64,000 nt of DNA from assembly GCA_911728435.2 (NCBI GenBank), contig OU452199.1, positions 16,316,860 to 16,380,859 of the forward strand, in the 5' to 3' direction. The notes under the pieces were generated by a model. It saw only the letters and a program-made list of their open reading frames with translations, made no database searches and was not told where the DNA came from. Made by a program: the position numbers and the translations under genes. Source of the DNA: Apoderus coryli. Lineage: Eukaryota > Arthropoda > Insecta > Coleoptera > Attelabidae. Positions within the stretch are counted from its first letter, which is position 1. Every line of letters begins with the position of its first letter. Shown one piece after another: positions 1-64,000 of this stretch.

Positions 1-750
1 TATATTTCTAATTCAAAAATCAAACTACAATTGATATTTTTCTACATAGTGTAGAATTATTTGATGAAAATTAACATAAAAAAACAAAACCACACAACAA
101 TTTTTCATTGGTGTACAACAATCTAAACAGGAAATGAAATGTACTTATGTTTTCAACTTAAAACGTATAACTTAAATAAACACTAGTTTTATTCACCATC
201 CTTTATATTATACAATTGCATTTTCAAATTATATTAGTTTTGTTGGGCGGCGATACTAAAATGTTGAATGTGCATTTTGTAATTATCTACGTTATATTTC
301 TATGATTATGTTGGGACTCTATTATAAAATTACACTTTTTTTATAATTACAATTTTTAGAGACAGTAGATCTTTAATAAAAAATGTGTATATAGTAATTT
401 AATTGAGAATCTACAGTAAGAGAGATTATTTTAAATATGTTTGTATGTTTTAATGCCAGTGTGTCAGATACCTACATTGAAGGTATTTTTTTTTCGACAG
501 ATCAGGCTAAACCGATACAGGGGCATCCATCAGAGCTCGAAAATAGCAATTTGTATAACAAGGGCGCAAAGAGCATCATTTGTTGCGCGGATAGTTTTAT
601 TAAAATCCAAGGGAAGGAATGACACATTGCTCCTGAATAATATACGATTTTTTAAGCAACAACTTCATTATTATTTTATGTGTAAATGTTGAACGATAAT
701 AATATGGATTTATCTACCTTGTAGATCTCAAACAATTCAAAAATCAAAAT
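1..750. other. AT-rich sequence without a recognised gene
   Basis: No coding exon, RNA gene or repeat boundary is recognisable here. The short open frames near 437-692 overlap in two frames, lack any domain signature and look like chance. Confidence 0.5.
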
Positions 751-1996
751 GTGTCCAAGATAAGAATGGAATAGCACTTGGATCTTGGAAACTGTAGGAG
801 TTACAATGTCCGTTAAATTAGAGAAAACTTGTACAATTAAAACACCTTTTAAATTGTGTTTTCCAAGGTAAACTAACTTTAGCCGTTTTCGAGAATTTTT
901 GAAAAAACGATTTTTTGCGATTTTAGTTTTTATTTATTTCTGACATTATTTTTACAGATATAAAATGAAAAGCACTTTCTCATTGTTGCTTTTTAAGGAG
1001 AAAAAGATAACGTTAACAAATTTTCACTCCGACGTTTCGTTTTTGAAAAATCAACATCAACTTTTACGGCCCAGAATTTTTATTGTTAAATTTAACGCCA
1101 TTTTTAATTCAAAAATAGGTGCTATTTCACATGTAATGGTTTAAACAAGTTTTCAGTATTTTTAGCTGTTATTTAAAATTATTCAAGAAAAATCGTTATG
1201 GTTTGACACTTAACTGACTAAATGCAGAGTAGTATAGGTTTGGAAAAACATTCTTTCGTCGTTACTCACAATTATTTATTATTATTTGACAATTTATTTC
1301 TGTGTCAGTGCAACATTTTATTCTGTACGCTGTTTTTTAAATTTAGTTGGAATTTTTGTGCTTTTTCAAGTTATTAAAAAAACTCGTTACTCAGATGAAT
1401 GTTTTACGCAAAATAAGCGCCAACCTATGGCGATTTTTCTTTAATAATTTTAAACAGCCAAAATACTGAAATCTTGTTACATGTGAAATAGCACCTATTT
1501 TTGAATTGACAATGGCGTTAAATTTAACAATGAAAAATCCAGGGTCGTAGTTAAAAAAACCAAGTTGATGAATTAGAGATGCTTACGAAAATAGGCTTCA
1601 ACGTTGTGTTTATGAAAATGCACGTGACTTTGCACATTTGTTAAAACGTTTTTTTAATCTCTTGTATTTCTTAAATTACTTGTTTTAAGTTTTTCAAAAT
1701 GTCAAAAACGAAATGTCATAGTGAAAATTTGTAAACGCTATCTTATTCTCTTCAAAAAGTAACGATGAGAAATTGCTTTTAAGTTTCTGATATTTGTAAA
1801 CATATTGTCAGAAATAACTAAAATCGCAAAAAATCGTTTTTTCAAAAATTCTGGAAAACGTCTAAAGTTAGTTTACTTTTGAACACACAATTTAAAAGGT
1901 GTTTAAATCGTACAACTTTTCTCTAGTTTAACCGACATCGTAACTCCTACCATTTGCATGATTCCAATGCTATCCCATTCTTATCTTGAACACAGT
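751..1996. repeat. Large foldback (inverted-repeat) element, copy 1
   Basis: The ends are inverted copies of one another: the left begins GTGTCCAAGATAAGAATGG and the right ends with its near-complement at about 1965-1996. Complementarity continues through most of the unit (left arm about 751-1200, right arm about 1400-1996) around a 200-bp centre. No open frame of note lies inside. A second copy of the family is at 61020-63205, ending in ACACCCTGTATA. A mariner-type non-autonomous foldback is the best guess; no transposase is present. Confidence 0.75.
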
Positions 1997-2412
1997 GTAT
2001 ATCATGTTAATTTAATATATTTTTTACATTTTTAATAAAAAATAATAAAAGTACTTTTAAATAATAAACGAATATGTAGGTACTCGTAACATTACACATA
2101 CATGGGAAGTTTTTCTTTTGCTCCATACTTTCTTTATTGGAAATAAAAAAAACAATTTTTCCGCTCCATGAAAAGGAATGCCGCCAATACAGGGTGAGTC
2201 ACGAGGAACTGTACATACTTCTACCATAAGTTTTCAAAAATCTGAGGGCATAAATAGACAGTTAGACCTGGGTATTTGAATTTTTTGTTACACTCACCTC
2301 ATAAGTATTTCCAATTACAGATTCATTTTAGAGTCAAATTGAAAATTGGCAATAATGAAATATCTTTCTGTATAATAATGTTTAGTTATTAAAAAGAAAT
2401 CTTCAAAAGAAA

Positions 2413-2980
2413 CAGAAACGACACACACTGTGCTCCAGTATAGTAAATACCATAATTTGAATTGTTTTACAGGGCCAACTTTTTCCACCCGTAATAGACA
2501 GAAAACAGATAGAAAATGTTTGTAATAACCTAGTTTTCTTATTTGTTTGAGGAAAACTCATGTGTCTAATTATTTTAATCGGAATAAATAAATTAAGAAA
2601 TAAAATAAAAAACAATAACCAAACAATAAAACAGTTTTAACAATATATAACAAATTAAAAAGCAATTTAATAAACATTACGATTATAAAAGATGTTCAAA
2701 ATGAAATCCATCTGCCTCAATACACTTTGCTTGACGAATGTTTAAATGTGTAATGGACTTTCTGATTGTCAGTGGGTCATTTCTGATAATATTGCAACAG
2801 TGAATAATTCTGTTAATGAGTTGTTGTGTTTTATAATTGTACTCTATTAGGTCTGGAAAAAGTTATATACAGGGTGAATTATTGGGATGAACCAGATATG
2901 CCAAATTTTTAAATTCGGTCCTGTAAATGAAATCAAATTATGGTATTTACCATACTGGAGCACAGTGTGTGTCGTTTCTG
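2413..2980. mobile_element. Internally deleted mariner/IS630-type foldback
   Basis: Inverted arms at 2413-2480 and 2913-2980 both begin CAGAAACGACACACACTG. Between them, on the minus strand, lies the tail of a mariner-type transposase (2683-2862). It reads as a deletion derivative nested inside the 2190-6200 element. Confidence 0.65.
2683..2862 (-). pseudogene. Mariner-type transposase, C-terminal remnant
   Basis: The minus strand translates without interruption into 59 codons plus stop. The end, CIEADGFHFEHLL, aligns with the C-terminus of the complete mariner transposase at 44521-45633 (CMESNGSHFQHLL). The preceding stretch, including QQLINRIIHCCNIIRND, matches the family's final helices (DLRQRITEECRNI in the intact copy). 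The catalytic acidic residues and the DNA-binding part are missing, so it cannot be functional. It lies within the foldback at 2413-2980 and probably marks that element's autonomous parent. Confidence 0.75.
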
Positions 2981-2983
2981 TCT

Positions 2984-5697
2984 ATAATAATAATAATAAT
3001 AATAACTTTATTCACCTTCAATTATACATAATCATGTACTTAGGTACGTCCAAGTTAGACTTACAAATTACAAGCACAGCAAGTATTACTAATACAAGTA
3101 CAAATATTGTCTTAAGTGTCAACCACAAATATAAGTAAATTAAAAGTGTTAATTTAAAATTCGTCAAATAAATAAATAAATAAAAACACTTGACACATAC
3201 ACTTAATCATCTGTACAATATACACAGAACTCCTGCAGCGTATAAAAAACTCCATCGATCAAAAATTTCTTCAGTCTTGATTTAAATGAGTTGAGTGTCG
3301 GTGCATTTTTCACAGCAACTGGCAGAATATTGAAATAGTACCTACCTGAGTATAACGGACTCCTTTTAAAAAACTCATGATGAGGCCTAGGGAGGTACAG
3401 ACGGTTCGCCCCTCGAGTGTTGTGATCGTGCATACTGCCGTTGGTTTGTAGTTCCTTAACGATTTTAAAAATGTAAACACATAATTTGTAGAGATACACC
3501 CCAGTCAATGTTAAAATCTGGCAACTTTTAAATGTGTTTCTACATGAATAGTTGTAAGGCAAAGCAAAAATAACGCGTAGTATTCTTTTCTGCAGTACAA
3601 ACACTCTTGATATGTCAGATGCCCTACCCCAAGATACAACATTATATGACAACACAGAGTATACCAAAGCATAATAAATATTTACTAAAGATGATGCATC
3701 CAGCTTGGTCCTCAGTGAGTAAATGAGAAAGAAATTTTTACTCAATTTGCCACAAACCGCATCAACCTGGCTTGTCCACCGTAATCGCGAATCCAAACAC
3801 ATTCCCAGAAGTTTTGAAGAGTTCGTCCATGGCAAATCAAAATCCCTAAAAGAAACATTGAAATTTAGAAGTGGTTTGTATATAGGAAACTGCATAATGA
3901 CTGTCTTACTGTGGTTTATTATTAATCGGTTTTCATAACACCACTGTTCAAACTGATTTAATACCTCATTTATTTTTAAATGCAGCATACTTTCAGTTTT
4001 ATCGGACACAATAATTGTTGTATCATCTACATACATAAATAACCTGCCACAAGTGATATACCGGGGTAAATCATTAATATATAATAAAAACAAAAGGGGT
4101 CCAAGAACACTACCCTGTGGGGTCCCAATATCCATGCTCTCCTGGGCCGAAACAGACCCATTTACCCTAACACATATTCTTCGATGACTTAAGTAAGATA
4201 ATATCCATCTGTTAATTGGGTATCTGAATCCCATTGACTCAATCTTACTGATTACGAAGGATTTATCGATTGTATCGAAAGCTTTCGACAAGTCGAACAT
4301 TAGTGCTACCACGAAATGTCCCCGGTCAGCCAATTCGTGTATGTGTTGCACTAACTCAGTGGTACATGTCTCCGTAGATAATCCACTCCGGCTACCATGC
4401 TGACAATCAGTGATAGTGTTAGTCAATGTTAGAAACTCCTCCATTTTTTGTGTTACAGCCTTTTCGAATATTTTGGAGATAATACTTAAGAGTGAAATGG
4501 GTCTGTAATTATCCATGTTTAACTGGTCACCCTTTTTAAAAACCGGAACAATAACTGCTTGTTTAAGTTCAGAAGGGAAAACACCTGTCAAAACAGAACC
4601 ATTAATAAGCCCACATAATTGAGCAGCCAACGTATCAGCGTTCTGTTTGACCAATTTAACAGGAATGCCATCATATCCAGTAGAATTTTTGTTTTTAAGA
4701 TGTTGGATAATTGTTTTTACATCATCTTCAACAACCGGTGTGAAATAGAAGGACAAAGAGGTCGTTGGGCCAGCTGTACAATTAACCGAAAGACCAGCAG
4801 AAAAGTGTGTATGCAATTTTGTGAGTATATTGGATGCATAGTATTTACATAAAGTAGCAGCAATCTCCGACGGCTCAGTTATCTCACGATCTTCATGTCT
4901 AATGCACTCCACCGTCCGATCCCTCTGGTTTACCCCTGTTATCTTTTTATAGGTTGACCAAACAACTTTAGACTTATTCGAACTATTATTTAATTTAAAG
5001 TTAAATTGGTCAATACGTTCCCGCGAGATTCCACTACGAACCTCCCTTTTAAGATTTTTATAGGCATCATGTAGGGCAGGTTCATTCAAATTCCGCCTTA
5101 ACCAGTTTAAATTTTGTAAGTCATTGTACATGCGACCTAGCTCGTTAGAAAATACTATTCTGTTTTCGAAGTATTTAGCATGATTAACTTTTGCTCTCTT
5201 TAGAGGAAATGCTATATCAAAACACCACTTCAGGCGAGTCCAGAAGGATGTAAAACTGTCCTCAAAGGAATTAGATATCTCAGGCATACCGTTATTAAAG
5301 TGAAAGGCAAATTCCTGTATAGATGCATCATCAAACTTTCTGTATTGATAATACTCAGGCTCATCTTTCACTGCCAACTGTTGTTCAAAGTTAACCTTAG
5401 TTATTTGGGCCAAATGATCAGAGAATCCCAAATTAACATTAGCCGTTGTCACGATTTCTGGAGAATTTGTAATAACATAATCAATAGTTGACGAAGTCAT
5501 AATACCATTCAACAGTTGGACAGTTCTTGTAGGGGTAATTACCTTCGAAAATAGATTAAACGAGTTCAATAAATCCCTAAGAGTTCTGTCCTCAATGGAG
5601 CCATCGCCCCAATCAACATTAAGATCGCCGCAAACCAGTAACATGTCAAATGCCTGCGACGCTCTTGCTATCAAATTAGTCAGTTGATTAAGAAAGT
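2984..5697 (-). mobile_element. 5'-truncated non-LTR retrotransposon with TAA-repeat tail
   Basis: On the minus strand the element ends in a (TTA/TAA)n tract at about 2984-3005 and carries one long open frame. Its 5' end stops inside the endonuclease, as expected for incomplete reverse transcription. It is inserted beside the inner end of the 2413-2980 foldback and inside the outer TIR element. Another LINE 3' end with the same tail lies at 7836-8640. Confidence 0.85.
3203..5674 (-). CDS. LINE ORF2: partial APE endonuclease plus reverse transcriptase
   Basis: This open frame of 823 residues from its first Met continues open upstream to about 5697, so that Met is not the real start. The N-terminal part is the tail of an APE-type endonuclease (GDLNVDW, then IDYVITNS and SDHLAQI). 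The reverse transcriptase follows with YRPISLLS, the catalytic aspartate of MFDLSKAFDTID, GTPQGSVLGPLLFLLYIND and the YVDD box near residue 548, then a thumb and C-terminal region. It would copy the element's RNA by target-primed reverse transcription. The frame has no stop or frameshift, suggesting a fairly young insertion, but without the endonuclease N-terminus it is probably dead. The clade looks Jockey/CR1-like; I cannot settle it. Confidence 0.88.
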   Translation of the reverse strand: MIARASQAFDMLLVCGDLNVDWGDGSIEDRTLRDLLNSFNLFSKVITPTRTVQLLNGIMTSSTIDYVITNSPEIVTTANVNLGFSDHLAQITKVNFEQQLAVKDEPEYYQYRKFDDASIQEFAFHFNNGMPEISNSFEDSFTSFWTRLKWCFDIAFPLKRAKVNHAKYFENRIVFSNELGRMYNDLQNLNWLRRNLNEPALHDAYKNLKREVRSGISRERIDQFNFKLNNSSNKSKVVWSTYKKITGVNQRDRTVECIRHEDREITEPSEIAATLCKYYASNILTKLHTHFSAGLSVNCTAGPTTSLSFYFTPVVEDDVKTIIQHLKNKNSTGYDGIPVKLVKQNADTLAAQLCGLINGSVLTGVFPSELKQAVIVPVFKKGDQLNMDNYRPISLLSIISKIFEKAVTQKMEEFLTLTNTITDCQHGSRSGLSTETCTTELVQHIHELADRGHFVVALMFDLSKAFDTIDKSFVISKIESMGFRYPINRWILSYLSHRRICVRVNGSVSAQESMDIGTPQGSVLGPLLFLLYINDLPRYITCGRLFMYVDDTTIIVSDKTESMLHLKINEVLNQFEQWCYENRLIINHSKTVIMQFPIYKPLLNFNVSFRDFDLPWTNSSKLLGMCLDSRLRWTSQVDAVCGKLSKNFFLIYSLRTKLDASSLVNIYYALVYSVLSYNVVSWGRASDISRVFVLQKRILRVIFALPYNYSCRNTFKSCQILTLTGVYLYKLCVYIFKIVKELQTNGSMHDHNTRGANRLYLPRPHHEFFKRSPLYSGRYYFNILPVAVKNAPTLNSFKSRLKKFLIDGVFYTLQEFCVYCTDD

Positions 5698-5892
5698 CTA
5701 TTTTGAAGATTTCTTTTTAATAATTAAACATTATTGTACAGTAAGATACTACATTATTGCAAATTTTCAATTTGGCTCTAAAATGAATCTTTAATTGGAA
5801 ATGTGAGGTGAGTGTAACAAAAAATTCAAATACCCAGGTCTAACTGTCTATTTATTCCCTCTGAAAAAATTATATCAGATTTTTGAAAAATC

Positions 5893-6095
5893 ATATACAG
5901 GGTGAAGTGTTGAATATGAAGCAGTCCCATAAAAATTTTCTCGAAGACGGACCTGGATTTTTTCAATTCTGAATATGGCAGTTAGTTGCCAGACACCAAT
6001 ACACACTTTTATAAAAACATGTGATAAATCGACTTAATCATTTAAAAGATATGACTAAACATTGTTTTGGTGAAGATCCATAATTCACCCTGTAG
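5893..6095. mobile_element. Short mariner-like MITE in the right arm of the outer element
   Basis: It begins TATACAGGGTGAAGTGTTG and ends TTCACCCTGTA, so about ten terminal bases are inverted. It interrupts the right arm of the 2190-6200 foldback at a point where the left arm has no such sequence. It is non-coding. Confidence 0.55.
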
Positions 6096-6721
6096 ATTAA
6101 TAATCAAAACAAGGAGACATTTTTTAATGGTCATTTGATAATCCCCTAACGTCTCTCTACTTATAGTAGAAGTATGTACAGTTCCTCGTGACTCACACTG
6201 TATATAACATAGGCATAGTTGATTAGAAATAAGTGTCAAATCTTTGTCAACCATATAAATATACTAGTTTTAAAAGATCACTTCAATATGTACTCGGAAT
6301 TTAGACCAAGAAATTCCACAAGACATTATACATTTTGGAAGCAACCACAAAAGCATCTTAATGATATTTGGCCGGATATAATATGCGGTAGAAAAAGGTT
6401 TAGAGTGCATTAGTAACTGATCCTGAACACAAATTTATTATTTGTTTATAGGAGGTATACGCCAGAAAAAAAGTTAGTTAGACGACCGCTCCAGCACACC
6501 GGAAAGCAGTATTTTGCAAAACACCGCGTTCCGGTCTAGTAATGTAAATTACCAAATAGTAATTTCAATTCAATTTTTCAGTCTTATACAAAAAATCTCT
6601 CCTTTTGAAAACAAAATAAAGTTGATAATATGATATAACAATCTAGATTTAAAAATATTCTTGAAATAAAAGTCGACCTCCACACAATAAATTTTAATAA
6701 ATAACTCCAACAAATTACATT

Positions 6722-6764
6722 TGTCACCATACATGTTTCGCAGCTCCGGGCTGCATCATCGTGT
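6722..6764 (-). ncRNA. Hammerhead ribozyme-like motif, damaged 5' side
   Basis: On the minus strand, GATGATGCAGC, a CCGGA loop, GCTGC, GAAAC and ATGTATGGTGAC repeat the stem II and 3' half of the intact copy at 7241-7281. The leading CT of CTGATGA and the stem I partner are replaced, so cleavage is doubtful. Confidence 0.6.
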
Positions 6765-7236
6765 GAAATTTTTTTTAATAATTATTTAGTCATACAAATT
6801 TTTTAGTCATAAAAAATTGTTGAAGTAAGTGTTGTTGTTAATGCGTTAAAATTAAAAATCAAAACTCACATCATTTATAATGTAAGTCTTAACAAGCTTT
6901 TACTTTTTATGACTAAATAATTATTAAAAAAATGTTTTCACACAATTATCAACTCATTGTGTGAAAACATTTTTTTAATAATTATTTAGTCATAAAAATT
7001 TTTAAGTCATAAAAAATAAAGGCTTGTTAAGACTTACATTAGACATGATGTGAGTTTTGATTTTTAATTTTAACGCATTAACAACAACACGTACTTTAAC
7101 AATTTTTAATGACTTAAAAATTTGTATGACTAAATAATTATTAAAAAAAATTTTCACACAATGAGTTGATAAATGAATTTCCCATAAATAATATGTACTA
7201 AATAAATGAATAACATAGCTTTTCGTAAGAATCTCT

Positions 7237-7283
7237 TATAACCACTGATGATGCAGCCCGGAGCTGCGAAACATGTATGGTGA
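7237..7283 (+). ncRNA. Type-I hammerhead ribozyme, complete core
   Basis: Stem I is ACCA (7241-7244) with TGGT (7278-7281). The core CTGATGA is at 7245-7251. Stem II is GCAGC/GCTGC (7253-7257 with 7263-7267) closing CCGGA. GAAAC spans 7268-7272. A two-base-pair stem III (AC/GT, loop AT) is followed by A7277 as the cleavage-site nucleotide. Minimal stem III is typical of hammerheads in PLEs and animal retrozymes. All core positions fit the consensus CUGANGA...GAAA...UH. Activity is inferred, not shown. Confidence 0.85.
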
Positions 7284-7379
7284 CAAATGCAATTTGTTGG
7301 AGATATTTATTAAAATTTATTGTGTGGAGGTCGACGTTTATTTCAAGAATATTTAATTATTCTACTCCACTTCGATATG

Positions 7380-7785
7380 GACTACTTCTTTCGAATCTAG
7401 ATTTCGATTACAAATATTTTGAAATTAAAATTAAAAGGTATATCAAATCAAACAAAATTCGGCACCTCCACAAAGTTTTTTTTTATTAAAATGGTTTTTA
7501 ATCATCGATGTTGGGCCCTTTTTAGACTTTTTGATTTTAATTTTAAGTGTACTGTGAGAGTGAGTGTTATTTATTGTGTAAGACTTGTTTTGGTCTGTAT
7601 TTTATAGATTCACCATGCACAACCTTTTTTTTAAATTTCCGACTGTATTTTTGTGACTGATGATGGTGGTATAGACCCTCAAAACATGTATCACCGTATC
7701 TGACGTTAAAAAAAAACTTTGATGAGGTGCTGTTTTGAGTAATATTGCACTCCACTGTGAGAATCGATTATTTCTTCAAATCAAA
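7380..7785 (+). repeat. Hammerhead-associated repeat unit with terminal box
   Basis: This unit holds the degenerate hammerhead at 7653-7695 and ends in TTGCACTCCACTGTGAGAAT then GATTATTTCTTCAAA (7742-7780). The same end is found at about 49485-49527 after another hammerhead-like motif, so the two belong to one family. The open frames across it show no domain. Confidence 0.55.
7653..7695 (+). ncRNA. Degenerate hammerhead ribozyme motif
   Basis: Stem I GTGA (7653-7656) pairs with TCAC (7691-7694). CTGATGA (7657-7663) is intact. Stem II GGT/ACC is short. The conserved GAAA reads CAAAA (7680-7684), so the essential G12 is lost. ACATGTA supplies stem III and the cleavage-side A. Confidence 0.6.
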
Positions 7786-7835
7786 AGATATATTATACAA
7801 AAACCTGAATCTCAATACAATATCAAATAAGTATT

Positions 7836-8640
7836 AATAATAATAATAATTGCTTTATTGCTCAACAGAAAATCCATTTACAGGGTAATCTTACAAAATT
7901 ACTTAATATTAATAATAACAATACAAATAAATCGACACAGTAAGAAAGAAACATCATAAATTCAACTTAAATGTTTATTCAAAACACCCAAAACAGTACT
8001 TAAGTGATCAAAATCACTCTCATCGCTTATACAGTTATATGTCTGACACATTGTGTAGACAGGCGACTTCATCAACAAATTGGTCCTCGTTCGGTCGTTA
8101 TAAAATAAATTAAAAAATCTCGAATTTTGCCTTGGTACCAAAAAATACAACTTTTGCAAGAGTTCAGCGCAATCAATCTTAGGTACTATGCAATATATTA
8201 AATCTTGTTAACAAGATGTCATACTCTATTCCTCTTTCTGGATATGATCCATCAGTTTTGAAACAAGTATTTTAAGAACTTACGCTGAACTCTCTCAACA
8301 GAAACATTGTAACAGTTATAATATGGAAACCATATTAAAGAGCAGTATTCCAGCTTTGACCTGACATAAGCATAGTATAAGGTTTGTATTGTATCCATAT
8401 TCTCAAAAGATCTGGAATTTCTCACAATGTAGCCCTAAGACCTAGATGCACTCAGAATTATGTTATTCATATGTATATCGAATGAAAGAAGCTTATCAAA
8501 GGTCACACCAAGATCCTTAATGGACTCAGGACGATTTAAAATCGTCTTACCAATCGTATACTCGAAATGAATGGCTGATTTTTTTCTGGTATATGGCATA
8601 ACTTTACACAAAGTATTACCCCCTTGATGCACGTACGATC
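7836..8640 (-). pseudogene. LINE 3' end: RT C-terminal remnant with TAA-repeat tail
   Basis: On the minus strand, 8632-8435 gives a reverse-transcriptase C-terminal segment including IKDLGVTFDKLLSFDIH, the 'DLGV' block found after the YxDD box in Jockey/CR1-like enzymes. Further along, 8159-7962 (FFNLFYNDRTRTNLLMKSPVY) matches the usual family C-terminus. Stops and frame changes separate these pieces. The 3' end is a short TTA/TAA repeat at 7836-7850, like the LINE at 2984-5697. It is 5'-truncated and non-functional. Confidence 0.7.
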
Positions 8641-9640
8641 TTGTACACTAATTAAATTGTTTCGTTGAAGAGGACGATATTATATCTCAGTTTTTCCAGA
8701 GAATTTTGTAGATCATATCTGTACGCAACTTTCCAGATTTAATTTTTACATTAAATAAATGGATCTCAGTTATCATTTGTATTACCTCTATATCGAAATT
8801 GAAAATGGGAGTTTGAAAGTTTTAGTGTAATAAACTTGCAATTTTAGTGTGACGCGACGCTTATATTTTGTCTACAGCCCTTAATTGATTTTTTAAATTA
8901 CTTCCGATGTTTTTGATGCATTCACGAAACCCCTGCTAATAAATAGATTGAATAGATTGGCATGGACCACATGTTTGTCGCCATCAAAAATAGAAGCATA
9001 TATTATATGATATTCGTATACGTTAAATCATTACATTCTGACTGGTACTAGTGCTACTGGAGCTTAGCTTAAGATTGTCTTGCACCCAAAAATCTGTAAA
9101 CGCTGTTCAATGTTGTTGCAAAGTCAAGACTTGATTTTAAAAGAAAATGCGCGCCTATATATTAGTGTCCCAATCATAAACCTTGTAAAAAAATACAAGT
9201 AGGAACAGCTCTGCTACACAAATCTTAACGTTCCTGACTTCAACTCTTCCCAAGCTAAACCAATCTCTTCGGGGGTGGAAACCGCACACTGGTTGAGCTC
9301 CGAAGAGATGTAGCCAGAAAAATTCGGAAGCTCAATAAGAATGGTGGTAATGATAGACGACGAGATGATATTAGTCAATAAATAATTTGCGAATTAGAGC
9401 CAACTGAGCATTATTTCTGAGACAACTCTATTATTAAACACATATATAGAAATGCTTAGTAATTGTCGTTATTTACTGAATGTAAACACCTTTGGGGTGT
9501 AAGCCGTTCATATACAGTAAACAAAACGTATTACATTTGAGAGTTTCGGACACAATTGAACAATTATTGACCAAACACATATTATACATGATACCAAACA
9601 AACAATCGGTACTTTACGTATAAGTTAAAACTTTGTTTGA
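8641..9640. other. Intergenic sequence, nothing recognised
   Basis: No domain, RNA gene or clear repeat end was found between the LINE remnant and the poly(A) signal of the PTB gene. Confidence 0.4.
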
Positions 9641-9641
9641 A

Positions 9642-9647
9642 TTTATT
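9642..9647 (-). terminator. Candidate polyadenylation signal of the PTB-domain gene
   Basis: AATAAA on the minus strand, about 80 bases past the stop codon at 9726. It is the first canonical hexamer seen downstream. Confidence 0.4.
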
Positions 9648-9725
9648 AGGTAATTAAAATAATATCACATATTAAAAAAGTCCCTAAACAGCATTAATCA
9701 AAACAGGATAAATAATTAACCATCA

Positions 9726-12700
9726 TTAAGCGTCAGTTTCTCCATCCGAATCTTCAGCTTGTTCTTCTGGACTACGTAAATCAATAGCTAATCGCTTTGG
9801 TAATTTTCCTGCTTCTTTCGACTCTTCTTTCATTCTCCTACCATAGTCTTGAAAACCTGCTGCTAGTGCATATGTGATACGCCTAGCTTGATTTCTGGAG
9901 TCACATAAGAAACTATGACATGTGAATGGGTTACCTTTAAACAAATTTTAAATACATTAGATTCTGAGAAACTTGTAAATATCTGGCGCATTATTTTTTT
10001 TTTTAATTTTGTGTCTCAACCTATGTGAGAGAACTAGTTAAGCGCATGGTAGAGAACTTTGATTTGATTTCTTGTTCAAATTTCTTTTCATAATGGTTTT
10101 TCATAATATAGATTATCATCTTTGTAATGGATTTAGCAACATTTTCAAACAATATTTCCCATATCTTTTTTTTTTTGTAAATATGTGACTAATAAAAAAC
10201 ACAACTACTAAATAGTCTTGCTTGAAAAAAAGAAGACAAACATCCTCAAAAAAGTTGTTTTTAAATAAACTAGAATTTACAAATATATTCTATTCATCCT
10301 AAAAGAATCGGTAGAGCATCTTAAGATGAAATTTCCCCTGGTTTTCAAATTTTAGTACATTAAGAATACTGCTATGTAGTTACTTATTGTAATTTGTTAT
10401 TGTATTCATTTGAAGAATAATTATTATTATCGGTTGCCGAACCAGCTGGAGCTGCCTGTCTCCAGCTAGTGTCTGTTTTTCTATTTATTGTTCCTAACAA
10501 CGTCTAAGAATCAGGAACTCATAGTCCTGCCGTTTTATATATATTCTTATTTCTTTTTTTGCATACGCGACATTTTAGCACTATTTTTTATTTTGCTGGG
10601 TATTATTTCCTCATACGACGTGTGGCTATCCTTGTTTTTCGTATTTAGCATGTAGGTCCGAGATACGAATACAATTACATCTTTCAATTGCTAGTTTGAT
10701 TCTCCAGGTATGATATTTCAAATCAAATGTATAACTGATGCGTTTTATAGAAAAATACATTATAAAGTTAAAAGTTATACAAATACTTTTCCATTGTTAA
10801 TTTATAATAATAAATAAATATAATATCCAACCAAAAATAGTTGTCGAGGTTAAGTAAAAACATAATATTATGAATCAGTAACCGCTGTAATATTGAATAA
10901 AATGTATACTCCTTAAACAAAACTGAGAAACGCAGAGTTCAAATTCTAGGGATCTTTAAAGACCTCTACTTCCCCTGAAGAGCATTTATTGATAAGTTAA
11001 TTTATGTCGAATCTTCATGAAATCATTCCTAGAACCTGCTGTCTTCTTTATCAGTTTAGTTTCCGGACAGCCTCGATAATATCTTACCACTCTGTAAACT
11101 TTCACCAGTGACTATGATCATACTAAACACTCTCGTATAGACTAAATCCTGAACCCCATATGAAATTGATTCTATCGAAAAATGTACACTATTTGCTTTG
11201 GATTTTTTATTAGTTATTTCCATGTAGGATAATCCTTCTTTGCTAACTTCAACATGAACTAATGGTAAAATTGTGTCCGGTGGCAAGTTTTTTGCAAGTG
11301 ATACCAAATAGTCGACAGGTTTTCTTGTGTGCTTCATTCCCCATAGTCCCTTGGCAAGATGACTTCCTGCAAATTTGCAAAACTTAGTGTAATATATAAT
11401 AGTGGTTTTGTACAATGAAACCTATCCATAAAAGTTAAGCTTTTTGGTAAGATAAAGTGTTTTATGTGTGGTGCCTATTGATTTTCTATATTCATCCTCT
11501 TGTTTAAAATCAAATCTTATCTAAATATTTTATATATCACAAAATTTTATAATAATTGATAAGGAAGACGTTAAAGTAATGAACCTTTTCAAGCAAGTGA
11601 AACATAATTAGTTACAATCTATTTTATCCATAAACCAAAAGCTTGAATGTTTGCTAACAATGTAAGATGACGCCAAAATTCAAGAACGAAAAAGAGAATA
11701 ATAATTATACTTAATGATACTTGGTACAGCTAATTGGTTTGATTATGTGTCAACAATATTTTATAATTGAGGGAGCGTCAGGACATATAATTGTTTAGCA
11801 AATGCAGTTTTGCTCTGTGTAAAGGATGCATATTTGTCAATGATTTAAAGATGCCAACTTTTTAATCGCCTCGAAACTGACAAAAAATACTTTAAATAAC
11901 GTTTTCATACTAAGCTTTTCAAGGGCTATTTGCTATTATAACCTAAGTAATTAGTATAATATTGTATAAAAAATAAACAAGCCGCGAGATCGAAGTTAAA
12001 TTGTCTAGTGCCAGTTTATCGACAATAGTCAGATAGCGTAAGGATTTTTTTCTTCATTAATTAATAGCTGTCCCTAGGGCATGAATAGATATGCTAATTC
12101 TCCACTTGGTGAAATCTCTTTTAAAAATATCGCATTTTATATAAACATTGAAAAATAGGTATTATTAATAGATATTTTCATAGTTTCAAACCAAAAATGG
12201 TCAAAGTTATTACAGACATGGCTGATAAGGAATTCAACCAGGACCTGTAACTATGTCACCTATAGACTTCAGCAAGAGTTTATCAATACATAAAAATCAA
12301 GAGTCAAGCAGTTTTTGGAGATAGACAGATCTCTTTTGCGATTCAGCATTCTGTTTATCTGTATTTTAAGATTCCTCATATCTTTTACAATTTTCATAAG
12401 ACATCCTCAATCAATCAAATCATCAAATATTAGATTATATAATATGTATTAAAGATATCATAGAGGAATAAGATGTTTTGTTAGAAACAGTCACGTTTCG
12501 CACCCGCGATATATTACATTTTTTATATTTTTCTTGCAAATCTACATTGTCTTAATAATTTGTGTAAAAAGTTTACCTGGTTGCAATACTGTTTTTTTTT
12601 TGTGTTTCAAAAAACACAAACAAAACAGAATTTAAAAACTCTATTTTCACCAGGAACACAGAATATTGTCACAGTTATATTTTTCTTTTCATTGCGTTTC

Positions 12701-13421
12701 GGTCGACCATTTATTTTTCCAGTTTCAACCAAAAAGGCAATTACGTGAAGAAATTACTTCATTTAGCTATGAACATTTATTAAATTATAGCATTTATGTA
12801 AGAAATATATAGATATAAGTACTTATATGCAATGCACTTCCGAAACATGTATGGACTTTTTTTTTTCTGGAGTTAAAACTTTTATTTAATATTCAAGTCG
12901 ACTCTACTCAAAAATGAACAAATTTAAAAGGTGCTAAACTATAGTATAGTATCATGTTCAGATACAGCGAGTATACCTTCTATCTATAGGATAGGTAACA
13001 ATCTGAGAAGCATACGTAGGTTATCGAAATATTGCATTGGATGCATATTGTTCGCAAGTGTGTGGTTCATTTGTAGCAATATTTTCCAAATATTGGCGTA
13101 CTATATCTGATATTGGGACCTGCATATGATACTATTGCTTATAAAATCTTGGGTCACCAATATATTTGTAAAGGTATTGGTTTATATAATATACCCCACC
13201 TAATATTTTTTGAAAAATATAACATTGTTCAAAATTATAATGATTGGATTTTCTCGATATTTCAAATGTCAATCCCATTTTACATTTTAATAATACTTGT
13301 TTCATTAGATTTTTGGTTGTATTAGGTTTATAATAACGAACATTTTTAACTTACCCAAATATTTTACTTTGAAAGTGAGAGGTAAATCATTTATTGTTAT
13401 CAAAGGTTCCTTATCACTCAT
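9726..13421 (-). CDS. PTB/PID-domain adaptor-like protein, three coding exons
   Basis: The exons are 13421-13355, 11366-11088 and 9934-9726. Each junction has GT/AG, and phases join in frame to give 184 residues from Met 13421 to TAA at 9728-9726. The chain opens MSDKEPLITINDLPLTFKV, then KYLGSHLAKGLWGMKHTRK, a long central part with ESISYGVQDLVYTRVFSMII, and NPFTCHSFLCDSRNQARRI followed by YALAAGFQDYG. The KYLG strand, the SYG/FSMI strands, the CHSFLC strand and the final amphipathic helix follow the order of a phosphotyrosine-binding domain, which binds NPxY-type motifs. An acidic tail ends EDSDGETDA. No other domain is present, so a small cytoplasmic adaptor is likely. I do not recognise a specific gene name. 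The third-exon acceptor was chosen because it keeps the frame. Confidence 0.8.
9935..11087 (-). other. Intron 2 of the PTB-domain gene
   Basis: The donor is GTAAGA at 11087 and the acceptor ends AAAG at 9935, read on the minus strand. It is AT-rich. A GC-richer stretch near 10430-10480 holds a small CTGGAG/CTCCAG inverted repeat, but no exon signature was found. Confidence 0.7.
11367..13354 (-). other. Intron 1 of the PTB-domain gene
   Basis: The donor is GTAAGTT just after 13355 and the acceptor is TTTGCAG just before 11366. The only item inside is a fragment of the hammerhead family at 12838-12905. Confidence 0.75.
12838..12905 (+). repeat. Fragment of hammerhead-bearing repeat
   Basis: CCGAAACATGTATGG, then a TGGAG and a TTCAAGTCGAC segment, resembles the 3' half of the family at 7268-7352. 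No CTGATGA precedes it, so it is a truncated copy. Confidence 0.5.
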
Positions 13422-14140
13422 TTTAAACTATGATATAAATCAACGATATATTAAATAACAAACAATAATTACACGTAATATAATATTTACATTTAATAAA
13501 AAATATCGTAATGTTTCGTTAATAAACTGTTTCAAACTTTGTTTTTTTTTTAATAATCACCTGTACATTGTTATTGGTATTGTATGACTGAATAATAGGA
13601 TATCACATCCGCTCTATCATCCTGTATATCGCATGGTCCGATGAGCAGATGGATATGGTACCCTTTTTACGCACCTGTCGAAACTGTTGGCGTCTCTATT
13701 TTTCATTTCTACAGTATTCTTTTATCAGCAGTAGTCATGTAAATACCGGCACAGATAAGTTCAGTGCTTGTTATCTTTATTAAAATTTGATAAGAGTCAT
13801 GATCGTCTATTGAATTCATTTTCGAGCATTATAATTTAATATTGGAAGGGAGTAATTGAATTCGAAATGTATACATTTTAATTTTGATTAGATTTTTTAA
13901 TTCATGAAGCAATTTTTTATTTGATTTTCAATTAGTTATACCTTACTTGGTTGCTGCAAAAAAAGTAGTGCCCAAAAGGCGTCCACGAAGGTTTGGCTAA
14001 AACATTATAAAACATGTGGTGAAATCTAAACATAATTATTAATTTAATATATATGTAAAACTAATTGAATCCATATGTGAGCTGGTATAATGTTAATAGG
14101 AATAAAACAAATAACCAAATTCCCACAGTTTTTTCAATAT

Positions 14141-14184
14141 CTGCGGCCGGTTTCTAACCTGGCTTAGGTACTCTTCAGGCTACA
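14141..14184 (-). ncRNA. Hammerhead ribozyme-like motif with altered cleavage side
   Basis: On the minus strand CTGAAGA (14178-14172) is followed by stem II ACCT/AGGT around AAGCC, then GAAAC and CGGCC. The core is consensus up to GAAAC. The base before the expected cleavage site is C rather than U, and stem I is weak. It is probably an inactive relic. Confidence 0.55.
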
Positions 14185-14825
14185 GAAAAACTAACACAAA
14201 AAATTTATAGGAATTATCGTACCTAATTACAGTATACCGTCATACAAATAATTGGAGTTTTGTACATACTTATATACTATACAATGTGTTCACGGATAGA
14301 GTTTGGAGGAGGAAAAACTATTTTATTTGTAGATTTAGAACAAAAAGTCATTCTTTATAAAAACGTCTGCTTGTGTCGAAACTACAATTTCGGATACCAA
14401 ATTTACGATTACTATACAGGGTATATCAAAAATAACATTTTTAATGATTTTGATTTTTTTTTTTTTTTTTATTTTATTATTTTAATAGTAGCTACTTTGA
14501 CAAAAAGATTTATTAGTTTTTTTTGCATAATTGGTGTAGTAAATCACTTTTTTCAAACACAAATAACACAATGCTGCCCAGTTTACTTGCGGTCATATCC
14601 ATACAACATCCTGCGTTGTTATTTATGTTTTTTTTTTTGGTACTAAACAAAATAACTTCGAATTAATAAAAAATCAATAAAAACGCGTAGGTATTTTTAT
14701 ATTTTTTGCCTATTTTCTGAACTATGAGACCTCGGAGATAATTCCTTTGGTGTGTGTTTATCCAGCACATTTGCACAAAAAGAAATGCACGAAAAGTATA
14801 TGTGGTTATTGTATGAGAAATTCAA

Positions 14826-14856
<31 letters not shown>

Positions 14857-14857
14857 G
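14826..14857. repeat. TA-dinucleotide microsatellite
   Basis: A run of alternating T and A, about 30 bases, with one or two interruptions. It is ordinary for this AT-rich DNA. Confidence 0.8.
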
Positions 14858-14932
14858 TCTTAGATACCCATGTTAAACTACCAACTATCGCCCAATAATC
14901 CCTATAATCGGTAAGCAAAAGTCTATCAAAGT

Positions 14933-15139
14933 CTGCGTAAAATAAAACAACTTTAGTTTTAAATATTTCCAAACTTTTATAATATACAAATTTATATTTC
15001 AAAATCACACGACATGTTTCGTCCACACAGTGGCTTTATCACTGTGTGGACGAAACATGTCGTGTGATTTTGAAATATAAATTTGTATATTATAAAAGTT
15101 TGGAAATATTTAAAACTAAAGTTGTTTTATTTTACGCAG
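14933..15139. repeat. Perfect palindrome, 100-bp arms and 7-base loop
   Basis: Bases 14933-15032 and 15040-15139 are exact reverse complements around GCTTTAT (15033-15039). I checked positions at both edges and several inside. The same 31-residue frame beginning MDETCRVILKYKFVYY therefore appears on both strands, which is a consequence of symmetry rather than evidence for a gene. The centre contains a hammerhead-like motif. Such perfect arms imply a very recent origin. Confidence 0.92.
15003..15051 (-). ncRNA. Hammerhead-like motif at the centre of the palindrome
   Basis: The minus strand gives CACAC, AG, TGATAAA, stem II CCAC/GTGG, AC, GAAAC, ATGTC and GTGTG. Stem I CACAC/GTGTG, stem II, GAAAC, the AC/GT stem III and cleavage-side C are all in place. 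The CTGANGA block is deviant (GTGATAA). It is probably a relative with a damaged core. Confidence 0.5.
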
Positions 15140-15701
15140 TTATAATGAATTTCCAACAAGTATCGGCTAATTCTATTCATCTATCAAAGTCAGTGGAAAT
15201 ATCTACTCTGAACGGCAGCCGGCAGTAACCTTGTAAAGTTTAATGGGTAGAAGACTCAGTCCACGATTTTTTAGACATACCGTAAATATGGCGATAATAT
15301 GACACTTTTAGAAAAATATAATGACAAAAATAACGGTTTTTATCGATCTTTTATGACTTTTTTTTTTGACCAGCTGACAACCATAATAGCATCTGTGATT
15401 ATTGCCACGCAGAATGCAGAGAGTAAGCCCAAAATCAAAATAAAATGTCGAAAATATTTTTTTTCTGTTCTAAGTAGTACAGCACCAATTTCGGAAATAT
15501 TAACAATTTTCTATTATAATAGTGATAGGACTTTGAAATTTAATCCACTTTAGTTGGCCATGATGACTTTAGAAAGCAAATGAATATGATACTTCAAACA
15601 TAATCAACAATTCATTGTTTGTTTAGTGTCCTTGAGTTTATGAATACTGTTTGAGTTCGTAGGTTTTAGGACAGGTTTAAAGTAAACACTCAATTAAAAA
15701 A

Positions 15702-15742
15702 GAGCGACGTTTCGCAGCTTTATTTGCCGCTTTTTCAAGCTC
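15702..15742 (-). ncRNA. Hammerhead-like motif of the left PLE copy
   Basis: Mirror image of the motif at 18687-18727. Stem I GAGC/GCTC, stem II GCGGC/GCTGC and GAAACGTC are seen. The CTGANGA block is degenerate (TTGAAAAA). Confidence 0.6.
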
Positions 15743-16295
15743 TGTAAAAGATACAAAAAAGCAACATGACAATTGAGTTTAAACCATTGACTAACATTAA
15801 ACAAATAACTAATTTCAAATTAACATCAATTCAAAAATTATAAACAAACAAACAAACAAAAACATAATAAAATCTAAAACCTTCACTATACCTCTTCTGT
15901 TACAAGTGTGTGATAATTACGATATTATTGGAGAACTTTGGTAAGAACATAATGGCAATAGAATTATTATTAAATTTGGTTGTCTCGTGTTCCACCAACT
16001 CGTCAAAATTTAAAACTGTTAAAATAAAATTTACATTGTATTCTATTTATCTTGGGAGGTATAGCGTTTTTATTTTTTTATTTTTTACAAAAAACATAGT
16101 TCATTTCTGCGCTTAAGGGTTTTTTTCCTTTACTTTTCCTTTTTTATCATTTTTTATTTTTATACAAACAAACAGAAATTAACCTATTTTAATTGACATG
16201 AAATGCGTATACAGGTCGTCTCTCGAACATAAAATACTTCTAATAAATACTATTCTAATTGTTATTGTGTCTGTGAACTTTTTAAACAATATTAA

Positions 16296-17123
16296 CTAAT
16301 GAGAGAACATAGGAGAAGTATATTTGGTGAGGGAGTTTTGTTGGTATTTATTTATCAAGTTAATGTATACATTGCTCAAGCCCTGGGTATCTGTTCTTAA
16401 GTTAACGCAATCCGAAAGCTTAATATGAACCATTTCACTAATGTTCCTCTTTTTGTAATTCACCTCTCTATCCAATATTTTTACCTTGTCAAATAGAAAA
16501 TTGTGACCATTCTCAAAATGGTGTATGGCAAGGGCAGTTTTTTCGGGTTTGCACTGGTTCTGGTTCTTACAGTCAGATTTATGCTGCTTCACTCTGCTCT
16601 CCAGACACTGTCGAGTCTGTCCCACATAGCATTTTCCGCATTCACAAGGAATGGTATATACTAAATTAGATTGTTTTGCATGAGGTGTTTTATCCTTTAA
16701 CCGTGTATATATTGTGTTTAAGCTTTTTATATTGTAAAAAGCTAATTTTATATTTGTATCCTTAAAACAGTGTTCAATTTTGTGAGATAAACCCGCAACA
16801 AAAGGAAACTTGAAATATTTTTTATTGGTGTTATTTACCTTCGTGTTACATGGTGAATTGGTTCTTTTTTGGTGGTATAACTTAATGCTTTGGTTGATAA
16901 AGGAGGTGGGATAGTTATTTTGGTGTAGTATGTTCTTAATTTTTGTTAAGTTTTCAGAGTAATACCTCTCATGACTCAATTTATCTGCTCTGTACAGTAC
17001 GGCATGTATAACGGCCAACTTTTGTTGCGTAGGATGGTTCGAGTAATAATTCAAAATTCTGCCCGAACTTGTAGGTTTGGTATACCAATTTGTCACGAGA
17101 AAATTCTCACTGTCTCTAGTCAC
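16296..17123 (-). CDS. PLE protein fragment: RT tail plus GIY-YIG endonuclease (left arm)
   Basis: This is a 275-residue frame, open upstream to the palindrome centre, where IPFLDILVTRD precedes the first Met. Residues 1-120 are the RT thumb region (NWYTKPTSSGRILNYYSNHP, then AVIHAVLYRADKLS). The segment around 135-170 links to the endonuclease. The GIY-YIG domain covers about 150-235: LVYTIPCECGKCYVGQTRQ, then the arginine of CLESRVKQHKSDC, a linker with cysteines, and AIHHFENGHNFLFDKVKIL. In PLEs the endonuclease nicks the target and primes reverse transcription. The catalytic RT core is lacking, so the product could not mobilise the element alone. The protein is identical to the right-arm copy. 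Confidence 0.9.
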   Translation of the reverse strand: MTRDSENFLVTNWYTKPTSSGRILNYYSNHPTQQKLAVIHAVLYRADKLSHERYYSENLTKIKNILHQNNYPTSFINQSIKLYHQKRTNSPCNTKVNNTNKKYFKFPFVAGLSHKIEHCFKDTNIKLAFYNIKSLNTIYTRLKDKTPHAKQSNLVYTIPCECGKCYVGQTRQCLESRVKQHKSDCKNQNQCKPEKTALAIHHFENGHNFLFDKVKILDREVNYKKRNISEMVHIKLSDCVNLRTDTQGLSNVYINLINKYQQNSLTKYTSPMFSH

Positions 17124-17305
17124 TAGAATGTCAAGAAAAGGGATTGACCGATTAGACTCTATTTCTGTTGTAAATTGTAACTGTGTGTGATAACCATTGA
17201 AATATTCAACAATATTTTGAGAAATATTTCAATGGTTATCACACACAGTTACAATTTACAACAGAAATAGAGTCTAATCGGTCAATCCCTTTTCTTGACA
17301 TTCTA

Positions 17306-18133
17306 GTGACTAGAGACAGTGAGAATTTTCTCGTGACAAATTGGTATACCAAACCTACAAGTTCGGGCAGAATTTTGAATTATTACTCGAACCATCCTAC
17401 GCAACAAAAGTTGGCCGTTATACATGCCGTACTGTACAGAGCAGATAAATTGAGTCATGAGAGGTATTACTCTGAAAACTTAACAAAAATTAAGAACATA
17501 CTACACCAAAATAACTATCCCACCTCCTTTATCAACCAAAGCATTAAGTTATACCACCAAAAAAGAACCAATTCACCATGTAACACGAAGGTAAATAACA
17601 CCAATAAAAAATATTTCAAGTTTCCTTTTGTTGCGGGTTTATCTCACAAAATTGAACACTGTTTTAAGGATACAAATATAAAATTAGCTTTTTACAATAT
17701 AAAAAGCTTAAACACAATATATACACGGTTAAAGGATAAAACACCTCATGCAAAACAATCTAATTTAGTATATACCATTCCTTGTGAATGCGGAAAATGC
17801 TATGTGGGACAGACTCGACAGTGTCTGGAGAGCAGAGTGAAGCAGCATAAATCTGACTGTAAGAACCAGAACCAGTGCAAACCCGAAAAAACTGCCCTTG
17901 CCATACACCATTTTGAGAATGGTCACAATTTTCTATTTGACAAGGTAAAAATATTGGATAGAGAGGTGAATTACAAAAAGAGGAACATTAGTGAAATGGT
18001 TCATATTAAGCTTTCGGATTGCGTTAACTTAAGAACAGATACCCAGGGCTTGAGCAATGTATACATTAACTTGATAAATAAATACCAACAAAACTCCCTC
18101 ACCAAATATACTTCTCCTATGTTCTCTCATTAG
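17306..18133 (+). CDS. PLE protein fragment: RT tail plus GIY-YIG endonuclease (right arm)
   Basis: This is the exact mirror of the minus-strand frame at 16296-17123, with the same 275 residues. The frame is open upstream to 17223, giving YFNGYHTQLQFTTEIE before the first Met, which belongs to the RT domain just after its catalytic site. The GIY-YIG signature, its arginine and the following cysteines are unchanged, so neither copy has drifted since duplication. A bicistronic or hairpin transcript across both arms would be fully double-stranded and could feed RNA interference; that is an inference from the geometry only. Confidence 0.9.
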   Translation: MTRDSENFLVTNWYTKPTSSGRILNYYSNHPTQQKLAVIHAVLYRADKLSHERYYSENLTKIKNILHQNNYPTSFINQSIKLYHQKRTNSPCNTKVNNTNKKYFKFPFVAGLSHKIEHCFKDTNIKLAFYNIKSLNTIYTRLKDKTPHAKQSNLVYTIPCECGKCYVGQTRQCLESRVKQHKSDCKNQNQCKPEKTALAIHHFENGHNFLFDKVKILDREVNYKKRNISEMVHIKLSDCVNLRTDTQGLSNVYINLINKYQQNSLTKYTSPMFSH

Positions 18134-18686
18134 TTAATATTGTTTAAAAAGTTCACAGACACAATAACAATTAGAATAGTATTTATTAGAAGTATTTTAT
18201 GTTCGAGAGACGACCTGTATACGCATTTCATGTCAATTAAAATAGGTTAATTTCTGTTTGTTTGTATAAAAATAAAAAATGATAAAAAAGGAAAAGTAAA
18301 GGAAAAAAACCCTTAAGCGCAGAAATGAACTATGTTTTTTGTAAAAAATAAAAAAATAAAAACGCTATACCTCCCAAGATAAATAGAATACAATGTAAAT
18401 TTTATTTTAACAGTTTTAAATTTTGACGAGTTGGTGGAACACGAGACAACCAAATTTAATAATAATTCTATTGCCATTATGTTCTTACCAAAGTTCTCCA
18501 ATAATATCGTAATTATCACACACTTGTAACAGAAGAGGTATAGTGAAGGTTTTAGATTTTATTATGTTTTTGTTTGTTTGTTTGTTTATAATTTTTGAAT
18601 TGATGTTAATTTGAAATTAGTTATTTGTTTAATGTTAGTCAATGGTTTAAACTCAATTGTCATGTTGCTTTTTTGTATCTTTTACA

Positions 18687-18727
18687 GAGCTTGAAAAAGC
18701 GGCAAATAAAGCTGCGAAACGTCGCTC
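18687..18727 (+). ncRNA. Hammerhead-like motif of the right PLE copy
   Basis: Stem I GAGC (18687-18690) pairs with GCTC (18724-18727). Stem II GCGGC/GCTGC encloses AAATAAA with one G-T pair. GAAAC (18716-18720) and GTC follow. The catalytic CTGANGA is represented by TTGAAAAA, so at least two core bases deviate. Hammerheads in PLE terminal repeats are documented as a family trait. Confidence 0.62.
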
Positions 18728-19089
18728 TTTTTTAATTGAGTGTTTACTTTAAACCTGTCCTAAAACCTACGAACTCAAACAGTATTCATAATCAACAATT
18801 ATGACAATTGTAAATACCTACTAATTAGTAGTACCTATATTAAATTATACTAACGAAGACTATCTAAATTTGTTTATTATTTATGGAGAATATGACAGAA
18901 TGATACCAAGAACGTGTGCTACATTTGCTGCCAAATACCCGGAAAAACACAAACCATTACCTAAATAGTACCTACATAATTTCGAAAGTTTGAGTCTGCG
19001 ACAAATTTCATGCACTGACAACGAAAACGTATGATACAAACTTATCTAAGGTTAACTCATAAAAAAATTACTTTAAAAAATTTTCCAAA

Positions 19090-20300
19090 TTTTAAACTTG
19101 CATTTCTAAATTCAGCACTGATGTTGACATGGTTGGAGAGCTACCTTAGTAGTTCAATGAATTCCTTTCTCTTCCTATTTTGGTTTTTTCCCGTGTTCCC
19201 CAGAGGTCTCACCTAGGGCCGTTATTGTTTAACTTATTTGTAAACGACATTAGCCATTGTTTCCTTTATAGTGAATTCAGAATTTTCGCGGACGACCTGA
19301 AATATTGCAGACGTATTATTGGCGGTCCCACAGATTGTTATCTTCTGCAGGATGATGTTGTGAGATTTGGGCATTGGTGTGAGATGCATGGTATGTCGTT
19401 AAATATTTCTAAATGCTCTTGCGTGAATTTCAACCGAACTAGAAGACCTCTTTTGTATGAATATTTTATTGATCATTTGTCCCTGTTTTCAGAGGATCAA
19501 TATTTACAGATCCTCTGTCAGGGATCTGGGAGTTTACCTGGACGCGTCCTTGAATTACATCGATCACATCAGATATTCGACTTCCAGGTCGCTCAAAATG
19601 TTGGGCTTCATAAAACGCTGCTCTGCAGATTTTAAGAATTTCAACACTACTAGAACTTTATTCTCGCTCGTTAGACCGCATTTGGAGTATGCTTCGGCGG
19701 TTTGGCCCCCGTCATACGATTGCCGTATTGCCCAGGTCGAGAGAGTTCCGCGCCAATTCCTTGGGTACGCTCACTTCAAGCTTTGTCGTCCGCGACCTAC
19801 TGATTTGGAGATTGATTAAGGTGCTTTGATGGATGAGCTGGGACTCACAACGTTGAGCGATCGTGGGGTCGTCAGATACCTAACAATTTTGTATAAGCTG
19901 TTGAACAATTTGGTATCGTCTTCCGATTTGTTGGCCAATATTAATTCACACGTACCGTCCAGGACTAATAGAGCCTCTCAGCCTTTCCACGAAGAGTTCC
20001 ACCGTACGAATTACGGACGACATCATTTTATCCCCAGAGTAATCAAATTGGCCAATTCTCACTCCTATTTAAACCTCGATTTCTTTGCGCCTATCGATGA
20101 GTTTACTCGACGCTTGAAGTGTGGGAGTCGCGGTGGCGGTTTGGCGTGATTGGCCGATGGCACGAGCAAAATTTTGGAAACTGTGTCATTGTATTAAATT
20201 AGATAAATTAAATTATAAGTTTATATTATTGTTTATTATATGTTTTATGTATCCTGTAATAATGGACTTTGTCCGTGAAATAAATAAATTAAAAAGAATA
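19090..20300 (+). pseudogene. LINE reverse transcriptase, 3' part, frameshifted
   Basis: The plus strand shows in succession LTWLESYLSS, VPQRSHLGPLLFNLFVNDIS (19180 onward), FADDLKYC (the YxDD equivalent), SVRDLGVYLDASLNYIDHIR (in a second frame from 19510), LVRPHLEYASAVWPPSYDCR and a C-terminal block to 20149 in a third reading. At least two frameshifts separate them. The 3' end, GGACTTTGTCCGTGAAATAA followed by an AATAAATTAAAA tail, is typical of CR1/Jockey-like LINE ends. The 5' portion is absent. Confidence 0.82.
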
Positions 20301-20399
20301 AATACTTATCACGTCTTAAAATTAATTGTTCATGTGTTGCCCATCGAATAGATTGTTGACTCAAATTGTTGTTTATTTTAGACCATAAGTGCAATATTT

Positions 20400-20640
20400 G
20401 TTTACTTTCTAAAGCCATCATGGCCAACTAAAATCAATGAAATTTCAAATTCCTATCACTATTGAAATAGAAAAATGTAAAATTGACAATATTTTTAAAA
20501 CTATAAATTTTTGAAAATTGACATCCTTTCATTATATTGCCTTTATTTTTTATGCAAAAAAATATAAACATTGGGGGTTGCCATTTAAATGTTTTGAATT
20601 TTGACACTGTGTTCAATATGATTTTACACCTTTGTGTCAA
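20400..20640 (-). repeat. Repeat inversely related to about 15460-15600
   Basis: The minus strand here reads TTTTAGTTGGCCATGATGGC, preceded by ATAGTGATAGGAATTTGAAA. The plus strand at about 15515-15575 has a near-identical run. So a divergent inverted repeat brackets the PLE dimer and the LINE remnant. The nature of the repeat is unknown. Confidence 0.55.
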
Positions 20641-22330
20641 ATAGGTACCCTGTTTTAATATTTATTAAAAATGTATACACATGCGCTTAAAATTTCTTTA
20701 ATATGTAAACGTCATTTTTGACGTACATAGAATTACAAATAGAATCCAAAAAATATATAATTTATATAGCCAGAAACAAAATACATTTAGATTCTTAAAA
20801 ACATTTTAGCCGAATGGGCCCTGTCGACCTAAGTACTACACCAGATTTTCAGATTGTACCAGAGTGTAGTTTCTCCATAATCGATCGAAACCCTCCCCTG
20901 TGGGAGACCAGGTATATTATTGTAGTCCGAGTATTGGTACTTGTACTCGAGTATGTTTTTGTCCATGTACTTGTAGTTAAACCTGAGTACCTACATTTTA
21001 TTTTTACTCTGAACTGCTATGCCACGTTGCATGTAACACCCTGTACATACTATTATAGCAAACTTATAACAAATTAATACGATTAGGTAAATTAATATAG
21101 TGATTAGCTGTTAACCACGAAGTTAATCACGAATATTAAAACTGTTATGAGAATGCTTGTTGCGCAATCAGTTACTACCATATTTTTCACATAATATAGG
21201 AAATGATGTTATTTTTTATATAACTATAATTTTTTAAAACATAGGTTTTGATGTAATCATCATTATCATGGAGTATATACTATTATTCTTTTAAGATAGA
21301 CAATTACAGCGAATTTATATCTTACATATTCCTCAAATTTCAGTAGTTAAGTAATAAAAAATGTTCACAAACATATCGCACTTGTGTGACTTGATCTCCG
21401 TCATTGACCTCCGCTCCGAAACTCTCTTATTACTTAACTATTATTTATTAACACATGTCATTTCCCAATGAGACTAAGTTTATTAGAAACGGTCTATAAA
21501 GTATGTACTAATTATTCTTAATTATGAGCCCAAAACAACCTAAAAGCTATAGCAGAGAAAAATCAGCATACCTATTTGGATATTGTACAGTGGCATGAGA
21601 TTGTCTGAATATGTTAGCAAATGTATCAAAAATGCTTTCTTTAATTTAAAACTAATATACAGTTTAATTTATTTATTTATATTACGTATAATTAATTAAT
21701 TAAAATATATAACTATATTTATTGCAATTTAATTTCCAGGAGCAACCACCTTCTGAACGAGTAGACAAAGCAACTATACTCTGCGCCTCACCAGTTCTCT
21801 CACATTTCAATTTTTCATCAGTAAATTTTAGAACTTTTCACATATTTATCATATTCATATTTCGTTGAGCTTTATGTTTGATGTGTAATATTTATATATT
21901 TCATTCATAACTGAAATTTGTCATTAGGATTTATACTATTGCCTATGCATGATTAATAATAATTGTATTTAATTCCCGTTCTGAAAACATATTTGCAACC
22001 ATTATATTTCTGGAATTCCACAGTGTCCCTTCTAATGTTCACCAAATAAAAGATTTATTTTTTTGTATTAAAACAAACTTGTGTGTATGTAAACTAAAAA
22101 TTTGTTTTCAAAATAAAATTTTAAATGATTTTACGTATTTTGGCTTACATTCACGTTATTTTTTACATACATTTAATTTAATCGAAACCACATCATTTAC
22201 AAAGCTTATGTCGTGAGCACTATAAAATTGACCACCTTGTAGGTATTGTCTTTTTATTTCGATATTTATAAATACAAATTAAACCCAACCCATTTCGCTT
22301 ATGTTTTGTCTAGTTTAAACATTCGAAAGA
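20641..22330. other. AT-rich intergenic sequence
   Basis: No coding exon or RNA gene was recognised. Short open frames such as 20814-21077 have no domain signature. Confidence 0.4.
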
Positions 22331-24545
22331 CTTGAGTGGTTTCTTGAATTTAATTCGCTACTCCCTAGGAGACAATTTGGGTATCGAAGAGGTTACGGTA
22401 CAAATGATGCTGTTGCTCAACTGTTGGTGGATATTCTGAATGGTTTTTCCCCTAATAAGCACGGTTTTTGCCTGTTTCTCGACTTGAAAGGGGCGGATGA
22501 TGCTGTGAACCGAGATATTTTACATGCAAAAATGATAAGGGTAGGCGTAGATGTGAATGCTGCAGCGGGAATCATATCCTTATTGTCGAATCGAAAAATA
22601 TTTCTTAGAAATCATAGAAACGAATTAATAGGACCGAGACTAATAAACAACGGCATCCCTCAGGGTTCCGTCTTATCCCCTGTTATTTTTAATATATACA
22701 GGGCTTATTTGCACGATTTGTTTGAATGAATGAAAATTATTCAATACGCTGATGACATTTGTTTATATACTATCCATAAGTCACATTAGCAATGTATAAC
22801 AAATTTAAAATATGCAGTATTATTGTTTGAGACCATAGAGGAGGTATTTGCAATGTCCACTGAAAAATCAAAAGTCATGTCTTTCACAAGGCACAGACTT
22901 AAAAAGCATAAAACAGTGACATTAAACGGAATCTGTTTTCCTGTAGTTGACACATATGTAACTTGGGAATCACCCTAGATTCTAAATTATGTGTCGGCTA
23001 AACACATTAAGCAAGTACTAAGTAAATGCGAAAAAGGTCTTAATATGCTGAGATATATAACCAAAATAAAGTGGGTTGCCGATCCAAAATTGGCCCTAAT
23101 CTTTTAGAAATCATTACATTCGCTCAATAATTGATTATGGAAGTACTTTTTATGGTGGTGACAGCACTACTAATTTAAAAAAATAGATCGAATGCAATAC
23201 AGTGCAATACGAATTGCCATAGGGGCAATTAAATCCTCTCCAACTCGTGCGATTTTGGCTGAGGCACAGGAACCCCCTCTTGAACTTAGAAGAAGATATT
23301 TAGCAGAAAAAATGATCGCTAAAATAAATTATTACAACAAAAACCATCCAAATCAATAGAGCGTCCTTACTGAAAAATTTTGGCAATTTAAAAAAACACC
23401 TCCACTCGTTTCAGCTTTCACAAATGTCAGCTCTTTTTCAAATGACATACAGGAACTAGAAAAGGTTCCTATATTTAGTGAAAAAATACAAATAATCACG
23501 TCTAGTTTTCCAGTAATATACCCTCATACTCAGATAATTACATCCTAAATAATATCATTCTTAATTCTAGTTGGAAAAAATTGATAAAAATGCAGTACAT
23601 ATTTACACCGAGGGTTCGAACCTTAAGAGACGCGTAGGTTGCGTCTTTTTCCTTTCCGAAATCACTGACATGGGAAGATATCGTTTGCCTGATGTAAGTT
23701 CTGTTTTTACCGCAGAGGCGACGGCTATTGAATCAGCGCTGTATTGGGCTAAAAACAACCAAATATATGATTTGATTATCATAACAGATTCTCAATCAGT
23801 TCTAAAGTCCATTCAAGAACCAGCGTTTAAGCATCAAGCATGGCAGAGTAAGTTCAGTTTGGTCCAAAGGGCATGTTGGTGTCACAGGTAATGAGACTGT
23901 AGACAAAGCAGCAAAATCTGCCTGCAACTTCGACAATGCATCAAAAGTTTTTATATATAACGATTTGATACTATACTTTAAAAGAAACATTTTCATAGCC
24001 TGGGAAAACCTCTGGAAAGATCACTCGAGATCTTCAAATAATCCCTGTTTTAAAATACACCCTAGTTTACCTTCTAAAAAATACGTACCACATATTTTTA
24101 ATTTTATTGTTGGTAGGAGATACTCGTCAACATTAACTAGATTAAAGTTGAATCACGGTTGTTTTCCCCTAAATAAAATAGGAATAAAAGAAACTCCTTA
24201 TTGCCACTGTGGAAACACAATGGGTGATCTTAATCACATATTCTTTGCTTGTAACAAGTACAGAAATTGTGCACGTTGCTTCATTGAAAAAGTCGTTGGT
24301 GAGGAATTTGAATTACCTACAAACATAGTACAATTACTTATTAACAATAGGAAAACAACCAATAAAGACTTGTAAACTGAACGTTTAAGGAATTCAAACA
24401 GCAACAGTTTCATTGTTAATAATCTGTGGCTAATAGACTACGTCTGAAGCGAAATATTTTCGAAGCAATCCATTACGACGAGGAGCGGGATGAATTTTCT
24501 AAATCAAAGGCGTCTACTCCACAAAATGTCTTTATATAGATTTCG
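22330..24545 (+). pseudogene. Degenerate RNase H-bearing LINE (I/R1-like)
   Basis: Pieces in order on the plus strand: RT fingers and palm (22424-22729, with FCLFLDLKGADDAVNRDI and NNGIPQGSVLSPVIFNIY), the YADDICLY box just after 22740, and a thumb region broken by stops to 23500. Next is an RNase H domain (23571-23891) with IYTEGSNLKRRVG, an FTAEATAIESALYWA helix carrying the conserved Glu, and IIITDSQSVLKSI. Finally a C-terminal zinc knuckle occupies 23965-24375 (CHCGNTMGDLNHIFFACNKY). Frameshifts and stops break it into at least five pieces, so it is dead. The RNase H domain argues for the I, R1 or LOA group. Confidence 0.85.
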
Positions 24546-25525
24546 AAACTTACTATTCCAACTTCAGTGGCATTAACAAATCTTACCGTCTAAGTTATAA
24601 AATGGATTCACATATGTATACCTACAATACACTTTGCGAAAAAACTTTTTATATAATAGTAAAACACTTGTTGTAAATGATTAAAAATTTTGAAAACATA
24701 AATTAATTTAAATTATTTCGTAAACAGCAAAAATTCTGTAATAAATATAAATTTAATATATGACTCCTGAAAGATGTATAGTTTTGTGATTGTTTGAATA
24801 ACTGAAGCTGACGCCTATTATTTCCAATATCTTCTTTAATCCTCGTTACCATGGACTAAGTACTTATAATATAGTATAAATATAAGTACTTATATGGTTT
24901 AATTGAGTTTCTACCTATTTATGCGTCAAATCGTACTCGACATTACTCATATTATATTGCTCGGATTAACAAATAAGATAATAAATGTTTACGTCATACA
25001 CAACAATAATAGTCTGCTAGTGATACGTATCAACCTCATTTTCCACACAATTTTTGCGCTATACTAGTATATCAATTTTCATTATTACAGTGCTATGTGT
25101 TATATTTCAAAATACTTAATATGTATTTCATCCATAAAGTTTCTTTAAAATATGAAAGGTTAAACAATTTTGTGTAAATTAATTTAATTGAAAACACCCG
25201 CTGCAAATGTTTTTGGCTTAGCTCAACGTTACATTTTAAATTTAGTGCGACCTAAAAAAATATAAATATACACAGTGGCTCACACTGGTATTGTATAAAG
25301 CTTAGAAAAATAAAAATCAAAAACAAATTACTTTTCGCAGATCTGAACTACAAATCACTCGATAATAGGATAAATTGCAATCATAGTTTAGTTTATTTGA
25401 TAATAATAAGTTTAATTTCATACATATACATACCTACACCACTCCTCTCTGTAATAGATTACTTCAAGAAATTATAATAATTAGCGTTTTCGCACTTTAA
25501 ATCAATAAACACCGATTTGTATGAA
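24546..25525. other. Intergenic sequence with a terminal-box fragment
   Basis: Nothing coding was recognised. ACTCCTCTCTGTAATAGATT at 25440 resembles the terminal box seen after hammerhead units at 34370, 56570 and 59788. Confidence 0.4.
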
Positions 25526-25800
25526 TACGAGGTCTGCCCCATAAATTATATTCGACCTGCGTTTATAACTTCGCGCCAAAAAGTCCAAGTATGTGGGTTA
25601 CGAAGGTTACCACCGGGACCTGTTGAGTCATCCGTCATGTGTATTTCTTTACATTTTTGTTGTGTTCGTCGCATTTTGTTGTCTTTGAAAGTGGCGGATT
25701 GACGTGACTAAGAATTTGAATTAAGTTTTACTTTGAACTTGAAAAAAGTTGTGCGTGAATTATTGAAATGATGCAGAAAGCACAAACAACAAATTTTTTA
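25526..25800 (+). pseudogene. Decayed mariner element, 5' end and transposase start
   Basis: CGAGGTCTGCCCCATAAATT at 25526 resembles a mariner terminal repeat. At about 25725 the plus strand reads KFYFELEKSCA, stop, IIEMMQKA, which resembles the N-terminus of mariner transposases (a FCFKLGK...ETxEMLKxA pattern). Stops and loss of similarity follow, and no 3' end was recognised before 26470. Confidence 0.55.
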
Positions 25801-26479
25801 CAAGCAAGGGGTTGAAAAACGATAGCACATCCGTCGCACGTGTTCTGGCACACCATCAGTATAGCCAAACATTGAACGCGTGCGCTTTGCGATTCGAGAA
25901 GCCCGTCGTTTGAGTGTGCGCGTGATATAAGGTGCCAATGCCGAAAATTGTGCTGCAAAAATTGTAATCAAGGGATTGCGATTGACTGACGTTTGTGTAA
26001 AAAATTTCTTACGTATGAATAGAAAACCAATTTTATCTTGTTCTCAAAACGCATCGTAACCCAATGGTAAGAAAAATTTCAGACTGGCTTTTTCACTAAG
26101 ATGATTCACATTAATTAAACATTGTGCAACAATTTTTCGCCAAACAAAAATTGCTCAACTTCTCCAGCTTTAAAACAGTCCAGGCTGAGTTCCTGCTCAT
26201 CTGGTTCGATAACATACAGATAATCGTAGAAAATGCGACGAGTGCACTGAAGACCACCCCAAAAACTTTGAGAGCAGCTTCATGATGTCAAAGCATCGAT
26301 GGAAGTTGATTCAGTAAAATGGGGATTACTTCGAAGTATATCACGCACCGCATGACCTATGCAGACAAATCCTTTGGGTTATCATCACTGCTTTGTTACT
26401 GAAACAGGTTGGGTGATAACTTGAGATTTTCGAGATCTAGGTGAAAACATTTGTTTGTAAAATACCCTCCTTGAATGCC

Positions 26480-29400
26480 AAATGCAGACGAGCCTCTCAC
26501 TATACTTTTGTTTTTGTAGTGGGTGTATTCTGCAAGTATTATTCGCTCTTAGGGTGGATAATCCTCACCTCAATCTCATCGCCAGAGTTTACAATATTAT
26601 TTCCCATCATCTAAATACTTATGCTTTCAATTTATTTCTGTGTAAGAAAGAGTACAACAATCACCGTAAGCCATTTGTATGTTCAATATTACTATTATTA
26701 CTTCTGGAATTTTGTTTTATGGTTTAATGTTATACCAATAATAATATTCAAGGAAACTTTCGTGCAACAAAGGTTTATTTATTTATAAACGTAAATACAT
26801 TTGTAATAAATTCAGTTATTACATTATTTGTTATACCTATACATATCGTTCATCAAAACTGTAGTGAATGCATAATGTGAAAATCTGTTCCTATTCAACA
26901 ATATTAAAAATCAAGTTTGCTCGCTTCTCGACCTTCCTTGTTGTATAAACCATATTTATATTGATTGCAATTCTAATAAAATAAATAATAATATACGTCA
27001 CTACTTAAATTGTTGTAATAGCACACAGCTGAATGAAATCCATAGAATATAGGTATGGTCACCTACATCCTGTCGTTATCTACCGAAAAATACAAAACAA
27101 TTTTTGGTTTCGTATTTTGAAAACGTCCTTGTGTTTTTTTTAATGAGCCACCGTGTATATTATTTAATGTGTTGTTTAAAGTATTTGTTTATGATAGTGA
27201 TTGTATAAAATTAATTCTAATCAAGTAATCAGTATATGTCGCTTATTATTGTCAAATGGTTTTCTTAATACAATAAGTGTGTGATTTAAGTATTTGTGGA
27301 AAGTCCGGAGTATTTTTTTTGTGCTAAAGTTGGATATGTAATAGAAAAAAGTTTGGATTAACAGTTTTGAAAAAAAACTATAGAAAAATGGTAGGTTCTT
27401 ATGTTATCTAGATTTAAAATACAAATAGATACATTCTAAATTTAGAATATTATTGACAACAACAACAAAAAATGTAATTGTAATTCGATGATGCAATAAA
27501 GTTGCATATGTTTTAGTTATTTACCTTCACATGTGTTTTGTGCTAGATACAATATTAAATTGAAATATAAGCAGAATTTTGATATTTACCTAGGGTGTTT
27601 ATCTCCCTGTTTATTTTATCATTTTATCTTGTGAGTATAGAAAATCTTGAACTTTTTACTGTGGTTTAATTACCTACAACTCATAAAAATAACCTTCGCA
27701 GAAACTTGGAGTTGCCTGGTGATCTACTACTAAACATAAGCATTAGTATGTTTTTTCAAGTAGAATATCGTGTATATTTTGCATAAAATCGTTTATTTTG
27801 GCAAATTTGTATTTGGTAGCCATTATTAGGTATAAAACACGTTTTACCACCTCACCATGACGTTTATGAATGGAAAAAAAGATATTTATCGACTTCAGAT
27901 GTAGACAATCTAACCCCATCACTAATTGTCAAATCGTCAACTAATTGTACCTTAATGAAATTGGTTAAGAAATTCAAATATGGTGCTATTTAGGTATTGG
28001 AACATATTACATCATTTGAAAGCGATAATTTGATAATATACCTAGATAAATTTATCATAAGTAATGGAAAAATACCTATCTATCAACCTATCTATAAACA
28101 TACTTTCTGATAATGAACTGGGGTTTAGAAATATCTTTATTGACCGATGATATCTATCAAGCAATTGAACATTGTTTCGTTCTTAAATTTAATTTAATTT
28201 TGCTATACTAGCATAAGGAAGGTATTGCAATTAAGTCAAGAAATTGATTTGAAGTTTTGAGGTCCCCTGACTACGAGTACCATGTTTTTCGAAAAGTGTT
28301 TGTACGTCAGTGTGTGTGTATGTATGTGCCCGTTTGTGACGGTGTGTTTACATTTGCCATAAGCCAAAACCTGTTAAGCTATTTGCATGACTTTTTCTTA
28401 GGAAAAAATAATTTCGCAAGACTTGGTACACATTGCTTTTGGTAGTCATCCGCGTAGATGAAGATTTTTTTAAGGGTTAAGTCTAAAAAAATAATATTTC
28501 CTCAGAGACGTTAATTATATATGTCGAAATTTGTTTATCAATGTGTCAAGGACTGTTTTGTTGATTACATTGCATGCCTTTACGCAATACATGCTTACGA
28601 CGCGACAAGCCGTACGGATGGTTGTTGGCTTACCGTACTGTGCAGACTGTAGAGCCTCTTTCCGTGGCTTTATTGTTATGACGTGACCCTGTTTGTATAT
28701 GTTTGTGTGTCTAAAATTTCCAACAAGACATGATTACAACTTCTTCTAATAGAAAAAGCAAAACTTGCTCCCTAGTTATTTAATGCCTTGCCAAGATATG
28801 TGAGGGAGCTTGCTCCTAATATATTTCTTTCTAATATCAAATTACTTATTCGTTATCACTGAGTGATTCTATTCTATCGAAGAATTCCATGCCTTATCGA
28901 GTACTTTCTGAAATAAAACATACAATATGACGACTATTTCAACTACATTTGCTTGACGACATTGTAGAGCACCTGTGCTTAATTGAGATATAAGATTAAA
29001 ATTATCTTCGACTATAAGTTCATTATCGCATATCAAAAGCGTTTTGCATTCATTGAATTTAAGACTATGTGGCTACAATATCGTCCTAAATAAGTCAATA
29101 CAGGCATTTCAGACTTCAGATTGTCGATATTAGATTGCTCAATAAAAATAGCTTCTAAAATTATTTAGAACTAAGATCATTTATTTTATACCATCCTTCC
29201 CCTAAACCAAAGATTATATCTAAACTAAATGTTTTAAACAAGTTTCAAAATGCTTCTAAGCTAGTAAGTTGTTTATGTTTCAAAATTTCAAGCTTACTTT
29301 TGCTCAATACCTTTTTCAAAATGAATTTGAACTAATTCCGCTAGTTTTCTTCTCTACTTTTTCTATGTACATCATCTGCACAAAAATGTTGTTTACGCAC

Positions 29401-32050
29401 TATACCAGAAGCAATAGGTACAAAATTTCTGTGGTAAATTATCAGATTTCGGGAATAGAAAAACACACACAACAACAATTTCTTTTACAATTTACCACGC
29501 AACAACGATTCTGCATTTTAAAACTTTAAGACACAAGATAAGTAATAATTGTATTCACTTTGTTACGGATGTAGTATAATATATTAAGTAAATCATCAAA
29601 TTTCCATAATAAAAAATCAATACAATGGCGGCCTGATGGCGACCATCTACTTATTATTATTAGGTATATGATGGCGACGACGTTGCCAAAGTTAATCTCA
29701 ACATTTTCAATGATAAACCGTGTTAAATTAAACAATCGTACTACGTACTACTCGTACTTAAAAATTATTAAACAATATAATATGATAAAGAATTAATATC
29801 GTCAATTTTTTTACAAAGTGATGCCTAAAATCCGATTAGTTTAATTTGATTAATTGCTGCCAGTTTGACAATTAAATTTCCGGTTGATTTGATATTTTGA
29901 AATATTTCAAATTGACAAACTTTGACGTCTAATCAAATCTAATATATATAGGATAAATTTGTAATTTATGTATATAGGTATATATATTGTTAGTAGTAAA
30001 AAAAAAATGTAATTATACAATTGTAATTATACATTTTTTTTTACTACTAACTATATATTAATATAGGTACATCGGTTGAGAAAGCCATATATATATCCGG
30101 CTCGGTCAATAAATGCTTATTTCTCTACCTAAGCATATAATGTACTATTAAGCTGTTTCAAATGATCTGTCACAAGAAAAAGAAAATTGACGTCTTTTTG
30201 TCGAAAATCCTGTCTACTTCAGATGACGAGTTATTCTGAGTGGCAATTTTGCAAATGAAAGCACTGTAGACTTTGCTGTTAACATGTATGGATAAATATA
30301 GATTTTTTTAATAACAGCATAATTAACAATAAAACAATAATTTCAACCTTAGTATATATGTATATAAATTAGTTTTCTAGCTAATAAGCGAAACAATTTG
30401 TAGCAACGATGACTATTTTTGAGTCACTTTTTTTCATAATTGTATTTCTAAAAATTTGATCGAGTGGTACCTATTTGTGAATATAGAATTGAAGGAAAAT
30501 TACTTTATCAAAAATATATACCACGAATCCTATATAGTTATATACAGTATTAAATAGCATCATAAGTTTTGCATTTCCATTTCCAAATATCTAGATTTAA
30601 AAAATCTTTAGTTTCATGTATAATATTGTTTCTTATGACGCAGAGTTTCAAGCAGGGGCTTATGTATTATTCATAATTTTGCATATTATAGCATTGTACA
30701 TTCATAATAAAGTCAGGGTTTATCAATATTTGTTGCTGATTGCATTTAAGCAATTAGAATAAATTATTTAAGCCGTTAAAACGTCAATTACACGATCACT
30801 TTGAATATTTGTTTAGACTATTATACTATCTATCTTTAGGCAAATAGGTATGTAAAATAATAACAGTACACGTAGTCATCTGTGGATATAGAAATTCTTT
30901 AATGCACATTTCATATTGTAGGTAATATTTGTAAGTATAATTAGGGATAGTTGAAATTGTTGCGAATATATAAATAATAATAATAATAATATAATAATAG
31001 ATACACGAATGCTTTGAAAAATTTAAATATTTCATAAAATGTTGTTTGGAGTATAAACAGAACCATTACGAGTATAAATCGTTCACTTGTCTATCACAAC
31101 GAATTTGTTGGAAAACTTCTGTGTGATAAAAAAGGGTAGATAGGAATAAATAATGTCTCCGTCAGTAATTTTCTGTCTGTATTTCTCACAACTAAATTTG
31201 AATTCTCCAATATTTATCCAACATCCTCAAAATTTACGCAATTGTTTCGATGAACATAATAAACTTTGAATATAGAGTCGCTGAACTCTACGAATTGACA
31301 ATAAAGATGTACGGCTAATAATAGCGTATTTCCCTCTTAGAGGTGCGAGTAGATTTTTTACTTTTTTAAACTAATTTTAGATATTTGGGATTTTATTTTT
31401 GTAGAAAATAAAGATTCGTTGCTTCGAAAAATGTTACATTTCTAAAAAAGTATAATAACAATACTATTTGAAATTTTATATTATGTACATTGCTGGTACA
31501 TTTGTACAATGCATATTTTATATTAAATAATTCATTTAATATTTTTGGATTTTTTAAGCATTAGTACAGACATATCAACTTGATGTTTATTGCACATATT
31601 TATATAGTTCATAATAATTAACCCAGCTGCACGTAATTACAAAATATCTACGATGGTAATTATAAAAGAACAAATTCTCAGAAATTATACAAACATTTTT
31701 CATGTGATCATTTTTTTTAGTTGACATTGCATGGCGTTTGATCCATAACATTACGTATTATATGTTGTTATGTAATATTACTTTTTATTTTTATAAATTG
31801 TATATATTAATACAATTTTCCCACAAATATAAACACAATTTCTATGAAAACTATGCATTGCCAAAAATTGTCGGTCGCATTTTAAAGCAAACAATCCCAC
31901 GTTTATTTTTACAATACCAGCTTATGCTCGGATACAAAATGTTATTTATAAAGTAGAATTCAGTTTATAGGTTAAAAGTGTTAATATCACATCACATCAA
32001 ATCCCACATAGCTAATTTGCCAATAACAATTACACATAATATACTCGTAT
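26480..32050. other. Long AT-rich stretch upstream of PRL-1
   Basis: I found no convincing exon. A GT-rich stretch at 28300-28350 (repeated GTGT and GTATG) resembles the body of the repeat at 32480-33190. A hairpin lies at 29989-30051. Uncharacterised 5' non-coding exons of the phosphatase gene could lie here unseen. Confidence 0.4.
29989..30051. repeat. Imperfect hairpin with poly-A/poly-T arms
   Basis: GTTAGTAGT plus an A run and TGT (29989-30010) is inverted at 30031-30051. The centre TACAATTGTA is itself a palindrome. The arms differ by one base in the homopolymer run. Confidence 0.75.
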
Positions 32051-32057
32051 ATATATA

Positions 32058-35000
32058 ATGGATGGTGAAGATGATGAAGAATTCCATATGGGACGGCATG
32101 GGGTAAATAGATCACGAACTAGTATATTATACGCTTTAATTAAAAGAATTTCTAATAAATATTTATACCATGCACTAACTGAAATTTCCTATATTCTTGT
32201 ATATAAGTAATAACAGTTATTATAACATGCAAAAATTTACAAAAGAGAATGGTGCATACTTTCGTAATAAAATTATGATTTCATTAATAATATTTTTTCT
32301 GTCGTTCATGCAGGATATCTCAATTTGTTTTATATTCTTGGCTATCCTTTAATCTCGTCGCATAGTTTTTCATAGTTCGAAAGTAATTTTCTTGGGATCA
32401 GTGACAATTAGGAGTGCTCCATTCTATATGATGTTACTTGCAGTTTGCAAATAAATGTTTTGTACCTACATAAAACCTCCTTATTTTTATTTTCCCTGTA
32501 CGGGAAAGTAAAACTACAACTAGGTACATGTATACTAGATACAGTATATGAGTATGGAAAATCAGAGCTGGAATTGTAGCTTTTAGAAATTCCACAAAAT
32601 TTTTTACGGTTGAATGAGGTTGAACGTATAACCGATGATAGATAGAATCTTCTACCACTTCACCAAAACATTGTGTATTGTGAACGCGCCAAAAAAAAGA
32701 TTTTGAGATAAAGACGAATATAAGCATTTTGTTCCCTGACACGATTAAGACCATGTTCAGATGGAAGTTTGTCTGTCTGTGCGTGTGATGGTGTGTATGT
32801 ATGTGTGTCTGTATGTATTCTACCACGATAGCGCCCAAACGCTTTAACCAATTGAGCTAAATTCTGGTATATGAGTTTGGGGCAGTCCCAGGATGAAGCC
32901 ATTAGATTTTGGTTGAATTAAGCTCTGTGATAGGGGTGGACACATCCGCTAAATTTTCACATATCAGTAGGGGTCGCGTGATGCATCATTTTAAACTTTT
33001 GATATTTGCCTCCAAAATTCTCGAGAACATGGCGTTTAAAATGTCACCAGTGAGTTAGTTGGAACGTATATATATATATAACAAATAAAATACAATATTT
33101 ATTAACAGGTCTCTGTTGGGTCATTAGTGAGGCGTTCGCTTCGCATTTGGAAGGTTACGGGTTCCAGTCCTAGCTCTGGCAATACTTTTTTTGTAATTTT
33201 TGATTAAAGTAAAAGTAATAATGTCCATTGGCTTAAAAAAATTGCAAGTTAGAATTATTGGAAAATGTATAAATCTACAGCGGATGTAAAGTTGCAAATT
33301 TCGCTAAAAACAAGTTAAACTTTTCGGTTTAACAAAAAGCAACCAAAGCTTTAAAATGGCGGTTAACCAAATACAGCATCTAAGATAGATTTATATCAAA
33401 ACAAATTAGTTAAACTAAAATTTCATCTTTAACTAATTCCAATTTTAATATGATATCTGGGCTCCAGTGCAATATTAATGCTAATACTACTAGCCTTGGT
33501 TTTAATTAACTGCGATTAATTACTAATCTAATTTTTCAAGGTTGGATTATCTTTTCATACTTACAGAATCGCCGGCAGAGTATCGGAACGTATGCGCCAG
33601 TTGAGATCGAATACAAAGGCTTCAAATTCCTGATTACCATGAAGCCGACAGAAGCAACCATTATAGAATACATTCAAGAATTAAAGAAACATCATGTCAC
33701 TGCAGTGGTAAAATTGTGCGAGGAGGGATACAAAACAAGGCTGCTTGAAGAAAATGGAATAATTGTCTTAGATTTATCATTTGAGGATGGAAAGTCACCA
33801 CCGAATGAAATAATAGATGAATGGTTTAAGGTAATTTAAGTACGAACGATTAATTATTACAAGGAAAAATAATTTTGTGCGGACAAAAATTAAATTATTT
33901 TTTCTTTTATTATATTTACGGACACACATAATTTGTTTTAAAGTGTACATTATTATATAAATAAAAAGGCGTCTACTCCACAATACAAACTTCTTGTAAA
34001 TAAATCATAAGATAACTAAACCATACATGTTTCTAAATTATAAAAATTTCATCATCAGTGGCTGTAATTTCAAGAATTAGGGTGTAGGTTCTTAAAATTT
34101 ATATAACAATTTTTTGTTTCTTTTTTTGTGGTAAGTTACAAATTTTTCAAATAACACCACCTCTATATTATATCCTAATTTTGATTTTATATATTATATT
34201 ACCTGTATAATTAAACGTAATTACGAATTTGTGTTCACCATTCAAAATGTCTCTGAACGTTAATTGCCACTGATTTTTATAGTCTCGAAACATGTATGAT
34301 TTACTTATTTTATGATTTAATTACAAGAAGTTTGTATTGTGGAGTAGACGCCTTTTTATTTATACGTTATCAACTCCTCGCCGGCATGGATTATTAAAAG
34401 AAAAAGAAAAAAAATATATATATAAATTATTATGTGGGAAAATATGTAGAATATAAAATTTTGTTCGATTAAGAGGTTTCCAATATATCTTCTTTATATT
34501 TGGTTAAAGGAAATATATCGCAATTTCAACCATGAACCGATATAGAGTAAAGCAAAATATCAAAAATTATTTCAAAAATCGATATTTGTGATTCTGTTAT
34601 TCGTGATTATTTCGGTGTTGAAGATCGCTCATCATCGTGTCTAGTGTTGGCAATAGGACATAATATAGTTGCACTTCTCATTCGGCTATCGTTTGTAAAC
34701 TTTGTTTCACCGAGCATATTGCCTCAAACACTAGATGTTGCCACATACATCTTGTTGATAAATTATATTTTTCTGTGTATGCGATTCCCATTCCCAGCTC
34801 GTAATAAATAATTGAGACATTTCGACTTGAAAAATCTATAACTTATAAGGCTTACATGTTTTTTCCTATTTTTTTTTATGAAGTTTAACAGATCAAATTC
34901 TAGGGGAAACTTTTTCAAAACACATGCTGGCTGTGATCAAGAAAAAAACACTTTCTCTGTCAAACTATGAGATATCAGATAAAGAAAAACAGCAGTTGTT

Positions 35001-36844
35001 AGACCTTTTGAGCAGTACCTAGATTTTGCTTTTTATTCTAAGCGATATCAATATTTGGTTAAGACAGACTCTGAATCTTTTTATCTCATCCAATCATTAA
35101 AATGGTGATATGATTTATTTTTCGAAGACATTTTATAATATAAAATACTATTTAAAATTATTATATTAGGTAGGTACTAATCTAAAACTGATCTAAATTA
35201 TTGTTGTATTGTAAATTGTTTTCTAAGATAAATTAATTGGGTAATTTTTGTTATCTTTATGATGCAAATTTATACAATTACGGAAATTTACTCAGATCCT
35301 TACAAACTTTTATGTAATAATAATACTTGTTAACGATATATTTTTTTCTGGATATTAAAGACTGCATAGTCACAGTGTAGTAAGTTAATATTCGCTGGCA
35401 TAGTTGAATTTAATGAGAGTGTATTCTCTGTTTAGAGTCACAATTTTTATTATGTATCTTTTAATTTCTGTATGTTCCATACTGTATCAAATGAAAAATT
35501 ATGAAATATCATGGGACGTAAAAGTACAGAATCCCAATCCAAAAAAACAAACTTAAGCTCCGTTCACAAGCAAAACTAAAATTATATAAATTATTTCAAT
35601 AACAAATCATCTAATTCTGATATTATACAATGTTGTCACTTTTTCGCCTAGTTTAGGTATTTTTCGCATCTATTTTATTTTTTTTGTTTAAGTAATGATA
35701 ATAAATAGCACTATAAGTGAGACATAAAAGTCGAAACTGCGCGAATAATTTAATAAACTCTTTGAATACTAAGGAATTTTTAAAGACGACCAAATATATT
35801 TCGTTGATTTAGTGCTCAAAGAGTAGTTTATTAAACTTATTTCGTGGGCTTTCGACTTTTATTTCTCACTTACACGTTCACTCCACTTCAGTAGGGACTA
35901 TCCTTTAAATTGAATCAATTTCATGTTGGTCACTATATAGTGTAAATATAACTTTCACTGTGTTGCTGTGTCTTTTTATATTTTAATATTCCGACAAAAA
36001 CTTTGCCATCACGTTATACTTATTAACTGTATCCATAATTTTAAACAAAAACTATGGATATGATGCGATTTCTTCAAATTAAATATATGTCTAAAACGCG
36101 CTGGTAGTCCTATGATGTGTGAGTTAAAATTGCCAGAATAATACAATGGTCTCCTGCTAGGGATTTTGGTTTTTATTTTGTATTATTTTGCACTCTGGTT
36201 TTTAAATAATTTGTCCTTTTTAACAGTAAGAAACTAGTATAATTACAGTCTCATAAGGAGAGCGAAACGAATTCGTTAATGTTTGAAATCATTTTGAGCA
36301 TAATTCTAATAAAATTATAAATATTAATGTATGATTTACAAACGAGTATCCATGTTAGGATATATAAAGGCAAATCGAAAGTCTGGCTGTCACGCACTGA
36401 TTGATATGCACTGATGAGAGGTGGATCAACGAAACGACCGTCTGTTAAAAGTACAGTGTTTGACAGACAAACTCTCGAAGTTAATGTCCTGTTTTGTTAA
36501 ACAATGGCGAATGAAATATACCTATACGTAATATTCGTCATATCGTTTCCATTTATAATTTTGTGATTACTTAAAGCTTTAAATTTCATTTGTAGGTGCT
36601 CAAAAACCAATTTGAAGGCAACAGAGACGTTTGCATAGCCGTACATTGTGTTTCTGGTCTTGGAAGGGCTCCAGTAATGGTAGCGTTAGCCCTAATCGAA
36701 CTCGGAATGAAATACGAAGAAGCAGTTGAATTCATTAGAGAAAAACGACGAGGATCGATTAATGCAAAACAATTGTCCTTTCTAGAAAAATATAAACGAC
36801 GACACAGGCTAGATGAACACAAAAAAACATGCACTATTCAATAG
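32058..36844 (+). CDS. PRL-1: PRL-type protein tyrosine phosphatase (PTP4A), three coding exons
   Basis: The exons are 32058-32102, 33567-33830 and 36596-36844, all joined in phase 0, giving 185 residues. The phosphatase domain starts at about residue 24 ([13 protein letters not shown]). Asp89 in FEDG is the expected general acid. The P-loop is [11 protein letters not shown] with nucleophile Cys121 and Arg127, and Cys66 (VVKLCEEGY) is the likely redox partner. The C-terminus is a basic stretch and CTIQ, a CaaX box for prenylation, so membrane attachment is expected. Most PRLs have Ala after HCV; here it is Ser. The first exon ([15 protein letters not shown]) is the less certain part: it has a good GTAAAT donor and the right phase, but a different first exon is possible. 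PRLs act in growth control and bind CNNM magnesium transporters. Confidence 0.9.
32480..33190 (+). repeat. Dispersed repeat with tRNA-like 3' end, copy 1
   Basis: The order is a GGGAAAGTAAAA start, an ACGCGCCAAAAA segment, a GTCTGTCTGTGCGTGTGATG tract, the block ACCACGATAGCGCCCAAACG, a further 250 bases and then a tRNA-like sequence and a T run. The same order, reversed, is present at 54822-55378. It lies in PRL-1 intron 1. The open frames across it are not genes. Confidence 0.75.
33113..33188 (+). other. tRNA-Ala-like segment at the end of the repeat
   Basis: GCGTTCGCTTCGCATTTGG followed by GGTTACGGGTTCCAGTCCT resembles an anticodon arm with CGC and a T arm with a B-box-like GGTTCCAGTCC. 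A short D arm precedes and a T run follows. It is a retroelement part rather than a working tRNA gene. Confidence 0.6.
34020..34062 (-). ncRNA. Type-I hammerhead ribozyme, complete core
   Basis: On the minus strand: stem I GCCA with TGGT (three Watson-Crick pairs and one G-T), CTGATGA, stem II AAATT/AATTT around TTTAT, GAAAC, stem III AC/GT with AT loop, and A before the cleavage point. Every conserved core base is present. Confidence 0.82.
34267..34303 (+). ncRNA. Hammerhead relic of the right arm
   Basis: GCCACTGAT, a shortened middle, then CGAAACATGTATGATTT. The GA of CTGATGA and one side of stem II are deleted, so it cannot fold like its partner at 34020-34062. Confidence 0.6.
34400..36400. 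other. Remainder of PRL-1 intron 2
   Basis: AT-rich, without exons that I can recognise. A block at 34650-34770 (GCCTCAAACACTAGATGTTG) resembles 42600-42720. A small TIR element lies at 35705-35875. Confidence 0.5.
35705..35875. mobile_element. Small foldback MITE
   Basis: The ends are AGTGAGACATAAAAGTCGAA and the inverted form TTCGACTTTTATTTCTCACT. Inside, AATAAACTCTTTG is inverted as CAAAGAGTAGTTTATT. About 170 bases long, non-coding. Confidence 0.7.
36407..36445 (+). ncRNA. Hammerhead ribozyme-like motif
   Basis: TGCA, CTGATGA (36411-36417), an imperfect stem II (GGTG/CAAC with one mismatch), GAAAC (36431-36435), GACC loop, GTC and TGTT. Core bases are intact; stems I and II are short. 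The surrounding sequence resembles 42740-42830. Confidence 0.6.
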
Positions 36845-37097
36845 TTAGGAAAAACTGTACACCAAAGTGAATAGAATAGAGATAAGCTGCAGTGTTTGTG
36901 TGTCCAATATATAATTTAATATTTTTCAAATTAACTTTGATTTGAAGTTGCTTAATGCAAAGGAAATAATCAAGCAAAGTAATGTGCATATCTATCGAGA
37001 GGTATTTTTTATGTATCTACATTATTTTTTTTAAATTTTGAAACATGGGTTTGTGAATTTTATTACAGCGCATAGAATATTTAGGAAGCTCCGCTAA

Positions 37098-37103
37098 AAT
37101 AAA
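37098..37103 (+). terminator. PRL-1: Possible PRL-1 polyadenylation signal
   Basis: AATAAA about 250 bases past the stop codon. Further hexamers follow, so the true 3' end is open. Confidence 0.3.
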
Positions 37104-38359
37104 AATATAGTCATATTAGTAAAACTGCAAATGATTTTGCAAATTTGTTACAAGTCGCAGAACCGTTTTGCCATTAATATCATGGAATTCTAACGGAAAA
37201 ACAAACATAATTCAGATTGGTAGACGGAATAATAGTAGATGGAACGAATAAAAGATATCCACAACATTTGCGGATATTGAGCTGCGACATACATGTTGGC
37301 CAGAGTTTATAATATAACTGAGTTCATAAATATTTAACTTATTAATAAAACAGGTGAAAATTGAATAAAAACAATCAATTATTAATTACTATTACAATAT
37401 ATATGGATGTGATTACTATTACAATAAGTAACATGTTCCTTTAGCAGTTAATAACGTGACACGTTATTGCAAAACCAAAATATTCTGCGCTGATCGCAAC
37501 TACTGTAAAAGGTGTAACATTGAAAATTAATAAATCTTTCATTGTACAACCAACCACAACTTTGCAGCTTAACTTCCAAATATTTTATGTGACTATCTTC
37601 ATTCGGCTATCAGGAACAAAATTGTGTATCAAATTTTTAATGCTAAATTAATATGTATTTTGTTCCGATTTTATGTTTATAACTCCTATTTTGATAATTA
37701 AAATTAAAATTAGATGCAATAGATTAGAAGCAATAACGAACTAATGGATAAAATTGTATTCAAGATAGGTAGGTAAGAATGAAATTTTATAAAATCCATG
37801 ATTAGTATTTTTGTAATGAGTATTAATACTAGAATAATGCATCAATTTGATGTGAAACTTCAATGGCATGACTCATCACAACAGCCAATATTTCCGTTAA
37901 TTGTCATGTCCATAGTAAGAAAGCTGTGTACGGGACTTTCCCATCATATTACAAAACAAAAGTCATTATTTCCAATTTCATTTAGTGTCGAAATTAAATT
38001 GTTTAAAATAATGTACAAAAAATAAAAATCATAAAATAAAAAGCATCACCCTTTCTAGGGAATAAATTATTGTTATACGATAAGTCCACATTGTTAAATA
38101 TACCTACTTTGGTTTCAAGTTGGACTGGATATTGTTAGTGAAATAGTTTTTCATACTTATAATAAATAATATAATAATAAAGTTGTTAATTTAGCATATT
38201 AAAGAAATTGTTATTTTGTTAATTTGTTGTAATTTGGTGAGAAAACCTTCTTCTTTTGGAATGAATTAATTTACGGAAAAGTGAACTCCAAAGGTGAAGT
38301 TCTTTGGAGTTATAGTTATTTTTGCTTGTCGTGTCCTGTACTTTGTGACTAAATAGTGT

Positions 38360-38700
38360 AAAAGCTAGGTATTGCAAATCGCAATCAAGGGTTAGGAAGT
38401 TGGTGGGTATGAGTAGATATCATATCCGCTGCCTCGTTGGACAATACACTAGACACTGTCGTTTGAATCACTATCTCAAAAGGTTGGGTCTCCTGGAGGA
38501 TGATGAGACGGCGGATCATGTACTATGTGTTTATCAGGGGTCGCTAGAACTAGATTCGCAATATTCTCAGCCAGCAAAATAATCATTAAGGAGATTGAGC
38601 GGCTGGGTGAAATATAAATAGGTATGAGCCACAATAGAGCCTGAGTGGTCGCAGTGCAGTGTCCAGTGCAGAGACACTCATTCTGAACCTACCTAGCTAC
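38360..38700 (+). pseudogene. LINE C-terminal fragment
   Basis: The plus strand gives MSRYHIRCLVGQYTRHCRLN, then HYLKRLGLLEDDETADHVLC, resembling the post-RNase H zinc-finger region of many insect LINEs (hydrophobic LxG, HCRLNxHL, then a Cys/His cluster and ETxEHVLCxC). The middle of the Cys cluster is deleted. It is short and isolated. Confidence 0.6.
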
Positions 38701-39020
38701 CTACCTAGGTATTGCAATTAGTTAAAAAATTTGACATATTGTTGGGAAATCCACGTTTTCATGGCATCCGATTACGTGTTTTTGTGTTCGGTATGTGTAC
38801 TCGTTATAACTTACACACATGTTATATGAATGTATTTTTTTATAAAAATTCTCCATTGAAGAAAATCTTCACAAACCGACCCGAAGAAGCGGCGATAACG
38901 AGTGGCCTGCTACCTAACTCCAATGGATATTTTTGTTTGGGGGTTATCTAAATTTTTAATGTTTGTTTTTTCAAACTACATAAATAGGTGAATATTTTTT
39001 ATGAGTGCGGTTTGTGCTAT

Positions 39021-40422
39021 TCAACCGTAAATATCTCGATAACAGTTAACTTTTGTTAAATTTGAAACTATTAATAACACAACACATATACATACATATT
39101 TTGGAATACCAAGAATCGTCAAGGAATTTAGGACTTGAGTATACTGCTGCACTACTCTTATTGTGTTCTTTAGATCTTTGTCCCCGGAAGTATACAGTTT
39201 CAGGTCATCCATATAAAATTGGTGGGTGACCTTATGCCTCCGGGCTGAGCGTGTGCCGCAAAAATATCCGCGTGTGTTTCGCAGGGCAACTGACAGTGGT
39301 AGTAGAGAGATACAAAACAGAAGGGGACTAAGATAATCTCCTTGGAAGATGCCGTTTCTGAAGGATACCACTCCAGTTAACACCCGCGTGTCGCCCGTTT
39401 GGTCTAGTCGAAGAAACCCTCGAAGGAAGTTTCCAAACTGTGCCAGGGCTGGAGTGTCTTCGTTGAAAGCACGCGTCACCTCATATATATGTGGACTGTC
39501 GGAGGCGTTTGGAATAAATGAGAAGGATTATCCTTGGACCGTAAGTTTTCGGAGACCCCCCTCGATCGCCTCGCTAGTGACTTTTTTACAGTCACCAGCA
39601 TCCGTATTTTGTCGCAATATTGCTGCTTGATGGGCAAAGCGTGTGATACGTCCGCCGTAATTCGGCAGCAATACGACGGACTTAAGCAGTGAGAGGCAAT
39701 CCAGCCCTTCTGTACTGCATCACACACTGAATACGAGATGCGCGCTGTCTTTCCCCACGAATCTCGGCTTCGATCTTTTCTACACGTCTTCTAGCCCTCT
39801 CGGCATAGGCATCGCCCGCCAAACGATCCCCACGCCGAGAGAGCCGGAAGGCGGCTTGGTAAACGGCGCAATAAATGCGCCAGATATCGGTTGTCTCCGG
39901 AAGGCCATCCCGAAGGTTTGCGTCCTCTCTGGTTAGGTCCTCTGGCTTCGGGCATCTACACTTGTGCAAAGTCCTTCGATCACCGAAGTCAACAGGCAAT
40001 ACGGGAGGGTCCTCTACCCTCCTATCCGCCATTGGTACTAATACCTCCGGCAGATCGGGAGGCGGAGGTCTCTTAACATAACCCCTTCTCCGCAGGTACG
40101 ATATATAGTCCCGCAATTGTTGCGCAGTAAGTGATCGATACTCAGGTTGCATCTCACAACACCCCGCATGCATGTGAGCCATATATCCCCTACGTTGGGG
40201 GCTGCTGCCCTCATAGCAGAGCATCAGGTCGTTCCTCATCGCGTCGGTCCACTCAAGGCGTCCTTTTGCATTGCGGCCGTCATCATTGTCGGGCTGGTCC
40301 AGTTGAGCCCCGCCACCTTGCCCTTGACCGATTATCCGATTCGGTCGGTTGTGGGGGCCCCCACGGCTTTCCATATCTCGAACCACGGGTAGGTGTTGAC
40401 AGGGAGTTGGCCTGAACAACAC
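39021..40422 (-). pseudogene. RLE-type LINE: N-terminal region and RT fragment
   Basis: Minus strand 40422-39682 is a 246-residue frame with RLEWTDAMRNDLMLCYEGSS and AQQLRDYISYLRRRG, which I associate with the N-terminal part of R4/Dong- or NeSL-like LINEs, followed by a basic C-terminal part. Frames at 39727-39476 and 39479-39021 continue with RT: FRNGIFQGDYLSPLLFCISL and the catalytic QFYMDDLKLYT. The middle of the polyprotein, including much of the RT palm, is deleted, and frameshifts are present. The region is clearly richer in G and C than its surroundings. Family placement is by motif memory and tentative; that it is LINE-derived is secure. Confidence 0.72.
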
Positions 40423-40775
40423 CCGGCCGGCAAAGGGTGAGATTTAGTGTTGTTTCTCAACCCTTGGGGGCACCTTGGAGTCAGGCTGCCGATCCGATTT
40501 CCCCCTCAAGCTGGGAAGGTGGGGGCGCTACTCCCCATTACCCAACGATGTTGTTTGGGTACCCTGCCTTATTATTATTACGCTATATTCGGATACCGAA
40601 ATCGACTGGAGCAACCTGTGATGCAGCTTCTCTGTACCCCCCAGCTCGAAAAAGAAAATATGTGTGTCTGAGGTGCACAGACGGCCCCCCATCATCCCTA
40701 CCGTCTCCGACCCCGGCAGGTGTCAGGGGAGCATGGCCGAACGTTTAGTTCTCATCCACTCCATACTCCGCATGG
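40423..40775 (-). other. Junction/5' untranslated region of the RLE-type LINE
   Basis: GC-rich sequence between the C-terminal fragment of one LINE unit and the N-terminal frame of the next, read on the minus strand. The overlapping frames on the plus strand are shadows. Confidence 0.5.
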
Positions 40776-41036
40776 TTAGTGAGTGAGAACCCCAGACTCA
40801 TGTGCCCTAAGCAGATACAACGACCCGAGTATGACTTCCTTCTGCATCTTGCTTGCTAAGTTTTCTGCCATATTATGGCAAGCAGGGATCTTCTGTAGAT
40901 TTGAAGTCAGCGTATGTCGCATGCCCCCTAATGACCCTATGATCAAAACCACAAGGACCACAGAGTGTCGTGGGTACATCCTACGAAGATCATAGAGGAG
41001 ATCCTGATACTTCGTCCGCTTCTCGCTCTTCTTAAC
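40776..41036 (-). pseudogene. RLE-type LINE, C-terminal fragment of a neighbouring unit
   Basis: The minus strand reads KKSEKRTKYQDLLYDLRRMY, then VVLVVLIIGSLGGMRHTLTS, LQKIPA and KMQKEVILGSLYLLRAHES. This is the extreme C-terminus of LINEs with a restriction-like endonuclease (a KYxDLxxELKRMW, VVPVVIGALG, LQKxxLLGTxRILR pattern). It lies upstream of, and in the same direction as, the N-terminal frame at 40422, so the tail of one unit precedes the head of another. Confidence 0.7.
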
Positions 41037-41189
41037 AATAACGTTCGTCTCCGCCGGATATTATTATTAAATACGTTTATCTACTGCAAGATTGACCCTA
41101 TCTATACAGCAAATATTCTGCTAGAAGGTGTTGGGTTTGTTCCCATACTACCAATGGTCAAAAAAGGAAACGCGGGTTATGTGCATTAA

Positions 41190-42740
41190 GTGTAATGTTG
41201 GACTGTTCATTTTTCCTTGCTTCAACTTGTCCCATGAGTTTTAAATTTCGAGTTTTGTTTGTGTTTTGTAGGCAAGGTACTTTATTTTACTTCACATTTT
41301 TGGTATATATGCTTTAAGAATAAATCTATACTTTATTAATTAAGTCTGTAACTTTTTTTTAAATATAAAAATAATAAGAAATCATAAAATAAACATTAAG
41401 GCAATACAAACACCGCTTATGTCTATGACAACTATACACGACATCCGAGAAAAAATTCTCCCTGGGGGGTATATCGAGCCGAAAATGGCTCCGTTGAAAG
41501 GGATAATAATAATTAGAATTTAAGGACCAGAGTGTCTGCTTGCAATTCGTTCAAACATAGTTTTTATATTGATTAAATATTGCAGTAGTCCGGTCGGCAT
41601 CACATTATAGGCGTCCCTTACGAAAGAACCAGGACAAATATCCAAATAAGTGGACATAATGAACGTCGCGAATAGCCCTTACTATTCTGGTATACCATTA
41701 GAAGGACCTGTGCACCACTATATATGGCCCCGCTGATTCCCGGACACACCTCACCCTGAGCTTTAGAATAAAGTTATATAATGTATGTTTGAGCGGCATT
41801 TTGGACATAACATTCTTATTAATTTTTTTCCTTGTTTTAATTTTTAAGTTTTCTTTTGGAAAATTAATATTAATATTGAATATTATTTATAATTACCAAT
41901 TGGTACCTAATACATTACAATAATTTTAAAATATACAGCAAAAATTGCATTAAATTAAAAACGCCAGAGATTTTTTGTGTTATAATAAATTTCATATTCG
42001 AATTGTTGCCGAACATTTAATTTAATTTTTGTAGTATTGTACCTTCCTCGAGGACTGACTGTTATCCTTAGAACGTAAATGCGGAAACTACTTGCAGTGA
42101 TACCTTATTTTAATGGTGAATTCTCTCGACAAACCTTGGTCAATTCGTTTAAGACCTTGACCAACTTTCCCTATTTAAATTCTGGGAATGACACTCACCC
42201 CTTGATAAAGGTACGTACTAAAAAAATCCCAATTTTTCCAAAAAAAAAATTCTCCCTCGTAAACAAGATTATTCACGATTTTTCCGAACACATAATGATA
42301 CTCTGAGAATAGACTCCAGTTTGTTTGATTTCATTGGGCAACCATATAAATATCTATTTTGTTTGTACCGAAAAAATATTTTCTTTCTAGATGGAAGTTT
42401 TGAAATTTGAAAGTAGGTTATGTTTCAATTTTCAAGAGGGATACGACTTCAAGAATTTTATACAATTTAATATTATTCAAAACTATCATTGACTAAATTT
42501 ATTATTTACATTTTTTTTTTTCGTAATATATATTTGGCTATGAATAAAATGGACTTTGACAACAAGATTATGAAGTTCACAAACAATGGCCAGTCGAGAA
42601 GTCACAACTCCATCATATTCTATTGCCAACACTAGGTACGCCCGAAAGGCAATTGCATATTGCCTGCTCACACTAGATGTCGTCAAAAACATCTTGTTGT
42701 CATTAATCTCTCGTGCTAGTATAAGCTCCTCGTAAATGTT
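41190..42740. other. Intergenic, no gene recognised
   Basis: 41420-41780 has GC-richer patches (ACACCTCACCCTGAG at 41747 could be a TIR) without a recognisable frame. 42590-42720 resembles 34650-34770. The rest is AT-rich. Confidence 0.4.
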
Positions 42741-42767
42741 GGAAATTTGGGTCACACTGCCTGCCGA

Positions 42768-42806
42768 TCACCACTGATGAGTTGTGGAACAACGAAACGG
42801 TAGTAT
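42768..42806 (+). ncRNA. Hammerhead ribozyme-like motif
   Basis: ACCA, CTGATGA (42774-42780), perfect stem II GTTG/CAAC with TGGAA loop, GAAAC (42794-42798), GGTA. The core is consensus, but the 3' strand after the cleavage site does not pair with ACCA. Confidence 0.6.
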
Positions 42807-42849
42807 GAAACAAATTTCCAACATAACTTGAAGTCTTTTTACATTATGT

Positions 42850-43573
42850 AACAAGCAATTCATTAACAACATTGACTTTGATAAAGAACTACGACTAATT
42901 GTAGTTATTTTTTTTTTTCAACTGAAGTAAAACTGACTGAAAAACTGGCGATTACACAGCCTTTACTTTAGCAACACCCAGTGAATCTCTACTTTTCAAA
43001 TGTTGGTCGTAGTCTTTGAAGTGTGATAAATGCACATACTGCGACCGTTTAGACACTAATGAAAAGAGAAGAAACATCTTGACGCAAACAAGGAACGATT
43101 GATGCGAAAATTTGCAACAACAAAGGAAGAATTATTGCACAAAATTGATACATACTTTACTTCTTGATGTCGTACCTGCTCATCTACGTAGAAAAACCTT
43201 CAAGTACCATTTTTGGCATAAAATTTCGACTATCGGTTGATCTGTATACAAAACCACCGCGAGCTGAAAAATCCAAGAACGACTTTGCTACTATTTTCAA
43301 GCAACGATTGGAAGATACTCATGAAGAAAATAATGAAACATTCATGCTGATCGAATATACTCGTATACACGGTATGATCGTCGATGTAACCGTCAAATTG
43401 AAAAAAAAAACACTATAAAATATGCATTACAATCCAGTAAGGAAGAAAGAACGTTCGTCAAAGATACAGAGGGAAGGGGGAAGACTCATACACGCTGATT
43501 ACAAGCATCAACGATCACGATAAATGTGTACGCAGAAGTGTTCGAAATCTAAGATGAAACCTGTACATTTGTA
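42850..43573 (+). repeat. Inverted repeat block A (left)
   Basis: Reverse complement of 46168-46891. The two blocks are equal in length (724 bp) with only scattered substitutions. It contains an 84-residue frame (43164-43418, RLSVDLYTKPPRAEKSKNDF) that is conserved in the other copy. I do not recognise the protein; conservation may simply reflect recent duplication. Confidence 0.85.
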
Positions 43574-43789
43574 CCGCCTCGCCTCCTACCAAGTGACCAA
43601 AGCTGTAAGGAATGCAATGTAGGAAATTTACCTTGTACACGTTGAAAACAACCTCAAAGTTGGAGCTCGATATATAAAATTTGTTAATTTACTCTTTTCA
43701 TTGCATATCTTTGTCAGATTCTTCTAGAATTTTCTATTTTCGAATATACTCGAATATGTGTTAATTTTTGTGATGCAAAACGTAGTAGT

Positions 43790-44071
43790 TTCCACGTATT
43801 TTTATTTCTAAAATCAAAATCTCTCCCCCTAAATATGGATTACTTCGTTAAATTTGTGAAATTCTTCCATAATTTTCTATTCTTAAATATTGTAGTTATT
43901 GGAGTAACGCCCAAAATTTCTTGTTGAGTTTAAATTCGTGAATACCATAGCAGTGCCTCAAATTTAAATGTTAACTAGGATTGTCAGATAAAGATTTTTA
44001 AGGGAGACAATCTTATTAAAAATTGATCTAAATTAAATATTATATCCTCAAACCTCATTCCTATAGAAGTT
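43790..44071 (+). repeat. Inverted repeat block B (left)
   Basis: Reverse complement of about 47043-47325. Shared landmarks include TCTCTCCCCCTAAATATGG and CCTCAAACCTCATTCCTAT. It abuts the mariner terminal repeat. Confidence 0.8.
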
Positions 44072-44076
44072 ATATA

Positions 44077-46163
44077 CAGGGTGGTCCAACGAAAAGTTTG
44101 CACCTAGCTTTTCTCTTTTTTTTGTAGTCGAATGCGAAAATGCTCGGACACGTCGATTTTGCTTTTGAGGGGGACACATTTTAAACATATTTTTCGATCT
44201 GCGCCTTTAACCCCCTAGCGGGGGTGAGTAACAACCCTAAAATTTTAAATGGAAAGAGGGGTCTAATGACATATCATTTGAAAGGACACAAAATTGTCTT
44301 TCTAATGATACCCTATTTGTCGAATTTTACTAAAACAGTTAATACGAAAACGACTTTAAAGACATTAAGCCGATAATTTTGGTATTAATGAGAAATACAA
44401 ATAAGTTTTAATTATTGCGAGTGAAAACACCTGCAATCGTTAGTACATTCCAATGTTTGTTAGTTTTAACATTGCTTTGTAAAAAAAGTAAACAAGCTGT
44501 TAAATTGATTTATTAAAACGTTACATTAACAAATGTTGAAAATGTGACCCATTTGATTCCATACAATAATACAGATTTTGTTCAAATCTATTTCTAACAT
44601 TTTGTAGCATATCAGGTGTTATGTTTCTGCACTCTTCTGTAATGCGTTGGCGAAGATCTTCTATGGACTCGGACTTCGTGGCAAAACATTTATTTTTTAA
44701 GTGCCCCCAAAGAAAAAAGTCTAAAGGCGATAAATCCGGTGACCTGGCAGGCCATTCAATTGGGCCCCTCCTTCCAATCCACCGTCCAGGGAACCGGTCA
44801 TCTAAGAACTGTCTTACAGGAGCCACATAGTGCGGAGGTGCTCCATCTTGCTGGAAATAAAGCCGATCAGCAGTATGATTTTGGTCATCTTCTATTATTT
44901 GTGTTATTAAAGGATCAATTGTGTCTTCAAGCATGTTTAGGTACACTTCACCAGTTAAATTTCCAGGAATAAAAAGTGGTCCTATAATATGATTTCCTAA
45001 TATGCCACACCAGACGTTTATTTTTTGAGGATACTGGGTATGAACCTCACGGAATAAATGTGGGTTACTGTCATCCCAGTAACGGCAATTGTGCCTATTT
45101 ACAGCTCCATTCAAATAAAATGTGCATTCGTCGGAAAAACAAATGTTAAATAATAATTGCGGATCTTCAATTAAACGCTGGCTCATTGCTTCACAAAATT
45201 GCAGCCTTCGATCAGGATCATCCTCATTTAGTTCCTGTACTAATTTGATTTTGTACGGATGAAATTTGTACGCTTTTAAAATTCGTATTATGGACGAACG
45301 GGAGACACCTGAGGCTTCAGCTAGTTGACGGGTACTTTGACTATGATCCATTTCAACATGCCCTAAAACAGCGACTTCCACAGCTTCATTTCTGATCGGT
45401 TTCTGCGGCTGGTGTTTTACATTACAGACAGATCCGGTATCTACAAACTTTTTAACTAACTTGCCAACGTACACATCATTCACATTTTTATCGGGATGTC
45501 TCTCATTAAATAAGCGAGCCGTAAGTCTAGCACTACTATTATTTTGAAAATAAAGTTTAACAATTTCAACTCGTTCTAGAATGGAATAAATCATTTTGTA
45601 CGGTAAAAGTAAAATAACTTGAGAAGCAACCAAACTGAATCAATGAAAAGACTAAAATAAACGGTGTAAATTCTTTTCCTACACGTATCTGCAGTTTTTA
45701 TTTCAACAAAAAACGCAAACGATTAGTGAGGAATTTAGTTCTGATAAATAAGATAGTGTTTTTGAAATCCCGTTTTTCTTCAAAGTAAATAATTTAGAAA
45801 TGATTGTAGTTGTTTTCAGTCGTAATAATTAAAACTTATTTGTATTTCTCATTAATACCAAAATTATCGGCTTAATGTCTTTAAAGTCGTTTTCGTATTA
45901 ACTGTTTTAGTAAAATTCGACAAATAGGGTATCATTAGAAAGACAATTTTGTGTCCTTTCAAATGATATGTCATTAGACCCCTCTTTCCATTTAAAATTT
46001 TAGGGTTGTTACTCACCCCCGCTAGGGGGTTAAAGGCGCAGATCGAAAAATATGTTTAAAATGTGTCCCCCTCAAAAGCAAAATCGACGTGTCCGAGCAT
46101 TTTCGCATTCGACTACAAAAAAAAGAGAAAAGCTAGGTGCAAACTTTTCGTTGGACCACCCTG
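44077..46163 (-). mobile_element. Complete mariner element with long TIRs
   Basis: The ends are TA then CAGGGTGGTCCAACGAAAAG at 44075-44096 and its exact complement ending at 46163 followed by TA. Terminal repeats are about 340 bp each (44077-44417 and 45822-46163), much longer than the roughly 30 bp of classic mariners. Total length is 2087 bp. One intact transposase gene fills the middle on the minus strand. Everything needed for autonomous movement appears present. Confidence 0.93.
44521..45633 (-). CDS. Mariner transposase, DD41D type, intact
   Basis: 370 residues; the second Met (residue 14, MIYSILERVEIV) is the likelier start by comparison with the family. The N-terminal half has two helix-turn-helix motifs (around 15-70 and 85-125, QLAEASGVSRSSIIRILKAY). 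The catalytic triad is Asp168 (ICFSDECTFYL), Asp263 (YFQQDGAPPHY) and Asp305 (SPDLSPLDFFLWGHL). The last two are separated by 41 residues, the DD41D spacing of rosa-type members of the IS630-Tc1-mariner superfamily rather than the DD34D of classic mariner. The enzyme cuts and pastes the element at TA sites. No stops, frameshifts or missing catalytic residues are seen, and the TIRs match closely, so recent activity is plausible. Confidence 0.95.
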   Translation of the reverse strand: MVASQVILLLPYKMIYSILERVEIVKLYFQNNSSARLTARLFNERHPDKNVNDVYVGKLVKKFVDTGSVCNVKHQPQKPIRNEAVEVAVLGHVEMDHSQSTRQLAEASGVSRSSIIRILKAYKFHPYKIKLVQELNEDDPDRRLQFCEAMSQRLIEDPQLLFNICFSDECTFYLNGAVNRHNCRYWDDSNPHLFREVHTQYPQKINVWCGILGNHIIGPLFIPGNLTGEVYLNMLEDTIDPLITQIIEDDQNHTADRLYFQQDGAPPHYVAPVRQFLDDRFPGRWIGRRGPIEWPARSPDLSPLDFFLWGHLKNKCFATKSESIEDLRQRITEECRNITPDMLQNVRNRFEQNLYYCMESNGSHFQHLLM

Positions 46164-46167
46164 TATA

Positions 46168-46891
46168 TACAAATGTACAGGTTTCATCTTAGATTTCGAA
46201 CACTTCTGCGTACACATTTATCGTGATCGTTGATGCTTGTAATCAGCGTGTATGAGTCTTCCCCCTTCCCTCTGTATCTTTGACGAACGTTCTTTCTTTC
46301 TTACTGGATTTTAATGCATATTTTATAGTGTTTTTTTTTTTCAATTTGACGGTTACATCGACGATCATACCGTGTATACGAGCATATTCGATCAGCATGA
46401 ATGTTTCATTATTTTCTTCATGAGTATCTTCCAATCGTTGCTTGAAAATAGTAGCAAAGTCGTTCTTGGATTTGTCAGCTCGCGGTGGTTTTCTATACAG
46501 ATCAACCGATAGTCGAAATTTGATGCCAAAAATGGTACTTGAAGGTTTTTCTACGTAGATGAGTAGGTACGACATCAAGAAGTAAAGTATGTATCAATTT
46601 TGTGCAATAATTCTTCCTTTGGTTGTTGCAAATTTTCGCATCAATCGTTCCATGTTTGCGTCAGGGTGTTTCTTCTCTTTTCATTAGTGTCCAGACGGTC
46701 GCAGTATGTGCATTTATCACACATCAAAGACTACGACCAACATTTGAAAAGTAGAGATTCACTGGGTGTTGCTAAAGTAAAGGCTGTGTAATCGCCAGTT
46801 TTTCAGTCAGTTTTAGTTCAGTTGAAGAAAAAATAACTACAATTAGTCGTAGTTCTCTATCAAAGTCAATTTTGTTAATGAATTGCTTGTT
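46168..46891 (-). repeat. Inverted repeat block A (right)
   Basis: Mirror copy of 42850-43573. The frame corresponding to the left block is at 46578-46243 and here runs 27 residues longer because of a frame difference near its end. Coordinates of the two blocks sum to a constant at both ends, so there is no net indel. Confidence 0.85.
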
Positions 46892-47042
46892 GAATTTTTG
46901 TGATGCCAAAGATTTTTTTAGACTCTCAAAAAATGGTCTCAAACACAACTATTGTACCAATCGCAACAGTTTTCAGGAAAATATCGTTTTATTTTTTCAC
47001 CAGTGTGTCTATGATGCTTTTAGAATGTTAAAAATAAAACCA

Positions 47043-47325
47043 AACTTCCATAGGAATGAGGTTTGAGGATATAATATTTAATTTAGATCAATTTTTAATA
47101 AGATTTTCTCCCTTAAAAATCTTTATCTGACAATCCTAGTTAACATTTAAATTTGAGGCACTGCTATGGAATTTAAACGCAACAAGAAATATTGAGCGTT
47201 ACTCCAATAACTACAATATTCAAGAATAGAAAATTATGGAAGAATTTCACAAATTTAACGAAGTAATCCATATTTAGGGGGAGAGATTTTGATTTTAGAA
47301 ATAAAAATACGTGGAAACTACGTGG
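47043..47325 (-). repeat. Inverted repeat block B (right)
   Basis: Mirror copy of the left block B. It lies distal to block A, whereas a simple palindrome would place it next to the mariner. Confidence 0.8.
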
Positions 47326-47329
47326 AAAA

Positions 47330-48200
47330 GACGTATTTTTATTTATCAATTCTGAAAAAGATAATGGAAATAATAATAACTTTAACACGTTTTATATATC
47401 GGAAGCCATTTTTGAGGCTGTTTTGAACGTACTTAAGAAAAATGTGTTGCTACTGCTACTGCCAGCAGCATACGAATTAATGAAACTGACTCTAGTTCAT
47501 CATTCTGACATAACCATTCTCATGTTTAATATTAGTTATGCCAGATTGTTCCTATAATTGGTAAATTAATTTAGAATATTTATATTTTTTGTTTATGTAA
47601 ATGTTTACTTTTTTAATGTACCCATTGCATTGGAATGTACCTATATAGGAACTAATTTCTGCAAAAAAAATCTCGAGTAAATGCTTTGTCTAAGATTTTC
47701 TGTACGAGTTTTTGTTTCGTAATACAACTCCTGTGATAGAAAGACGTACACGCTCCGTAGGATTAGTACAAGCTAGATGGACTGTATCAGTAAAAAATTC
47801 TAAAAAAAAAACTAGAAAATCGAAATTATCACAATTTATAAATAATGACTCACTATATGTATGTTGAAGATGCTTAATGTTATTAGGTACTTTATCTTAA
47901 ACATGTTGTGAATTATACATTTTTGATCAGTATTTCACAAAACAAAGAATAAATATGAATTAAATAATAATAATATTTAACACATACACAATAATTGAGA
48001 GCTTCATGTAAATATCTATGTGAATGTCTCGAATACATTTAATAAGAGGATGGATGGAAGAAGATTTCTTGCCTAATCTTTAACTACCTCTATATAAATG
48101 AAATGGCATCATTTTATAGAACCATTGTTAATTGTAGAGTTGCAAAGTAAAAAAGTGAAGTGCTAATAGCCAAAATTTTAATACAGGGTGTGAATTTTCG
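47330..48200. other. AT-rich upstream region of the chitin-binding gene
   Basis: No exon was recognised. The region just before 48206 should hold the promoter and 5' untranslated sequence, but I see no clear TATA/initiator pair. Confidence 0.4.
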
Positions 48201-48205
48201 TGAAA

Positions 48206-51200
48206 ATGATATCATTCAAATATTTGTCATTTGCCGTTGTTTGTGGATATTTGGTTCATTTTGTGTTTTGTGTAAGTTTAGCTGTCTTTCCTTTTACTGA
48301 TAATTTTATGCTATGCAAAATATATAATATTATGCAATATACCTAATATAAATTAATACATTAAAAAATATTTTGAGAAATGTTCTTTGACATTTTCTGA
48401 AAGATGTCCTAGAAAACTACATTTTCTGATTAAAGAGGATATAACAAAATAGCAAAATTAATAACGACTGCTCCACAAAATTCTTTATATATTGTTGATA
48501 GGGGGAATTTAGCCAAACATGTTTCGGAATAATATTATTCCATCTTTAGTGATATTACATACAACATCACATAAACATAACAATATGGTAATTTGAAAAA
48601 GTAGTCCATTCTTAAGTGGAGTTGTAATATGGTTTTCAGGCATGGAATTTAAACATCTATAAGTACATGCTAAAATATTAACATAGTCAATATCAAAATA
48701 TTATAATCTGTACCATTTTGTGAAAAAGTGTTCGAACTTAAAATAAAATTTCTTTAAAATTTATTCTAATATTAATAACTATATAATTATAGAATTAAAG
48801 ATATTAATTATCACAGCAAGTGACAGACAAGTTTCGGACGTATAAACCCTCATCATCAGTCGAAAACAAATCAGTCAAGAAAGGAATCGGTGTGGCACAA
48901 TGAACAGTTGAACATAATTCCCTGTGTCGTCATCGAGGTTCCCATAGGTGAAAATTCTGGATTTTTATTTTATTATCAAATTAACATATAGTTCTTAAAT
49001 ACTACATTATTAATTAAACTAAACTCAAAAAGTAAGTCTTCACATTTAAAAAAAATTGAGACTCATATAGAGGAGGTTTGAATGAAAAGGGCAAATACCC
49101 CAGTTCTTGAATAACATCTTTTGGTCTTAAATATGGTGGATTGTGTAATGAAATTCAAATCAAAGTCCTGGGATATTTGCCCTTTTCATTCCAACCTTCT
49201 CTAATTCTCATTGTTTCTACATGTGAAGACTTGGTGATTAGTTTAATTTGAAGTATTTAATAACAATATATGTTAATTCGATAATAGAATGAAAATCCAG
49301 AATTTTCACCTCGATGACGACAGAATGGGAATTATGTTCAACTGTTCGTTGTTGTGTTCCTTTCGTGGCTGATTTGTTTTCGACTGATGATGGGGGTTTA
49401 TACCTCTGGAACATATCTCTGACGTGATCTTAATGTGATGAAAATAAAGTTGTTTTGTGGAGGTGACGTTAGTTGCTTTATCATAGATATTGCACTCCAC
49501 TGTGAGAATGGATTATTTCTTCAAACTATAAATATTAACTGACTACAAAAATTTTTAAATGTATTAAAGCCAACCAGAAACTCAATAAGTTATTAATAAT
49601 ATTTGACTTAATTTATTATTTAGAGCGGTATATTTTTATATAGGTACCATTTTTTTACTTAAATACCTATAAAAATATGATTGATTATCCAATGCATATT
49701 GAAATGTATTAATGATGATAATATTGGATGCATTAGCAAACTATGATTCTATAATTTCACTAGAAGTCCAGGACATCAAAGTTTTTCGTGGACATTCGGT
49801 ATATAATTCCCATGCTCTCCTAACAAAAAATCCTAGTAATTGAGTTACATACCTCGTAGTTTTCATTGTTCTTTAATAAATTACTTAGCCGTTTTTATTT
49901 TTACAATCGATATTAAAATAAATACCAGTTATACAAATAATATTTATGAGATATTGATTGATATCTCTCAAATATGTATAATTAAAATGCTGCACTCTAC
50001 CTTACTTCCGGTAATAACAAAAATATAATATACTTGAATGTCAAAGCCGTATTCATCGGAAATAGCCGACTATTCATTTGACCATAGTCCGTCCATTGTT
50101 CTGATATTACAAAAATGTGTAAAATATTTTTCCCTTCATAATATAATTTAGTAAATACGGATTTACACACGGTTGATTGTCCTAATTTACACGTTTTTTA
50201 TGCGAATTGCCGAAGACGAATAATCAGATTCGGAGCATAAGTGGCTATTGTATTTGATTGCAACAGATTTGTATACAGAATCGAAATTATTTTGTTGATA
50301 CAACGGATTCTATTTCATTATCAATGATACATTTTTCAATTTATTTATTTCCTTTAGAAATCTATAAACATAAGATATAATCTCGTCTAACTCATTTAAA
50401 ATTTAAATTGCAGAAAACACTGTAAAATCTTGCGAAAACTTACACACACCAGTGGATGGATGATAGAGGCAGCTAACTAACCTTAACAGAGCTGTCGTAT
50501 TCAATAGTTTTATATATTAAAAATACTAAATGAACTTTTAATATATAGATACGACAAATAAAGTTCAGTGGTGTACATAACAGGTCATTCCATGTCATGT
50601 TTCATCCATTGTCACATATCGATGATATAATTCTATTTTATTGCGGTTTAACAGCGCCAAACACTCATCTGAAGCATCAATTCGTTGAGTTTTCGCATAC
50701 CCAAATGTTCGTCTAAAATGGTAAAAACACTACCATCTGATATCTTTACAATGTCAGCTAGCTTTTGCACCTTCAATTTGCATTTTTTTTTTCAATAACA
50801 AACGTTGCTTCACACAAAATGCTATAACTTACGAATCAATAGTCAGATTGCTCTCAAATTTATACACGTATTGTTTGAAGGTTGGTATTAAATAAAAATC
50901 ATATGGAAAAAATTGTAGTAACGCCATCTATGTGTCATCCTACGGACTTATTGAATGACCTAATATTATTATTAAGACCTAGACATGAAAATACAAACAA
51001 ATAAAGAAATGGCAAAACATTTCTTTATTTGTTGTTCCTTGTGACCCTATATACATTTATTTCGCCTTTCATCCAATATAACTGTCATAACTCAAAATGC
51101 TTTATACTTTTATAAATAATTTAATACAAATTAATTTTTTGACAGATTCTAAATTACGATTTTTAAATTATCAGAATAATTCTTTACATAACAAAATGCA

Positions 51201-54200
51201 ATAGTACAATAATTATTTAAACAATATTTAATAATATAACACTCCTAATATTATACGGCTCAGGATTTGAAAAGCACTAATTAATCCTTCTACCATCTCT
51301 ACCCATACCAACCAGATCAGCCAGATGTACATTCAATATCTAGATCATAAACCTTTTAACGATACTTATATTTGATTGTTATAATATTGTAATCAATTTC
51401 AGACTAGACCAGCAACATCTTTGAATTACTATTGACCAAATTAAACAATATAACAATTTAAAATAACCCGATTATCAATATCGGAATAATTTATTCGTTA
51501 TAGGTTTTTAAAAATTTATTTTATTGCTTTGATCTTTGAAAATGTTGAAATAAATTTCCTATTTAATTAATTAAACATCTGTAAAATATCTCGGATATTG
51601 TCTCGTTATCACGCTAAATAATTTGCCCTCTGTTTATTTTAGTTATAAACCAGTCTCACACCCTATAACTAAAATCTTCAGAAGAAAGAGGCTGAACTTC
51701 CTTTTTACCTCTAAAAGTCCAATATTTGTCTTTCAATAAAATATTATTAAAAACTATTTTAATCTTGTATTGTTTCTTGAACCTTGTTAAAATTTTTGAC
51801 TAGTTTCTTTTTGTTGGGATAAAGGTTCTGTTTTAAAACGGGAAAATTTTCTTTGAAATATTTTTCTATTTCATGTTACAGTAGGTACTACGTTTCGGCT
51901 AGTATGCCTTCTTCAGGTACATTTCTTTAAAATCTACAATTTAAAATTAAATCTAGATTTAAAATAAAACAAGTAATAGGTACATATACAAAACATCACT
52001 AGAACATTCAGTGTAAAGAGGTGATCTTAAACATAACAACGTACAAAATTACAGATATTCTTAATTATTATGTTTCATTTTTTGTTTTTATTTTTTTTAC
52101 CTTACCAACATCGTATTTTTTTTATAGAACAAATATGTATATATATATATAAACTAACCGACCCTAAATACAGAACAGAAACATTAAACTAAGCCAAGTC
52201 TGCATTATATAAGACCAACTACCCAAAAAAATTAGTCCAAAAAATATTCAAAAAACGCATTCAAAAATTTGACAATGACCATAACACTAACCAGAATAAA
52301 ACCAACCCTCTAAAAAATTATGCTTCAATACCTTATATACATGGTCTATCAGAAAATCTCTGTAACAGATTAAAAAAACATAATATAACAATTTGTCACA
52401 AAAACACAAATACATTCCAAGCTCAAACTTAATAAATAAAATAACTATGGATAGAAAAAACTTCGAATACAACCCTCGTAAACGACGTGGTAGTGTTTGA
52501 TAAAAATAGTAATATAAAAACAAATCTATGTATACACATTAATGAAATAAAAATTTCATTCAAACAAAAGTACCCACTAAAAGTGGGGTACACCAAAATA
52601 TTTGTTCCATAAAAAAATACGATGTTGGTAAGGTAAAAAAAATAAAAACAGAAAAATGAAACATAATTAAGAATATCTGTAAATTTGTACGTTGTTATGT
52701 TTAAAGATCACCTATTTACACTGAATGTTCTAGTGATGTTTTGTAAGTGTACCAATTACTTGTTTTATTTTAAATCTAGATTTAAAATTTTAGAAAAGAA
52801 ATGTACCTGAAGAAGGCATACTAGCCGAAACGTAGTGCCTACTGTGACATGATTAAAAAAATATATTTTCTTTAAAACAGACCGTTTATCCCAAGAAAAA
52901 GAAAGAAGTAGTCAAAAATTAAAAACTATTATGAAAATATTTTCCTCGCCATATTTCCTGAGCAAATATAGTTAAAATATATAAAAAATAACTCGTACAA
53001 CATTTCTACTATTTTCTGAATCTAATTTAACGTTTGTAATAATGCTACAAAATGAATTTGTGTCCGTAAATATAATATAATGAAAAATAACTATGTGGCA
53101 CTACTAAAACTACTAAAAAAGTTTGTATTAATGTATCTGAAATCGTAAGTTTACGTGTTTTCAACCTTTTGAGTATCGTTCGTATTTTCCTTGTTTTCTA
53201 ATTATGAAATTCAGGATACATATGAACATACAACAACAGCTGATATATTTTAAGTTGGATTTGCAATTCCGGAAAGAGTGATGTGGTTTTACTTGTGCCT
53301 TAATCCAGTCCTGGACTTTTCCACAAAAAATACAAAACGCTTTTATTCTTATTATTTTTAGAATGAATTACCTAAACTGTATATTTATTTTTACTTTGTA
53401 GGACAAATCATCTCATCTAAAGCCATTTCGCCTCAAAAAAAAAATAACAAAGCGTCCAATATGCGTTGGGCTTGATCCAACATAGGTACATGACAAATGA
53501 TTTCTATGGCCGAATTGTAACATGCTCATATTAACCCAAATATGTCCTTTCATTTCACATTGAATGTCATCATCACAAGGTCTATCACCGTCGAAATATA
53601 ATCTAATTCGTTTACCCTAAATGTGAAATAGTGACTCTTACACCAAAAGTAATTTAAATGGACACGCAATAATTATTATGTCTTCTTTGTAATCCATGGT
53701 ATATATTATTTTTTACATTTACATTAAAACGTATATGAATGAGATTCCCAGGACTTTTCCTTTTATGTACATAATGCTGTTGAATTTAGGTGTTTTTAGT
53801 GATACTTACATAATTATTATTTAATTTATTGTGAAGAATGATTATGCAATTACAAATCAGGATCACATCATCCGTAATTGTTTGTTAATTATGTCTGTGA
53901 AAAGATTAAGAATTATATTAGATACCCAGTAACCTTTATTTTAACACGAATATATCAAACGTCCAATATATTGCAGCAACTTGACGGATATATAGCAGGT
54001 CAAGACTATCCAATCTACAACGAGGTTCCACAAGGATTATCATTCAGATGTGAACAAAGATTACCAGGATATTATAGTGATCCCGAAGCACAGTGTCAGG
54101 TTAGTTACATAAGTTAATAGTTTGGGTTATATTCGACCTCTCTTCTAAAAATACTAACTTATCGTATAATCGTCTATTTTATGAAATAGTTTCAAAAACA

Positions 54201-56928
54201 GATATTAAATTTAATTTGAATAGACTGATCAATTTTTAAAATTGTACGATCGAATATAATAATCTCGAGCCTCTATATGCATTATAAGCAAACAAACCTA
54301 ACAATCTTAGATCAACAAAATGATCTTGGTGTAATTATATCGGCCGTTATAAAATGTGAGATTTTTATATTTTGTAGTAATAAATAAAGAATAGACTATG
54401 GCACTTGCTCGAGAAAGCTTTAAAACCAAGACTCAAACATATTTGAATTGTATAGTCGTTGATCAATGGTTTAATGGCGATTCTCTAAGTTTTTTCATAA
54501 GCTTAGTAATATTTCCTATGCAAAATCTAATTTGACAACACTTTATGATGGGCGACATCGAGCAAACTTTGTACCTACATATTTCTATAAAACTTTGTAA
54601 TATTATTAATCATCACATATCTTTTCGAGCTAACTTAAAATACGACTCATAAATAAATAAAAAAATCGGTTGTTTCCTGGCAAGATATAATATAATAAAA
54701 AATAACCTGCGTAACGAAACATAATTTTAATAATCATTATTATAATTGTATTATTTCATTAATTCCAATAAACTAACGTAACAAACAAAGTACTTCATTA
54801 AAAAATTAGAAAAAAAAGTATTGTCAGAGCTGGGATTCGAAACCATAACCTTCCGCATGCGAGGCGAACGCTCTATCAATGACGCCTCAAAACCCTCTTG
54901 GAAAATATTGTATTCTAATTGTAATAAAAGATATGTTCCAACTACCTAACTCGTGAAATTTTAAATGCAATTTTCTCAAGAATTATAGGGGCAAATATCA
55001 AAAGTGACCTATCGCTGGAAAGCAGATAAAAAATGCTTTGAAATGATGTATCACTCGACCCTTACTGCTATTTGAAAATTTAGCGGTTGTGTCCACTACT
55101 ATCACAGGGCTTAAGCAATTTCAACCAAAAACTAATGGGTTCATCCTACGACTGCACCAAAGTCATATACCAAAATTCAGCTCAATTTGTTAAAGCGTTT
55201 GGGTGCTATCGTGGAAGAACACATACAGACATACCATTACACACACATACACATAGACAGACTTCCACCTGGAAATGGATTTAATCGTCTCAGGGAACTT
55301 CAAAACGGTTATATTCGTCTTTATCTCAAATTTTTTTCAGCGCGTTTACAATACTTTCCCTGTGCTGGAAAGTAAAATTTAGTAAGGTGGGTTCTTTATC
55401 TAATAGTTAACTTGCTGATATCTTAGATAAATAGATTTCCAAGGAGAAAATCAGAAATAGGTAGGTATGTATTTTCCTCAAAATTTAACAATATACGGCA
55501 TCTAATATGAAAGATGTTTTACTTGAATTATTATTCACCAAAGACATTTCGATAAAATAATTATCGACAGATCATCGATAATAATGCGGAATTTACAGAA
55601 AACTTTTCTTTATTTCTGTGCTTTGTATACCAACTTCAAAATATTTCCATAATTAATTCTTTAAAGTGAATATCACATGACGTTCTGTGTTTTGTTCCTA
55701 TACCAAATGAACTCGGCATGGTCATTTTTAATTAATTTTTGTAATAAACCAACCGAAATTACTGTGTAGAATACAGCTTTCTCTTTCGAAAGATGGTGTA
55801 TGGCGTATCCCAAGCCTGTAGAAAATTCACTTTAGCCGACGCGACGTAGTATGAGAGCTGTGATATATAAATTAGATCTAATTGAACAGCCAAAATTTAT
55901 CGAAAAACTTGGAAAAATCTTACTTTTTTTATTAAAAAGATAGTATGGCAACGTCATTGCTTGAAGTTTTCACTGCAATAAAACTTTGTACGATGGCGCA
56001 GAATTTTTAAATTCATTCGTTAGCAAATAATGCCGAATTAACACATTTTAGAAGGAAAAAGAAAACAGTTCTGTGGGTCAGTTATCATGCATATTTTATT
56101 TTAGCTAATGATTATTTGTTATTTTTGCTTTGACTGTACAAACAAAAATAAATCACACAAATAAAAAGGCATCTACTCCACAATACGAACTTCTTGTAAT
56201 TAAATCATAAAACAACTAAACGACACATGTTGCAAGATTATAGAAATCTCATCATCAGTTCAGAGACATTTTTGAATGGTGAACACCAATTAGTTTAATT
56301 ATGTAGGTCTGAAATATATAAATAATCGAAAATTAGGATATAATATGGAGATGGTATTAATAGATTTACTTGTAACTTACCACATTGTGGAAAGAAAAGA
56401 AACAAATTTTTTTTATATAAACATTAAGAACATTTGGATATCTGAATTAGTATGTAAATAATTGAAGTTATTTGTTTTTTGCGCATTCTTCAAATTGAAA
56501 ATTAAAACTAAAACTACGTATTGCGGAGATGACGCCTTTTTATTTGTACGTTATCAACTCCTCGCCAGTATGGATAATGATCTAAAAAAAAATCATCTTA
56601 AAACTTGGTTTTGACCAAGAAGAAAAAAACAACTTTTAGGGAAGATCAATAGAAACTAACAGCCATCTATTCTGAAATACAAGAAATCAGATCCCATGTA
56701 TCTTACTTTTTTTCGTTCCTACAGGTATGGCATTGGTGTCTTCCGAACGGACAAAAATTCAGCTTCCTTTGTCCAAATGGCACTGTGTTTAACCAATTCA
56801 GCAGGGTATGTGACTGGTGGTTTAATGTTGATTGCCAATCTACACCAAACTACTATGGAGTTAACGATGATCTATATAGAGTTCCCCCTCAAAACCAGTT
56901 CAATCAACAGTACAAAGAACAACAATAG
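48206..56928 (+). CDS. Secreted protein with one chitin-binding type-2 domain (CPAP1-like)
   Basis: The exons are 48206-48271, 53977-54099 and 56725-56928, joined in phase 0 into 130 residues. Residues 1-22 (MISFKYLSFAVVCGYLVHFV plus FC) form a signal peptide. A short spacer, QLDGYIAGQDYPIYNEVPQG, leads into a six-cysteine domain with spacing C-x14-C-x5-C-x10-C-x12-C-x7-C, including CLPNGQKFSFLC and the aromatic CDWWFNVDC. This is the peritrophin-A/ChtBD2 pattern that binds chitin through three disulphides. The tail is short and Gln/Asn/Tyr-rich. One domain, short linkers and no mucin-like tracts fit the cuticular proteins analogous to peritrophins, group 1, which act in exoskeleton or tracheal cuticle. 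The signal-peptide exon lies 5.7 kb from exon 2, so that link rests on phase, donor quality and signal-peptide logic. Confidence 0.85.
48512..48553 (-). ncRNA. Hammerhead-like motif with one core change
   Basis: Minus strand: TCA, CTAAAGA, stem II GGAATAA/TTATTCC, GAAAC, ATGTT, TGG. Stem I TCA/TGG, stem II and GAAAC are good. Core G5 is A (CTAAAGA instead of CTGAAGA), which should weaken or abolish cleavage. Confidence 0.6.
48824..48864 (-). ncRNA. Hammerhead-like motif, left arm
   Basis: Minus strand CTGATGA, a GTTTATAC-centred stem II of poor quality, GAAAC, TTGTC. Core consensus holds; stem I pairing is weak. Confidence 0.5.
49378..49425 (+). ncRNA. Hammerhead relic, right arm
   Basis: CTGATGA at 49383, then GGGGGTTTATACCTCTGGAA in place of stem II and GAAAC (GGAAC). 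The catalytic A13 is lost. Confidence 0.5.
49531..51799. other. AT-rich intron sequence
   Basis: Part of intron 1 of the chitin-binding gene. No further exon or repeat boundary was recognised. Confidence 0.4.
51885..51920 (-). ncRNA. Type-I hammerhead ribozyme, complete
   Basis: Minus strand: stem I GTAC/GTAC (51920-51917 with 51888-51885), CTGAAGA (51916-51910), stem II GGC/GCC with a six-base loop, GAAAC (51896-51892), then GTA with cleavage after A51889. All core positions fit; stem III is the minimal AC/GT. Confidence 0.87.
52193..52432 (+). pseudogene. Penelope-like reverse transcriptase, C-terminal fragment
   Basis: An uninterrupted frame of 79 codons plus stop. It reads SALYKTNYPKKLVQKIFKKR, and later NYASIPYIHGLSENLCNRLK then KHNITICHKNTNTF. 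The IPYIxGLSExLxxxLKKxNI block is diagnostic of the region between RT thumb and GIY-YIG endonuclease in PLEs (compare FPFVAGLSHKIEHCF at the copy near 17620). Upstream RT motifs and the endonuclease are missing. A trace of KTSNTTLVNDVVVFDK after the stop may be the decayed start of the endonuclease. Confidence 0.8.
52803..52838 (+). ncRNA. Type-I hammerhead ribozyme, complete
   Basis: Stem I GTAC (52803-52806) pairs with GTGC (52835-52838, one T-G pair). CTGAAGA spans 52807-52813. Stem II is GGC/GCC (52815-52817 with 52824-52826). GAAAC spans 52827-52831, followed by GTA. It is the inverted partner of 51885-51920. Confidence 0.87.
52916..53970. other. AT-rich intron sequence before exon 2 of the chitin-binding gene
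   Basis: No feature supported apart from the splice acceptor ATTGCAG at 53976. Confidence 0.4.
54822..54898 (-). other. tRNA-Ala-like segment of the repeat
   Basis: Minus strand: GTCATTGATAGAGCGTTCGC, CTCGCAT as anticodon loop (CGC), GCGGAAGGTTATGG, then TTTCGAATCCCAGCTCTGAC. The anticodon arm, T loop TTCGAAT and B box are recognisable and better kept than in copy 1. The D arm is short. Confidence 0.68.
54822..55378 (-). repeat. Dispersed repeat with tRNA-like 3' end, copy 2
   Basis: Reverse-orientation copy of the repeat at 32480-33190, with the same blocks in the same order on the minus strand, beginning TTACTTTCCAGCACAGGGAA and ending in the tRNA-like part and a T run. It lies in intron 2 of the chitin-binding gene. 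Confidence 0.78.
56163..56590. repeat. Foldback element homologous to 33964-34390
   Basis: AAAAAGGCATCTACTCCACA at the left and a diverged inverse near 56515-56550, then ACTCCTCGCCAGTATGGATA. The interior also resembles the PRL-1 intron copy. The left arm keeps a degenerate hammerhead; the right one is lost. Confidence 0.7.
56219..56264 (-). ncRNA. Degenerate hammerhead motif
   Basis: Minus strand CTGATGA, good stem II AGATT/AATCT, then GCAAC for GAAAC and G at the cleavage position. Two critical changes make it inactive. Confidence 0.55.
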
Positions 56929-57090
56929 AAACTAATTTTATATTACCTATAGGTCCCTATTTTTGAGTTAATCGTTTCTTTGTACTTTCACAAACTTCCT
57001 TAGTTTTGTAATAGATGATTGTGATAGTATTTTGTATATGCACTGCAAATACCTACCAACAACAGACAAATATAGTATAATAAGAAATTC

Positions 57091-57096
57091 AATAAA
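57091..57096 (+). terminator. Possible polyadenylation signal of the chitin-binding gene
   Basis: AATAAA 163 bases after the stop codon, first canonical hexamer downstream. Confidence 0.4.
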
Positions 57097-57099
57097 TAA

Positions 57100-58110
57100 T
57101 TAATGGGGCCCCTGTATAAAAGATTCTCAATATAGACATTTTACAAAAAAAAATACTACTACTACTAAGTAAGAATATTATTATATTTATAATTTTAATT
57201 TAATTATCCTCTATATGAATTCTTCTTTCGGTATGTTACCTATTTTATTATATATTTGTTAATTATTATTGATTTGTGGCAAGCCAAGACGTTTATTAAG
57301 TTTTAATATTTGCTCCTGAAGCAATAGTTAAATTAAATATATCATTTGAATATGTTCCTTCTTGTACTAAACACAAAAACACGTCACACTTAATTAGAGC
57401 GACAATTTTTCGAATATTTGCACCAATCGTATGTTGCGGAATATTGCTCATTTGATTATCGTTGGACTAGTACTGATTTTATTTATTTTTCTAAAAATCA
57501 TATTTCGAAGTTAGTAAAGCAAATAAAACTTAAACATGAAATAAAAAGATGTCGCTATACCTTACCCACACAATTATTTTACAACTTGACTACTTAAAAT
57601 ATCTTCAATAGCCGCAAAAGTTATAGCTTATGGGTAGGTTTTCTTAAAAGTTTTATTATTTGGTCGATTAGATATTTACTTCAGAGATTATATTCTGCCG
57701 ACGATCTTTGTATGTCCATATCCATATCTAATTTAATATTTTCATTCCATCCAAGAGAGATTTTCGTATTTAATTCCATTATAATTAAAACCATTCAATG
57801 TTTTATGCTTTTCAGTGCCGTTAAATCATAATAACTTCTTTGAATTTCAGAAATTATGATTTGAAAAAAAAAATTAATTAGGTAAAAAATATGAGTAACA
57901 CTTATATGCAAAAACCTCGCGGGGCGTTGCAAAATGATGCCTGTAAATATAGTTTAAAAGTGTCCTCTTGAAAATTTAAACAACTTATCTTTTTATAACC
58001 TGGGCTCGTTTTATCAATGTGTTTGTTGCATTATTTTTTCGTAGAGTGTTTATCTCGTGCGATTGAATGCTTCGCATTCACATAGGTAGTATTTATCTTA
58101 CTGTTTGTGC
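57100..58110. other. AT-rich intergenic sequence
   Basis: Nothing coding or repeated was recognised. Confidence 0.4.
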
Positions 58111-58120
58111 ATAGTCTAAC

Positions 58121-58458
58121 AAATAAATATACAAGTCCCCGCACTTGGACATATGTAGCCGTTTCGCTGTTGGTATTTAGCCCCTTTCCCGACCCTCTCT
58201 CGTCTAGAATTCTGATCGACCGGTCGACCCGAATTTCTGGCCGTTTGCTACACCACACAGTCTACCAAGTAAGCCTAGGGAGTTAAACAACAGCAAAACA
58301 AGTTTTAACTCGTTCGCTATTCTCAGTTTCTTCGGGCTTCCACCCCATATTTGTATAGTTTTTTTGTGCTGGCCCTACAGGTCGTAAATCGGTGGCACGC
58401 TTTAGATCGGAATATAACAAAGGATTTACTTAAAGTGCGGGGACTTGTATATTTATTT
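58121..58458. mobile_element. MITE-like element with 26-bp terminal inverted repeats
   Basis: AAATAAATATACAAGTCCCC at the left (58121-58146) and its exact 26-base complement at 58433-58458. The interior is GC-richer than the flanks and has no convincing frame. Confidence 0.7.
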
Positions 58459-58563
58459 ATTAGCGTATGGTTTATGGTTCCTTATTGCATAATCTGCATG
58501 TAAGGTCCTTTATACAATAATTCTTTTACTGGTGCGTCACCAAATATGAAATCTGTCTTGAAC

Positions 58564-58600
58564 CTATTCATATTTAAAGACGATCTTTAAATATGAATAG
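58564..58600. repeat. Perfect 17-bp hairpin
   Basis: CTATTCATATTTAAAGA, CGA, then the exact complement. It adjoins the edge of the LINE relic. Confidence 0.85.
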
Positions 58601-59330
58601 AATACCTACGTATTTCCCCAGTTCCTATTATCTATGTTTTTCATTAACTCCCTTCAACCGAATCTGGTTTCCTCGCACTTTTATGATATCTAGAGCTTGT
58701 TTCATTTGCCCTCCGACTATTGTGTTTAATTTACCTCCTGAATACAGGTCATACATATATCCGAGTATTTCATGGTCATATTTTCTTCGAGGAGTCTTAA
58801 CAACCCGTCCATCGTCAGGTTCACAGGAAGGGAGACATCGCCTGGTGGTCAAACTCCTTCTCCGATCATGCTATTATTTATTACCCTATTTCTTAGCATA
58901 AAGCCGGAAGACACAGGTTTCATTGATTGCTTTATACCTTATGTCATCGATAATAGATATTTTTGTAGGGGGCCAATTGTCAACTTCGCCCTGAATCTCC
59001 CGTAAGGCACCTTATTACCACCTTTCTATCTATCAGTGGTTTCTCTGCTTGCCCCACTATTCTTTGGAGAGTCCTCTCCGTTGCGTATCATGATCTATAG
59101 GCATATAGTTCTTGATGGTCTGAATTGCAGTATGTCATACCTTATATTCCTATTTTCCAGTTTTTCTGACGTTTTTAATAAGAATGACGTAAGACTGATA
59201 AGTATTAGGGACTCAGTCGTTTCCTGTCTATTTTTTCCTGGCTTCGGTATAAAAATATTTTCTCCATGATCTAGGTATATACCAAAAAACCAGGCTACTT
59301 CTAAATATAGTAGGTACATAATATTCTACA
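58580..59330 (-). pseudogene. LINE reverse-transcriptase relic
   Basis: Minus strand 59319-59095 has IFIPKPGKN, then LILISLTSFLLKTSEKLENR, matching the RT fingers (xxIPKPGK...FRPISLTSFLLKTLEKLxxR). At 58852-58628, GKLNTIVGGQMKQALDIIKV followed by NQIRL resembles the region after the YADD box. The catalytic YADD has decayed (YMYD). Several frame breaks occur; ends are undefined. Confidence 0.7.
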
Positions 59331-59339
59331 ATACATAAT

Positions 59340-61015
59340 GTCCGTGTTCTTGTATAGTAATATTAAACAAATCCTGTCCATTCTTGGCAATTTATATGGT
59401 TCGGATGAGTTAATGGCCTTTTTGACTTGTTCATAGTCCACTACTAGTAATTACATATAATTCGCTGTCGATTAGGTGCACACATGTTTTACTCTAAACT
59501 TAAGCGTCTAATTTGATTGTAAAATTTGTTGGTTTAAATAAATTACTACTACTCGTCTTGTCGCCTTAAAATTGGCTTCGCCTCAGACAATGGGTGTTGG
59601 AGTATTTCTGGGCGTTGACTTTTTATATTTTTAAGTAGAAATTAAATAATTGATGTGGGAAGTTTTCAAATTAACACACTATCGAAATAAGATATACTGT
59701 TTGTATACCTACTTAATTATATTAATAATTATAAGTACCTACTTATATAATGAAGTTTGTATTGTGGCCTTTTTATTTATACTATCATCACTCCTCGCTA
59801 TAATAGATTATTTTTTAAAAATGTCAGGAGTAGACGCCTTTTTATTTATATTGTAATATAAATTCTGGTTATGTACATTGTATTTTTGTATTTTTTCTAA
59901 TAAAATGATTTATGTTAATATCTTAAAACTTGTATTTTATTTTATTTTAACTTAGTCTGCTCCACCAATCAAGAACCTCAGCTATTCAGCTTTTTTTAAG
60001 CATAATACTGATTAAATACATTATTATTGTAACAAAGCTTATGATTCTTTTTCTTCACTTCATTATGTCTTGAATATGTTTTAAATTGCCTTCTTTATCA
60101 CAGTGCTTAATACTATCATCCAGTATATACCTAACTAATATTTTCTTGGGCATGTCATTATATTATGTCATTAAAAATATAATTAGAAACTTATTGTCAC
60201 AGCTTATTGTTATAATTTGACATATATTTGACATTATACAACATAATAATATATACACTTTTTGAACTGAATGTGCCAAAATATTATATATATACAATTA
60301 TTTACAACATAATGAAAGCATTTTATAACATTAATGGTAGTTTTCAATGCACTTACATGGCCTAAAATCATTGTAAGTACTTACAAAATATTTAAAATTT
60401 ATATTAAACTTCCTAAACTAGATAAGGAATGTCATAATAAACAAGTCACGAGTCCTCATACGTACCAAGTACATTCTATATCCCTTTGTGATAGAAATCC
60501 AAACTCTAAGAGATTGGATCTCAAGAAACATAGAAACAGTGATACTGTTCTGCAATTTATTAATGTTACCGTTTGGTATTATTGATCTGAATTAAATTCA
60601 GTTTGTTTTGGGCTACATATTCTGTTAAAAAAATAACCATATGTTCTTTTTATTTATTTCTAAGTTTGTATGATATAGAAACAAACAGTAAGTATAGTAA
60701 ATGTTTTGAGCACATAAGTATGTACCAACCCAAGGGACGCAATGTATTTACCTTCAAAAAGAGCAAAAAGAACTATGATGGTTGTCTTTTCAGTTTATCA
60801 TATAGGACAGGAAACATTTGTTCCACTCAATTATAGTCCAAATTGCCTTTGGTTTAGCGTGGACTGCTTTGTTGGGCAAACTTTAACTTTTGACGACGCA
60901 GTGCGTTCTTAATTTAAGGAAAGGTAAAGGCGTATCCAACGGGAAACTATTTTTTATAAGCAGTGCTTCATGCATTTTTTTTTAATTCGCGTGTGTGTAA
61001 TCTGCAATATTGCAA
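59340..61015. other. AT-rich intergenic sequence with one hammerhead-family fragment
   Basis: GTATTGTGGCCTTTTTATTT and ACTCCTCGCTATAATAGATT (59755-59810), then GGAGTAGACGCCTTTTTATT (59825), are scrambled end pieces of the 33964-34390 family. No gene was found in the rest. Confidence 0.45.
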
Positions 61016-61019
61016 TATA

Positions 61020-63205
61020 TCACATAAAAATGGTGTTTTCAAAAGTAGAATAACTTTAGCCGTTTTCGAGAATTTTTCGAAAAAACAATTTTTTGCAATT
61101 TTCGTTTTTATTTATTTCTAACGTTATTTTGACAGATATAGAAAAATTAAAAACACTTTATTATTGTTACTTTTTGTTTAAAAATTTTCACTACGCATTT
61201 TGAAAAACCATCATCAACTTCGTTTTTTTAAATACGGCCCTGGATTTGTTATTAAATTTAAAGCCATTTTCAATTCAAAAATAGGTGGTATATCACACGT
61301 AATGGTGTAAACAAGTATTCAGTATTTTTAGCTGTTTTTTAAACTTCTTCAAGAACAATCGCCATAGTTTGGCACATAACTGACTGATTGCAAAATAGTA
61401 TATTCTGTAACAAGAGAGGAATGTGGCAAATTCTGAACGAGTGGAAATTTGTCACCCGAGCCGACAGGCGAGGGTGACGGTCCACGAGTTCAGAATAGCT
61501 GATTCCTCACGTGTTACAGACTATACTTTTTCTACGACTGCAACTTAATTCCCTAATCTTAGGAGGGGTACAAATTATAGCTCTTCTTCGCTAGACATTA
61601 TATTGAAAAAGTTCTATAACAATTTATATAGGTAGGTACTTTTAAAACTTTAAAACCAAGATAATATAATTAATAACTTACCTCAATGTGTATAAGTAGA
61701 TATCTGATAAATAATATAAATAAAGAATTACACATAAGAGACTTTCAAATAATGACATATATGTCAAACAAATTCCACAATTTGTCCTTCTGTCAAAACT
61801 TAAATGTAAACACTTAAAAAATTTCAATAAGATATTATTTTGAAAATTGAAACAGTTGTTATATAGATTTTAAATATATCTGACCCATTTATATTTATTA
61901 ATTACGCTAAAACACCGCTGTGTAATTATAAATTCCGCTATAGTTATAGGCAACCCTTAATACGTCATTCTAACACTATTACGGAATATTCAATATTCTG
62001 TAACAGTTTTTGACATCAGAATATCTATATTCTAAAACAGTCGTCGAAAAACATTCTTTCGTCGTTACTCACACTTATTTATTATTCTTTGCCAATTTAT
62101 GTATCTCTCAGTACAACATTTTATTTTATACGCGGGTTTTTAAATTTAGTAGGAATTTTTGTGCTTTTTGAAGATATCAAAAAAACGACTTTAGCCGTTT
62201 TCGAGAATTTTTCGAAAAAACAATTTTTTGCAATTTTCGTTTTTATTTATTTCTGACGTTATTCTTACAGATATAGAAAAATTAAAAACACTTTCTTATT
62301 GTTACTTTTTGAGGAGAATAAGATAGCGTTTAAAAATTTTCACTACGACGTTTCGTTTTTGCAAAACCATCATCAACTTCGTTTTTTTAAATACGGCCCT
62401 GGATTTGTTATTAAATTTAAAGCCATTTTCAATTCAAAAATAGGTGCTATATCACACGTAATGGTGTAAACAAGTATGCAGTATTTTTAGCTGTTTTTTA
62501 AACTTCTTCAAGAACAATCGCCATAGTTTGGCACATAACTGACTGATTGCAAAAACATTCTTTCGTCGTTACTCACACTTATTTATTATTCTTTGCCAAT
62601 TTATGTATCTCTCAGTACAACATTTTATTTTATACGCGGGTTTTTAAATTTAGTAGGAATTTTTGTGCTTTTTGAAGATATCAAAAAAACGACTTTCTCA
62701 GATGCGTGTTTTACGAAAAATAAGTGCCAATCTTTGGCAATTTTTCTTGAATAAATTTAAATAATTGCTAAAAATATTGAAAACTTATTTAAACCATTAC
62801 GTGAGATATACCACCTATTTTTGAATTAAAAATGGATTTAAATTTATCAATAAAAATTCCAGGACCGTTTTTAAAAAAACGAAGTTGATTTTGGTTTTTT
62901 AAGAACGAAACATCGTAGTGAAAATTTGTAAACGCTATCTTATTTTCCTCAAAAAATAGCAATGAGAAAGTGCTTTTAATTTTTTTATATCTGTAAAAAC
63001 AACGTCAGAAATAAATAAAAACGAAAATTGCAAAAAATAGTTTCTTCAAAACTTCTCGAAAACGGCTAAAGTTAACTTACTTTTGAAAACACCATTTAAA
63101 AGCTGTTTAGATTGTACGACTTGTCTCTAATTTAACCCCCATTTGTAACTCCTATCGTTTCCAAGATTCCAATGCTATCCCATTCTTATCTTGGACACCC
63201 TGTAT
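61020..63205. repeat. Large foldback element, copy 2, with tandem duplication and insertion
   Basis: It shares ACTTTAGCCGTTTTCGAG, ATTCTTTCGTCGTTACTCAC and the terminal CCATTCTTATCTTGGACACC with the copy at 751-1996. The segment at about 61057-61395 plus 62046-62190 is repeated directly at 62190-62700. The first repeat is split by a 650-bp insertion (61396-62045). Confidence 0.75.
61396..62045. mobile_element. Insertion inside the foldback element, with GC hairpin
   Basis: It is absent at the equivalent point of the adjacent duplicate (near 62555), which reads straight through. TTCTGAAC...GTTCAGAA (61431-61438, 61488-61495) and GTCACCC/GGGTGAC (61451-61457, 61472-61478) form a nested hairpin near the left end. 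TATTCTGTAACA recurs near both ends. Non-coding. Confidence 0.6.
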
Positions 63206-63519
63206 AAATAGTTTTGACAACGTTGAACAAAAAATGTCCCAACATAGAACATCATAACATTTTTCTTCCGATTTAAGTCTGTGCAGAGTTGTACCTAAAG
63301 GAGGGGGACGCTCCCCACATTAGACTGCCGTTAGGCATATGCAAAAATATTATTAATTTTTGCATATTTTGTCAGCCCAATTACGGTTATTACTTTCCTC
63401 GTAATAGTTAATAATTTTTAAGGTAAAAACATAATTATCTGAAAAATTGGCTGTTGTGTTCCAATATTGAGGCAGTCATTTCAGCAGGTCCAAATAATTA
63501 ATTAAAATTATTAGGTTAA

Positions 63520-63615
63520 GGTTAATTACCTGAACTGCATGCCCAGTTAGTTAAGTAAATTTCACGAACTGAACTGGTCTCACTTCGAGAATTGAAAATC
63601 CAGTTCAGGTAATAG
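63520..63615. repeat. Short inverted repeat
   Basis: TTACCTGAACTG near 63526 and CAGTTCAGGTAA near 63602 are exact complements about 75 bases apart. Confidence 0.6.
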
Positions 63616-63780
63616 ACAATTACGCAGTGCAAAATATACAATAATAAGCATTAAACTAAGAGGAACAATTTACCTACTCAAATATGTCATTCTGAGATCT
63701 TCAATTCTTACCATAAATTGATTGACTAAAAGTGTGTATGGGTTTCTATATAGAACATGTAAATATTTACTGTTTATCCA

Positions 63781-64000
63781 ATGAAATATATTCATTTCAG
63801 ATTAATACTGTTCCTGCTAGTCGTCGAATTATCAACATACCCAAATAGTTTACACAAATATCCTCAATTAAATCAGGTCTCTGATTTTGATGATATTGTT
63901 GAGATAGATGTTCAAAATCCCGCAGCACCACATCAGCTAACTCCAGAAATAAAATATGAATATCAGCATGATGAACCGATGCAATACGACAGAAATAATT
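63781..64000 (+). CDS. Secreted protein, N-terminal part, runs off the window
   Basis: The frame opens at ATG 63781 and stays open for 73 codons to the window edge. The first 23 residues (MKYIHFRLILFLLVVELSTY, then PNS) form a classic signal peptide with a positively charged start and a hydrophobic core. The mature start, including KYPQLNQVSDFDDIVEID and VQNPAAPHQLTPEIKYEY, is acidic and rich in Gln, Pro and Tyr. No domain is complete. Given the cuticle-type neighbour at 48206-56928 and similar spacer composition, a second extracellular-matrix protein is possible, but the family cannot be named from this part. A TTTCAG lies inside the coding start (63795-63800), so an alternative exon boundary there cannot be excluded. 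Confidence 0.7.
   Translation, partial: MKYIHFRLILFLLVVELSTYPNSLHKYPQLNQVSDFDDIVEIDVQNPAAPHQLTPEIKYEYQHDEPMQYDRNN

Follow-up and report, generated by a model that had tools for sequence, protein, structure and literature searches.

Inverted pairs of hammerhead-bearing terminal repeats in Apoderus coryli as probable two-ended insertions of Penelope-like elements

Lunse et al. (2017) and Cervera and de la Pena (2014) reportedly described small hammerhead ribozymes that are associated with Penelope-like elements (PLEs) and cleave as dimers. In LINE-1 twin priming, two DNA primers act on one RNA and an inversion results. For Penelope/Poseidon PLEs, the available sections of PMC3846280 and PMC11167929 already describe an optional 3'-terminal tail of 30-40 bp on one inverted pLTR, and the former proposes a snap-back origin for head-to-head pLTRs. 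According to PMC11167929, purified PLE cuts and extends both strands and begins synthesis at two neighbouring RNA sites, one at each boundary of the tail, and the start site in vitro is no different between the two strands. This 2024 biochemical study ends at cutting and first extension, and calls the later steps unvalidated. Here, we describe a 64-kb window, that is, the whole stretch of DNA presented above, together with related copies in the same genome.

Hammerhead motifs and the associated coding element

Within the window, the order CTGANGA..GAAAC was observed 9 times, compared with 0.46 expected. At four sites (7245 and 52807 on the plus strand, 34058 and 51916 on the minus strand) this core leads into a stem III palindrome, either ACATGT or ACGT, and a GTH triplet, which bears out all four motifs that an earlier note had singled out as complete. 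A strict descriptor that included the stems retained 7245 and 34058, and gave 0 matches in 300 shuffled windows. The note's wider count of about fifteen sites shrinks to about six, namely the four complete motifs and a UUGAAAA-core pair at 15702/18687: at 6722, on the left of the first pair, the beginning of the core is gone, stem II is poor at 48824, GAAAC is altered at 49378, and 9757 (minus strand) resembles, by eye, the end of a coding frame. Sites 36411 and 42774 have a different-looking form with a long stem I.

The complete minimal type I hammerhead at 7241..7281 (plus strand), located in the right arm of the insertion termed U1, combines the palindromic stem III ACAUGU with stem II GCAGC/GCUGC and one extra base after A9, and cleavage is predicted after GUA. 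A 28-mer of this hammerhead has 107 exact copies in the genome, and its reversed control 0. The hammerhead in the left arm of U2 (34020..34062, minus strand) was assigned by the descriptor match and by comparison of core and stems. The hammerhead-shaped motif at 18686..18728 (plus strand; mirror copy at 15701-15743, minus strand) has a UUGAAAA core, with C3 replaced by U together with G8 by A, and stems I and II of AGAGC/GCUCU and GCGGC/GCUGC, respectively; it is identical in 12/12 arms of the coding family, and both stems form in the minimum-energy fold.

No hammerhead family of Rfam release 15 was found in the window, either at the gathering threshold or to E=10, and the same holds to E=10 for the 151 nt around the best motif. 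Rfam matches to microRNA families were rejected as inverted repeats. Of the two outcomes by which the earlier note would have its motifs refuted, the first, read literally, has thus occurred, and the second has not, since the stems covary between families of this genome. In 19 motifs from this genome's families, with cores chosen blind to pairing and at least four of the motifs being mutated U1 copies, pairing amounted to 79/95 in stem II (permuted maximum 71) and 68/76 in stem I (permuted maximum 60); a joint alignment of 12 hammerheads was excluded from the pair counts because it misaligned motifs with a short stem III against those with a long one. As judged from sequence, the window motifs are genuine minimal hammerheads of PLEs that the Rfam models miss.

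The coding element itself is represented in the window by a 310-aa open frame (17201..18133, plus strand; mirror at 16296-17228, minus strand), the 3' part of a PLE frame with the GIY-YIG endonuclease (PF01541, E=4.2e-5). Its homologues carry RVT_1 and GIY-YIG, and genome copies of the coding PLE have open frames of up to 862 aa. Features by which PLEs are recognized were found here, including RT and GIY-YIG in one ORF, a pLTR that lies across the ORF start and has an optional tail, and a target duplication. In the coding family, the tail terminates at ATG. In the U1 family, the tail at locus L009 continues into a 299-aa open frame (MDYFFRMNN..). The final part of this frame matches the beginning of L031, which shows a PLE protein match upstream of the U1-family 3' end, with a later insert in between. 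Because these two loci connect tail, frame and PLE match, we regard the U1-family unit as the pLTR of a coding PLE. The coding-free units would then be pLTR-only copies, since little else is present in a monomeric RNA when copying begins at the ORF start. The earlier note's placement of hammerheads in PLE terminal repeats and its large population of dispersed, coding-free units are both supported, whereas its retrozyme-like parasite forming head-to-head dimers survives only in the head-to-head layout, the units being PLE pLTRs and not a separate dimerizing parasite. Insertion of pLTRs would account for ribozyme-bearing copies that mostly lack coding sequence, and a separate parasite is unneeded.

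Paired insertions and the one-tail rule

The five pairs previously said to face away from each other are indeed all divergent, with the minus copy on the left and the plus copy on the right. U1 (6651..7393) is a non-coding head-to-head pair of PLE pLTRs, whose right arm ends with a tail (site A) and whose left arm ends without one (site B), enclosed by an 11-bp target duplication, AATCTAGATTT, at 6640-6650 and 7394-7404. A coding PLE palindrome occupies 15599..18800, including its target duplication (CATAATCAACAATT at both ends). Its arms, 15638-17206 and 17223-18791, are 100% identical over 1569 nt each, and their 5' ends meet with 16 nt between them; the left arm has a 25-nt tail (15613..15637, minus strand) that ends in ATG in the direction of the arm, and the right arm has none. 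The U2 pair (33956..34395) and its relative U6 (56152..56592) both have a tail on the right arm and none on the left, the U2 tail spanning 34365-34395 and terminating in ATGGATTATT; a clear target duplication was seen in neither pair. U4 (48824..49525), with decayed hammerheads, has a right-arm tail (GAATGGATTATTTCTTCAAA) and a left end that is not assessable. U5 (51885..52840) has near-identical hammerheads with an ACGU stem III and a 3-bp stem II, its tails are not assessable, and a decayed PLE-like coding remnant lies, by eye, between its arms.

The same orientation prevails across the genome. Among 100 of the 107 places of the 28-mer, 19/20 close neighbour relations were minus/plus and there were no same-strand neighbours within 12 kb, and among 129 scored matches of the coding PLE the 42 close relations comprised 35 minus/plus, 0 plus/minus and 7 same-strand. 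Target duplications of at least 9 bp were found in 34/44 pairs, compared with 12/865 shuffled flank pairings, a control belonging to this earlier 44-pair run; in the larger U1-family set, duplications of 9-15 bp occur in 45/53 pairs. All 6/6 coding-family pairs have a duplication of 12-14 bp (controls at most 6). The target sites are near-symmetric, AA(C/T), ~12 bp, (G/T)TT: among 45 sites, A occurs 30 times at -3 and 32 times at -2, T occurs 29 times at +2 and 34 times at +3, and the bases adjoining the duplication are C (18) or T (15) on the left and T (20) or G (18) on the right. Because a single target duplication encloses both arms in most pairs, each inverted pair is one insertion event. 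A second recognisable 3' end is lacking at 23/76 loci; in this group, the second arm is truncated at L030 and L057, L034 and L043 have an inverted inner piece, and several loci resemble, by eye, single-arm insertions with a duplication, which suggests that double priming is common but not obligatory.

Within pairs, the arm that ends at RNA site A has a tail of ~40 nt, and its partner, which ends at site B, has none. Automatic classification found one tail per pair in 50/53 pairs of the U1 family (p=2.8e-12 against a half, assuming this null and independence of the loci). The three exceptions were set aside after inspection: at L009 ('++') the left 'end' continues into the ORF and is hence no terminus, at L016 ('--') another element interrupts the tail after about 10 nt, and at L072 ('+?') the right end falls outside the stretch examined. 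This leaves 50/50 assessable pairs, including L032, where the true left end lies beyond a template jump and bears the tail, with a 13-bp duplication seen by eye and missed by the script. The rule also holds in 6/6 coding-family pairs, with their 25-nt tail, and in U2 and U6, giving 58/58 assessable pairs (50 + 6 + 2), two families being examined at depth and two more by single pairs without clear target duplication. The start sites are fixed, 25 to ~45 nt apart, and both arms copy the same RNA stretch.

The tail-bearing arm was the shorter one in 26/36 pairs of a first set (Wilcoxon p=0.003), but in only 3/10 of a second set selected by tail-bearing arms, L020, L055, L059 and L064 being omitted from the test. 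The first trend may reflect ascertainment, and given its reversal a trailing, shorter position of the arm with the tail is at most a tentative idea.

Proposed mechanism and its alternatives

We consider it likely, with a probability of about 0.8, that the pairs are PLE insertions in which target-primed reverse transcription took place at the two ends of a single break. This mechanism is inferred from fossil copies in one genome, whose sequences show one event per pair, two sharp ends, the one-of-each rule, a near-symmetric target and shared rare variants. The enzyme would cut an AT-rich, roughly palindromic target on both strands, in each case before (G/T)TT, and so leave 3' overhangs of ~12 nt. 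Each overhang would then serve as a primer for reverse transcription, with site A as the start for one and site B for the other; no judgeable pair shows two starts at the same site. Growing inwards, the two cDNAs would end at the RNA 5' end or at positions that vary, and their heads would be joined, in most cases with little microhomology or none; the target duplication would arise by fill-in. Since start sites do not differ between strands in vitro (PMC11167929), the one-tail rule must arise within single events, and a protein dimer with unequal roles may impose it.

Rare variants common to both arms were found in 9/37 pairs, compared with a mean of 0.5 and a maximum of 3 for random partners (50 shuffles). 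At the hyperedited locus L057, 17/17 A-to-G sites that the right arm has within the overlap recur in the left arm (p=1.2e-11). We infer that both arms derive from a single RNA molecule or from RNAs of one source copy; two RNAs made at a single locus would explain the shared variants as well as one RNA does. Tentatively, insertion might be one concerted two-ended reaction on a single RNA, performed by a symmetric dimer that cuts a near-palindromic target on both strands and whose two active sites copy this RNA from starts ~25-40 nt apart, one start per site. If so, the tail would correspond to a constant spacing of two polymerases at work on the same template, and L057, with its RNA edits, would provide a natural barcode of the shared molecule.

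An unlikely alternative is retrozyme-like, with a ribozyme cutting multimers, monomers circularizing and a PLE enzyme integrating them, so that the pairs would be dimers. It would suit the many dispersed units without coding sequence, the palindromic stem III hammerheads, a kind said to cleave as dimers (PMC7761336), and the arm at L064 that ends 3 nt from the predicted cleavage site (tail arm 114 nt; subfamily site 111). However, 0/17 short arm ends, in a list that omits L020, L055, L059 and L064, lie at the predicted site (111-119 nt from A), the nearest being at 98 and 127, and ribozyme-cleaved RNA was rejected as the template on this ground. The tandem repeats of retrozymes were likewise absent among the 100 of 107 28-mer places, within 12 kb, and ribozyme mutants insert normally (PMC11167929). 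The reading was dropped given the identity of the unit as a PLE pLTR, the lack of tandems and the same paired layout in coding copies.

Snap-back or self-priming, in which cDNA or antisense RNA folds back and is copied into an inverted repeat, is quite improbable. The window palindrome, with its identical 1569-nt arms only 16 nt apart, and the palindromes described at inverted junctions (PMC3846280) are what it would produce, but copying of one 3' end gives tails on both arms or on neither, the opposite of all assessable pairs, and leaves unexplained a target duplication outside both arms and ends at different RNA positions. The tail rule led us to reject it.

Twin priming of the LINE-1 type, in which a second DNA end primes inside the same RNA during first cDNA synthesis, has two DNA primers, one RNA and an inversion in common with our pairs. 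We hold it to be very unlikely: the arms here cover one stretch and start at fixed sites 25 to ~45 nt apart, and twin-primed LINE arms are not known to show such overlap. That two independent insertions, later rearrangement or an assembly artefact made the pairs is scarcely credible, for although assembly of perfect palindromes is difficult and one is present in the window, a single target duplication encloses both arms, the order is almost only divergent, 32/50 head junctions are within 5 nt of direct, and the arms are unequal and diverged in most loci.

For the completion of insertion by PLEs, the third class of eukaryotic retroelement, the one-tail rule specifies the required finished product and argues against self-priming. 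It also supplies a yes-or-no assay readout, namely whether paired products always have one start per site.

Relation to described elements

Like the Penelope/Poseidon PLEs of A. vaga (PMC3846280) and Anolis PAc (PMC11167929), the elements described here combine GIY-YIG and RT with a hammerhead pLTR near the ORF start, short target duplications at AT-rich targets, and head-to-head inverted pLTRs with some longer inverted structures. In contrast to the available descriptions, every assessable pair here has a single tailed arm, targets follow the near-symmetric pattern AA(C/T), ~12 bp, (G/T)TT, and there is evidence of a shared template source for both arms. In the part of the PLE literature searched, we found neither the one-tail rule nor shared-template evidence for PLE arms, and in the corresponding part on Penelope/Poseidon no such target; inverted pLTRs and a tail on one arm were known before, whereas the strict rule and the shared-template evidence are apparently new.

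The hammerheads resemble the small PLE hammerheads of PMC7761336 in being minimal type I, with only a palindrome as stem III, and in their dispersal in non-coding DNA and pLTRs. They may differ in that positions 3 and 8 are U and A, not C and G, in 12/12 coding-family arms, and in the extra base after A9 in 22/23 motif sequences. With metazoan non-LTR retrozymes (PMC7229834) they share type I hammerheads in short, AT-rich, non-coding repeats that are thought to be PLE-dependent, but those are tandem repeats with circular RNAs, whereas the units described here form inverted pairs and are pLTRs of a coding element.

Divergent pairs and the one-tail rule

We used a 28-mer of the plus-strand hammerhead motif at 7245, which lies in the head-to-head Penelope-like element (PLE) pair U1 (6651..7393), and found 107 exact copies in the 428 Mb genome under search. 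The window occupies G000:C5:16316860-16380859 of this genome, which probably belongs to an insect, judging from the relatives of its PLEs. Among the 100 places listed, neighbors within 12 kb comprised 19 in minus-then-plus order and one in plus-then-minus order (spacing 7.8 kb), with none on the same strand. We fetched every one of the 19 pairs and then worked down the list of the 61 single places, taking 41 and leaving 20 (the window's own was excluded). To these we added a second set of 15 loci, covering ~1 kb upstream only, picked from 41 places matching the tail-bearing end. Across the 75 loci and the window unit, 53 were divergent pairs with both 3' ends recognized and 23 were not. Among the 41 'single' places, 22 were pairs after all, the partner's ribozyme being altered or absent. 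Coding PLE copies pair like the 28-mer units: a first look with the PLE frame of the window gave 3801 candidates, and the 129 matches that were scored included 35 divergent, 7 same-strand and 0 convergent neighbors within 12 kb.

Arm ends fall at two sharply defined positions, site A and, mostly 40–44 nt earlier, site B (extremes 32 and 48, the shorter distances coming from loci whose border was not set by a duplication); an arm ending at A carries the intervening tail, and one ending at B does not. Automatic classification assigned one A end and one B end to 50 of 53 pairs. The other three were not assessable: the left 'end' of L009 continues into a 299-aa frame and is no terminus, the right end of L072 lies outside the fetched stretch, and another element interrupts the tail of L016 after about 10 nt. 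Thus, 50 of 50 pairs had one of each, with no two-tailed and no tail-less pair. Set 1, picked by ribozyme, tests both alternatives (40/40 assessable, of 42 pairs), and set 2 was picked by the tail-bearing arm, so that its 10/10 assessable pairs (of 11) test 'one against two' alone.

The family of the window's coding PLE (palindrome 15599..18800) has unrelated ends and a 25-nt tail, and all six of its pairs (five from the genome and the window's own, with one further candidate pair and single copies left out) were one-tailed, each with a 12–14 bp duplication. The window pairs U2 and U6 each carry one tail and no clear duplication; U4 and U5 were not assessable. Separately, the arm at L032:3540-3730 shows a template jump: it contains the tail and ORF start in duplicate, and the breaks fall at site B, as though the polymerase had paused or switched at that point.

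Anatomy and probable shared template source of the arms

The U1 tail includes ATGGACTACTTCTTTCGA, which opens the frame MDYFFRMNNASQ.. in L009. The end of this frame corresponds to the beginning of L031, in which a PLE protein match lies ahead of a U1 3' end and is separated from it by an insert. PLE protein matches of any kind occurred in 3 of 76 loci only. We therefore read the U1 units as copies of a coding PLE restricted to its terminal repeat (pLTR). Reverse transcription of monomeric RNA, begun at the ORF start, would give little beyond the leader. By eye, third codon positions vary in the tails of other families (window, L020) with MDYFF kept, and several arms have in common the 5' end TTGTTGTGTGAAA, ~280 nt ahead of the ribozyme, which is perhaps the 5' end of the RNA. 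Most arms are joined directly at their heads: an overlap or gap of at most 5 nt was seen at 32 of 50 junctions.

Partner arms differed by a mean of 0.027 (37 pairs) versus 0.081 for permuted partners (lowest of 2000, 0.059), another locus often being equally close because young copies are near-identical. In 9 of the 37 pairs, the two arms had rare variants in common (random partners, at most 3), and one coding pair has a 1-nt deletion in both arms that is missing from the other ten. The PLE pair at L057:3459-4054 (G000:C11:21596795-21601822) bears an A-to-I editing signature on both arms, in the form of A-to-G hyperediting: the left arm has G at 39 of 147 reference adenines, with a 5' neighbor T or A in 33, and 17 of 17 right-arm A-to-G sites in the overlap are also G in the left arm. 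This count was unapproached by any other of the 136 arms compared. The pair looks like the reverse-transcribed copy of an RNA on which an ADAR-type enzyme had acted; a previously edited source copy may also explain the shared pattern.

Hammerhead structure and the role of the ribozyme

The hammerhead core is enriched in the window (9 versus 0.46 expected), which also contains PLE and other retroelement remains. Four motifs described as 'complete' in the earlier note were recovered as core sites also keeping a palindromic stem III and the GTH triplet. A descriptor demanding stems I and II too found 2 motifs in the window and 0 in 300 shuffled windows; a somewhat wider one, run on the 338 kb of fetched DNA, found 113 motifs representing 23 sequences, compared with 0 in 20 shuffled sets, a count that is no density because most are copies of one family, fetched by its ribozyme. 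Rfam hammerhead models gave no match to the motifs, which were therefore chosen by core alone: 96 U1-like copies and 19 others. The latter include at least four U1 copies altered by mutation, and several of them are mutually related. In these 19, stem II paired at 79 of 95 positions (permuted mean 51, maximum 71 in 2000) and stem I at 68 of 76 (permuted mean 45, maximum 60); most stem positions show several pair types, the first pair of stem II being nearly always G-C. Of the 23 motif sequences found by the wider descriptor, 22 have one additional base separating A9 from stem II, the exception being U2. Stem III of the predicted ribozymes is a palindrome only (ACAUGU or ACGU), a form described for PLE hammerheads (PMC7761336, PMC6155905) that should act as a dimer. 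The motifs are hammerheads by structure and putative ribozymes.

In the coding PLE family, whose open frames reach 862 aa, UUGAAAA replaces CUGANGA in a hammerhead-shaped motif (window 15701-15743 minus and 18686-18728 plus; family loci L084-L093). All 12 of 12 arms retain both stems but carry U3 and A8, so that the C3-G8 core pair is altered on each side; a C3G/G8C double change is reported to give partial rescue in PMC11167929, where ribozyme mutants leave in vitro insertion unaffected. The predicted cleavage site is the end of none of the 17 listed short arms; L064, absent from that list, terminates 3 nt off it.

Two other hammerhead-like motifs in the window (36411-36480 and 42640-42830, plus strand) carry CTGATGAG and a 2-bp stem III with a four-base loop; by eye, they sit within an apparent long stem I hairpin, a form nearer classical type I than PLE hammerheads. 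Elsewhere, nested inverted repeats at 42850-47430 (up to 724 nt, 97%) surround a transposase-like frame (44521-45639 minus) with weak DDE_3 and Tc3-type HTH matches. A perfect 100-nt inverted repeat with a 7-nt spacer (14933-15139) matches an Rfam microRNA model below cut-off, probably due only to its hairpin shape. One repeat family, itself with inverted copies, lies near both window ends (750-2001 and 61053-63206), and an older inverted pair (15500-15594 and 20387-20481) stands either side of the young PLE palindrome.

Target site and comparison with known PLEs

Each pair is one insertion. Target duplications of at least 9 bp surround 34 of 44 pairs versus 12 of 865 shuffled flank pairings, and 45 of 53 pairs in the enlarged set have such a duplication, most frequently of 12 bp. 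When the 45 target sites are oriented so that the arm with the tail lies to the right, their consensus is AA(C/T) followed by the duplication, which is AT-rich (12% G+C), and then (G/T)TT, with A in 30 at -3, A in 32 at -2 and C/T in 18/15 at -1 on the left, and T/G in 20/18 at +1, T in 29 at +2 and T in 34 at +3 on the right. Given this near-symmetry, each strand would be cut before (G/T)TT, leaving ~12-nt 3' overhangs.

In the literature searched, which leaves several core PLE papers outside, we did not find the strictness of the tail rule, the near-symmetric target or the shared template source. Inverted pLTRs, mostly head-to-head and with target duplications, are already described in PMC3846280, as is a 31-bp tail optional at one of them. 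The same source favors self-priming on antisense RNA as their origin, which predicts equal 3' ends on both arms and is contradicted by the one-tail-per-pair ends. Two RNA start sites bound the tail in PMC11167929, which sees no strand difference. In that study, the purified PLE enzyme cuts and extends both strands and prefers ATT, a preference that fits the cut before (G/T)TT.
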